Shown here: positions 1 through 64,000 of the stretch, in pieces | Layout: the number at the start of each line of letters is the position of its first letter | Numbering within the stretch: the first letter of the stretch is position 1 | NCBI RefSeq assembly: GCF_964355755.1 | Contig: NC_092676.1 | Coordinates: 17,528,288 to 17,592,287 of the forward strand | DNA from: Antedon mediterranea | Lineage: Eukaryota > Echinodermata > Crinoidea > Comatulida > Antedonidae | Reading direction: 5' to 3' | DNA length: 64,000 nucleotides | The notes under the pieces: model-generated | The model's database searches: none | Told to the model about the DNA's origin: nothing | What the model saw: only the letters and a program-made list of their open reading frames with translations | Made by a program: the position numbers and the translations under genes

Positions 1-133
1 ATTATATAATCATTGTGCAATAAGATGAAAAATTTAATAAATAATAGTAATAGGAGGCCTTATTATAATACTTTTTTTTTTTGCTGTATTCTTTTATAAA
101 CATATATTACATTTGTACCTATGTTATATTAGT

Positions 134-876
134 TGTTACTGCAGTTTGCATTTAGTTATTTATTCCTTTAATCTAAGTTTCTTTCCTTGAATATTCATTT
201 TTTCTGTTTCATAAAGGTGTTCTTCTACAAGACCGTGATCAACTAACAGTAATACAATACAAATTTAAAAATAACAAATTTTAAAAATAAAAAATTAGAG
301 AACAAAAATATATAAACAGAAACCGTAATTACAATTTTGCTGAGAGTACAAAATAAATAATAAATTACACCAATAATTTTTTTTAAGTATTTATATTTGT
401 GGCATTTTGCATTGGTTTTTCTAAAGTATTCCATAATCTAGCACCATGATATGAAAAACCTTTTAAGTAAAGTACTTCCTTTAATATGCACCATCCACAA
501 TAATGTCAACATTTGCAAAGTAATTCCAAAACAAAATAAAATCCCAGAAATATCCAATAGAAAAAAAGTGTAAATATTAATAAAACTGTAGAGTGAGAGC
601 TGGTAAAAAAAAAACAATGGCTGCTTATGCACTTGCACAGACATGTACCCTTGCACAGACAAACAACAACTGAACAGAACAAAAGAAAATCAGGACAAGG
701 GAAACAAAGGAGAAACAGCACACTGTGCACACTTGGCAAATAATATGTAAATGAGAATGCAAATAAGAAAGTAACAGAATAAATGAATATTCAAAGGAGA
801 AACTTAACTAAACTTAGATTAAAAGAAACTAAAGTAATAATATTAAAGTAATAAACTATATGCAAACTGCAGTAAC
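134..876. repeat. Fold-back element with roughly 80-100 bp inverted ends
   Basis: The left end (about 134-212) reads TTACTGCAGTTTGCAT onward. It reappears reverse-complemented near the right end (about 772-876) as TGCAAACTGCAGTAAC. The match extends through a shared run containing ATGAATATTCAA and ACTTAGATTAAA, with small indels. The interior is AT-rich with no convincing coding frame. I read it as a non-autonomous fold-back transposon. No clear target duplication could be fixed. Confidence 0.55.
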
Positions 877-904
877 ATTAGTATCTCATCTCAGTCCCCG
901 TAAA

Positions 905-1081
905 GCTTGGTTCCCACTAGAACGTAACGCAAGGACGTAAACGCAACGCAAGCGTGTTAACCAATGAAAAGCGAAGTTATAGACAGTTGGCAATCACAAG
1001 CGAATAAGCCATCGCTTGTGATTGGTCAATTCACTTGCGTTGCGTTACGTCCTTGCGTTGCGTCGCTAGTGGGAACCAAGC
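905..1081. mobile_element. MITE-like element, about 177 bp
   Basis: The two ends form long imperfect inverted repeats. The left starts GCTTGGTTCCCACTAG and the right ends CTAGTGGGAACCAAGC. Both continue into repeated AACGCAACG/GGACGTAA words. The interior also folds, with CAATCACAAGCGA facing TCGCTTGTGATTG. No coding capacity. The structure is that of a non-autonomous DNA transposon. Confidence 0.7.
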
Positions 1082-1333
1082 ATTAACCCCGTACAAGAAC
1101 AACACACGGCATACCAAACCGTGTCGTACAACTACGATGAGATCTAAATTCTCTTCTAAACACGTAACGAACACGTAACGAAGAGAATTACTAAATTTCA
1201 TTATAACATGATATAAAATGTATTATCTTATCTTATACTGCAATTAATACATATGGTATTGTTAAACCGAGCAAAACTCCAAAACATTGAACAAAAATCC
1301 TTTAAAACTTTTTAATATTGATTTTATCGTGAC

Positions 1334-1700
1334 TAAAAGCCCATTTACACTATACCGATCAACGATCGTTGTATTGTTACGATATTAAGGTTCTTATTGA
1401 TCATGACGTCATTGGATTTTTAAAAATAGTATTGTCATCAAATGCAGCAAAAATGGTTATCATATAGTTCTAAGATGACAACGTTTCTTTTCTTTTTAAA
1501 AGTGTACGTTTATCTTTTTATCATTATTAAATAAAATTTCTTTTTGAACAACCAAAAACTAATATAAGCGAACTTACAGAACGTTTCAAAACATATCAAA
1601 AAGAAATTTTATTTAATACCTATTCCACAACCAGATGAAATTCTTCAAACAAATATCTGTTATCGTTGATCCTTATCGTCCTTGTGTAAATGGGCTTTTA
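1334..1700. mobile_element. MITE-like element, about 367 bp, possible GAC target duplication
   Basis: It begins TAAAAGCCCATTTACAC and ends with the exact reverse complement. The inner ends carry related GATCAACGAT/ATCGTTGATC words. The trinucleotide GAC lies directly outside both ends and may be the target-site duplication. A second inner inverted pair (about 1523-1546 and 1596-1619, with AAATTTTATTTAAT and its complement) makes a nested hairpin. No coding frame. Confidence 0.65.
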
Positions 1701-2346
1701 GACGGATTTCACTGTGAAAAGTATGCTCACATGACACATACCCACAGTCGTGCAAATATTCTCCAAACTACTTAAATTGATTATATCACAATTTGAGTAT
1801 TATCTGATTTGTATGTTGGAACTGGTCATTATTCTTACTGAATATAATTAACAAGGGTCAAAAAAGTACTATGACAATTTAATTAAAAGATTGTTTAATA
1901 TCATCATGGATTGCAGATTTGCAGAATTGTCATGAAATAGAAGATAAACAAGAATCATTTGAGAATAGTGGAGCTAGAATTTAGAAGTTGGTCTTATTAG
2001 CTTATTAGTTCACATTATTAGCCTAGGTGCAGGATTACATCTGTTAAACTTTTCAGACATTGTTGAAAGAGCCCATCATGCAGTACATACAGTTGAATAA
2101 TTAGTGTGATCAATCAAATTAAAATATACCTTAACACTTTACAATAACCTTAAGTTAGGAGGAATTATAAAAATAGTAAACATTTAGCTTCCTTCATGTG
2201 TGATTATTGTTATTTTTACTATCAGTTGACAGAAATGTATGTAAAGGCCTCATATTAATAGTAGGCTCTAGACTATATATTATATACATACTATTATGAC
2301 GGAATGTTAATATACCGGTATTATAATAATACTGTACTGTACTTAC

Positions 2347-4132
2347 ATTGAAGTAACACTAGGAGAAAATGTTATATCTGTCAAATTATCAAAGTCCTGA
2401 TTTAAAAGTTCACTGAAATAAACATTAATAATGGTAATTATATTGTTAAACAAAAAATCCTCTTATAAACAAAAAATCATAGAATATATAGACTTATTCT
2501 TTTAAAAAATCCACATCTTAACCATTTAAAAATGCATTAATTTCCAGTATCTCGGGGTGGTTGAGAGTTAGCCAGTTAATTAATGTAAACAAATATACAT
2601 ATAAAAACTAAGGTGTAAAAAACTGTTTGAATGAGAAATGCTGTTCGTGTATAAATGTATGAAAATGGTGTTACATATGTCTATTAGTAAGCTACATGGT
2701 AACTGTTTATTTGTAATTATCAGCATTTCTACAGACTTAAAGTACCTTCACCCTTTTTCCATAATGTTTTTTCATATTTAACAAAATGGCACAGTCTTTG
2801 ACGTGAATGTAGTTTAATTGAGTAAATTGGCATGCATTTCTTACACTTATTCTTATCTCTAGTGGATTCAAAGGTCTTGATATAACTATTAGGAGTTAAT
2901 TGTACCCTGATCTAATCATGGACAATTTATTATATTATGTGAAAGGTCTAGGTTTATCTTGATAATAATATTGAACTTAAAATGTCAATCTTCACATTAT
3001 ATTGAGTCACTAAATGGTTTCAAAGGTCTTGAAACACACAATACAATACTTTTATAATATAATAATATATAATAGTACCAATATATAATTGCAACATGAC
3101 CAGTTATAAAACCCTTCATACACTAAATGTATAACTAACATTTACATTTTTTCTATTGACTTATTTGATATGAACCTTTTGGCAGTAAGATAATTACTAA
3201 TTTATCTTTTTGTTTTCATCTTCTTTAGTAAAATCGTGTTATCTACTTACACTGTAGTTGCGGATGAGCAATCTACCGTCTGTGTGATAGAATCACATGT
3301 GCATCCACCACAAGTATTGGAACTGTATGTAGTCGATGATTTTCCATACCCTGTATTCCCATAGCTATTTGTGTTATCTGACCATAGCCCTGTAAACATA
3401 TCCGTTCCTGGCACAAATGATATTATTAAAAGTCAGTTATAGTAAAAAGATTATAATCATGCTCGTTGATATTACCCTATAACCACCGGTAAGGTGCACC
3501 ATATGAAAGGTTTTAGAACAGATAAAAAGCCATACAAAATCACAACGTGTGTGTGGTTAATTACTCCATGGACTAAGCCTATATGCATTAAATGAGTAAA
3601 GATTTAGTTGAGAAAAGAATACAGAAAATATATACATTATTACTTCTAGTCTTGAAAGGGATTAAATAGAGAGAAGAACGACTAAAGAATTCGATGTTTT
3701 ATTGAATTCTTTTATTGGCTTTAACTGTACTTTATTATCTATACATTTAACTTATTTAATGAATACATTTGCGATTACAAATTAATAATATTCCAGAATA
3801 ACCCATCCAGACTCTTCATTAGAAAGAGGAAATATTAGATTAATATGGTTGTAGAACAGGAGTTGAGTAGAGTAGTACCCAGTAGAATATGAAAGAAGCA
3901 TCAACATACAATACAATTTTGACTTTGAATTTGAATTTTGAATTTGTTGACTTGTTAAGTTATTTAAATTTCATTGCCTACCTGTTTCATATTCAGGATC
4001 TAAGCCACCTTCTGTGTTAGGATATCGATCATTCCAATAGTTTGCACCATCCCAGACACTACTAACTTTACCAACATAACTTATTATTACAGCTAGTACA
4101 ATAAAAACAATTTTGGTTTTCATTTTTTTCAT
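2347..4132 (-). CDS. 5' end of a tandem paralog of the giant LRR/thrombospondin mosaic gene (partial)
   Basis: Three coding exons match exons 1-3 of the large gene further right in length, phase and sequence: 3982-4132, 3251-3407 (157 bp in both genes) and 2347-2412 (66 bp in both genes). The first encodes a hydrophobic signal peptide. Translation may begin at 4132 or at an in-frame ATG three codons later (4123). The second encodes a Tyr/Gly/Ser-rich stretch and an LRRNT cap with Cys-x2-Cys-x-Cys and VDCS. I count about 41 of 52 residues shared with the large gene's exon 2. The third is a first LRR ending in SPSVTS. I found no match to exon 4 between 1 and 2346, a span filled with transposon-like repeats. 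The gene therefore continues off the window, has an enlarged intron 3, or is truncated. Its orientation matches the large gene, so it is a head-to-tail tandem copy lying downstream. Confidence 0.75.
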
Positions 4133-4170
4133 TATTTGAATTCACAAAATGTTATTGAAACTTCAATAAT

Positions 4171-4187
4171 TGGAAAGCTAGAAGATA
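4171..4187 (-). promoter_or_regulatory. Proximal 5' block conserved with the paralog
   Basis: On the minus strand this reads ATCTTCTAGCTTTCCA, about 40 bases upstream of the start codon. The large paralog has the nearly identical ATCTTCTAGCTTCCA at the matching distance (46411-46427), followed in both by an ATTA-containing word. It may be promoter or 5' UTR kept since the duplication. No classical TATA box is certain. Confidence 0.35.
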
Positions 4188-5072
4188 AAATTAATTCACA
4201 TTATAATTAAAATAAGTTTTATTTTACGTGAGACAGACCTATATCAAATTAAGTCAGGGTGGGTAAAACATTATTTCGGTAAATTATAAAAAATAAATTC
4301 CGAAAAAGTAAGTAATCTCTTAAGCAGGCATACCATTTTATAGAGTCATCATTATAATATAGACCAAATATCTGAACTAAAAAAAAATGATTGAAACTTG
4401 TCTTGTCTTAATAGTATCAATTATAAAAATGTTTGCTAGCTGTAGAATGTGCAAAATCCAAGATGTTCACTGTTACTGTACCGTTTACTACTTTGCAAAA
4501 TAATGTGGGACTTAACCTTAACTTTAAAAAGTAGCTTAAGGAGATCGGAATTCAAAACGTTGACAAACAGTAAACACCGTTTTAGTAGCAAGAACAAACA
4601 TAAAACATGTAAAAAATACTTTACAAACAATCATCTTTAAAAGGGCACTCAACCCTTACACACATTTTATTTTCAAACTTGTTTATAAAATATTTAAACT
4701 GAAATTACATTGCTTAGAAACGTGAATAAACGGCATTGACTATGCACGAGTATATGTTTGCACCGAATAAATCCTTAACGGTATATCAATAGATAAAAGA
4801 GACTTAGTAAATACAACAAGCTGGTGTGTACACAAGCTATTATAAAAAGCATGAAGAACCTTTAAGTACGCAAATACAGATCTATTGACTACTATATACA
4901 ATAGTATTTAATCAAGATATTCATATTGAGAAATCTAATAATAATATTGCAATTGAAGATATCAATGCAAACAAGTCATAGATTAAATTACATATGATGA
5001 TTGTTCAATCAAAATCTACCTATCTATCTAACTATATTTTCCTTTAATATGTTGTCAGCATTCATTATAACG

Positions 5073-5800
5073 TTGCTAACGTTTTCCGTCTTCCGACATT
5101 ACGCTTTCCACAATTTGTTTCCATTTTTTTCTGTTTATGGCAGGATGGTTTGTTATTGTGTTAGTGTCTACTAGTCCTTGTAAGTCTTTCTTTATTTGAT
5201 TCATCCAGTTATTTCTTGGTCTTCCTACTGGTCGTTTTACTTTCCTGTTAGTTTCCTTCATTGTTTGTTTGATTGGGGTATCATCCGGTAATCTAATTAT
5301 GTGTCCATACCATTTTAGTCTCCTTCGTTTAATTCTTTTACTCCATTCTTCTTGTTTTGTTATCTTGTACATTTTCGTGTTACACACTCTATCTGTTAAT
5401 TTAATATCTATCATCTTTCGCAACATTTTCCTGTGATATATATCTATACTCTCTTGTAATTTTTTGTTTAGTACCCAGAGTTCACTGTTGTATAAGAAAA
5501 TACTTGCTATGTATGCGTCAAACAAACGGGATTTCACGTCTATAGACATCGTTTTGTGTTCTAGCGACGACTTCAGCTTGTTATATGCCATAGCTGCTAG
5601 TGATTTTCTTTTTTTAATGTCTTTTTCTGTGTCCAAGTTACTACCGAGGTATTTGCATTCTTCCCATTTACTATCGGTGTTTCTTCCTATTAGGTATTCT
5701 TCTGTTTTACTTTCGTTTATCTTTAGATTGAATTTCTCTGTTACATTTTTCTTTATTTTAGTTATGTGTTCTTTTGAGTCGCTAATAAATATAAATACCT
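5073..5800 (-). mobile_element. Non-LTR retrotransposon (RTE-like) 3' fragment, reverse-transcriptase C-terminus
   Basis: One long minus-strand frame stays open from about 5797 to the stop near 5076. Its upstream part contains LKINESKTEEYLIG and CKYLGS. The downstream part carries YNSELWVLNK, the segment LKWYGHIIRLPDDTP and KRPVGRPRNNW, then a basic C-terminus ending MSEDGKR. These belong to the region after the catalytic core in RTE-type reverse transcriptases. The catalytic YxDD block and the endonuclease are absent, so this is a 5'-truncated copy. A second copy of the same 3' end lies at 9793-10005 on the other strand. It sits between the large gene's 3' end and the paralog's 5' end. Confidence 0.85.
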
Positions 5801-6169
5801 ATTGAATCTTTTTTGGACACATGATTTGTTAATTTTCAATAACAGAAACTATTTTTGCTCATTAGAAAGGACTTTAAAAAATGGTAACTATTACTGGTGA
5901 AAACACATGCACAGTTATTTGCCCATGTTAAGTGCTGTTTATTGGTTTTAGTTGGGTTAAGTTTAATTCTTTCATTTGAAAACAGACTATCAAATAAAGT
6001 AAGGCGAGATTTCAATTATATTTTTAAGCAGCTTTAAACAGTAAAGCTGGTTCCTACTTAATCGACAACAAATCAACATGTACTGTATTTAATATGGACT
6101 TAAAATTGCTTCTACTTGGTCTCAATAATTGTATCCTGAAATTCTGTTTTTATGATTTACACAATAGGT

Positions 6170-6520
6170 ACTAACAACAGCAAACAGGATCCTTCGTATT
6201 ATGTACGGCGAGCTTGCTGAGGGCACCCGTCATGGAGGTGTTCAAAAGCTACGTGTTAAAGATATGATCTAACGTCATCTCAAAGCCACACATATCAATG
6301 TTGAAACCTCGGAAGAACTAGTTTAAAATCGCAAGCAATAGTTGCTATCGAATAATTGGCAATTTTGACCATATTTGTGCACACTTTGCAAGCTCCTTTC
6401 GCAACTAAAGGGGATTAATTTTGTATGTTCGGCTGAAAGTGATATACCTACCATAGTCATCATTGGACACGATGTTCAGCAAAAGAAGAGGAGACTAACA
6501 ATGAATAAATGATTGGCAAT
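6170..6520 (+). mobile_element. Decayed LINE 3' end (second family), several stops
   Basis: One plus-strand frame reads MYGELAEGTRHGG, then KLRVKD, a stop, RHLKATHINVETSEEL, a further stop and a degraded tail ending MNK-stop. The GELxxGxRxxGxxxLRxKD and HLKATxINVETxEEL words are typical of the C-terminal tail of a widespread group of animal LINE reverse transcriptases. The several in-frame stops make it a dead copy. Confidence 0.75.
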
Positions 6521-8430
6521 GACAATAAACGTCTAATTAAATTTGTTTTTATTATTTTCTGATAAAAAAAAATCCCCGTAAGAACTGTCTTTTAACTTTT
6601 GATTTGCTGTTATACATAATATACTGGAAGTATTGATTAAAATGCAAGTTTGTCCAAAACTGTTTCTCTGCCTGTTCATATGGATTATGTTGTTTTGTTA
6701 AGACCCTCCATTGTGTGCAATTAAGTCACCAGCAATAGGCTTGTATACAATCAATCAATGCGGTCCTTCAAACATGAATGACTTAGTTGCAGAAACTAAT
6801 TATACGTGCTTCAAAGCAATCAATATTGTATACAATGAATGTTTTCTTATGAGCACTTTGTATCTGTTATTCTCACATGTTAATTGATTAAATGGGTCCT
6901 TCATAGAATGCAAGTAGCCATTATCCTTGATCATGAGTATATATACTTAATTAAGCTAATTTTGAAATATGAGTGTGCCCTTTAAAAATTCAAAGGAAGC
7001 CCATTTTTTACTAATATCTATAGTAACATATTATTATGGAGTTATCCTATAGTTTAAGCTAAAAGCTTGCACAATGAAGCAGAGGAACACAATAACCATT
7101 TAAATTGAATACAATGCAATACGTAAATATATACGTACACATACAGTACAATCATCATTTTAAGTTACTTTTTTTTTAATTACTAAACCAATGTATAGCC
7201 CAGTCTACGCTAAATCAAATATCACAGCGGATCAGATCCTGTGGATTCATTGAGAAAACTCTTATTTTAAGATGGCAAACCCGTAAATTGCGTAATGTTA
7301 AAACTATAACAAAAATACAAAAAAAAACCCTAAAAATTAGGTTGCTTGTTTCGGTTGCAAGGTATACAATGTGTATCTTTCCTATTGACAAAAATGGTCC
7401 TACACACCAAGTGACCACTTTATGGACCTTCTAAAATAGCGAGATCCTATCCTCTCACACTGCCTACCAAGGAGAATGTACTGCTATCTAACCTTTGTGA
7501 CGACAAATAGGCCTACATTTCTTTTGTTTAATTTTGAAATAATTTCAAAAGAGATGTCAAAATCTTAGTTAATTTACTTACAAATGCTGCCTCATGCATG
7601 TTTATGAGAAAACACAAAAAACACCCCAGAACAGACGCTTTCCTACACTGTATGACGATCAATGACGACGTGTGTTATTGAAAAAAAAACTGTTTCAGCT
7701 GAAACAAGATCTACGCATTCAATCGGTGCTTCGCAGTGAATAATTCTTAATTAATTCATTCATTCTATCTATATTATATTACCGTTCTTTGTTACTTACA
7801 AATCTTCTATATTTATGTACTATTTCCATTAGAATCAGAATCTGCTGTTACAAGAATAGCCTCTCTGTTGTACAACTGAGCCAAGCAGACCAATTGAATT
7901 GAAACAACAGTATTCCAGATATGAGTGTTAGTGTAGATACCGGTATACCAATAGACGTTGTTCAATTGTTGTTTATATAGTAATCTGTGGGATCCCAGGT
8001 AATACAATGCAACTATTCAAGTACAATGGTACCTATTCAATTTAATAAGTTGATTTGTTTTATGACGATATTCTACTGTAAGAACCATAACGACAGACCA
8101 CCAAAGCAGTGGTGGCGCCATGGTACACAAAAGAAAATCATTGTGAATCACGGAAGCAACAGCAATCATTTCATAAAAGTAATATACAGTCTGATGGCTT
8201 AATAATGATTAAACAAAGTTTTGTGTAGCTAAAATTACTTTTGTTGTTGACATAATAATAATGTACATATTATGTCATACATATAAACATAATTCTATTT
8301 ACAGCAAATGATGTATTAATATCCATGGTTACAAACATGTATTATATACAGATTTGTTCATGTGCGCCTTTATCTCTTCTTCCTTCTGATGTTCCTTAGC
8401 TAGGAGGTAGACATTATTTTAATTATAAAA
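6521..8430. other. Intergenic, no gene recognised
   Basis: This AT-rich stretch separates the LINE remnants from the end of the large minus-strand gene. I find only short frames without domain signatures and no paired splice sites that build an exon. Two similar words around 6760 and 6890 (GGTCCTTCA) hint at an old diverged repeat. Confidence 0.4.
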
Positions 8431-8436
8431 TTTATT
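8431..8436 (-). terminator. Candidate polyadenylation signal for the giant gene
   Basis: On the minus strand this is AATAAA, about 200 bases after the TGA at 8639-8641. It is the first canonical hexamer I noticed downstream. In AT-rich DNA chance matches are common, so this is tentative. Confidence 0.25.
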
Positions 8437-8638
8437 TATTTTGTTTCCAATGATATGGTCATTTTAAAACCTCAATATTATACACATAATATCAATACAC
8501 TATAGCATTTTTTTTCTGCAAAATGTGGATAAAATAAACATCACTGGAAGCTCAGGAATGTAAACATTATTTTTACTAAAAATTTGCCTGAAAATTAATT
8601 TACTGTAATTCCAATAGTCAAGATACAGTAATCAACTA

Positions 8639-11148
8639 TCACAATTCTGAATGATCATAATACAAGCTTCGTCTTCGTCTTCTTCGTGCGTCAGGATACG
8701 TAACTTGGAACCGTGCTTGATCTAATGAACTGGAGACAAATAATGCACTACCCTTCACAACACCATGGTGACCGTATAGACCTTGATCTAGTATCAAAGT
8801 TGATCCTAAAAGAATAAAGTGATTTATTGTGTTTGTTTATGTTTTCCACATTCTAAAGTTCTGAACATACGGGGTGTACCGCAAACTGTATATTACATTA
8901 TTATTTTTCCCCAAAATATAATTATTAATAATATCATTATTGGTATCTGCTGATGTTTTTTAACGACATATGAATTCGTACTGTACTTTACTCATTTGAA
9001 AAATCGCATAGAAATAGCAGCATTCTTTCCAAGATACAAATTAACATCATAGGATTCTTCTGATGAAGACATGTGTAACGTTTCGAAAATACAAGGTATG
9101 TTGAATTGTGTGTTGTAATGCTGTAAGTTCGTTTAAAAAACATTTTATATTTTTACCAGTATGTATGAACTTTCACTCGAAAGATACAACATATTAAAAA
9201 CATACCTTCTTCTTCATTGTCGAGTGAATAGTGAGCTTCCAGCAGTTTCTTATGTCTTTGTCGCTCTAACCCTGCTAATTCCAAATGCTCGTTTATTTCA
9301 CTGTCAATTAAAGCCAGTCCCCAGATCCTTATCTGTAATAGTGAAACCTTGACAATAAATTTCATTATAATAATGATTTCCAAAAAAAAAAATAGTTTGA
9401 CTGAGTATTTATTATATTTAGTATTTCATTGAAAACTGATTAAGACTTACCTCATCCATAATTCCATTAAAAAAAGTAGAATTATCTCGCCCTAAGTACA
9501 ACATGGTTTCATTTTCAGAATATGATGTCTTTAAAGAAAATATTATAAACAAAAAATAAAAGTATGAATAATACTGTAATATGAATTGTAAGATGTTTAA
9601 ATGTCATTTCTATTTAAAGATATATTGTATCATAAGAAAATTACAAATTAAGATTAATAAAAAAAGACTTTTAATAGGCTATTCAGTAGTTTTTATCAAG
9701 TTAATAACTATCACTAAAATCATTTTTTAATTCTATTATGTGATATTAAAATGACATATTCAACAACATCTAAACATTTTTTTGTTTTAGGACAATCCCA
9801 ATCAAACAAACAATGAAGGAAACTAACAGGAAAGTAAAACGACCCGTAGGAAGATCAAGAAATAACTGGATGAATCAAATAAAGAAAGACTTACAAGGAA
9901 ATGTAGACACTAACACAATAACAAACCCTCCCGCTATAAACAGACAAAAATGGAGAAAAAAATTGGGGAAAGCGTAATGTCGGAAGACGGAAAACGTTAA
10001 GAAGAGAAAAGGACAATGTATATCTTTAACATTATAACACAATGAAAAGACAGATCAAATCAACTAGGAACGTATACTCAGAACCGATAGTATAAAATGT
10101 AACGGTAAAAGGTAATTTTTCAATTACTGATGGCCCTGGAATTATTAAAGAATACATATTGTTCTTTCGTTTGTTGAAAATATGGCTTACCCATGTGACA
10201 GGACTAATATTTTCAAGAAAAGCCTCTGTGCCTGACGTGGTTCCATTTAGAAATAACGACAACTCATGATCTATAAGAAAACAAAGACATTTCTAAGATT
10301 TGTAATTAATGCTATAATCTTGTAATATTGCATTACTGTATAAGTACAGGTAAATACTGGACTACAGAGTACAGTACGTAGTTGTACCTGCATAAACTTA
10401 CTTTGTGCATCATATCTCATTGCAACATGTGTCCAAACATTTTCTCCAATTACTGTTGCTCCATCCGATAAAACAGTGCCTCCAAGTTGAGCAACAGTTT
10501 TTCTGTAAAAAAAAAAGATAAGACAGTATCCAGACTTTGATTATGTTATAAGCATTAATTGTATCATTCAGTTTTTCTGTCTATTTATCCCATACTGTTT
10601 TCATTGCTGCTGTTAGATAAATTTTAAGATAAGATAAATTTATTGAACGAACGCTTTTGTATCAGCGGCACACGTTTATAAGACGGTGCGTTCATTTACA
10701 AGGCAATGTAAAAACAAAAAGAAAAGTATCAAAAAATAACATTTAAGTCTTAACTAAGAAGCGAATTATACAAGTAAAATGAAATTAGTAAAAACAAGGT
10801 AATCTTACATATCGAACAATACTTAACCTATATGATGGAGTTAATGTTATTATCTATTTATTATCAGTATTATTAATATTTTCAAGTTTTAAGCGAATAT
10901 ATTATCATTATTATTACTAAAAAAATATATATATATATATATAATTGCTAATTGATTTATTATACTGTTATTATTAAAATAAATGCAACTTTTATATGAT
11001 TATTTGTTCTTATTATATTTAATATTAATAGTTATTTGTAATTTAATTAAATGTGATACAATTTTTATTATACTATTTAGTCTTATTTTTAGTACTGTAT
11101 TATTTATTTATTTTATTTAGATTTAGGTTACATTATATAATTTTGAAG

Positions 11149-11184
<36 letters not shown>

Positions 11185-14100
11185 TATAAAAATATAATAT
11201 ATTATTGAATTAGATAAATGGTAAAATAATGTTAGTAGATAATATGGTGGGCGGTAAATATTTATATATTATATATTAAGTGTAGTCTTTCTATGTCTCC
11301 ATGCAGCAGTTAAGTATTGTTTACAGTGATAGTCTACAATTTCACCGACTAGATGGTACGCTCGCTTCGCTCGCGTACCATCTAGGTCGTGCCCACAGAT
11401 GGTTCTCGAATACACAGTAATTTCAGCGTAACAAAACTGGCGATTTCAAATGTACGTACCGCAGGACTATAGGCCTATACATTGTCGTTTACAGAAACGA
11501 ATAAATAGACACGATGATTTATGTAGTCAACTAAAATTAGCACCCTGGGAATTACTTCCGAAGGAGAAACTTATCACAAAATGAGTCCAAGTTTTTGATT
11601 TGAACTCATTTAAAGAAACCCAATTTGTGTTTTGTATGTAACATTAGGGTTGAGGGATGGGAAAGCGGATAGTTACAAAGAGGAACAATTTTTAAATATA
11701 TTCTTTATCCACTCAGTAACGAAATATTTTTTTCATGTTTTATAGGCCTATAAATAATATACCTCTAAATACAGTAAAACATTTGCGATTTAATACTTTT
11801 TTTATTTTATTTATTTATTTATTTATTTATTTTAAATATTCATTGTACACTAATTTTCCCCGTGTATGGCAAGAGATTCCTAATTATATTAGAGAACATT
11901 CTTTATTTAGTTTAGTTAAAACTGTCACTGTCATAATCGATTGAAATATTAAAGTACCATGTCACGATACACCACTACGACGTTTATATTTGGTAATTAT
12001 TAATTAATACAAACGTTGAGAAAGAACTGTCAGTATAAAGTTTATTTGTATATAATAATGTGTTTATATATCTAACAGTAGAGCCTATCCACAATCTCGC
12101 AAGTTTATTCTCAAAGGGCCCATATATTTACCTACCGTATGTGTTAAACCAAGGGCTCATAAATTTACCTACAGTACTTGTGTTAAACCAAACTCTGGCA
12201 GACTGAGAGATTGGGATGTTCCATTCATCGCAAATCAATAGATTTGTATAATCGTATATTAAATCTATCAAAATAGTATTTTTTAAAGAAAATCGGCCTG
12301 TCTTCAACATTATGATGGTGTACTCTAGCTGTTCAACCGGTTTTCAGCTATTAAAAACAATTATCGTAGGAGGAGATAGGAAAATGCGAAGCCTCCTCGC
12401 ATTTTTGTGGCGGGTATTTTTCAAGATGGACATCCATTAGACAGTGTATACCACGATCGGAAAACACCCCTATTTGGGGCAAATCTTGGAACCTAAATTC
12501 GTTTTAACCGTCAATAACTTATTATCTAACTTAATTTAATTAGTAAACAGGGTTACATCAGGTGGTTAAAATCAGTACCGAAAGTACGAACCAACTTTAT
12601 ATACCATCGAGTAAAAATTCTAGAAGTAAGGCGCGATTTACCGAATTTTGCCCTTACGTAAATTTATATATAGACTAGATGGTACGCTCGCTTCGCTCGC
12701 GTACCATCTAGGTCGTGCCCACATGGTTCTCGAATACATAGTAATTTCAGCGTAAAAAAACAGGCGATTTCAAAATGTAGGCCTACGTACCGCATGACTA
12801 TAAAACATTTATTTATGTATTTATGTAGTCAACCAAAATTAGCACCGTGCGAATTACTTCCAAAAGAGAAACTTCTCACAAAATGAGTTCAAATGTTTCA
12901 TTTGGACTCATTTAAACAAACCCAATTTGTATTTTGTATCTAACATTATTGAGGGTTGGGGTTTTTTTTTTAATAGGCCTGTAAATAACATAACACTAAA
13001 TAGAGTAAAACATTTCCGATTTAATAACTGTTAAAATTGTCACTGTCATAGTCGATTGAAATAGTAAAGTACATGTAACGATACACCACCACGACGTTTA
13101 TATTTTTTTGTAATTATTAATTAATACAAACGTTGAGAAGCAACTGTCAGTAATAAAGTATTATATTATTATGTGTTTATAATCTAAAAGTAGGGGCTAC
13201 CCACACTCACAGTAATAAAGTTTATTAGTATATTTGTTTATATTATAATAAACAGTAGGCCTACCAACGCACACAATAAGAAATTTGCGATTCAAATGGC
13301 TATCAAAAGTGGTTAATACCTATCAAAAGTGGTTAATACCTATTTACAGTATTGTATAGCTTTACAATACTATTTATGTTTATTCTCAAAGGGCCCATAA
13401 ATTGACCTACTTGTGTTAAATCATGGAGGTATGCAAGCATGGTTAAACCAAATAATTTGGAATGTTCCATTCATCGCAAATCAATACATTTGTATAAACG
13501 TATATTAAATCTATCAAAATAGTATTTTTTAAAGAAAATCGGCCTGTCTTCAACATTATGATACTCTACTCGAGCTGTTCAACCGGTTTTCAGCTATTAA
13601 AAACAATTATCGTAGGAGGAGATAGGAAAATGCAAAGTATCCTCGTATTATTGTGTACAGGTATTTTTCATGAGGACATCCATTAGACAGTGTATACCAC
13701 GATCGGAAAACACCCCTATTTGGGGCAAATGGTTGAACCTAAATTCGTTTTAATCGTCAATAACTAATTATCTAACTAAATTTAATTAGTATACAGGGTT
13801 ACATCAGGTGGTTAAAATCAGTACCGAGATTATAACCAACTTTATATACCATCGAGTACACATTCTAGAAATAACGCGCGATTTACCGAATTTTGCCCTT
13901 ACGTAAATTTATATATAGATTCTCTCAAATGGAAATTCTAAATAAAGGTCATCAAGTAAAATATGATGTTGGTATTCGATTGTACCACTTCTAAAATTCT
14001 CCCAGAATGTATCATAACCACAATACAATAAATCCATTTTTAGTAAGTTAAAATGTGTTTCTCTTACATTTTTAAGGTTTGAACATTCAAGTAGAAAATG

Positions 14101-14648
14101 GTCTGTAGTTTCAATTAACTGATTGTTGCATAGCTTGCAAAAACCAGTCTCATTTTCTGACCATGTATTTTTTCTACCTTCTAAATCAAGAGAGTTAGAC
14201 CTCGCTTTAAACTTTAAACTAATGGAATCAAAATTCACCATATCAAACATGTATGTCTCTGCTTTAGGTTCATGTTTATATTATTATATTACATGTCGTT
14301 ACTTTCATTATCTTTGCTATGTTATGTTCTGATCACTTATAAATGTTGTATTTACTCAAGCATGTTGTAAATTCCATGTTTCCAACTCTGCTCGTCACAT
14401 ATGACATCAAATAAATTTATAAATTGTAACAAATCCTTTTGTATGATGTATTAACTTCTTACCCATTTTCAATAAAGAAACAAAGGTCGCTGTTTAGTGT
14501 ACAGATAACTGGCATTTTGGTTGATGGATAACCAGCTGGAAGATTAACCCATGCCTCCAATGTAAAACTATTAGACACTCCAAGATTGGTTATGCTATTT
14601 AAAATTACATAGTCATCGATGCCATCAAAGTATAAGGCTTGGTTTATT
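8639..14648 (-). CDS. Giant gene exons 63-68: LamG-like jelly-roll domain and Arg-rich C-terminus
   Basis: Exons: 14463-14648, 10402-10502, 10191-10270, 9451-9528, 9206-9332, 8639-8805. Residues about 2677-2868 show a concanavalin/LamG-like pattern: [13 protein letters not shown], then [40 protein letters not shown] and FNGIMDE. These are the marker strands of the LamGL fold. The next exon is helical and charged ([20 protein letters not shown]). The last ends with six arginines followed by SLYYDHSEL-stop. The Arg run could be a proprotein-convertase site. Intron 63 (10503-14462) is unusually long because it holds tandem repeats and LINE pieces. Confidence 0.85.
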
Positions 14649-17600
14649 CTAGAAGACAAATAAAATAAAAGAATCAGACAAACTAACCTCATTTATGTTT
14701 GCATCCAACATAAAAGGACTTGATTCTATAATTATGATCAACAATACCAACCTATCTGCACATCTGTATGAAAGCTTCGAAAAGATAACATCCGGTTGAG
14801 CATACACCATGACCCCTAAGCGACCTCCTACATAAGTGGTATCATAGATATCACCAGAATCTGTTAGAGTGGTTTCCTCTTGTTTAATCAAAACTCTTTA
14901 AAATGTTAAAATGATTATAAAATATCGTTAATTCTTTCTTTTATATTATATACATTGCAGGTCCATACCCATCCATACACCATAAGTTGGATGAGCTACG
15001 AACATTTTTAAATGATGAAAATTGAAAATAATGCAATATCAACGACATTCTGTTTTCAATATTAATTTTTCTGAATATGTAGAATGGATTTACTCTGCAT
15101 AAAATGTATGCACAAGTGTTTTTCTTAGACAGCCTAGGCAACATCCGAATGCTCGCAGCTAATTGACGAGGATTTTACTTCGGTTGTTTCTCTAGATTTA
15201 CAACAAAGGGAGAAAGAAATTAACGGAAATTAAATATTGTTTTACATACTATTCCCTGGTTCTAAATACCTGATGAGACCTATGGAAGGTCTGTGTGTGA
15301 GTTGCCAGCGATATGATGTTTCATGTTCCCAGCCTCTCATCTCTGGGTCATGCCATAACAACTCCACCTCATTATCAGTAGTGTAGGAGTACCAAATTGC
15401 ATCGGAGAGGGTACCAGAAGGCCCAGATGATGATGCCACTTTCTATAAAAAATAAAACCACTACTGTACCATACAACTGTTTTTTCTTTTTTTTCTCTCT
15501 CTCCTTTAAGAAATTCTACTAAAATTTCTAATTTGATGATGATTTGTATTTAAGTAATCACATAAAACTTGATTGCACTTAAACAAAACAAATACATGCC
15601 ATGACCAGACGACTTTCAGCGGGTCAATTATTATCACACAATATTCAAATTAATCTATTGATTAATCTATATCTCTTAGCCCAAGTACTTACTTTAATCT
15701 GAATGCCTTTTACAGCAGCTTTATAACTTGGATTATTCAAATTTGCATGTTTCCACATGACAAGGTAGAATTTGCGGTTGCTTTGGTAACCAAAAACAAA
15801 CCCCATATAGCTATCGCCATTTTTATTATTCACGTACATTGTCCCCGAATAATCAACAGCTCCAACACGGTCAGATCCAATAAGCATGGTTGGCATCTCA
15901 GTGGCAATCATTTGTTGAGCTTCTTTTCCCTAAAACGAATTTAGACAATTTGTTAAAAGTCATTTAACAAAATATATCTCAAATAGTAGGAAACAATTTA
16001 GGGCTTCATGAATAGTTTTGAAGAGGTTTTATAAAGACCAGTTAGAGGAGAATTGACTGTTTTACTCTTTTTTAAATGTTAAGACATATATTAGGCCTAC
16101 TAAACTTACATCATTTCTGACAGTCCATTCAGGATCTGCAGCATTTACAATACTGTCAAGGTTTACAGTGATGTGGTTCTCAAAGCTTGTACTCTGATAT
16201 TTATATACTTTCATGCAGTTATCTTCTTCATTAATGACACCATCTCCATCATAATCATCTTGGCAGGCATCACCAAGACCATCACCATTGCTATCAGTTT
16301 GGTTTGCGTTCATGTATAAAGGGCAGTTATCATCTGAATTACTTATACCATCACCATCTTTGTCACCGTCACACATATTACCTTTAAGATATAATTATTT
16401 AAAATATACAACTGATATTACTCTTGTTAAAGGTGTCTTTTACTACATTACATTTGTATTGGGTTTCTTTGACATATCAATAAATGTTTATACCAAATGC
16501 AAAGTATGACTCACCTATGCCATCTAAATCTCTGTCAGATTGGTCTGGGTTCGGTACAGTACCACAATTATCAAATTCATTGATTACACCATCTCCGTCA
16601 CTAGAATACAGAGAATGAAAATTAGTTTAAGTATCTTTAATAAGAATAAATCAAAGACGTTTTAAATTAAATGTGTCAAATGATATAGAGTTGAAATATG
16701 TGTTATCCATCAGCAGCTTAACTAGCATATATATATAACATTCAACATGAACTATTATAATTTTGTTTCATTGACTTTTTTTCAAGAATTCTGAAAAAGG
16801 GCACTTTCTGAATAATCAGGAATTAATGTAAAAATCTTCACGTAGATTCATGGTATACATTTCTCGATTGATGTTTCTACAAACACCCTAGCTAAATATC
16901 AAAATCTGTCGTATTTCCCAATACAATCTCCACTTACAAATCTTTATCATTGGCACCAACTACATCACATAAATCTCCAAAGCCATTTTGATCTGTGTCT
17001 GTTTGAGTAGAATCAGAGGTTCCGATGCAGTTATCACAATCATCCCCAACACCATCACTATCCTCATCTTCCTGACCACTATTTGAAATGAAAGGGCAGT
17101 TATCAGAACCATCAACAACACCTGTAAAAAAATAATATCAAAGTCGGGTGTTTTTTTTTTCAAATTAAATGGTTTAGTTTGAAGTATCCCAAAAATCGTG
17201 GAAAATTCAAGCAAAGAATTCCAGAAAGTTTGGCAGTGATGATGGGGTTTTTATAGTTTATACATTTCTACTGTAGGTTTGATTTAATAAGTTTAAAAAG
17301 TTTTCAAACAAACAAATAAAGTTAGGTTAACCATAAAACTATTGAGTAGATAGACTTACCATCACCATCATCGTCGGTATCACATGCATCACCTTCTCCA
17401 TCTTCATTGGTATCTAACTGGTCACTATTGGCATCACTGGGACAGTTGTCACAAACGTCACCAACACCATCTGAATCTGAGTCACTTTGGTCAATATTTG
17501 CCACAAACTGGCAATTGTCCTATAATAAAATAAATACTATTTACAAAATAAAATACTTCGGCATTCTAGTTGGCTTTCTGAATTCCGTTTTTTAAGTCTA

Positions 17601-20600
17601 TATTAAACACTGTTGTATGTTTTACTACTTATTTACTATTTTCGAAAACAGACTATTATTAAATGTTAAATGTATTATTCTGGTACTCAAATTTAACGGA
17701 AAACTGAGGAAATTCGGATTAGGCCCTCCACGAACCTACGGCAGCAAGCAGTGCAGTGTCTACCAGATCAGGTAAGGTAAATTACTTATAAAATTCAAAT
17801 AGTATTAATATATATATATATCTGTAACTTACACTTGTGTCATCTATATGGTCATTGTCATCATCACTATCACAGATATCCCCAATCTGATCGTCATCGT
17901 GGTCTTCTTGTCCACTGTTTGGAATATTTGGACAATTGTCCTAAGAATGACATAGATAATTCATTTCAAACTTCAATGAGCATTTGAAAGATTAGAAAAT
18001 CACACAAAATTTATTCATTATCATGTTTCAATCCACAGGCAACATACTTAATACTTATTGTTATTACTTATTTACTTACTTAGACTACTTAATCACAAAC
18101 ATAAGGATAGTAGTATGCACATATGATTTCTAGTCCTTAAGCTCTGTCTACACTCTCAAACTAGTGTGTACCCAAATATGGTAGTGATATACCCGAGTAT
18201 GGTAGTGATATGACATCATCATGTCCATATGGACACATCATATTTTTTGTCACATAAAGTTTGATAGTGTAGAACACTAAACATCAAAATTAATGTGATG
18301 ATTACTGTCACGTCACTCTCACATTTCCAAGTTCTAAATCAACCCATAAATCAAAAGTATGATATATAGAAAAGCAAAGTTTCTGACTCTGGGATATCTA
18401 ATTGACAAATTAGAATTTAGAAAACATACGTTGTTAGTTGCCATGTATAAGTTCTTTTTTACTTTGGTTTTCAAGAACTATGCCAATTATGTCCTTTCTT
18501 CCGTAAAAGTAATTCTTGAGTTAGAACTGACTTACTCTATGGCATGATGTATCTATACAAGGCAGATTATTGAGAGGCAATCCATCCGTGTCAATATCAA
18601 CTTCACAAAACACTCCATCGCCAGCAAAGCCATCATTGCACTACAAAAAAAAGATAGGCTATATATATTTTATGCAATTTGGTAATTCTTAACAAAAAGA
18701 CACAAACGAGAAAGAATTTATTATCTGGATGGTTTTCTGGATGGTATTGTAATTGCCAATTCGGCTTAATTTGATCTGTTTGATCCTATATGTTGTTGTC
18801 TGCAATGAAAATACAGATATATTTTCGGCACAAGTGGTTGTATCGAAATTTTCTGTTGAACTCCAGGTGCAAGGTTCACTAAAAACAATAAAGTGTTTTT
18901 AATTTCATTTACCTCACAGACAAATTTTCCAGTACCGGTAGATGTGCATGTGGCATTACTGTGGCAGTTGGCTACACCTGTAGCACAGAAATCACCATCA
19001 GTGCATCCAAAGTAGCCATCACCAAGGTAACCAGGTGGACAGTAACTGCAATAATAGCTTCCCTAAAATTTAAAAAAAATGAAACACACGTCACATTGAT
19101 TTTATGCGGTGTTTACAAATTGACTAATTTAATATCATATAAACTGAGTTATGATATTGTATTTTTAAAAGACAACACCACCTAATAATAACAATTTTAA
19201 CTTACTGCAGTGTTAACACATTTTGACAATAGATCGCAAAAATTTTTTCCAGTTTCACATTCGTCTATATCAATACAATCCTAAGAGAGAAATGAATATT
19301 GTACAAAAATGAATAGTGACATAACACACAGCTGGTTTATATACAATAAAAAAAGTCATGCTGTCAGTATTTTAGAATAAAGAATAAATCTTTCTAGAGT
19401 TTATATTTACAATAACACATAGGACTTCTACTATTCATAAGCGCTGTATAGAAAAGTATAGAAGTTAAAAGTTAATTTTGTGACAATTAGAACCCGACAA
19501 ATATCCTGACTTTGATAAATTTTTACAAACATTTAATCATAATCATCATGGTTTAATAGCTACAAGCAGATAAGTTGCAAACTTTACTTATATATTTAGC
19601 TATAAAATAAATCTTACTTGTTGAATATTAATGGCATCTTCAAGGCCAATACCATGAGGTGTATTACCAGAGTAGCCTGGAGGGCATCCGCCACACTCAT
19701 AACCCGGATCTAAGTCAATACAAGAACCAGCATCCCAGCAAGGTGTAGCTAGTGTACACTGAAAAAGATTATGAAATATGATAGAAATGGGGACTATAAC
19801 ATTTACATATCATGTGTGGTAAAAATGTATTTAGGAAGAATTATTTGGTTTCTGCATTTCTCTGTTTTCATTTATATTTGAATGAGTTTGATCATACATT
19901 ATGACCAAAAAATGTATGGTATATATGATTTTTTAATAGGAGAAACTAGGGTATTAGCTGCTACATCGGGTGGTCTTGCAAACTTTTTACTGTATACAGT
20001 ATTCCATATGGGAGACAAATATATGATTCATGATTTTAGACACAAGTTACCGTAGCACATTGGTACTTAGCCATTGTTAATCGCAATGAAGTGGAAGAAA
20101 GTATTGCTACTGTTTAATCCTACCTCATCAATATTTGTGCATGTCATTCCATCTCCTTCATAACCTGTAGGACACTCCCTGCATCCATAGTAAGGAGCTG
20201 AATCAGTATTAAAACACACTGCGCCTGGAAAGCATGGACTTACTAGTGCCATGCATGGGCCTAGGATTCAAATTAAAAAGTATCATTTTACTATTCTTCT
20301 CCTTTAATTAAAATCACAATTGGCAGTTGCATGTGATGTACAGACATTTATAAAAATTGAAAATTTAACATAAAACATTTATTGTACTTTACGTGAAACA
20401 TTATTTTAGATTACCTTTATTTTTTCCAATGCTACGTACACCACGAAATGTTTTTAAGTTTCTGTAGTGTTATGTATAAACATAAAGACATTTTACTGCT
20501 ATCAATTTACAGGAAAATGATGCAGTCTGCTGTACTTACATGTTGAAACACTCGGACAGGTCTTGCAAACGCCACAATCTCCAGCCGACCATTCAAATAT

Positions 20601-23600
20601 CCCACATGGCTCACATTTCCACTTGCCTTCAGTGCTGGTGTAGCCTTCAGGACAGCATTCACATGATCCCCGTCTGGTTAAATTCTGATAAGAACCAGGG
20701 GGACATGGTATACAGAATTCTATGGAAAAAATAGAGCAAAAAAGAACAAAATTGGTTACATTATCAAATTTTCCTATTTACTGTTAACTATTATAATTGA
20801 TATTTGGTAAATTACCCTATAAGATAGTTCTGGTTCCCAGTAAAACATATGCAAGATAGACAAAATCCAAAATACGGTTTTTATACTATACCTGTGTCAT
20901 AACCTTTTGAGTAAGTACCACGTCCACATTCAGTCTGCTTACCATCAAAACATGCGGTTCCAACTTCACACAGGGTACAAGATTCTGGGCAGTGCTAAAC
21001 CAATAAAATAAATATTTTGCATAAATACAGGTTTTTTTTAGCGATACTAGTTTCTTTGTCATGTTTTCCTATTTTAAAAATGTAAGACAATTTAACTGCA
21101 GCCAAATACTGTCGATTTTGAATATGGACACACATTAAACATTGCAGCAGAATATTTGACAAATACAGTAGGTATCTTTCCTTTCCTAAAACCAGACGAT
21201 GTATAGGATTTAAACATTCTAAAAAATTGTACCGTAGTATTACATATTCCATGGTGATATGTAGGGCATATTGTTGCATATCCATTTTCGCAAAGCTGAA
21301 ATGAAAAGAAATAATGACATACAAGGTGATACAATTTAGTTGATATCAAGAATTAAGCCCAATTTCAATACTAACCAAATACTACTATTATCATTCTTGT
21401 GGATTCAAGCATTATTGTTGCATAGTAATTAGCTTAAGAATTACAGTATAGATGATATATTTATATGGACACTTGGTACATTAACATAAGTAAATAGGTG
21501 TATCTTCATTATTCAATGTTTAGTTTTAATCTCTAATATTAATAGCCGTCTTTTCAAATGTATTTGCAATAAGTGATTATATTTTAATATTATATACATT
21601 TTTAACCTATATTATTTCTTTAAGATACTGCAAACTCACAAATCCTTCTGGGCATTCTGAACATTCTGAAGCATGGCCAAAAGAATGCTCTGTTGGACTA
21701 CGATCACATGTCAGAGCATCATCGTCACAGCGTCCACACATTCGTTGGATGCCATCTCCGATACAGTAATAGGTTGCCTCACAACGCTGACATTCAGTCA
21801 AATCTTTCAGAAAGAAAAAAAACATATATTTTTTGTTGCAAAAAGTGTGTATTTGTAAGTAGGCAGTGTAGTTTTCTAATATAACTTTCTGTAGATTTGA
21901 TACCATAAAGAATATATTAAGTAATTTTGATTAAAATATATTACATTTGTGAGTTTCAATGAAACTTTTTTAATTTTAACTTACATCTAAATCTTTGCTC
22001 TGTACTACACCCTCTAACTTCTAGTCTCATTGCAACAGATCCTTTCCATGTTGTTGGTATGATCCGAATGTACTGAGCATAATAGTCTTTGCCAAAGAAA
22101 TTGGCTTTTACCATGGACTGATCAGTGTTACCAGTGAATTTCTATTCACAATAAAATCGAAAAATGTTATCGCAGAATAACCATTTTTAAAATAAATTTA
22201 TTCATTAATAAAGTAAGAGATAATAATTTTTTTTATAAATACTGTGATCTTACTTCTCCTATATCTGTCCATGTAACGGTATCATTTGAGAAATGTATTT
22301 GATATTGAGTAACCCATGCTTCAAAGTCTGCGGTACCTTGTGTAACGACTCCAGTAAAGACATACGGCTTAAGCATATCTACTTGAAACCATGGACTTAG
22401 ATCTGTTTCCTCAGCCACCCAGCCTAAAATGTGCAAGAATTATATAATTAAAGTTATGTCATATTCATTACATTTATGATATAATCACATGAGAACTACC
22501 GATGACTTCTACATTTTGAAAATTGAAGCCGTATGTCAATCTGTGTTCTTATTATTATTGTGGTGGCACTGCATGAATGATTGGGAAATATGTTATAGAT
22601 TTCTGTGAAGACTAACATTACAACTATCAGCTTTTAATGTATTAGCTTAGATATCATTATCTCACCAGATCCAGCAGGGATGTTAGGATCTTCTTTGATA
22701 AACAGGCGTCCTCGTCCAGGATTATACAGTTTCTCACTGCTTGATGCTGATAACTGTGTATCTTGAATGGAACCAGAGATTAATCCAAGATCTTTTTTAC
22801 AAGCTGTAATTTTTAGAATTAATGGTTTAACATTTAGTAACCTTAAAACATTTTAATTTAACTCAACCTAAAGGAAGTTTGGCCATGGATTACATAGACT
22901 GGATTCAAATCTTATTAGAATGTGATAAAAAAAAATGTGAAAAAAACAAAAAGTCTCTATCTATATCAGGAGTTTAATAGTTGTATAATTATATCATTTC
23001 AAATCCTATATAAAACCCAAATAATTTAACAGTAAATTAAAAAAATTACAATAATTAAAATTCTCACCAAAGTCAATCATGTAATACTGAGGTACACGTA
23101 GATACAATTCTCCCGTACTGTAGTCTATGTCCATGTATGTTGGAATATCGTCATGCAGGAGATCATGTAAACATGTTTCACTTAGCGTTACATTTACCAT
23201 AGCTGTGTCACCTCTAGGTGGTGTACCCCCATCAATAGCTGCTATGGTTATTTCTAGTGTGGTGAATGTTTCATTTATAAGAGGTCTAAAGGCAAAACAA
23301 ATAAAAGGTTTACTAGTTATGAGTGTCCAGTTGCGTGTGTTAAAATCAAATTAATATTTGTATGGGTATTGGCCTTATTAGCAAGTAAAACATGTTATCT
23401 ACAGCTTATATTGTAATGACACAAAACTCTTAGTTTATCATTACGTCTCAATAAATGTTCCACTAGTATGATACGTGACAATTCCATTATCTCCACCATC
23501 GGCATCAGTTGCTGTCAAATTTCCCAAAGGATTCATCTGCATGGGTGGAATTGGGAAGAAACTATAACTAGCACTGGACAGGATGGGACAATTGTCATTT

Positions 23601-26600
23601 ACATCATTGAGAAATATCTGAAAAAGAAACATTAGAGAATTAAACCTGTTGTTTAATATTTTACAAAACAATTAGAAATTGTTACAGTTAATTTAGGTAA
23701 AAGAAAATATACTGAAAGTTGCAATAAAAAGAAATGGAGAAGCCATCAGAAATTGAGGACTGTCTTACCAAATAGCAGACGACACATTATAGTTTGTAAA
23801 TTTAAAGATGTATTGTCCCTTGAAACACAAAAAATGAAGGTCAAAATATTCTAAATTTAAATTGGGCATATCAAAGTAATATTAAAATTATTCACTTTAA
23901 GTCGAAAATTCAAGCCAAAAACACAAGTTATACTTAATTAACAGGTAAATTAGTTTGATTATATTTTGTCTGGAAAATCGTCACGAGCGAAAGTAAACAA
24001 AGATTTCAAACCACGAGTATGGATTATGCATATGCTAATTAGGATTGTTTACAACTCGTCAGAGTGAGAATGTGTTTTCACACAGATTGCTAGAAAGTTT
24101 TATGATTATGCATACAGAGTAGCCAAATAAGCGCGTTGCATTATTGGATATGTTGTGATTGAAAACTTTGACTGAAAGGTAAAGTTATTTTTTTAACAAA
24201 AACACGTCTGTATTTGAGTTAAATGATTTTTTTGGACTAATTTTGGTGAAAGTTAATAACTCACCTTGACAGTTATTAACCCAACGGTAGGGGGTGACAC
24301 ATTGTCATCTGTGACTTCAATGATAAGCAAATATTCGGTAACTTGTTCATAATCAAGAGTTGTTGCTATAGTAATCAGAGCCTTGTCGGTGCCAATATCA
24401 AATTCCTGGGATCCTCCAATATTTGGTTCTGGATCTGAAAAAAAAAATGTTATTTGTTATGTTAATGTTATTAAACATTAATTGAACGCATAGTTCTATA
24501 AATAATTAAACTGGTAATACTATTTATCAGCTTTGCATGTTTAGTACCATTTAAGTCGGAATTACAAAAGTGGCATTTCATCACATTTATCATTCTTTTA
24601 TTTATAGGTAACTTAATTTTAAAGAAATCCATAAGAAAATCTACATAAATATATGTCTTATGGAGTACAGTTGTAATGTCATGGACTTCTTAAAAATTCA
24701 TTTTACATTCTTGTATTCTCACCTCCTACTGTTGATTCTGTACAAATATAGAAAGTGGTACCGTTGATGATTTTTGTAACTAGAGACGAGGAAGTGGTTG
24801 GTGGTTCACCTGCGTTAATGTTGTCAGTACTGTACTCTTTGACAGTAAAGTGACGGCCTCCATTACCTGAAAATGCGTAGATTAAAGTGTATTCCTCGAT
24901 ATGACCATCATCATTAAGAACTAATTTCATTCCATGTTTACATTGCTATTGATCATTATTGACAACTAGATGTTTATTGTTTTTTAGTGAAAATTAATCT
25001 CCGTGGAAACTACTGTGGATCATTCAATATTGAAACATTTTATTGTTGTAGTGTTAGATTCCATAGATATAAATAACAGTAAACATTTCTGTATAAATTT
25101 CCAAAAACTGAGTGAACATGATGTTTTCTAAATTCATAAGATCTACATTTGACCGAGGATTGAGTGTATAAACCTACCAACCTGAAACAATCGTAACATT
25201 ATAATTGGGACCAGTAGAAAAGGCATCAGCAACCCATATTGTTTCAATAATCCCATCAACATACAGGTCTTCATCAATAGTTATAGCATAATCAGCAGGT
25301 GGTTCGTCTACTTTAAGATCCAGAAACGACACGCCTTGCATTTCAAAGTAGAATTTTGAAATGCAAGGTTCTCGCTCAGTCAAAAACATGTCAAAACGAT
25401 AAGTTACTCCAACCTAAAATAAAAGTATTTAAATTTTCATCTCATGTATAAGTAGGTAATGAAGCTCACAACTGTCTTGTACATGGAGTGATAGTTTCCG
25501 AAACTTACTGTTAAGTCTAGGTAGGCTCGTTCAGAGTTGACATATCCAGTTGTAACACAAACCCCATCTATTATAGTTCCCTCTTGTGGTGTGACATACC
25601 CACCACCTGCAACATAAAGTAAGCCCAATGTTATTGGGGTTTTTTTCAATTTAACAAAAATGGAACATTTTAGTTTTAATTCTGCTTCATTAATTTATAA
25701 AGTGTAGATTGAACGGTATTATACACCTTCCTGACCGTCCCCTCCTTTCTCTAAATAAAGCTATAATGTTTTGTTTACATGATTTCAAATGTTTTATGAA
25801 AATCAAGCGTACCATTTGCATTTGATAGTTGTATGCTCTTGCAATAATCAGGATCTGTTGCGCCACCAACAAGAACTTGAATAACTAACACCTTGTTGAT
25901 ATACAACCACAGTTCATCTCCTCCACCTAGTGTTATAGTTTCCGTACCTTGGAATACAATTCCTGTTCTTAGCACACTTGTAAATCTAAAGATAAATAAC
26001 ATATTTGTTTTAAATTCCACACTTCTAATATCTATCAAAAGACAATCTTGCAGAACATGCTTATTTGTTTTTATATCCGTTATACAAGTCAATATTTACT
26101 TTTATATGTTTCTTTCACAAAAAAAACTTGTTTTACCAAAGGTTAATCGCATTATTCTTAATTTATGAAAACATATATTATTTCACAACATCACAAAATA
26201 ATGCAATAAACAAAATGAAAGATTACCCAAAATTATGAAGAAAAAAATCACAATCTCGTTGACCTTCTGATGCGTAACCTAAGCCATCAACTGGAAAGTA
26301 TTCATCTGTATAGTACCTAGAAAACAAATTGTTACAGTAATCCAAACAATGTTATCCAATCTGTATTGCATAAATAAATTTAAAACAGTAATATACTGAA
26401 TTTGTATGGAAGTGACACAACATCAATTTAATATATATATATTTAAGTATAGCCAGTATTAGTATGTTAGTTAAAGAGATATTGTGTTAAGGGATTGGGT
26501 TGGTTGGTATTCTTAGGAAAATAATAATTATAATTATCTTCATGAATTATGCAGGCCTATCCTTATTCAAACAAATATTGTAACAAGTGAGATTACCTGT

Positions 26601-29600
26601 GTATAGGATCATCAAGAGAAGATGTATTTAGCCATGGAATTGTGCGTGTTCCTTCTATGACATAATTTTTTGAGTTATCACGAAACCACTCGGAGAAAGA
26701 ATCGCCTGAGGGATTGTCAGAAATGACTAGCCAACCTCCATAAGGACTGGATACATATTCTGGATTTGTGATCAGACTTTTCTGCGTTGCTGTGAAATCT
26801 GGATGACTTACTCTAAAAAAAATTTCAATACATTTTTCTTCTATTTTAGATCAGTCAATTGTGATTACAGATTAAATAGGCGGTCTTGTCTAATTAGTTA
26901 AGAAAAAATAGATTAATGCACACTTTGGGCATACTTTATGTTAATAACAGTTGCTGTTTTCCCATTAAATTTTAGAGATTGAACTTGCATGTGTTAACTT
27001 TGCTGCTGAAATATTAAAAACACATTAAGTTGTCGCAAAATAGTAGATATTAGATATTAAATAGATATATAATATATATTCTACTTTTAATGCATACTGC
27101 CTGCTCATTATTGCAATAATGATATATTTAGTCATGTAGTAAGTTTAGTATAAATAATTACCTAAAGTCATAATATGTAAATGATAAGGATATATCATTT
27201 ACATCAATATCAGTCTGGTTACTGGGTACTGCAGTAGGCTTATTTTCTACTGTTGTTATGTAATATGGTTCACTAGCAGCGCTTGTATAACCATTGGCTG
27301 TTAACTGAATAGTACATGTGTAGTCTGTTCCGTATTTGGTGCCGTATGTTTCATCCATCAGTAGGTATGTGTTGTTAGTATAACCGGTAAGTGCTGTAGC
27401 GGTATCACTGGTACAAATAACTGTGTAACTCCTGAAAAAGTAATGTGTTGGGGTTTTTTTATGATCACTTTGATCTTTGATATAGCTTTGCGCTATGTAA
27501 TCTCTGATAAAGGTTATACAACTAGAGAGTCAACTACTTGATAGGAGCGGGGTAAAGTTATACCTGCTGCTGGTATATGAGTAAGTAGTGAGTGCGAATT
27601 TAAACTGGTATGTTTGATCTTTTGCGTCGTGTGTTGGAGTTGACTTTCTAGTTTTATACTACCTATATGAATTTTATACATACCAAGAACTCGTGTCTAT
27701 TGTAGTATTCATAGTTGTTTTTGCTGGATTAAGAATATTTGGGTGTGACCAGTTTGCTAGCAGCTCATTTGGATTTGGTGAAGACAATTTTACATATTGT
27801 GCAGCTGTAAAATACAAGGTTCATTTCAATGTGAATAATTCTAAATTCATCTAGCTTTGTTTAGTGATATGACATGGAATTATGTATTTGAAACTACACA
27901 TTGAATAATACACATATTCTACACCGTGATTCTTTTTGTATACCTTTTGAGTACTACCGTAAATCTTGTAATAGTAACCCACGTTCTAATAGTAACCCCC
28001 TTCTAATAGTACGCCCTAACCCACCTTATAAGTAAATCTATAATAATAACCCACTACTCTAATAGTAACCAATGGGGGTTAATATTATAGTCACAAAAAC
28101 TATTGACAAAATGATGATGCAGCCGCATTTTGAAAATTAGGAGATGATGCATGTTGATCAAATGACATTATGAAGACTGGTCGTTTATGATGCAGCCGTA
28201 TTTTGAAAACAAGGAGATAATGCATGTTGATCTCGGGAGTGGGGAGGATTGAGTGTTATTGAGTTTATAAATTAAAGTTAGAATTATTTATTCATACTGT
28301 TTTATTATTTTGCTATGATTTGCTGACCAAAAACGTTGGGGTGGGTTACTATCATGTGCCTAATTTAAGATTAATAGTAATAGTAACCCACTAATCTAAT
28401 AGTAAACCACCTTCTAATAGTAACCCACCTTCTAATAGTAACCCACTAATCTAATAGTAAACCACCTTCTAATAGTAACCCACTAATCTAATAGTAAACC
28501 CCCTTCTAATAGTAACCCACTAATCTAATAGTAAACCACCTTCTAATAGTAACCCACTAATCTAATAGTAAACCACCTTCTAATAGTAACCCACTAATCT
28601 AATAGTAAACCACCTTCTAATAGTAACCCACTAATCTAATAGTAAACCACCTTCTAATAGTAACCCACTAATCTAATAGTAAACCACCTTCTAATAGTAA
28701 CCCACTAATCTAATAGTAAACCACCTTCTAATAGTAAACCACCTTCTAATAGTAAACCACCTTCTAATAGTAACCCACCTTCTAATAGTAAACCACTAAT
28801 CTAATAGTAACCCACCTTCTAATAGTAACCCACTAATCTAATAGTAACCCACCTTCTAATAGTAACCCACCTTCTAATAGTAACCCACCTTCTAATAGTA
28901 ACCCACCTTCTAATAGTAACCCACCTTCTAATAGTAACCCACTAATCTAATAGTAACCCACCTTCTAATAGTAACCCACTAATCTAATAGTAACCCACCT
29001 TCTAATAGTAACCCACCTTCTAATAGTAACCCACCTTCTAATAGTAACCCACCTTCTAATAGTAACCCACCTTCTAATAGTAAACCACCTTCTAATAGTA
29101 ACCCACCTTCTAATAGTAACCCACCTTCTAATAGTAACCCACCTTCTAATAGTAACCCACCTTCTAATAGTAACCCACCTTCTAATAGTAACCCACCTTC
29201 TAATAGTAACCCACCTTCTAATAGTAACCCACCCTAAAAACAATCAAAGAATAATAACAATTAGAAGATTACGGTATTCAGAAGCTACTTACTACATTGA
29301 AATAGACTTGTGTAATTAACATTGGTAAAATAAGTATTTTCGTCTGCCAAACTAGTAACAAAAGTAACACCCTGAAGTGCAGATGGTTCCATACACTCGC
29401 CTCCAAATATTGACTCATTTACAGCAAGAAATGAGAAGTATGTGTCACACGTACAGCCGATTTGGTTGTTGCTTAAATCACTGTAAACAAAGAGTTATGG
29501 TTTTAAAGATTGTTGATACTTTCGTTTAATTGTTGAGCATTGTATTATATTATGAATTTAGGGCAACAGTATGAGTAAGAGGGATGAACAAAACAAAAAG

Positions 29601-32600
29601 TGAGCCCCTCAAGATGACAAGTATTGATGGTAATGTTACTAACTACATTAAAAATCTTAATTTGATGTAAGCAACGAAATATGATATATATTTGAATAAA
29701 ATTAAGTTTGTTTTGTAATAATAGCAAACCAAATTGTTGTAATACTAAGACATGAGTAAGAAATTCGTCACTGATTGTTCAATCCTATCAGATTGAGATT
29801 TATAGTAAGGACCCCGGACAGTAACCCACGCTCAATGAATTGGGCTCACCTTACCCATTCTGTATCAACCACAGAAGATTTTTTTATATTTTTAAAACTA
29901 TTTTAATACCTACATATTTGTCAGGTATGTTGTATCAACTCCAGTAAATGCATTTTCACCAAAACTTTTAATAAAATTATCTTCCAAATTCCTAAAAAAA
30001 ACAACCAAGTATATTTATTACAAAATCTGACAAATTCATGATTCGCAAGCACATTTGCTAAATAAAGGTAAAATTAACAATGTAAATTTGTATTTTATTT
30101 GTTCCACAGTAGTCAAGTCAAATTCATTAGAGATGAGCTCTCTATAAGAAATTTTAAAATGCCATATAATAATTGTATGAATTCTACATATTTTATTAAT
30201 TGTCCTGTATTTACTATAAATAATACATATCTATATATATATATATATATATACACTGTTGTATATTTTTATTAAAAAGCTCATAACATTTCAAAATATA
30301 ATAAAAAATGTAATTGCCTTACAATGTTTGAAGATTTGGTAAAGAGACAGTAGTTGGCCAATGTTCGATTAAGTTGTTACTCAAATAACTATATATAGAA
30401 AAGTAAGGTGTTAACAAAACCTCTAATTTAAAAATCTTTTGTGCTGTGAAGTAGACTCAATTAGGAATAGGCCATTTTTAGATGTATAATAATTAGTCCA
30501 TGGTTATACACCTATCTAGCTATGCTTTGTACTTTCTGCTACTGTAAGCCACTTAAGGTTAACTATGCGTTTAAAATTGTGCATGATGTATGTCACAAAT
30601 TGGATCAAACAATTTGGAGAATTTACACAAAATAATGCGGTGTTACTTACATATACATTAAGTTTGTAAGATTATAAAAGATACCCTCTTCAACCTCAGC
30701 TATCTTGTTGTTTTGAAGTTTTCTATTTAAAATATATATATAGGCCTATATATTAAAGATAATATATGCACACTAGCAAGGATACTTTTTCTAAGCATTT
30801 TGTATACAAAAACAAATTTGGAAAGTTCAGTGATTACTCTGGCTCTATAGAGCACAAGGACCAAAAGTGTTGTTTTTTTTTTTATAATCGGAGTAAAACT
30901 AAGCCTGAAATATCAAACGTCCTATATGTAATTTTTATAGTAATTATAGAAAAAAAAGTTATGAATCATACAAGGCCTACATTTTAATATAATGCCTTTT
31001 GTTACATGGTATTTTTTTTCTTCTGTGTTCATACATAGAGAGAGAAAAGCAGTGTTTGAAGCATTTTTCATAATTATCCTTGTATATATTTCATTGCTCT
31101 TACATTGTTTGCAAAGATGTCAATCCATCAAAGGAATGTCTGTCCAACTTAACAAGAGCATTGTTTGATAGGTTACTGTAAATAAATGATTATGTATTAC
31201 ATAGTATTTCATAATGAAATTGTAAAAGTTATTACCAGTAGTAGCACTAAAAAACGTAGCTTAAAAAAGAATTTTATCCGGATTTACAAAAGCAAAACAA
31301 AAATGTGATAACTGAAATAAAGAATAAATGAAAAATCCATCTCTCAGAGTAACTAAATGTCGTATGTGCACTTAAACTATTAAAATCACAGCAAAATAAG
31401 TTATAAGTCAAATGCATTATTTTTAATCAGAAACAGCCAATTGTGAAAGTACTAAAACCTATTAAAACGAATAACTTACAGTGATCGAAGACTTGCATGA
31501 CTTCCAAATGAGCCTTCGGGAATGCTAGCAATGTTATTGCCGGATAAATCTAGTGTGTCTACACTCTGGCTGGAGAGGGCGGTTGCTGGGAATGCTGTCA
31601 ATGCATTATTGGAAAAATATCTAAAAATAATAATTATGATAAAACCCGTTTTCAAACAAAATAGTAACGACTTTCACTTCCTTTGAAACTTATAATTCTT
31701 TTCTTTAATTATATTTTGTCTATCTTTTGAACCAATAACATAAAATCTAATTGAAACAATACAGTTGATTGATTGATTGATTGGCTTATAACCTTTTAGC
31801 CACTTTTCATCAGAGTTTTGTGTTGCTGTAGTACTTATCAGTGTTGTTCAATTTTCTATGTATTTTTACTGTTTTATTTTTTATATATGATATGCCCGTT
31901 TAAAAAAAACCAATGCTTTAAATAAAGATACTATGACTATGACTATATCGAGACAAGATTCAACGTAACTCAGTTCCTAGTAACATACAACTGACCACGT
32001 ATCAACGTATCGCAAAATATTGGCATTTGCGTGCAGTCGAGTTGTGTTGAGTGGAATTGAATAAACAAAAGCACTCATAACTCGTAACTTCCAGTTGAAA
32101 GTTGCAAAATAAACATACCTTAAGATAAAAACTACGACTCTGGTAGTTATACTGCATTACTTATCAATAACAAAACTTACAGAAAATCGAAAGAAACTCC
32201 ATCAAATGTGTTGCCAGGTAGAGACGTAATCTCATTATTTTCCATGTGCCTTTAAGGAAAAAAAAAATTATTTATAAGTTATAATTTGATTTTCTGGCTT
32301 TTTCAATTGTCAAAGTCGTGTTCAATTTTGAGATTTTTTGCCATGTGGGTAAAAAAAACAGAGCTGGCTCTAATATTTCTATATTACGGAACATTGATTT
32401 TCGTATGGGAAATTAAAAAAAAAATCTGCTGGCCAAGAGGGCATATATAGAATGATTATAACCAATATACATCGCATGAATAAAAACGCATGGTATTACT
32501 TACTGTACTAGAAACAAAATATTCTGCCTCCACTTTCATATAACAATTGATAATAATTTCAAAATGTTTTTAATGAAATAAACTTAATAGTTATTAGTTT

Positions 32601-35600
32601 GTACATACAATTCATTAACTAAAGATCCACTATCACCAAACATGTTTCCTTTTAATGTTGTGATGCCATTATTTTGAAGATCCCTATAACAAGTACAAAT
32701 GACAAAATAAATGCATGAGTTGAAAATATGTATTTAACAATGAACAAATGAAGGAGGATGGTATCTTGAGTATAATCGACATTTATCATAACAGTATAAT
32801 TTTTATATATTTTCTTTTTGATTTCAGATATCCATACTTTTTTGGAGAATGAATAAGTTTTCATTCATTTATTATACCCTTTTTGAAAAAAAATAATATA
32901 ATATTTCTACTTACAGTTTATCAGTAATGGTAACTTTTGAAAATGCTTCTTCTTCAATTGTATTTATACTGTTCGAATATAAATACCTGTTGGTAGTAAA
33001 ACAATGTTATCAATTGAAATTAGTATGCCTAATGTTTTTTTTCTACCGATGTTGTGCACAACCGTTGTAGACAAATGCTATTAAATTCATTCCAGCTTTA
33101 TTTCGAGCAGTACAAATTTCCAAATATAAATTTTCACCAATGCTGATGCAGGTTGGATTGATTTTAAAATGTACAACTTTGTATTGCGAACAACGTTAAG
33201 TGCACAGTATGTAAATAACAAGGAGCAGTTATTGCATTTGATTTTTTGTTTTAAATTGATAAATTCCACTCATAAACACTATATATAAGATAATAGAACA
33301 CGCGTATATCCGACTTTTAATATTTGGCGTTTACAAATTAACATTTTAATGCAAATTTATATCAAAGCATGCCTATTTTGAATCATTTAACGATCCTCAG
33401 AATTTCGAAAGTAATGCATTACAATAGGGCCTATTGAGTGTGAGGTATTGTAAAATCATGTGACGCGACACATTGACATGTATTTTAAGAAATGTGGTTT
33501 GGGAAATGTTGTTTACCAAAACAATAAAACCTATACTTACAAGTTTGTACAAGAGACATCACTAAATGTAAAGCTGTTAAGTGTTGTTAATTCCAAGCTA
33601 TACAGATTTCTGAAAACGATTTAAATTCAATTATGTCTAATTTTAAATTATTTTTTATTAAAATATTAACATAATAAAAGATTACTCTCCACCTCCACAA
33701 AACTCCAAAGGTTTATTAATGATAATTAAATGATGGCAAGTGGTCAATCATGTAGTGAAATACTATACTGCATCACAGTACCACTGCATTAATAAGAGGA
33801 AAAGTCATCAAGAGCATGGGCACACACTCATCAAATCAGAAGAAATCTAGTTAAAAAAGCTTAATTGTGCAGTGTACCATCACAAGTAACATGAATAAAA
33901 TTGCAATCATACTTACAAAGTATCTACATCTTGTATTGAATTAAAAGCATGCGATTCTAGGTTCTTCAAAGGATTTCCAATCAAACTTCTATGAACGTAA
34001 CAATTCAGAAATGTTAATACATAATACAAACCACATTATTTTTTTGGTAATGTAACATTTCTTGATCAATATTGTCTGCTTTTATTTTCAACAAAAAAAA
34101 AGAAAAATATCGAAGAAGCATAATGTACAAAAGAACAATTAATTACTTTATGAAGTTGGCATTGTATTCACGGTGGTTTCGAATATAGTTACTATGGACA
34201 GTTTTTTCAACGCGGTTTTATTGTCTTTGCTTATTGCCTTTGTTGTTATGTATTTGCATATGAATGCGAGAGCCGAACGCAAAGACAGCGATAACTACTA
34301 GGCTAATAAATTAACCATTAAACAATTAAAATATAGAATATATTAACAACAAATATCAATATTTGCAAGTAAATATATTAGTTTTATAGAGTAAATACTT
34401 CCAAGTAATACTTCAAATTATGCGATATTAATTCAGTTAATTATATTAGGCCTACATTTATAAGTATTTTTTTAAATTTCTATTCGCCTAGTGGAAACAG
34501 ACTTAATATAAGAGCATACTTACATTGTCGAAACATAAGCAGATGATAAAGTCAAAGAAACTGTATTGAACCCATACGCCTCTACAAATGATATTTGATT
34601 GTATCCCAAATGGCTAAAAACATCAACATTCGGTTACAAGACATAATAAACTATATCATAAACAAATAAAATTAACAAAAATTTTCAATTTTAACCAGTA
34701 AAATCATATTGATAATAATAAGATTATATATTATATTAGATGATAATAAAAGCAAACAAGAAACTTACAGTGTTCGATATACAGTTAAGTCTTTAAATGA
34801 ATTTGAGGGAACATCTGTTATTCGATTATACTGTAAATACCTTTTTTGAAAAAGATCAAATTAGAAAACTTACAACTTTCTACCCAAAAAAGATAGTATG
34901 TGAAAGTAATTAGAAAACCTCTTACACCTGTTAGTTAATAATGTTGCTTTTATCTATAAATAGTAAGTATATAATTAGACGGGTAAACCACAGTATGTAT
35001 CATGTTCCAAAACGTTTGCTGCTTTAACAAAAACATTCAAAAGGAATTTTTATTTTTGCCTTTAAAATATTAAAAAATAAATGTTCATGCTCAGTTTTAA
35101 ATATGCAGATACCACATGTGATACATGTGAGATATTGTATAGGTCGCTCTTAGAAGGAAAATACAAAACTGTCTTACAAGTATCTCATAGATTTTGAATG
35201 AAAGTCTCCACCTTGTGGTATTCGTGAAAGTTCATTGTTTTGCAGATATAAATCAGTAATTGATGATCTGTTGGCGAAGGTTCCATCCTCTATGTATGCG
35301 ATTTCATTTGATTGGAAATCAGCTAGGGTAGATAGAGGGCAGTCTTCAAATGATGTGATAAGGAGACGTCCCAGCTTGTTATAAGCTAAATCTCTAAAAG
35401 GTTAAAATAAATTTAATGCAGGAAAAAACCTTCCCACATTGTTGTATAAAACTAATTTCATAAAAGTTTGTTAGTAAATGAGGCAACCACTATACGAGAT
35501 TTCCTATGAGTATAACTTGAAACCTCCATGTGTGAACCATTGTAATACATATTCCCAATATATGTATATAGTGTATGCTATATCATGTGTGCTCCATACT

Positions 35601-38600
35601 GGTATTCCGTAAATGAAAGCTGCAACTGTATGTTGGACACTGCTATTATACCCACCATATACATTTTATTGCATTCAACATGAATAATATTGAGAACATT
35701 TAGGAAAATATTTCAAAGGATAAAATAACTTCTTTGGCCGCTGAAGTGCACTCTACTTTCAGGTTTCGGTTGAGCAACATTTATACTGTACCTACTGCGC
35801 TTCACAACAATCAATAATATTAAAGGATACAAAATTAACAAATGACATGGATACACTTGGGTGTATTGAAAAAGAATGTCTTTAACTCACAGAAATCGAA
35901 GACTGGTACATCCATCTAGAGCTGTATCTGGAATCTCATCGATATTGTTACTTCCAAGATCAAGAATTTGTAGATTACTCATGTTACGAAATGGATTTTC
36001 ATGTAGAAAGTGAAATTGATTTGATTGTAAATTTCTGCAATGAAAATAAATTTACATATTTAAAATATTTTCTGCTAATTATATCTTCCACTGATAATAA
36101 ATTTTTTTCCAATGTTCTAACATAACCGATCTTGTGTATGACATATCCACAGAATATATATTTTGCATAACATATATTTTTGAATCTAAATTATGTACCT
36201 TTAAGTTGTTAAACAAGTTGTATCAAAGTATATTAACAGAAGAAACCAATAAATTATAAATTATTTTCAATAAACTCCACATATTTATAGAATATTACTT
36301 ACATTGAAGTCAACTCTAATGGAAATGTACCATCTTCTATTGAGAGTATGACATTTGATTGAAGGGCTATTGTACGCAAGGTGGATAGACTTGAGAATGT
36401 ATCGGCCAATAAAAACGCAATCTTGTTATTATTGAGTTCTCTGTGTACATCATGTTTAAAGAAAAATGTAAAAACAAAAATAAATAATATAATTCAAAAA
36501 TTGATTTTATTTTTCAATAAAACTTTGATCTGCGCCAGTGTAATGATAATATTAACACGATGATAAGTATTATATATATATTTATGTTGCATTATGCATA
36601 AAGGTTAACATTGTTATCTAAATATATTCTTTTGATTTTATAGGCTTTCTTGTTTCTAGTTCATTTGTGTCCTTACCTTCATTTTAATTTAAAGTTTCTT
36701 GGTGTGTGAAAGGATCAGGTACCGTAAGATTGATTTTTAATTATGTAATACCTCTTTTAGTTTTGTATTTTAATGTGTTTTTCTTTACTGTATATTCATG
36801 GATGCAACACAATCTAGATAAAGGACCCCATCAATATCTCCATCTAAAAGTAAGATTTCTTTGGTTCCTGAACCCAACCCTTTGTGTATGCTTCCTCTAG
36901 AAGGTAAACTTATCAAATAAATCATATGACAACATTTTGAAGGAAACAATCCCAGTACAAAACATCAACTAACAATTATAACAATTTGCTGATTAAGTAA
37001 AGGTAAAGTTTGAAATATTGGGATTTAATGTAATTAACAAAGAAATATGAAATGTCATTGAAGCAGTTCCATTTATTAATAAAATGCATGTGCATTATAC
37101 AATGTTATAAAAGTTAAAATATTTTACAACTACACATTTGAAATATAATGAATACTATCATTTTTAGAAAATAATTACCAAAGGGTATTAGGTGGTTTAA
37201 TTCTGAAATTATTCGGTTGTTTAGGCGTATTGTGATTTTTTATATATTAAGTATACATATTCGTTTTATTATAAATCAAAGAGCTGCATAAGCAGGACAT
37301 AGAAATAAATCAACATTCTTTTTAATATATATTAAAATTTTGGTATTTTAACTTTAATGTAATTTTTTTTTTGGATTAATACATTTTGACTTACACAATG
37401 GTTTTAAATACATTAGTAAGAAAATGAGTTGAAAATACATAAATTTCGCATTATTATTATTATTATAAACATTCTAACAAAGGACGAAATAAAGTGGATT
37501 GAACCTACATCAGGAAAAAATGTATGTTTGAGCAACAGTGACAATTTTACTCAGATTATTCTTAGTAGGAATTACTTACAATGTATTGATGTGTGGTAAA
37601 TGACTTCCATTTTTAACAGCATCAGGAACATATTTAAAACGATTATATCCGAGGTATCTGTAAATAAAATAGTGAAATTTAGTCTTGGGTTCTATTTTTC
37701 AATAATTAATAAAAAGAGGCATATACATGAAGGTACTTATCATAAAATGTATTTTTAAATTGTATGTTTGATGTCACTCAGAAAGTATTAGTACGTAGCA
37801 CTCTCACATATAGGTACAAATCATTTTAAATAAACGTAAATTAAATTGTTTTTATAGGAACAATGACAATGCTTAGTTCTTTGTTTTTACATCCTGTATT
37901 ACTTGTTTGTTTTTATGTCGTCATCGTCGTCATCGTCATCATGCACATTATTCAATGATGTTGGCTATTTAAACCTCACCAAAGAGATTCAGCTATTGGT
38001 ACTTTCTCATCAATCCACAACATGGGTTTTGTGGAGAATACACCAGAATACATTCAGTTAACATGACAAAGAAAACATAAAAAGATCGATAAGTAAAATG
38101 TACTCAAAATCACTTACAACATCTGCAGGTTTGATAGACATGAAAATGATTCTGTTTCCATAGTAGTCTCATCAAGTAAATTTGACTGAAGATCAAGAAT
38201 TTTGAGGGATTGTAAATTACACATGTCATCCTCGCGTATTCCTTTTATATAATTGTTAGATAAATCTCTGCAACACAAATAGAACTGTGATGATGAATAT
38301 TGTTTACACGTTTAATAATAAGATTATATTAAGAATAGTATTAACATTGAAATACTGGTATTGATAGTTCAGAATACTTACAAAGATGTGACACTTGACA
38401 ACATTAGAAAAGGATCATGTAAATTGAACCTGTACTTGTAGTATGTTAGAGCAGATGAAGTGAATGCATCCTCAGCATACAATGTTATGTTCCTGATAAA
38501 ATTGTGATCCAAATACCTGTTAAACGAATAATAACTTATTTAACTTTCGAGATTATTTCATAGTATTGAATAAAACCCATGTATGAAAGGCCTCCATTCA

Positions 38601-41600
38601 TTACCACGTTATTCATATATAGTTTACAACCAAATATATTTATACTGTCCCATCATGAAAGAACCTCTCAACTGCATAAAGGAAAGTTGTCAACAAAACG
38701 TGTTATTTTTTAGCTCTTCTCGTGTGTAGATAATAGTTTTTTTTTTATTTTCACACCTTTTAACAGTATATATATGTACGCTTTATTGTGTATACATTTT
38801 AATAAAATTACTCACTATAATATTAGATATGTCAGTTTTACTGTTCTTTCATGACATTCTTGGTCAATTAAACACAAGAAAATCATGACATATCTCAAAT
38901 TATTGTACACATTTCGTGTAATCATTTAGTTTTATTCTCTAAAACTGTTTCATGAGATTGCTAATACAGTACTTACTCTCCACAAATACCAGTATTTCAA
39001 TGTTAATACTATTCTTAATATAATCTTATTATTAAACGTGTAAACAATATTCATCATCACAGTTCTATTTGTGTTGCAGAGATTTATCTAACAATTATAT
39101 AAAAGGAATACGCGAGGATGACATGTGTAATTTACAATCCCTCAAAATTCTTGATCTTCAGTCAAATTTACTTGATGAGACTACTATGGAAACAGAATCA
39201 TTTTCATGTCTATCAAACCTGCAGATGTTGTAAGTGATTTTGAGTACATTTTACTTATCGATCTTTTTATGTTTTCTTTGTCATGTTAACTGAATGTATT
39301 CTGGTGTATTCTCCACAAAACCCATGTTGTGGATTGATGAGAAAGTACCAATAGCTGAATCTCTTTGGTGAGGTTTAAATAGCCAACATCATTGAATAAT
39401 GTGCATGATGACGATGACGACGATGACGACATAAAAACAAACAAGTAATACAGGATGTAAAAACAAAGAACTAAGCATTGTCATTGTTCCTATAAAAACA
39501 ATTTAATTTACGTTTATTTAAAATGATTTGTACCTATATGTGAGAGTGCTACGTACTAATACTTTCTGAGTGACATCAAACATACAATTTAAAAATACAT
39601 TTTATGATAAGTACCTTCATGTATATGCCTCTTTTTATTAATTATTGAAAAATAGAACCCAAGACTAAATTTCACTATTTTATTTACAGATACCTCGGAT
39701 ATAATCGTTTTAAATATGTTCCTGATGCTGTTAAAAATGGAAGTCATTTACCACACATCAATACATTGTAAGTAATTCCTACTAAGAATAATCTGAGTAA
39801 AATTGTCACTGTTGCTCAAACATACATTTTTTGTATAGGATTAGTGGAGAAATCTGAAATGTACCCTTTATTAAATATGCTATTCACATGAAACTTACAC
39901 GAAATTTAATTTTGGGTAAGATTCTTCGGATAACACTGGATGTGGAAAAGTGGTTAGCGCGTTATCACTAAGCCATAAATTGACAAGTTCATCACCAATT
40001 CCTTGGAAAGCATCATACATTATTACAGATAGCTTGTTTGCTGTATCATCTTTCTGGGAATGTAGAATCCTGCAATAAAAATACTCAAAAAGCTATACCA
40101 AAGGATTGTGTTACTCATGTCTACTGATAGGAAATGTATGTAAATAAATTCCAAATAACAATACAACTCATTGAAAAAGATTTGAACAAATCCATTTGGT
40201 AATTAATAGAAAGTTCCCACAGTCTTGTTTAAAAACCGTAATTATATAATAAACTAGGCATATTGATGTTTTTTTCAAGTAATTAAACAGATTAGAAATG
40301 TAGTAGGTCTATTTTAAGTTTATACTTTAGTTTAAAGATGTATTGTCCCTTGGAACACACAAAAATGAAGGTCAAAATATTAAATTTAAAAATGGCCATA
40401 TGAAAGTAATATTCAAAGTTATTCACCTTAAGTCGATAATTCGAGCCAAAAACAACAATTTTACGTAATTAACAGCTAAATTAATTTGATTACATTTCGT
40501 CTGGATAATCGTCCCGAGCAAAAGTAAAGAAAGATTTCAAACCATGAGTATACATTATGCATGATGCTAATTAGGATTGTTTACAACTCGTCACGGATGA
40601 GAAGGTGTTTTCACACAGAACGCGAGGAAGTTTTATGATTATGCATACAGAGTAGCCAAATAAGCGCGTTGCATTATGAGATATGTTTTGAAAGAAAACT
40701 TTGACTGGAAGTCAAAGGTTATTTTTGAACCAAAAAACGTTTTTTCGACTCGTTTTTGGTGAAAATTAATAACTATTATGATACTTCAAATTGACCCACT
40801 TTTTTTTAAAATCTTTTTTTTTTTGGAATTTGACAAAGGGACAATACATCTTTAAGTGGTATGTTTATTCTCAACAATGCAATTTGAAGTAAACAGAAAT
40901 GACTTACAAAGTTTGCAATTTTGGTAGGTTTGTAAAATACTTTGATCCGATGGTAGTGACCTGGTTTTGATTCAGTCCTCTGTAAGTTAACAATTAAAGA
41001 CATATTATAATGAATCATAGACTGGAAAGAATAATTATACTATCAATAAACATTTACAATAAAACCGAAATAAATAATAACATAAACGGCAACCCCTTTC
41101 AAATGGAACATGTCTACCCGAACTTATTAAAGTTCTAAATTTCATTTTAAAACATCAATAACCTAATTATAATATCTTTTATCTTTATTTCTTCTACTAA
41201 AATAAAAATTTAAATGTTAAAACACAACATTTGTGGTCTTTTTCCATTATTTGTACTGTAAATAATATTTAATGTATACATCTTTTTCTATAGGTACCTT
41301 TACAGGTGGTCTTTCATACTTTGAATTTTCAGCCATTACAAAATACACTAATGGTATAAAAATCATACTCAAACTAAAAGGATGCAGATGATGATGGTTT
41401 TTTATCTATACGTACATTTATCTCATAAAAGAAAACGTGGAAAAACTTACAAATGTAAGAGTTCTGGAATGTTAGCAAATACATTTGGATTAACACTTGA
41501 TAACTTGTTTTTATGAAGTTCTCTGCAGAAATTGAAAGTATTTAATGTTGAGGCCAGAGCATAGCATATAAGTTACGTAAGTAACGTTTTACTACTAATA

Positions 41601-44600
41601 ACAACAATATATACTGTAGGAATACCATCATTTTTATATGAGAGTAATGGTGAGAAGCAGCGAAGAAAATGAATATGATTACACTGATTTACTGTATTAT
41701 TTTTAGCAAATGTCATGTTTTTAAATTTCAACTTATTTCAGCTTTGGCTGACAACTTGCAATATGATTTCTTATACCTGAATAAATAAATATATTGTGAA
41801 ATATAGTGATATATCACATGGTTTTTAAATACATTTGTAATTAGTGAAACCATTTTCACACTAAAATATCAACCTGCAAGGCAGATTCAAGACGCTAGAA
41901 TATGAAACCACAACAGGTCATTTCTGTTAATGGTTTAATTATATAGATATTTTCTTTATTTATTTAACAACATCTTTATACAGGATAACACAATCCGGTT
42001 TTGCATTGTGGTTCATGTCTTAACTACAATAAATCGGAGAGAAAATTATAGTTTTGTGAAAAAAATGTGATCAATATTTAGCTTTGAATAAAGCAATTGT
42101 TAATGAATATTTAATTTCAGTTGGTAGGTTATTCCATATTTTAGCGACTGCAACATTGAACAAGTTCATCTTACTATATAAAGAAATATATATATAAATA
42201 TACTTACAAAATCTTAAGAGACTTGAGCTGAGAGAACGATTTTGGAGCTATATAGTTGATCAAATTATTGCTAAGATTGCTGTAAAATCAGAAAATGATA
42301 TATTTTATTAGACATTATAATAATAATAATAATGAAAGATTATACAGACGTCCATATCTCCGTATATTATAATAATTATATAAATATATAATATATTAAA
42401 CAATGTAAGCACCGTATTGTGTCTTCCCTCTCTTAGGTCGTTTATTTGCAAATCATTTTTGTTATGTAATCATACATAAAGCTACCTAAAAACAACAAAC
42501 ACATTAATGACAGATAGTTTTCAATTAATCTTCGTTCACACCAGACACAAAACAGCAAATGTAACAGTTATACTGTATACAATATAAAAACATAGAGAGA
42601 TCTTTATTTTATAATCTATACTCAACTCGGCAATTTTCAGTGACGTCTTTGTCGTTCACCATTCCCTCTATTAGGGACTATTTCCAAATAATAATTATAG
42701 CCATTTAAATACATGCTATGTTTTTTTTCTGATTTCAACCAAATACATAGCCCTACTGTACATTAAAAATTTAGTAAATTCTCTGAGGTTCTGGTTTCAT
42801 CTTAATATACTTAATATTTGATACACTGGTTTAACTTGTGATCAACAACTTTATATGGAAGGTTAGGTAGTATTACACCAATTGTGTTGTTGTTAAACAT
42901 AGTGTAACTTACAGGTGTTGGACATTGGATTCCGCCAATGCCTCCATATTTCTCTTGGAAATACTTTTCAGCCGATTTTGATCAATAGACATGAAAAGCA
43001 GATTATTCATCTTGGTTACAGCATCTGTTGGAAACTTAGTCATCTGATTCATACTAAGGCCTCTAAATTCAATTTAAACAAATGATTGATCGTATTTATT
43101 CGTTATTGTTTCACTGTTATGAGCTCGTGTGTTGTGCCCTACAGTACATTGATAGAATTTTTGAACGGTACTATGTCTAAGGGAAAAGTGCGGGAAATAT
43201 TGTCCTTTAGTTTTAGTTTGGAGACAAGAAACATCCTTTTCTTGCTTGTTTGTGGTACTAGATGTAACAATTATTAGTACAACATATGAATTAAACGCTT
43301 CAATCTATTTGAACTTTTTAAGAATCTGAAAATGTCTAATATATAGAATCCTCAACATTTGTATTTATTATTCCGAGTTATTAGCAACTTATTTCTTCAT
43401 AGTTATGAAAGAGAACAATATAAAGCAAGACCAAGGTAATAAAATAATTTAAACTCTTGTATAACTTTAAAAGCTTTTTACTTACAAAAAACTAATATTG
43501 GAGTTCGAGAAAAATCCTCTAGGCAGTCTGTCAATCTTATTATTCACCAGGTTTCTGTATACATTTTAAACAATAATACAAGTTAACTATTAAACAGAAC
43601 TAATCAAAAATATTATAGAAAGCAAAGGTCCGTACGAACCTAAAAAGAGGTTTGCCAGTAATTAAATCAAGTTTGTATACTTTTCTCTTTGATTTCGATT
43701 TTGCTAGTTACTAGTAGTTAAGTAGAGCCTCTTTAAAAGGTACACCTTCGGAACACAAGTGTCCTCTTAAATAGGGGTTTTCCTTTAAAATAGGTGTATC
43801 TCAAAGAGGGCTTCAATAAGGTCGTTTTCTGTATTTTTATTTGTGTACACATATTACTCAAGAAATAAATGTCTAAATCAGATCCATTGCTAATGATAAT
43901 CAAGTTATTTTTTGTGTTTGTTTTGCAAATTAAGCCTGTTAACTGTTGATATCATTTCACCGTAGCAAACACTCAATTGTGTTCCTTACCTAACCCCAGT
44001 GTATGTGATACCTTTTATTAGGAATAGGCACATAATTATAATAAGAATGAGAATGTTAATGATGATTATGACGACGACATAAACAATTGTCTTACACATG
44101 CGTCAATGAAGCTGGCAATCCTTTGAAGGTAAATGTTGAATTAAATTTCAGACGACTTTCAGAAATCTCACTATAAAAATGTAAAATATAATAAACATAA
44201 ATAAGTGCATCACAATCAACAGTATTATCTATTTATCTTTCTAAAGGTCTAGGCTTTTAGGCTCTTTCTCTTGGATCTTTCAAAACTTGGTTGTAAATTA
44301 CATAATTGATATTTAATATTCAATACGATAAATAATTTGTTTTAATTATGACTAATGATATGAATTATAAGAAACACAAACAAGCGTTTAATAATGAGTC
44401 TAAATCACCAAATCAATAGAGAGGTAGGCCTAACATTGAGAAATCTGCATGTTAGATTGCTCTCTGGTCAGATTTGAAAGCTTTTTTAGATGGTACTCGA
44501 GCATCTTACCACAAAAGTAGCTCGAAAACAATAGTATAACAAAACGATTCATGATATACAGTTCATTACGGTAAAAAAACAAATATAACCAACTTACAGG

Positions 44601-46365
44601 CGTTTCAGATTCGTGCATCTCGAAACATCTGGGAATACTGCTAAATCAGTACGATGAATAATTCTACATAGTTTATAAAAATAATTTTACTTACAAATCA
44701 AGACATTTTTTAATTGTTATTTTTCGAAATAAACTTATTATGGGTATATTAAGCCAGTTTTATTTTTAAAGTCTAAATAGTGCAAGTACTTACAGTTTCT
44801 CCAAGTTGGTTAGTAGAGAAAATGTTCCGTCATAAATGTATTTAAGGTTACCAATGATAGTACTGCAACAGATTAGAAAATTACATTAGAATTAACAATC
44901 ACTGTGTATTTTTTTTAGTGGATCGAAGATTTGCAAGATTACAAGAATTGTTCATATGTTCCTTCACTAGACTAAGCTGTTCCATTTAATTGAATTAATC
45001 AGGTGAGGTGAAGCATAATGGGTACATACGACGTGGTAGCACCTACTGGAGCAATTGTTACTAGGCCAATTTACAGTTTCTGGTAGATGGGCTGCACTTT
45101 TTTGGAACTTATTTAATTTTTTTTAGTTTACACAATTCTATTTCTATAGAATTTTATAAAAAAATGTTATTCAATATTTAATTTATTGTACTTACATTGA
45201 AGTCACACTTGGAGAAAATGTTATATCTGTCAAATTATCAAAGTTCTGATTTACAAGTTTACTGAAATTGAATGAACATTAAATAAACTTATAAATGAAA
45301 TAGGAACATTAAAAAGTCAATCTAAAACAAATTAATGTATCATATTGTATATAGATATAAAATACATACAAAACATGGGATGGTTTGTCTATCTGGTGGT
45401 GTTAACGTAATAATAATGATAATGATAACAGCAGCAGCAATAGCAGAAACAACAACAGCAACAGAAACAAAAAAGCAGTAGCAACAACAACAACAACAAT
45501 AACAATAACAATAAATACGGTACCATATCAGTGAATAAGATTACATAACTACACCAGCCTACCGATCAAGCGAAGAACGGTGGATATAGTATGTCATTTC
45601 AGCAGCTCGAACCGAAAGCTTGGCACTTCATTTTAATTTATACTTGAAATGTATATAGACTGAACATTTCAAGCAGATTCACGGGTATCTGTTTTTAAAC
45701 AGATACCCAGTTTAAAAACTGTTAAACTACTATTACTACTACTATACATACATCTATTTTATTATTTGATATCGTCTATTTATCGAGATGAATGAACTGA
45801 ATATCATTCTTCTCACCATTTTGCCTAAATTCATGACTCAATATAGATTCAACATTCTTGAAAAAAACAATAATTTATAAAACTCAGAGATCTTTAGAAA
45901 TGAATTTCTATCATTTCTGTTTTACTTACACTGTATTCGCGGACGAGCAATCTACCGTCCGTGTTATAGAATCGCAGGTACATCCACTACATGTATTGGA
46001 GCTGTATGTAGCCGTTGATTTTCCATAACCCGTGTCTCCATAGCTATAGTACTTATATGACCATAACCCTGTAAACATTTCAGTTCCTGTAAAAAAATAA
46101 ATAAAAATAGCTACACAAAATTCCATCGAACAATAATTCGAATAAACACATAAGCACCAACATACACAAATACACAGTATAGAAATAAAAACACTAAGAA
46201 TGAACTTCCGTTGTGTCATTGCCTACCTGTTTCATATTCAGGATCTAAGCCACCTTCTTCTTTTGGATATCGATTATTCCAATAGTCTGCACCATCCCAA
46301 TATTGTCCTCTAACTTCACAAATACAACTTATTATTACAGCTAGTACAACAGAAACAACGTTCAT
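8639..46365 (-). CDS. Giant secreted mosaic protein: LRR / FN3 / fibro-slime / cadherin / F5-8C / EGF / thrombospondin C-half / LamG (68 coding exons)
   Basis: I chained 68 exons using GT donors, AG acceptors and phase. Their lengths sum to 8,766 bases, divisible by three, giving 2,921 residues from the ATG at 46363-46365 to the TGA at 8639-8641 with no internal stop. Domains by rough residue: signal peptide 1-20; Tyr/Trp/Gly-rich 21-75; LRRNT about 76-98; about 37 LRRs 99-995; LRRCT 996-1058; FN3-like 1059-1188; fibro-slime 1189-1400; two cadherin repeats 1405-1665; F5/8C 1694-1846; Cys-rich 1849-2018; EGF-like 2019-2221; thrombospondin type 3 2222-2455; thrombospondin C-terminal 2455-2676; LamG-like 2677-2868; tail 2869-2921. 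No membrane helix is apparent after the signal peptide, so the product is probably extracellular. Calcium binding is expected from the cadherin, EGF and type-3 repeats. A role in adhesion, matrix or recognition is inference. Exon coordinates are in the block entries below. Isoforms and UTR exons cannot be seen. Confidence 0.88.
9793..10005 (+). mobile_element. RTE-like LINE 3' fragment inside an intron of the giant gene
   Basis: On the plus strand this encodes the tail of the same family seen at 5073-5800, with words equivalent to [30 protein letters not shown] and a closing MSEDGKR. It lies antisense in intron 65. It is heavily 5'-truncated and carries a few substitutions and a frame disruption near the end. 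Confidence 0.8.
10900..11215. repeat. AT-rich low-complexity tract with poly(A) and (TA)n
   Basis: A (TA)n run lies near 10926-10942. A stretch of about 30 adenines lies near 11150-11180, followed by TATATATAA. The poly(A) may be the tail of a retroposed sequence, but the upstream DNA shows no recognisable coding remnant. Confidence 0.5.
11349..12674. repeat. 1.33-kb repeat unit, copy 1 (with palindromic hairpin at its start)
   Basis: The unit begins with a 13-bp stem (CTAGATGGTACGC at 11349-11361 and its complement at 11373-11385) around an 11-base loop. It ends just before the same hairpin recurs at 12675. Shared blocks include CGTGCCCACA, GGTTCTCGAATAC, AAACTTCTCACAAAATGAG-type words, GTCGATTGAAAT, CGTAGGAGGAGATAGG, CACGATCGGAAAACACCCC and TTGCCCTTACGTAAATTT. 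Copy 1 contains about 130 bases (11793-11925) missing from copy 2. A third, partial copy lies at 46555-47262. Both copies sit in intron 63. Confidence 0.75.
11840..11945 (+). mobile_element. Possible LINE reverse-transcriptase C-terminal remnant
   Basis: The plus-strand frame reads [20 protein letters not shown] followed by a lysine and a stop within about twenty residues. The W-x-x-IPxxIRxxxSLxxx(F/L) pattern is common at the C-terminus of CR1/L2/Jockey-type reverse transcriptases. The fragment is short and lies in the part of repeat copy 1 that copy 2 lacks. Confidence 0.35.
12675..13919. repeat. 1.25-kb repeat unit, copy 2 of the tandem pair
   Basis: It starts with the same 37-base palindromic block at 12675-12711, 1,326 bases after copy 1. 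It follows copy 1 block for block, apart from the missing segment, point differences and a small internal tandem duplication (CTATCAAAAGTGGTTAATAC twice at 13301-13340). It ends TTGCCCTTACGTAAATTT, then runs into the LINE fragment at 13909-14250. Confidence 0.75.
13909..14250 (-). mobile_element. LINE fragment with a zinc-knuckle (zf-RVT-type) C-terminus
   Basis: An uninterrupted frame of 113 residues carries a [19 protein letters not shown] segment, that is Cys-x2-Cys-x8-His-x4-Cys. This is the pattern of the zinc-binding region after the reverse transcriptase of several LINE clades. It ends FPFERIYI-stop. No catalytic RT motif is present. It is in intron 63 on the same strand as the host gene, directly next to repeat copy 2. 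Confidence 0.65.
14752..16381 (-). CDS. Giant gene exons 59-62: thrombospondin C-terminal domain
   Basis: Exons: 16110-16381 (its 3' part), 15693-15929, 15270-15442, 14752-14895. Residues about 2455-2676 match the lectin-like C-terminal globe of thrombospondins/COMP. Markers are [42 protein letters not shown] followed by [44 protein letters not shown] and FSKLSYRC. The four exons are phase-consistent, and the domain looks complete. In thrombospondins it normally ends the protein. Here a LamG-like domain follows. Confidence 0.92.
16110..17940 (-). CDS. Giant gene exons 55-59: thrombospondin type-3 calcium-binding repeats
   Basis: Exons: 17833-17940, 17360-17519, 16938-17121, 16515-16600, and the 5' part of 16110-16381. 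The translation is a run of Asp-rich loops such as [54 protein letters not shown] and [14 protein letters not shown]. This is the DxDxDGxxDxxDNCP signature of type-3 repeats, which wrap calcium and disulfides around the C-terminal globe. It covers residues about 2222-2455. Confidence 0.93.
18135..18280 (+). mobile_element. MITE-like element of the CTCTGTCTACAC family
   Basis: It starts AAGCTCTGTCTACACTCTC and includes ATATGGTAGTGATAT twice and CATCATGTCCATATGGAC. It closes with AGTTTGATAGTGTAGA, which inversely resembles the start. A related copy lies in reverse orientation at about 58455-58550. It sits in the intron between exons 54 and 55. Confidence 0.55.
18536..20260 (-). CDS. Giant gene exons 50-54: EGF-like modules
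   Basis: Exons: 20124-20260, 19618-19758, 19206-19280, 18913-19062, 18536-18640. Exons 51-54 are phase 0 on both sides. Residues about 2019-2221 are Cys-rich, with [12 protein letters not shown] followed by [19 protein letters not shown], the calcium-binding [28 protein letters not shown] and [12 protein letters not shown]. The order of EGF modules before type-3 repeats is that of thrombospondins. Confidence 0.9.
20540..21803 (-). CDS. Giant gene exons 46-49: cysteine-rich block (TNFR/ephrin-receptor-like spacing)
   Basis: Exons: 21640-21803, 21233-21295, 20892-20994, 20540-20719. Residues about 1849-2018 contain over twenty cysteines in CxxC pairs, for example [60 protein letters not shown] and CGVCKTC. 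The CxxCPxGxY motif is that of ephrin-receptor/TNFR-like Cys-rich repeats. I cannot assign a single family, and the block may be several short modules. Confidence 0.8.
21985..22803 (-). CDS. Giant gene exons 43-45: F5/8 type C (discoidin) domain
   Basis: Exons: 22666-22803, 22254-22423, 21985-22141. Residues about 1694-1846 read as a discoidin fold: [14 protein letters not shown], then [44 protein letters not shown], and [19 protein letters not shown] before the closing LEVRGC. The paired cysteines at its start and end are present. These domains bind glycans or phospholipids through loops at one end of the barrel. Confidence 0.92.
23068..25413 (-). CDS. Giant gene exons 38-42: two divergent cadherin repeats
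   Basis: Exons: 25182-25413 (3' part), 24723-24866, 24265-24434, 23445-23617, 23068-23285. The first repeat (residues about 1405-1565) contains YAITIDED, a long insert, [19 protein letters not shown] and the linker [10 protein letters not shown], matching the cadherin LDYE...DxND calcium sites. The second (about 1566-1665) has [18 protein letters not shown], then goes quickly to [14 protein letters not shown] and VNVTL. It lacks much of the middle of a normal repeat, so it is shortened. A segment before the F5/8C domain ([19 protein letters not shown]) is unassigned. Confidence 0.8.
23803..24262. mobile_element. MITE fragment (TTAAAGATGTATTGTCCC family) ending at a splice donor
   Basis: The left end TTTAAAGATGTATTGTCCC and the interior match the complete element at 40333-40855 over about 450 bases. 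Shared words include ATTAGGATTGTTTACAACTC, CATACAGAGTAGCC and AAGCGCGTTGCATTA. The match stops at TTAATAACT, where exon 40's donor (GTGAGTT on the minus strand) begins. The right terminal repeat is missing. Confidence 0.75.
25182..26812 (-). CDS. Giant gene exons 34-38: fibro-slime domain
   Basis: Exons: 26597-26812, 26227-26316, 25813-25985, 25509-25606, and the 5' part of 25182-25413. Residues about 1189-1400 show the fibro-slime order of motifs: [61 protein letters not shown] and [11 protein letters not shown] followed by KFYFEM. This family is known from slime-mould and bacterial surface proteins and scattered in other eukaryotes. In the usual DDDxWVFING strand the first acidic residues are replaced by Gly here. 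The domain is otherwise complete. Confidence 0.85.
27162..27804 (-). CDS. Giant gene exons 32-33: fibronectin type III-like domain
   Basis: Exons: 27684-27804 and 27162-27431. Residues about 1059-1160 follow LRRCT, with [19 protein letters not shown] (strands A-B), [29 protein letters not shown] and [13 protein letters not shown]. The W/Y spacing and the final YxIxT strand fit FN3. About 25 further residues form a linker into the fibro-slime domain. The assignment is by pattern only. Confidence 0.7.
27957..29235. repeat. 18-bp minisatellite with two unit types, in intron 31
   Basis: The core array (about 28370-29235, some 47 or more units) is built of CCACCTTCTAATAGTAAC (type A) and CCACTAATCTAATAGTAA (type B), both 18 bp. 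The left half alternates B-A, making a 36-bp higher-order unit. The right half is almost pure A. Degenerate units start near 27957. They are separated from the core by about 250 bases holding a roughly 75-bp direct duplication (28111 and 28188, each with GATGCAGCCG...AGGAGAT...GCATGTTGATC). One minus-strand frame reads a WVTIRR hexapeptide repeat, which is a by-product of unit length. Confidence 0.95.
29293..29480 (-). CDS. Giant gene exon 31: LRR C-terminal cap (LRRCT)
   Basis: The exon of 188 bases enters in phase 2 and leaves in phase 1, closing the run of phase-2 LRR exons. It encodes [19 protein letters not shown], then a segment with [12 protein letters not shown] and a final Cys. The four cysteines (CxC...C...C) and the leading half LRR are those of an LRRCT capping motif (residues about 996-1058). 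Confidence 0.88.
29914..45261 (-). CDS. Giant gene exons 3-30: about 37 leucine-rich repeats, one to three per exon, all phase 2
   Basis: Exons from 5' to 3': 45196-45261, 44794-44862, 44598-44663, 44096-44170, 43486-43554, 42913-43062, 42208-42279, 41451-41522, 40908-40979, 39899-40069, 38382-38516, 38118-38267, 37580-37657, 36303-36440, 35891-36034, 35178-35393, 34769-34840, 34524-34613, 33917-33988, 33541-33609, 32915-32986, 32609-32683, 32181-32249, 31480-31620, 31104-31175, 30651-30722, 30323-30388, 29914-29991. Each starts with the last base of one codon and ends with two bases of the next. Most are 66-78 bases (one repeat). Some are 135-171 (two) or 216 (three). Typical repeats read [19 protein letters not shown] and [18 protein letters not shown]. 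The LxxLxLxxNxIxxL frame is clear in most. Exons 3, 13 and 22 are the least regular. Confidence 0.88.
31760..31945 (+). mobile_element. Possible LINE 3' tail with TATGAC repeats
   Basis: The sequence ends AATAAAGATACTATGACTATGACTAT. A similar tail (ACAATAAAG...TGACTATGACTATG) closes the LINE end at 55550-55915. No coding remnant is clear here, so this is assigned by the tail only. Confidence 0.4.
37515..38362. repeat. 848-bp inverted duplication, arm 1 (original, holds exons 14 and 15)
   Basis: This arm contains LRR exons 14 (38118-38267) and 15 (37580-37657) and the intron between them in minus orientation. Its reverse complement recurs at 38985-39832 with equal length. I found no mismatch when reading the exons and most of the intron. 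The arms are separated by 622 bases (38363-38984) that hold exon 13 (38382-38516). Confidence 0.93.
38985..39832. repeat. 848-bp inverted duplication, arm 2 (flipped copy)
   Basis: This is the plus-strand copy of arm 1, lying in intron 12 between exons 12 (39899-40069) and 13. The boundaries are AATACCAGTATTT on the inner side and CATACATTTTTT on the outer side. Beyond both the sequences differ at once. Without this copy intron 12 would be about 530 bases, in line with its neighbours, so arm 2 is the inserted one. Confidence 0.93.
39080..39767 (+). pseudogene. Inverted copies of LRR exons 14 and 15
   Basis: The exon copies lie at 39080-39229 and 39690-39767 on the plus strand, with intact acceptors (TTGCAG, TTTACAG), donors (GTAAGT) and open frames. 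They encode the [13 protein letters not shown]- and [14 protein letters not shown]-type repeats. They are opposite to the gene and have no start codon, cap or partner exons nearby, so they are probably not expressed as protein. Their perfect state argues for recent origin. Confidence 0.8.
40333..40855. mobile_element. Complete MITE, TTAAAGATGTATTGTCCC family
   Basis: It starts TTAAAGATGTATTGTCCC and ends with its inverse, GGGACAATACATCTTTAA. The body is 523 bp and non-coding. Copies: a truncated one at 23803-24262 and a diverged one at 54697-55030. It sits in the intron between exons 11 and 12. Confidence 0.8.
43640..43830. repeat. Diverged interspersed repeat
   Basis: This stretch has CCTCTTTAAAAGGTACACC, GGAACACAAGTGTCCTCTT, AATAGGGGTTTTCCTTT and AATAGGTGTATCTCAAAGAGG, a chain of similar half-palindromic words in intron 7. 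It looks like part of an old DNA transposon, but both ends are unclear. Confidence 0.35.
45420..45515. repeat. CAG/CAA-rich microsatellite
   Basis: A run of imperfect AACAGCAGCAGCAATAGCAG and (CAA)n/(AATAAC)n repeats lies in the intron between exons 2 and 3. It is non-coding by position. Confidence 0.7.
45930..46365 (-). CDS. Giant gene exons 1-2: signal peptide, aromatic segment and LRRNT
   Basis: Exon 1 is 46227-46365 and exon 2 is 45930-46086. The start at 46365 gives a hydrophobic stretch ([12 protein letters not shown]) and a likely cleavage near residue 20. The mature N-terminus is rich in Tyr, Trp, Gly and acidic residues ([18 protein letters not shown]), then [15 protein letters not shown]. 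The LRRNT cap has [19 protein letters not shown]. Both exons are mirrored in the paralog at 3251-4132, which supports the start choice. Confidence 0.9.
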
Positions 46366-46410
46366 TTTTCATCAGTTTTCCCAAAACACTTCTCAAAATA
46401 GGCTTATAAT

Positions 46411-46427
46411 CTGGAAGCTAGAAGATA
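46411..46427 (-). promoter_or_regulatory. Proximal 5' block shared with the paralog
   Basis: On the minus strand this is ATCTTCTAGCTTCCAG, followed by ATTATAAG about 45 bases before the ATG. The paralog has the same block at 4171-4187. The TTATAA just downstream could be a weak TATA element. Confidence 0.35.
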
Positions 46428-46554
46428 GAACTTTTTTTTAATAAAAAAATAAACAAAAAATAAAATAAAAATTTTAAAAAAGTAAAAAAATAATAAAAAA
46501 TTAAATAAATAAAAAAAAGGAGATAAAACTTACTCATCCAAATATATATTGAAA

Positions 46555-46653
46555 TACTGGGAGATTCGAATGTTCCATTCCTTGCAAATCAATACGTTTG
46601 TATAACAAGGCCAACAGCCATAATAGTGCTAAAATGCATAGTGATACCGGACC

Positions 46654-46688
<35 letters not shown>

Positions 46689-47262
46689 CGACTGACCGAC
46701 CGACAGACAGACAGACCGACCGACCGACATAGTGAACTATAGAGTCGCGTCCACGCGACTAAAAACAAGGCCAACAGCCATAAGTCGCGTGCTCTCAGAA
46801 AAAAATGAACTTTCAAAAAGTAATGTACATCAAAACAGTTCAAAAAGAACAGAAAAGCGATAAAACGCTTAATGATACCGGACCGACAGACAGACCGACA
46901 GACCGACCGACCGACATAGTGAACTATTGAGTGGCGTCCACGCGACTAAAAACGTATATTAAATCTATCAAAATAGTCTGTCTTCAACATTATGATGCTG
47001 TATTTGAGCCGTTCAACCGGTTTTCAGCTACAATTATCGTAGGAGGAGATAGGTAAATGCGAAGCATCCTCGCATTATTGTGTGCGGGTATTATTGAAGA
47101 TGGACATCTGTTAGATAGTGTATACCACGATCTAAAAATTTTGGGCAAATCGTTAAGCCTAAATTCGTTTTAATAGTCAATAAGTAATTATCTATCTCAA
47201 TTAAATTAGTAAACAGGGTTACACCGAATTTTGCCCTTACTTAAATTTATATATGGATACCG
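46555..47262. repeat. Third, partial copy of the 1.3-kb repeat, split by a microsatellite module
   Basis: 46555-46610 and about 46950-47262 match the second half of the units at 11349-13919. Shared words include TTCCATTC.TTGCAAATCAATA, GTATATTAAATCTATC, CGTAGGAGGAGATAGG, AGTGTATACCACGATC and TTTTGCCCTTAC. It lies just upstream of the giant gene, while the other two copies lie in its intron 63. The hairpin-bearing first half is absent. Confidence 0.7.
46605..46955. repeat. Two tandem modules carrying (CAGA)n/(CCGA)n microsatellites
   Basis: Each module reads AACAAGGCCAACAGCCATAA, a variable part, GATACCGGACCGACAGAC repeats, CATAGTGAACTAT and a palindrome (GTCGCGTCCACGCGAC in the first), then CTAAAAAC. 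The first has about a dozen tetranucleotides, and the second is shorter. A single related module in reverse orientation lies at 50030-50150. The module structure indicates a mobile element with a built-in microsatellite, not simple slippage. Confidence 0.7.
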
Positions 47263-47519
47263 ACTTTAAATATATTTAAAATGTGTACATAAGATTTGGT
47301 ATAAATTATTGTTTAAAATATATATAAATCCAATTTTAAATTTAAGTTTAATTCTATTTGTCTAGTTCCATTCCTAAATTGTTTATATCTACGAAGCTAT
47401 TTTTTTGTTTTTTACCCTTACTCTTTCCACCCTCTATTCATCAGCCTGTGTCTTCTTTGTTTTTATTTCTTTTATTCCAGTCCACTCAGGCAGCACTTAA
47501 TACTATCTACTTTTTCCCA

Positions 47520-47620
47520 GTACTCTAACTTGCCTAAACCGACATTCAAACCCGGAAGTTCTGTTTCATTTGCAGATGTCCTAACCATTAGACCACTGGT
47601 ATTGTTCAAGCTCGATTGGA
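47520..47620 (-). mobile_element. Possible tRNA-derived SINE or tRNA-like relic
   Basis: On the minus strand a box-A-like TGGTCTAATGG (47585-47595) is followed 31 bases later by a box-B-like GGGTTTGAATG (47543-47553). This resembles an internal RNA polymerase III promoter. No acceptor stem or clover leaf closes around it, so it is not a functional tRNA. No A-rich tail is sharply visible. Confidence 0.4.
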
Positions 47621-49170
47621 TAGCGACTCTTTCACACTCTTGGCGTGGTACGGCGGAACATTGCAATTATTGCAGAAGACATGCTTACAAATTATGTCTT
47701 CCTTTAAAATTGACTTTTTTGCATATTAAGGTTAATTTCATCTTTGTTTAATGTATTACATAATATAAGCCCTTTGTAGGATATGCTACCTCTATTTGTA
47801 TTCGGTATGCGGTTTTGGAACGTACAGATTTAAGTTTCCATGATAGTAGTTGTACTGAAAAGTATTTCATTTTATTAAATTGTTTAAATAAGATGGCGTT
47901 AAATATGAGTAGTACATTTTCAAATGTATTTCTTTTCCTCAAATATATCCAATCGGCAGTTTCTAGCGATAATTTACTCGACGTGTCCTACTTTTAAATT
48001 CAAACAATTATTGCTGCCTATTATTATTGCCCTATTTTGTATTCTTTGCAATTTTTGCAGGAAGGTAGACCCACAGTTAATAAATTGCAATGTTTAACGA
48101 AACATGATAATTGCATTCGATATATTTATCAGTACATCTTTTGAAAAAAGTTTACGGTATTTTACAATATGATCTAGAGACGATAAACTGCAATGTATAC
48201 ATATTATTCCTAGATTGTAGTACTGTACAAGAAACAGCTCCTTCCCAATTACACAAGTTCTATACTATTTTTTTTAGAATGTTAGCATTGATAATTTCCC
48301 CAAAATAAAATGAACCATATAGTTTCTCACAATAGATAAATCATGAAATTCATCTTTTGACTTAGATTCAACATGCGCCTCTTTTAGAAATTATTGGTGA
48401 CGATGACTGAAACATCTAACAATCTCAATCTGTATCAGATTTGTAAAATTGTTTTGTGTATAAACCTTTGATTTACTAGGTAATAACTTCATAGAATTGG
48501 ATCAACCTACTCAAAGCATTGTTGAATGTTTCCTAGCAACTACACAGATAATCAGTCAACTGAGCAAACACATTGTTTGTTGATATAATAGAGGAAGCAA
48601 AATATAATTGAAAACGTTGGGAATTTGGCATTATACAGAATGGTAACCATGGTTCTTGATCTACTAGTTTATTGTTAAAGAAGTACACTCTCTGTTGGAT
48701 TATATTATGTTTTTAAGTTTTTAACATTAAAATTATTCAAACATTAGAATTTTAAAAATTTTAAAAGTACATTTATATTATAATGCAACATTACATTTAA
48801 AATTCTAAAAAACAAACATGACCAAAATGTTTTTTAAAAAAAATAAACATAAATGTTTAAAACAAAATAGTTTTAAAATGCATATACAATTTTGCTTTAA
48901 ACACAGTAAATAAAAAGTGATATGCTAAACATAATTTCCAAATCAACAAAATGTAATTACAAACCTTTGAAATAAGTATCCACAGCACAGATTAACTTAC
49001 GTACAAAGAAGATGCATTAACATTGAAGAATACAAGGTACATTGTAGGTAGGTAACAGGTAGTTATTGTACTGTCCATATACAGTACAATCTATCTAATA
49101 ATTCTAAATTCAATAATTTAAGATCTAAAGATGTCTATATAGACAGGCTGAGTATACCTGAGTAAATTTA
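47621..49170. other. Intergenic, no gene recognised
   Basis: The stretch is AT-rich with short frames only. I found no splice-site pairs flanking a convincing coding exon and no repeat shared with the rest of the window. Confidence 0.35.
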
Positions 49171-49175
49171 CTTAC

Positions 49176-49301
49176 GAATGCTGTCTACTGTATTCCTTTT
49201 AAAATCTACCTCTTGAAATACATTCTCTTGAGTCAGCAGATAATGACTGTATGCACAAACACCATGAACCAAACATCCGCTTGCATTCAGTGTACCAGGA
49301 A
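49176..49301 (-). CDS. Orphan candidate exon, product unknown
   Basis: A 126-base frame lies between an AG acceptor (GGTGTTTAG) and a GTAAGT donor, phase 1 on both sides. It encodes PGTLNASGCLVHGVC and VFQEVDFKRNTVDSI. I do not recognise the family and see no clear partner exons. It could be a chance open frame. Confidence 0.22.
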
Positions 49302-50029
49302 CTAAACACCAAATAAATAGAACCTGGTGTTGAGAGATCAGTATTACTAATCTATTCAGCAAGTCAATTGGACTATGATATTAATATAACCAGGGAAGAG
49401 TTAACTCTTCCCTGATATAACTATCATCTTTTCTAGAGGGGATCCAGAGTTTTGTAGAAAGGTCGGGGAGTGGATGAGTTATACGTCCTGTGGAAGAATA
49501 CAATTGGTTTTCGATAAACTTCATGATTTTGTTGTTATTGTAATATTTTCACTTATATATTTATAGTATTATTAATTGTTGTCTATTTGTTTGTTGCTTT
49601 TTTTATACGTATCCAACAGCAAGCAACTCGCCAATTATAGGATGGACTTAAACTAAACTATAATTTATCGTGATTAAAACCAAGTCTTATTTGAGAGTAG
49701 GACGAATTATGAGTTACGATGGATCTTGGGAATTGTAAGGCAATTTGCATTAATATATAATTAGGTCCTCGTTTTTTTATATTTAAAAAACACATTTATG
49801 TTATAATGTTTAAACATCCTTAATAAAGAAATGTAATTAAGTCATACACTTAACAACATTATGCTATCCCTATTCACAGCGTTATTGTGTACATCTGTTC
49901 AGACAAGATTGGGATCGTAAGTTTCAATATACGGAGAAAATCAGTAACAAATGGGTCATATTGTTTGTGCTTGTAATTTTTAAAATATAAAAATGTATTA
50001 TTTGTAAACCTTTACATGGTTTTTTTTTC

Positions 50030-50150
50030 TACAGCTCACTATGTCGGTCGGCCGGTTGGTCGGATGGTCGCTCGGTCGGTCAGTAAACACTATCTCAAAT
50101 TTGAGCACGCGACTGCAGCCATGTATATGGCCTTGTTTTGTGTTATAAGC
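50030..50150 (-). repeat. Single microsatellite module, reverse orientation
   Basis: Read on the minus strand it has AACAAGGCCA, GTCGCGTGCTC, a run of ACCGACCG-like tetranucleotides and CATAGTGAGC. This matches the modules at 46605-46955. The palindrome is absent. Confidence 0.6.
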
Positions 50151-50216
50151 CAACGAATTTTCTATATTAGAGCAAAAATTATTTGAATTGACTATTATAT
50201 AATTATTATCATATCA

Positions 50217-50507
50217 ATTTTCAATGTCAAAACCACAAATGACCTCAAATTTTAACCTAAAACGAATTAAAGTTCCATTGATTACTAATTCCAAGTGTGA
50301 AACAATAGGCTGGTGCTTTTCTTTCTTGAGTTCATCTCAATTAAAAATGTATTCCACTGATCCTAGTTTTACATCTAAAAAACAGTCAGAAAGGTCTGGT
50401 ATCCGGACATTGTTCAAATCAACTGCTGCTTTTCTTATTATGGGGCCTAACTCCTGAACAGCAGCTTGAGCGGATATCTCTATTGCTGTTATGGCTACTT
50501 CGGAAGA
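50217..50507 (-). pseudogene. Candidate BPI/LBP-like gene remnant with an internal stop
   Basis: After a possible acceptor (CTCCTGCAG) the minus-strand frame reads VAITAIEISAQAAVQELG, then NNVRIPDLSDCF and VKLGSVEYIFN. A TGA follows at 50337-50339, then HLELVINGTLIRFRLKFE in the same frame, closing near 50217. The order of an amphipathic helix, IPDxSx and xVxYxI, then a beta-rich stretch recalls the start of the BPI/LBP lipid-binding fold. The internal stop suggests decay. Two short blocks further upstream on this strand (50695-50766, 51030-51081) have good splice sites. In another frame they join phase-consistently to a reading ending at 50419, so the true gene model is unclear. Confidence 0.3.
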
Positions 50508-51858
50508 CTGCAGGAGACTTCGGAATGATTATTGGAACACTTTGTCTATTCTTTTGATTTTTACCTGAAAACAAATATGTGCACACCTTAATTGAAATCA
50601 AATACACAAATAATCTTATTAATATTTATTTTCATGTTCATACATCTTTATGTCAGATAAGTACATATATAACTTTCAATCTTTAGTTCTGTACCTGAAT
50701 AATGTGTATCTCCATTTCTTTGAAATACTGTACGGCATTTCTTGATAACAAAGGCACAACTTTGATCTATTTTATTTAGAAAAATAAATGGACCTTGCTT
50801 TAAAAATAATTATTATTTACTGTATTACGATTATAATTAGTGAGTTTAAAAATATGTATCAAGACTTTTCATTTTACGTTTTGAATAGAGACGCTTCTGA
50901 GACACAATGTCGTCTACACAAAAAAATCAAATTTCTGATCATTGGTCATGAAATAATAAGAACTGTATTATTTAAACGTGTTTATTAATAACCATCACTT
51001 TAATATTGTAAATAGGTAGACATTCTTACTTTGATCAATGTATTCAACAATCCCGACCTCTTCCTGTAGTGTATATCCTATCTTTGAAATTAAAAAAACA
51101 CGTTAAAGAGGAAATGACCTACAAATTAATTTATGAATATGTTAATATGTTCACAATGAAATGTAGAGTACATATATCAACCCTAAATGGTTTTGAGATA
51201 ATAAATAGAAATAAAGTTCTCATACACAGTAGTGATTAAGTAACTTTTTTATATAATCTAAAGTTCAGTTTGTGTGTGTTCCCCGTATTTTTCCAACAAT
51301 TGTAATTGTCTTGGTAAAAACATTGGAATTTGGAAGAAAATAGAGCACGGATATGCTATGCTCTAATGAATAATAATGTCCAAGGAAAGCGCTAAAAATG
51401 TCAAATGACCCTATGATGATGAATAATAATAGCCTCCTCCTATTTATTATTATGAGGTATATTTTATAATAATAAGCCTATATCATTATCTCGCTTCAAC
51501 TTTGATATCACGCAATTGATTTGTGTCAGTGATTTTGAATAAATCAATCACGCGTTAGGCCTCTAATGGTTGGCAGAGATAGAGCCAATTCACAATGGAC
51601 TCATCCATCCATAGCTATTACAGGAAAGATAAAGTGCTATGGTCTATGATATTTTCCGTTTTTACCACGTCTACTTACTACAGTATTATAAATGCCCTGT
51701 CTTTGAATTTAGCCATTTGGATTATACCACCCTTAATGTTTTATTTATTTTTCAAAATATTATAGCGCCCTCTATAGTTTAGACATGATTTATAAAATTT
51801 CGATATTTCATCTTTTCCAAGTTGGGACGGAAGTTATTATTTTAAATACTGATAAGAC

Positions 51859-54490
51859 ATGATAGTAGAGAGGCCAAATACACAAAAGTCCTCTATAAAA
51901 AGTTTGGGGGGCATTTTTTGTTAATAGCAGGCAACCATGTTGAATGTATCCTTTGTGGGGTGACAAAAACGATAGGGGTGGATGCCATCTTCAGTTTTGG
52001 GTTTTAAGGTCAGTTTATGTGGTCAAGAGGTCAAACAAGGTCAAAATATAGGATTTTTTTTTATTCACGGAAAATCATCTACATCATCAGATCTATCCAA
52101 AAAAGGTATATCTGAAGATCAACTGATGCTTCATATTATAGTAATTATGAGATAAACATTTAATTTTACACATAAAAACATAGGAAATTAAATATAAAAG
52201 TGTCATTTTCTCAAAATGTTATTTTCACATATTTCTGTAAAGTACACACAGTTTTTTAATAGGCTTTTCCCAGTCTGTTGTAAATTTGTCTTTTTTATGT
52301 TGTCCACCAGTCATCGTTTTGATTTTTGTCGGAAAATTTACTATCAGAACCAATATTCTAAACACTGAGTGGATGATTGATCAATTCAAAATAGAATCAT
52401 TGGTATAACAAGAAACGCTGTACTTCATTGATAGGTTCTGCATGACATGGTCAGACTGATTACGAATCACACATAATACACAATATTCTTTCGAACTGAC
52501 AGATGATAAGGAAGATCTTATATTTAAAGTAACAACTTATTGAAAAAAAGAAAAACAGTAGAACTTAGAACTACATGAGCCACTGAGAAAGCATCGCTCT
52601 AAACCTTTGCGGATTTCTATAAGGCAACTGTTTCGATAAAGTATATAACTGACAGAAAATCTGCTGATGAACCATTGGAGTATGATCATAGCCCAATTTT
52701 AATATCTTTAACCAAATATGACTTCACATATCTTGATGGATGGCATTGAAATACCCACAGATGTTCCAGAAGAAAACTTAGAGTAAAAACATGATGGTCA
52801 TGCACTATAGGATGCAGTAAACATGGCTGTAAACATTTGGTGACTATGCAAGTATTTATGCAAGTTACCTAGATATTTCGTCATTTTGTTGTATTTGATC
52901 ATTACATTGGAAAGGGGTGGATAAAAGCAGTGACACGATTGAAAGGATAGTCCCAATGTACTAATCTGTACTTCCGTATGTGTTTTGGGCCACACTCATC
53001 GGTTTGGAGGAGAACAAATATCACACAGTTTTTAGACATTCTTTATGTCAATAACAAAGAGCTTGCAATTATACATGAAAGTTGATGTTAATTAATGATA
53101 TGCACTTTGTAACAGTAGCCTTCAAAAGTATGGACGATGTCTGGTATAGTGAACAATAAAGTGGTTGAAAACCTATTAAGAATAATCTAACCAGCTTCCA
53201 TGCCATTGCAGCACATCATTATTTGCTGATTATGGGAAGAGGTCATACTGGAAATCATTTGTAACGCATCCACTCCTTGTAAATGGAATTGATTAAGATT
53301 AAGACTTTCCACGTACAGTGTACACTAAAGTTTAATATTGCCAAATATATGGTACTCTTCAGCAGATAACTGTATAGACTATAGACTACTCTTTGGTGCT
53401 ACCTCCATCTAGACTCAGTGACCATATACCATTAACACTAGTGATATGTATTTCCCTTAAATATTAAGTATTTCACTTCACTCAATAAATATTTAAGTAC
53501 CTGTATTTCTACTTCGGGAAACACTTAAATTTAAAAAAACTCACCTATGGTGAATACAGACATCATAGAACCTAAACATACGAGCCAACTATCAGGCAGA
53601 GATCAGGTTGTGGCCTAAATGAATCGGGTCGTTTGGAAGCCCCTAACCCAGTTGTCAGTTTGGAACTTGTTACATGTGTATGTAAACTAAAGAGCCAGAT
53701 GAAGTTGTTACAGAAAGCATGCATATGTGGTTGTGATTCAATCGTTTGCCGTTACCCAGATGGCCAGTAGGCATTATATATCAGTGCTTGAAGAAATACC
53801 CACCACAGAGCGTTACCTCCTTCCATCCCAGAAAAACTTTGAATATTGGCATGTGCCCATGCCGCCCATTACTCCCAACCCACAAACCCTCTGTGACCGT
53901 TTTTAAATGAAATTTAAGACATTCCAGTAGGCCTCCAATTTCGGTTATTTTGATACTCTAGGACTCATCCTCTCCATTCCTTGAACACCTTCCAAGAGTG
54001 ACTCAACAATTTTAAAATCTTCCCAGTACAATTCTGATCTTTTTGATACCACACTATAACCATCAGCCCAAGGCTATCATGAAAATTATATTTATTTCAA
54101 TTATTAATACCGATAATTAACAGTGTCTGTTAATACCGATAATTAACAGTGTCTGTGCTCTATTTGACCTTATGACCTTGAAAATGACCTTTAAACTTGT
54201 AAGTTGAAAAATTTATGAACTTCACCATCTGCAGCAATATGTCAATAATGATCCAATAATGGTTACATTTCTTTTAATTAGCTTATATGTTGTTGAAAAC
54301 AGCTTAAACCTCTATTTTACCATATTTGACCTTATAACCTTGAAAATGACCTTTGACCTGAAATTTGAGAGCGGCATCCACCCCTATCTTTTTTGTCATC
54401 CCATAAGGGATATATTCCACATGGTTACCTGCTATTAACAGAAAATGCCCCCCATGATGAAAAAGCTCACATTGGCCGCCCTACTATGAT
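51859..54490. mobile_element. 2.6-kb DNA transposon-like element with roughly 120-bp terminal inverted repeats
   Basis: The left end (51859-51986) and right end (54373-54490) are imperfect inverted repeats. Shared words include CATAGTAG/CTACTATG, GGGGGGCATTTT, TTAATAGCAGG, AACCATGT and ATAGGGGTGGATGCC. Just inside, both ends carry AGGTCAAA...AGGTCA words. The interior has no long frame. A weak plus-strand reading near 52890 (VVFDHYIGKGWIKAVTR) might be a relic of coding sequence. It is probably a dead autonomous or large non-autonomous element. The superfamily cannot be named without an intact transposase. Confidence 0.7.
54105..54156. repeat. 26-bp direct tandem duplication
   Basis: The unit TAATACCGATAATTAACAGT plus GTCTGT occurs twice without a mismatch, inside the right part of the 2.6-kb element. 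Confidence 0.85.
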
Positions 54491-54696
54491 ACATTAAGAA
54501 GATTACAGATTATTAAGAAGATAGACAGTTTTCTTATATCGCTCTAAATGTTCCATACTTACTACTACTGTATTTGATCAGTGACCTATTTAGTGAATAA
54601 ACGTGTCTTTCCAAGAAAAAACGTAAACAAATAGTCCTTCTACATCAAGACAATATTTACTTACTTATTTTAATTATAATATTATTCATCAATTAT

Positions 54697-55030
54697 TTAA
54701 AGATGTATTGTCCGCCAAAAACATGAAAAATGAAGATTAATGAAATCAGACTTTGAATAACCCATAACCCAGTTAATCACTTAAGTAGAACACAAACCCG
54801 AAAAAAATGTTCACTTATAAAATGACTCACCAAATAAACGGTTAAATTCAACTAAAAACCAATTGGCTGGCAGCCAATTTGACTATGTTTTGCTTTAAAT
54901 TACAGTTTTCCGGGTAAATATTATTTTTTTCGATCCAATTTTGGGTAAAGTGAATAACTATTACGTGGAATTAAAGTGGCATATATTAACAATTAAATTA
55001 AATTTTTCAGGGGGACAATACATTTTTAAC
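54697..55030. mobile_element. Diverged MITE, TTAAAGATGTATTGTCC family
   Basis: It begins TTTAAAGATGTATTGTCC and ends GGGGGACAATACATTTTTAA. The interior differs from the 40333-40855 element apart from words such as AATGAAG and TTTTTGG.TAAAG/TGAA. It is shorter (about 334 bp) and probably a subfamily. Confidence 0.65.
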
Positions 55031-55529
55031 TTGTATACGATGTCGGTTTCAAATGTTTACTTGTTCATAAATGCACGCGTATATATATTAAACAGTTCAT
55101 AGGCAAAAAATACAAATAAAAAGACAAACTGTGGTGTGTTATAATACGTAAACTTTCCTTTTTTGCAATTTTGGCGTTCCATATTTACGATTAAGCTTTG
55201 AGCTCGAGCGTAAAACCGTGTACAATGTTCGCTCGAGTAAAGGCTTTTTCTTCCATTCGATCAAAGAATATATATCTCAAGAATGAGTATTCCGCGATTT
55301 TTGCATGAGAAATTTGTAACAGAGAGCTCCAGTGAGTGATGCCCGCCCTCATAAGGGCGGATGTATACATACTAAATAAGACTTGATTTAATAGATATTA
55401 TACATGTCACATTAAATAGAATTATGATAATAGTTTTTGCAATTTTAAACTATTTTATAATACATATTTATAAACAAACTAGTGTAAATTCACTTTTACA
55501 GACAATTATTTACTAACATGCTAAGTTAG

Positions 55530-55915
55530 TTCACAAAAAAGGCCTATAAATGTATAAAGAAAATGTGTTAAAAAAAGTAAAAAGTATCATTGATGATGAA
55601 ACACATCCTCTTCACAAACAATTTGCTCTCATGAATTCTGGCATAAGACTACGTGCACTTAATACCAAAACAAAACGGTTTAGGTGCTCGTTTGTACCTA
55701 ATGCTATACACTTATATAACTCCAGAGTACAAAGGTAAAATGTAACCGATAATTTTTATCTAATTTTAACAATTTTTAGCCTCTTAACTTTTTGTGTGTT
55801 TTTTTGTAAATTGTATTTTATATTTTTGTATTTTGCCAGTTTTCAAATCACATTTCTGTTTTTTAAATGGACAATAAAGTATATATGACTGACTATGACT
55901 ATGACTATGACTAAC
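55530..55915 (+). mobile_element. LINE (CR1/L2-like) 3' end with TGACTA tail
   Basis: The frame 55550-55738 encodes a reverse-transcriptase C-terminus: HPLHKQFALMNSGIRLRA, then KTKRFRCSFVPNAIHLYNS and a stop. The HPL...F...SGxRxR...KTxRFxxSFxPxAIxLxN signature is characteristic of CR1/L2-like elements. An AATAAAG signal and (TATGAC)n repeats follow at 55874-55914. It is strongly 5'-truncated. Confidence 0.8.
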
Positions 55916-56384
55916 ACAGCAACACCAAAAATCAATGAATCGTTTACTCAGCACGGCCTATTCTTTACCATTGCCGTATACTACTCTACGCCCGGTAAAT
56001 TAAGTATTGTTTTTATGATATAAATTAGTATAAAATACATGTTATTAATAGGACAAAATGTTAAATGTTATTAACATTTATTTGTTTTACCAGAAACAAG
56101 TTAAATATAGGAATATTATTAAACAATCCTTCGTGAAAACGCGTAAACACCAACACGCCCGGTCACGCTATTGTAGCGCCCGGTTGATAAAGCAACTGTT
56201 TATACGGCAGTTTTTACTAAATAAATTGCATAAAACGAACAATTAAATATCCAAATAGTATTTAACATGATGTTGGCATGTAGTTGATAAACTTTTTTTA
56301 TCATGAAAATACTACCGGTGGTCCAGCCTTTGATTAGTGAAACCGTCACAAAAAGTTGTATACATCCCAGATACATCCACACTT

Positions 56385-56450
56385 ATGGCGGCGCCCTACC
56401 ACATGGACAATATTACTGTTACAGGGAAAATCGCGGATTACTCATTCTTG
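56385..56450 (+). promoter_or_regulatory. Possible promoter/5' UTR of the zinc-finger gene with a small upstream ORF
   Basis: TTATGGCGGCGCC is a GC-rich YY1-like word in AT-rich DNA about 600 bases before the zinc-finger start codon. The ATG in it opens a 21-codon frame ending TGA. The zinc-finger start lies just after an acceptor (TTTCCCACAG), so a non-coding first exon must lie upstream. This is the best local candidate. Confidence 0.3.
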
Positions 56451-56524
56451 TGATATATATTCTTTGATTCGATCCACTGGTTGAACGTATGCGGTGATGT
56501 GTGCGTTGTGAATGTGTCTCTCCC

Positions 56525-56950
56525 GTGTGTGACCTAGGCCTAGGATAGGTCCTAGCTTAGTCCTGCATGTATGTATGTTAAACCTGAAATAAACACTGTA
56601 TTATTAGCCTACACCTAAGATAGCCTAGGCCCTCTACTAGGCCTACTAGGCCTAGCAATACCCTGTCCGTTTATCACACACACTTTCTGTCCAAAAACAG
56701 TAACACCACCACCTTCCTTACTATTATAGGGGCCTACAGTTACAAACAGTACAGCACAGCAGAGTACTCTACTACTAGTGTACTAGTACAGTACTAGCCC
56801 CTAGAGTACTACTACTGAGCTATAGCCTAGCTAGGTCTACTACTAGAAAACTCTAGCCTACACCGTCACAAACCAAACTAATTTTGTTATGAATACACAC
56901 AGATATATATAATACCTACTAGGCCTAGCTAGGCCTAGTAACTACCCATT
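56525..56950. repeat. AGGCCTA/CCTAGG-rich patch
   Basis: AGGCCTAG, CCTAGGCC, CTACTAGGCC and related palindromic words recur many times, with CTACTACTAG and GTACTAG runs between. It precedes the zinc-finger coding exons. A matching patch lies at 63325-63625. Confidence 0.7.
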
Positions 56951-57010
56951 TCAATATTATCTTCTGAAAGTTCTGGTTAATAATATTTGAATTTTTTTCC
57001 CACAGCAATA

Positions 57011-57945
57011 ATGAATGAAAAGGAAAGTGTAAATTTGGATTCGAACATTGAAATAAAAATTGAACCAGGTTAGATTTTTTTAAATATTTTGTGCCTGTTA
57101 AATAAATTATTTAAAAAGAATAAATGATTGTTATTTATTCTTTTAAAGGCCTGGAAGCAAGTCAAGATATAGATGAGAGTGAAGACAATGGATACTGGTT
57201 TGTGGACAAAAATCAAGAAATATTGTTTCAATCAGAAGATGCATTGTTGTCACAAGGACAACCTAAAGAATACCAATGTGAACAGTGTGGAAAGAAATTT
57301 GATAAACATTTTAATCTAAAAACACACTTAAGAATACATACAGGAGAAAAGCCGTTTAAATGTGAACATTGTGGAAAAAAGTTCAACCAGAGTAGCCATC
57401 TGAAAAGTCATTTAAGAATACACACTGGAGAAAGGCCATATGAGTGTAAAGAATGCGGAAAGAAATTTAACCGGAATAGTGACCTAAAAATACATTTAAG
57501 GATACATACAGGAGAGAAACCGTATGGGTGTGAATATTGCGGACAGAAATTTAATCGGAATAGTTATTTGACAATACATTTAAGGGGACATACAGGGGAG
57601 ATGCAATATCCATGTGAACAATGTGGAAAGAAGTTTAACCAGAGAAGCACTTTGAAAACACATTTAAGGATTCACACAGGCGACCAACCGTATCAATGTG
57701 ATTATTGCAGTCAAAAATTCAACGGCAGTGGTGATTTAACACTACACTTGCGGACACACACTGGTGAAAAACCGTTTGAATGTGAAGAATGTGGAAAGAA
57801 ATTTAGTCGAGGGAGCAGTTTGAAACTACATTGGAGAATACACACAGGCGAAAAACCATTCGATTGTGAATTTTGTGGACAGAAATTTAATCAAAATGTT
57901 CATTTGAAAAGGCATTTAAAAAAACATGAACAAATGACCCAGTAG
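57011..57945 (+). CDS. C2H2 zinc-finger protein with eight fingers
   Basis: There are two coding exons, 57011-57069 and 57149-57945, joined in phase 1 (donor GTTAGA, acceptor TTTTAAAG), giving 284 residues. The start ATG lies six bases after an acceptor, so a 5' UTR exon is upstream. The first 60 residues are acidic, with an IKIEPG motif that resembles a SUMO-conjugation site. Eight tandem Cys2-His2 fingers follow with TGEKP-type linkers. Base-contact positions (-1,2,3,6) read K-F-N-T, Q-S-H-S, R-S-D-I, R-S-Y-I, Q-S-T-T, G-G-D-L, R-S-S-L and Q-V-H-R. It is probably a nuclear sequence-specific DNA-binding protein. Linkers 4 (TGEMQ) and 5 (TGDQP) depart from consensus. The orthologue cannot be named, because lineage-specific zinc-finger expansion is common. 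An ATTAAA at 57965 is a weak candidate poly(A) signal. Confidence 0.93.
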
Positions 57946-60182
57946 CTTTATTTTAGATTATAAAATTAAATCTATGTACTGCATCTACCTACCTAGTACC
58001 TATCCTCTTTAGCCCATAAGGCTTCAAATGTTTGTCTCCAGGGACGGATTTAGGTAGGGGCTAAACAGACTTTAGCCCCCACTAAAATTTAAAAGCTATA
58101 TCTTTTTTTAATAAAATAATGATAAAATAATTTATTTTCTGCAATCTGACTGATCGTTTTTATCATTTATGAAATATTTAGCCACCCTAATCTATAACGC
58201 TTCTAAGATTCCCATTCCAGTGCCATTCTCTCCATTTTCACTGTCCGCCAACAACATGTTTATTAGGGCATTCCTCCTTCCTTCAGGACACCATGTTAAG
58301 AATGTCATACAGTGGCTGCTATCCTCCATTCTTAACATGTGCTCAATCCATTTCTATCACCTTGTTCTAACGTCTTCACTTATCCTCATATCGGTTATGC
58401 CTAGTACATCAACAATCGATACATTTGGCCATCTAATTTTGAGTACTGTATCCTACTAAAGCTGTGATGTGATTTGCCATACATGGACATGATGATTTTA
58501 TATCACTACCATATTTGGGCAAAACTAGTTTGATTGTATAGACAGAGTTTAAGCCATCTAAATTGAAACTGTTAACATAAATTGTTTAATGAGTCGTTTT
58601 GGTAACGCATTGATTGATTGAACTAATAACTAGTAACTGGAAAATATCACCACCATGTTAATATTAAACAGTATCCCAAAAGCATTAGCAACAAGAGCAA
58701 TCGGAGAGTTGCAACCTTCGCCAAAAGTCAAAAGAGAAAAAGGATTAAGAATCGTAATTGATCTGTTTTTGTGGTCCATAATTGGAATCCATGTCCGGAT
58801 TACCTCCAAAATTGAATGGATTCTTCCGTGACCACATATCTATCTATTTGACCTACCGCCTAAGTAAAAGAATAAAAAAAGTGGTCTAAACATAGAATCA
58901 TAGTACAAAATTTAATGAAGTGGTCCGTCCGTCCACTTATCTAAAGTATCTGTGGTTTAAATTTGGTAAAGATCCGTATTTTAGTTTTGACGTTATCCTG
59001 CTGACAAATAACATACATGCACACAATCTCTGACAAAAATCGCAAACTAAAATGATGTCATATGATGCATGACAAACCCAGTGTTGCCACTATTGTCATG
59101 ATGAACTACATTCTTTTTAGTAAACTGGTAAATTGAACCAAAAAGAGGTAAATGTATAGTTGTCAAACAATTCCCTGCATGATGTGAATTGTTATTTAAA
59201 TCTTAATATCTTCGCATAATAAGAATGTTCTGTAGAATAAATAACTATATCTAAAATATACCTTTGTGTTTTTATTTTGTTTTAGAACTGTAAAAACTAA
59301 AATAACTTAAATATGATGTTTGTTTTAAAGTTACCTTCCACTGACATATTGTCCTTCATCCAACCAACTGTAGGCCTACTCATAATTTGATAACTAGACT
59401 GACATCTAGAGGCGAATCAGAAGGGAAAGGGGACGGCATCATTCGCCAAAAGATTTTAACTCGTTTTATTCTCTTACATTTACAATTACAGTATAACTCC
59501 TATAATTTCTTGTAATCTAGTTCTTTTTTATAGTTATTGAAATTGATTTTCACCTTTTTTTAAAGATGCAAAATAGAGTAATACAGTACCACTCTCTGAC
59601 CATCAGGTCAACAACCCTTGATCACAATTTCTCTACTCCAGCTATTAACATCCCTAGTGGTTTCTTTCTGTCCCTAGTTACTCTTTATTCACTTTCCTAT
59701 AACCCACATCCTTAATCAATTACTGTTTCCTCATCATCAAGGAATGTTCCCTTTTACAAATAGTCCCCTTCCCAGTAGGCCTACATGCATATTAATTAGG
59801 ACCGTTCCTTAAATATGGACGTACTGGTGAAGGAAAGGAGAGAAGAAAACGTTTTAAGAAAAAAAAAGAGATAGGTTGGAACTTTGTAGAATGTGAAAAT
59901 GTAGCTTAGTAATTAATTCTGACTGCTGTAGAAGATGATAGAATCAATACCGGATCTACTGTGACTAAACTTAAAATTAACATAATTAGGGGACAAGAAG
60001 AATTACTAATAAAATGGTACCACATCCTTTTTGATCTTTCTTGGAAGACCAACCTCAGCAATGTGATGTGAGAATAAAGGTCACCTTTGACTCATAGACT
60101 TTGGTCCCATCATTTTACTGTAGGAAGTTGTTTTTACTCGAATGCAAAACTCGCCGCGTATGTGTGTCGTCACTGTAGAGTG
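57946..60182. other. Intergenic between the zinc-finger and methyltransferase genes
   Basis: It contains a short transposon-like piece near 58036-58100 (GGACGGATTTAGG...TTAGCCCCCAC), a MITE at 58455-58550 and otherwise unique AT-rich DNA. No coding exon was recognised. Confidence 0.4.
58455..58550 (-). mobile_element. MITE fragment, CTCTGTCTACAC family
   Basis: The minus strand reads CTTAAACTCTGTCTATACAATC, AAACTAGTTTTGCCCAAATATG and GGTAGTGATAT, then CATCATGTCCATG. This matches the first half of the element at 18135-18280 on the opposite strand. Confidence 0.6.
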
Positions 60183-60190
60183 TATAAAAA
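60183..60190 (+). promoter_or_regulatory. TATA box of the methyltransferase gene
   Basis: TATAAAAA lies about 62 bases before the start codon, and a GC-richer stretch precedes it. A start site near 60213 would leave a 5' UTR of roughly 40 bases. Confidence 0.55.
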
Positions 60191-60251
60191 CCGTTTAAAA
60201 ATAAAACAGACAAAGTTACTGCGATATTGAGTTAAGAGTGTCACATTTAAC

Positions 60252-62393
60252 ATGAACTCAGAAGAAGCTATTCTCTATTCTAAAACTAGAAAGTTACAGC
60301 ACACGTCTTTTGACCTTTATGTACGTCGATATTTGTCGATCAATCCGCAAGATGTAATTCTGGATGTTGGTTGCGGAACCGGCGATATTGCAAATGAGAT
60401 GGCAGTCACTGCCCGTTCTGTAACTGGTGAGTATGACAGCTTAGCACGTGTGACTTACATCTGTATTATTTACACTACAGTTTCTAATGTTTAGTAGAAA
60501 TAAAGTAATTTAGCGTTTATGATGATTAATACGTAGCTATAGTGTGATGTTTATCCACGAATGATAATGATAAATAATAATTGTATTTTATAGAGGAACT
60601 CTTTCTATTTCAAAAATGTAAAATATTGATTCACCAGTCATAGATTTAAATATATTATTTGGTTTTATATAACACCTAAATAAATTTCTGTCATTTGATT
60701 GAACGATTGTGGATCACATGGCGTAGGATTGTTTGATCGTTTGATAATTAACACTAAGGTGTGTTTATAAAATCCATATACATATGAATCAAATGTAGGC
60801 CTTGAGCTAGGGCTACCTTTTTAGGATTCAAATGATAGGAATCTATTTAGATGTTATATAAAACAAATAATGAATGTTTTATATTCGTGTAATGGTACAA
60901 ATAATGGAATTTGGTGAATGATGAAAGGTTATATATTAACTCGGTTTCGCCTCGTTGAAATATAACCTTTCATTATTCCACCACCTCATGTCATTATTTG
61001 TACCATTACACTCATAAACATACATTATTTGTACCATTACACTCATAAACATTCATTATTTGTACCATTGCACTCATAAACATTCATTATTTGTATATTA
61101 ATATATGTTTTAACAATATAAATGTGAATTACCATGTTTTATGGCGACAAATACATTTATCTGAATAAATACAAACAAAACATTTTCATTTGGGTTCGAT
61201 TAAGTTCACTGGTTATAATCTTTGTTTTGAAAATGGGGGGATAAAATTATAAATAATTTGCGAAAATGTTTTATGACGATTTCATGTTGTATATCTTTAG
61301 GCCATGACATATCCAGAGAGATGGTAGATGTTGCAAAACAGAAATACCAACGTTTAAATCTGACCTACGAAATTGCTGATATCGTTGACTGCCTTCAAAC
61401 ATGTCCAAACTGGAAAGGTGCATTCAGCAAGGTTGTTTCTGTACATGTATTGCACTGGGTAAAAGAAAGAAAACAAGCGTTCCAAAATATTTTCGACTGC
61501 CTTAATGAAAATGGAAAATGCTATTTATTATTTTGTGGACCACTTCACCAAATGTTGGGGCTCAGTAAAGAAGATCTTCCATATTACTTGGAGAATCACA
61601 ACAAATGGAAGCAACATCTTAGGGTATGTATAAGCTTAAATCTTGATTTTTGTAAACGGTTGGTTCCCCGGAGGCTTAGTGTGCGCTATTTTTTGAACGT
61701 CGATTTGGCCAAAGTGTGTTTATCTAGGCTATATTTATTAATTATTAAAAATACGGATCCACCCCCCTCTTTACTTGGGCCATATACCTATTTAGGATCC
61801 GCCCTGTAGGCCTAATCTATTCATTTCATCTTATATTTGTATAATAGTAATCGATACCTACCTCCTCCTCAGGGCTATGATCACAAGATGTATAACCAGC
61901 TTACACTAGAGGAAAATATGGAGTTGCTAAAATCGGTTGGTTTTCAAAAGGTTGAAGGAGAATTGCATTCACCTTGTGACGAAATCGACTTCGGCAAGAA
62001 GCAGTTAAGTGGTAAAAGATTATCATTTTCTATTTCTAATACGCTGTACTATATCTCAAATGTTTACGATTAGGCCTAACATTATCTTAAATATTTTAAC
62101 CGCGCTCTGTCTGCTTGATATTGTAAAATGCTGAGCAGCTCAGGGAAGAAATCATTTCATACCATTCAGAGACGAGCGTTTGTGATTTTGAGTTTTATTT
62201 AATTTCAGATTACTTGAGTACACTTGTTGGTCATGTAAATTACGTACCTGAGGAGTATCGATCTGAGATTCTGCAAGATGCTACAGATTGGTGCTACCGA
62301 AATCTGCCGGTCAACAAACGAGGAAACACATACACTAAAATAGACATAATAGTGTTGCGTGCTATGAAGACAGAAAAGAACGTTATTATGTAG
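60252..62393 (+). CDS. Class I SAM-dependent methyltransferase, juvenile hormone acid O-methyltransferase-like
   Basis: Four exons, 60252-60426, 61301-61623, 61873-62011 and 62209-62393, join in frame to 273 residues (822 bases with stop). Motif I, VILDVGCGTGD (residues 35-45), is the SAM-binding loop. GHDISREMVDVAKQKY follows at the acidic motif II position. FSKVVSVHVLHWVKER and GKCYLLFCGP are the following strands, and LLKSVGFQKVEGE is near the C-terminal part. The N-terminal ILYSKTRKLQHTSF helix and LHWV are typical of the JHAMT-like group, common in marine invertebrates that do not make insect juvenile hormone. The substrate is therefore unknown. Exon 3 could end three bases earlier (62008), changing one or two residues. 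It is probably cytosolic. Intron 1 holds a fold-back repeat. Confidence 0.9.
60880..61096. repeat. Hairpin repeat plus 31-bp tandem array in methyltransferase intron 1
   Basis: GTGTAATGGTACAAATAATG (60895 region) and AATGATGAAAGGTTATA are inverted as TATAACCTTTCATTATT and CATTATTTGTACCATTACAC. A 31-bp unit (CATTATTTGTACCATTACAC plus TCATAAACATA/T) then repeats three times at 60992-61084, with a partial fourth. The tandem unit is the terminal arm of the hairpin, so the array grew from one end of the element. Confidence 0.8.
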
Positions 62394-63200
62394 ATACTAT
62401 GGTGTATGCAGGGAGATGTATATTCCTTGCAAATTTGTTTTTCCACATTTATAACTTCATTTAAATCATTTAATTAAAAATTAACTATTTTTTTCCCGAT
62501 ACATTTTTTCTATTGGATCCTCCAAACAAACGTCAACCAGCCAAAGAAAATTTGTATATGGCATGCGACCAACACCATCAAGCAAGTAATCCATTGGTGC
62601 TATGATATAATATTTTTGTTCTATTATCAACATTTCCCCAGTATTGTAGGCGGCAAATTCCGTGATAAAGCATGTTCATTTGTAGAAACACCCACGAATG
62701 CAGCTTGCTGTTACATTACAGAATTTGGTATGGTATCCAATGGGTTCCAAATATTATATACAATGTTATTATAAATCAGTCCTACTGGTTGCTGAAGTTT
62801 TTACTGCGTCTTACTCTTTTCTGATGAACTCTGATTTTTTTTAATGTTATAAAGGCCAAGTATTGTAAATTTAACTGCTCAATATAGACGTTCGAGAATG
62901 GCATTATGTGTGTTTTTAATTATATTAGCTTTATAGCTACATTACATAAATTTTATAATTAAATAAGTAATCGATAAATATTTCAAGGTGTCTGTGTAAT
63001 TATTACCTGTAAATATTACACTTTTTAATCGAAAGAAGTGGACTGATTGTTTTAAGAGTGTTTTGTATATAATATGTTTGTAAATCTTGCATTGATAATA
63101 TAATATTCTGTTTTCTAAAAACGAAATTCTAGTTTTTAATTATATAAAGTGATTTCTTCGTATAAGTATCTTTATAAAGTTTAATACTGGATTTAACTTT
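62394..63200. other. 3' flank of the methyltransferase gene
   Basis: AT-rich sequence that probably contains the 3' UTR. I cannot fix the poly(A) site. No other gene was recognised. Confidence 0.35.
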
Positions 63201-63211
63201 TATATACCTAA

Positions 63212-63300
63212 AGGTGGCGCTGTTTAACAAACAAAAAACAACGTTTGCTACACACAGAGTAGCACACAAGACACGATCGACACGAGCGTGGGCTATTTGT
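63212..63300 (+). promoter_or_regulatory. Possible promoter and non-coding first exon
   Basis: AGGTGGCGCTGTTTAAC stands out in AT-rich DNA. It is followed by CACGATCGACACGAGCGTGG and a consensus donor TTTGTAAGT near 63298. An AGGCCTA-rich patch follows, as downstream of the zinc-finger gene's putative promoter. A gene may continue beyond the right edge. Confidence 0.25.
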
Positions 63301-63324
63301 AAGTAATTTTTAGCCTAGAATTTT

Positions 63325-63625
63325 AATCACTAGGCCTAGCCTAGGCTATATGGTTTTTTGATGGGGTAAACAAAAGTACGTTAAATTTCATCACCAACTA
63401 TGTACGGTGTTGCCTGGAGACAGAAGTAGACTAGCCTAGATAGGTAGCGCCTACTAGGCCCTAGCCTGGGCCTACTAGCTACCCTCTAGCTAGGTCTAAC
63501 GAGTTGGTAGGCTAGCTAAGGTAGGCCCTAGGCCTACTAATAATAGTATTAGGCCCTCTATTCGAGGCCGCCTAGGCTTATACTTAGGCTAGACTCTAGG
63601 CCTAATCTTAATTAAGGCTTCGCTA
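63325..63625. repeat. AGGCCTA/CCTAGG-rich patch
   Basis: Dense CTAGGCCTAG, CCTAGGCT, TAGGCCCTAG and GCCTACTAG words recur in a 300-base patch. The composition resembles 56525-56950. Confidence 0.7.
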
Positions 63626-64000
63626 GGCTAGATATCCTATGCTTACCTTTAGTGATGCTTACTTTTATTGATATTAAAGAGCCAGTGAGTTAAAACTCAT
63701 TTTGGGTTGCCTTGTAGTAGCTTCTCTTTTTAATTTTAGTGTTTGTTAACTTTTATTATATTAGTTATTACAGGCTAAACTAGGGCTAGGCCCTATCCTA
63801 CTGTATGTCTGTCAAATTTGTTTTTGAGATATTTAATATATAAATTTATTATTTTTAGTTAAGATCATCGGACTGCTGACTCTTGTATGTAGATATAGTA
63901 TTAGTAATCATATTTACTAAAAGCAGTCCCTGGCCAATTTATCTCTGCGTAAGTTACATTTTATGGTGGTAAACAAATGAAATAAATGATTAAAAATAGA

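Follow-up and report, generated by a model that had tools for sequence, protein, structure and literature searches.

A Tandem Pair of Probable Mega-Thrombospondin Genes in the Crinoid Antedon mediterranea

Results

Gene Model of Copy A and Neighboring Features

The window analyzed here is a stretch of 64,000 nt of genomic DNA from Antedon mediterranea (C7:17528288-17592287). It harbors a gene that we designate copy A and the first exons of a tandem neighbor, copy B or the twin. The features are as follows.

8639..46365, minus strand: copy A, most probably a mega-thrombospondin gene (spliced open frame, all introns GT-AG, twin conservation centered on exons)
46227..46365, minus strand: exon 1 with the start codon and a hydrophobic N-terminus, putative signal peptide aa 1-46 (by eye)
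29293..45261, minus strand: leucine-rich repeat (LRR) region, exons 3-31, about aa 99-1058 (Pfam LRR_8, E 1.5e-106)
28378..29233, no strand assigned: 18-bp minisatellite, 46.8 copies, 856 nt, within intron 31, which makes the stretch from the LRRs to the next module longer
27162..27804, minus strand: exons 32-33, aa 1059-1188, initially annotated as FN3 (label unproven)
25182..26812, minus strand: fibro-slime-like region, exons 34-38 (TIGR02148 match; wider extent by eye)
23068..24866, minus strand: cadherin repeats, exons 39-42 (PF00028, E 2.1e-15 in the shorter query)
21985..22803, minus strand: F5/8 type C (discoidin) domain, exons 43-45 (PF00754, E 5.6e-23)
20540..21803, minus strand: Cys-rich region with an Ephrin_rec_like match, exons 46-49 (PF07699)
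18536..20260, minus strand: EGF-like modules, exons 50-54 (EGF_3 and EGF_CA above cut-off; best stretches in exons 52-54)
16110..17940, minus strand: thrombospondin (TSP) type-3 repeats and start of TSP_C, exons 55-59 (PF02412, E 1.5e-50; 2RHP alignment)
14752..16381, minus strand: TSP_C L-lectin domain, exons 59-62 (PF05735, E 6e-75)
13912..14280, minus strand: probable retroelement fragment in intron 63 (zf-RVT, PF13966, E 1.1e-4, 23.3 bits, below the cut-off of 27.5)
8639..14648, minus strand: second ConA/LamG-like domain and C-terminal tail with RRRRRR, exons 63-68 (PF13385, E 4.1e-19)
2347..4123, minus strand: exons 1-3 of copy B, which goes on past the left window edge to C7:17497108

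In the curated spliced model, copy A runs from 46365 to 8639 on the minus strand and comprises 68 exons that splice into a single 2,921-residue open frame. The coding sequence of 8,766 nt has no internal stop, and GT-AG borders were present at 67/67 introns. Two automatic runs yielded 68 exons with 2,922 aa and 75 exons with 3,021 aa; both models contained some wrong exons and were dropped for that reason. They were replaced by a twin-guided curation: wherever the runs conflicted with each other or with the twin, splice sites that the twin shares were taken. The curation was independent of the exon count of the initial annotation (no fitting to 68), and it reproduced the start, end, strand, exon number and protein length given there.

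Three further open reading frames were observed in the window. One at 57124-57942 (plus strand) has a C2H2 zinc finger array, and one at 61231-61806 (plus strand) has a methyltransferase domain (Methyltransf_11, E 2.2e-10). The third, of 240 aa, lies between the twins at 5079-5798 (minus strand); by eye it resembles the terminal portion of a non-LTR reverse transcriptase, and it gave no Pfam match at E ≤ 0.001. Neither a tRNA nor an Rfam family at gathering score was found in the window.

Domain Modules along the Chain

The N-terminus is hydrophobic in both copies, as judged by eye, and secretion of copy A is predicted from this feature. No further strongly hydrophobic stretch was seen (no 19-mer past residue 60 with mean hydropathy > 1.6).

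The labels LRR, cadherin, F5/8C, EGF_3, EGF_CA, TSP_3, TSP_C and Laminin_G_3 all passed the Pfam cut-offs, in agreement with the modules annotated initially. Among the 29 LRR exons, 17 are 66-75 nt long, and all 29 start in phase 2. The last of them, exon 31, has cysteines that we take to be LRRCT-like. The LRR array was confirmed by LRR_8, but a loose regular expression counted 33 repeats instead of the roughly 37 annotated before. For the stretch behind the LRRs, no FN3 was found in Pfam (E ≤ 10), NCBIfam (E ≤ 0.1) or a PDB sequence search, whose six weak rows (E 0.018 to 2) comprised designed repeat proteins, haemophores and a coat protein. The FN3 label thus stays tentative.

The fibro-slime module was recovered in part. 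The TIGR02148 match (46 residues, about exons 35-36) is significant at E 5.9e-10, but its score of 39.5 bits is below the curated cut-off of 45 and it covers only profile positions 2-45 of 90. A search of the genome gave no fibro-slime match elsewhere, in a setting in which exon-split domains are easily missed, the controls were silent and the window's own copy was also unseen. PF00028 reached 48.8 bits (cut-off 28.8) with one stretch in the longer query, and three stretches appeared in the shorter query at a lax E ≤ 10. The cadherin region of copy A includes an RGD at aa 1645, which is also present in the twin. The outcome for the Cys-rich module depended on the query: Ephrin_rec_like passed its cut-off of 23.1 in the shorter query (25.6 bits) but failed in the longer one (19.2 bits).

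The Laminin_G_3 match lies directly behind TSP_C. At the very C-terminus (window 8639-8805), six arginines followed by SLYYDHSEL are identical in both copies and form a possible proprotein-convertase site.

A Tandem Twin Supports the Gene Model

Copy B is the tandem neighbor of copy A, just downstream on the same strand; it starts at window position 4123 and ends at C7:17497108. Automatic runs predicted 69 and 78 exons for it; after curation it has 68 exons and 2,912 residues. The two curated models have identical intron phases at 67/67 junctions. This agreement is partly a product of the method, since the twin guided the curation, while the open frames, the GT-AG sites and the ends of blastn matches are not.

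The proteins are identical at 2,537 of 2,909 aligned residues, with 81% identity over the first 1,100 columns of the alignment and 93% from column 2,300 onward. By the NG86 method dN was 0.068 and dS 0.290; the resulting dN/dS of about 0.23 shows that purifying selection acts on the twins. Blastn returned 62 colinear matches of at least 60 nt that span 66/68 exons; no such match was present for exons 20 and 21. Of the 124 match ends, 117 fall no more than 30 nt from an exon edge and 92 no more than 15 nt, and four matches cross an intron (introns 16, 44, 52 and 58).

The long introns 31 and 63 of copy A raise the question of whether two or three adjoining genes (an LRR gene, a modular thrombospondin gene and a LamG tail) were merged into one reading. 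Intron 31, between the LRRs and the module after them, has 1,488 nt and intron 63 has 3,960 nt, against a median of 315 nt in copy A; both corresponding introns of the twin contain AATAAA or ATTAAA words. Such words are expected in AT-rich DNA, and no signs of gene ends were seen at either intron in the genomic sequence. In copy B the same junctions measure 479 and 270 nt, with phases matching copy A, while in copy A the minisatellite and the probable retroelement piece lie within the extra length. Because both suspect junctions are ordinary short introns in the twin, a split into two genes is very unlikely and was rejected as a model. The joined domain order is, moreover, that of a published protein family, the mega-thrombospondins. 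A merger of separate genes is thus highly improbable, and we continue with one gene per copy.

Exons Are Alike and Introns Much Less So

At fourfold-degenerate sites, 870/1,061 (82%) were identical between the copies, counting codons whose first two bases agree. Introns were compared by a rough test, which covered the 61/67 introns shorter than 900 nt in both copies and used a single mismatched control for each. Identity over aligned columns was 74% for matched introns (9,240 columns) and 75% for mismatched ones (8,307 columns). The mean alignment scores were -81 and -97, respectively, and 34/61 introns scored above their own mismatched control, so that the matched introns, taken together, aligned scarcely better than mismatched ones. 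Intron 16 stood out with 87% identity, and the short introns 59, 58 and 44 also had positive scores.

Exons 16-17 together with intron 16 (window 36447-35884 versus twin -7816 to -8421) are unusually alike; dS was 0.015 for exon 16 and 0.092 for exon 17. Recent gene conversion around these exons is likely. Exon-limited conversion outside exons 16-17 is possible, and fast intron turnover would look similar. We consider it unlikely that rounds of exon-limited gene conversion (or strong synonymous constraint) have kept the exons alike while most introns became almost as different as unrelated introns are. If this were true, the twins would be an old, functionally paired mega-thrombospondin duo, perhaps matched adhesion partners, and real exon-limited conversion would make them a small example for studying what keeps tandem matrix genes similar.

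Thrombospondin Motifs and Canonical Relatives in the Same Genome

A TSP_C search of the 354-Mb genome (18 contigs, 16 candidates scored) yielded 14 exon-level matches, which by reading belong to four genes: copy A (3), copy B (3) and two canonical thrombospondin genes, one on contig C10 (4) and one on contig C11 (4), which are named here after their contigs. C10 has three type-1 repeats upstream (TSR search, 150/376 candidates scored). Within the C10 gene (L005 4614-4788, 5470-5660), a segment containing part of a TSP_C exon has a second copy close by with about 91% similarity, and short tandem repeats surround them.

The type-3 repeats and TSP_C of copy A are homologous to the solved structures of TSP-2, COMP and TSP-1. 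The segment from EGF to TSP_C aligns over its full length to thrombospondin-2 (2RHP, E 6.9e-146) and mostly to COMP. This likeness is what a lineage-specific canonical thrombospondin with a shuffled N-terminus would also show. Several results speak against such an origin and leave it very improbable. TSP_C identity is 42-45% between the copies and five canonical domains (C10, C11, TSP-1, TSP-2 and COMP; the first two are tblastn assemblies with small gaps), whereas these five are 54-83% identical among themselves. The DDD motif, present in all five, is replaced by GDS in both copies, and two separate canonical thrombospondins, C10 and C11, exist in the same genome. In a FastTree tree of the seven TSP_C domains the copies form a long branch near COMP-C11 with a support of 0.69, so the tree leaves membership unsettled. 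No LamG was found before TSP_C in copy A at E ≤ 0.01, where LRRs and the other modules lie instead. Canonical thrombospondins typically have an N-terminal LamG domain and a coiled coil ahead of EGF, although LamG is not found in every one of them.

At the RGD site of the canonical proteins both copies have LGD, and at the KGD site in type-3 repeat 6 both have IGN. In two cnidarian mega-thrombospondin models, the RGD site is PVG or VGD and the KGD site is IGD (PMC6526912). The IGD was thus not found in the copies; it is reported for the two modeled cnidarian proteins and is not part of the family definition.

Discussion

Probable Assignment to the Mega-Thrombospondins

Mega-thrombospondins are animal matrix proteins that were first presented as a family in 2019 (Shoemark et al. 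2019, PMC6526912). Their order is given there as a signal peptide, LRRs over about 1,000 residues, a central region with F5/8C and Cys-rich modules and one or more cadherin domains, EGF, type-3 repeats, TSP-C and a second ConA/LamG-like domain; a coiled-coil oligomerization domain does not belong to it. Members are reported from echinoderms, hemichordates, amphioxus, an ascidian, molluscs, cnidarians and ctenophores, and the proteins of Acanthaster, Ptychodera and Ciona have 2,889, 2,920 and 3,020 aa, respectively; Villosa and Branchiostoma floridae have two copies each. F5/8C and the GFR-type Cys-rich module are regarded as bilaterian additions, and FN3 is typical of bilaterian members but not universal (PMC6526912). 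The term itself was found in no other paper in a literature text search.

Copy A has about 1,000 aa of LRRs within residues 1-1058, a central cadherin region with the bilaterian F5/8C and Cys-rich modules, the EGF/type-3/TSP_C block and a second ConA-like domain. The initial annotation considered the domain order undescribed. This claim does not hold, because the order is that of the published definition, and a characterized protein with the same order thus exists in the mega-thrombospondin described in 2019 (PMC6526912). The view of one secreted protein of adhesive or matrix type fared better and is supported.

A truly undescribed architecture that merely resembles the family, for instance owing to the fibro-slime-like domain, is very improbable. 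The word fibro-slime is absent from the main text of the paper on the family (PMC6526912). A literature text search also found no paper that combines thrombospondin, leucine-rich repeat, cadherin, discoidin and fibro-slime. PA14 and fibro-slime are, on the other hand, related folds. The central region is described as variable between phyla, with PA14 at this place in the Hydra protein (PMC6526912), and the remaining defining modules match, the undetected FN3 excepted. We conclude that copy A is one of two tandem mega-thrombospondin genes, whose product is a secreted multi-adhesive protein, either of the matrix or associated with the cell surface (probability about 0.93). The claim of a new architecture is thereby corrected, and a complete, twin-validated pair of mega-thrombospondin genes is added.

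Proposed Function

The LRR solenoid may bind a protein partner, and the calcium-loaded type-3 repeats with the L-lectin domain may bind cell-surface receptors such as integrins. The cadherin, fibro-slime-like and F5/8C modules would give further contacts in between. The protein could in this way bridge cell surface and matrix in tissue patterning or regeneration. We regard such bridging, in which LRRs and TSP_C would engage from opposite ends, as somewhat favored. Functional knowledge comes from one paper on cnidarian proteins, which reports mega-thrombospondin expression in two cnidarians and a block of head regeneration upon silencing in Hydra (PMC6526912); the proposed bridging is in accord with this block. 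As DDD is lacking, retention probably occurs by a route other than that of canonical thrombospondins. Two mega-thrombospondins and two canonical thrombospondins in one genome allow an internal comparison for the loss of this retention motif.

Comparison with Known Systems

With canonical TSP-1, TSP-2 and COMP, the copies share EGF modules, type-3 repeats and TSP_C, as reflected in the full-length 2RHP alignment. They differ from these three proteins in a TSP_C identity of 42-44% and the lack of DDD, and copy A adds an LRR N-terminus and an extra C-terminal ConA-like domain. Sushi-thrombospondins also have an extra ConA-like domain after TSP_C, but copy A has over twice the length of 1,000-1,300 aa given for them (PMC6526912), and no sushi domain was matched in it by Pfam at E ≤ 0.01. 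The closest likeness is to the mega-thrombospondins: the LRRs, cadherin, F5/8C, Cys-rich, EGF, type-3, TSP_C and second ConA-like modules are all present in copy A, the length exceeds 2,700 aa, DDD is lost as reported for the family, and two copies occur in some species (PMC6526912). The copies differ from the described members in the fibro-slime-like match, in having no detectable FN3 and in the tandem arrangement shown here. Their LGD lies in an ungapped loop, whereas PVG of Hydra and VGD of Nematostella lie in extended loops of the published models, and their IGN takes the place of the IGD of the two modeled cnidarian proteins (PMC6526912).
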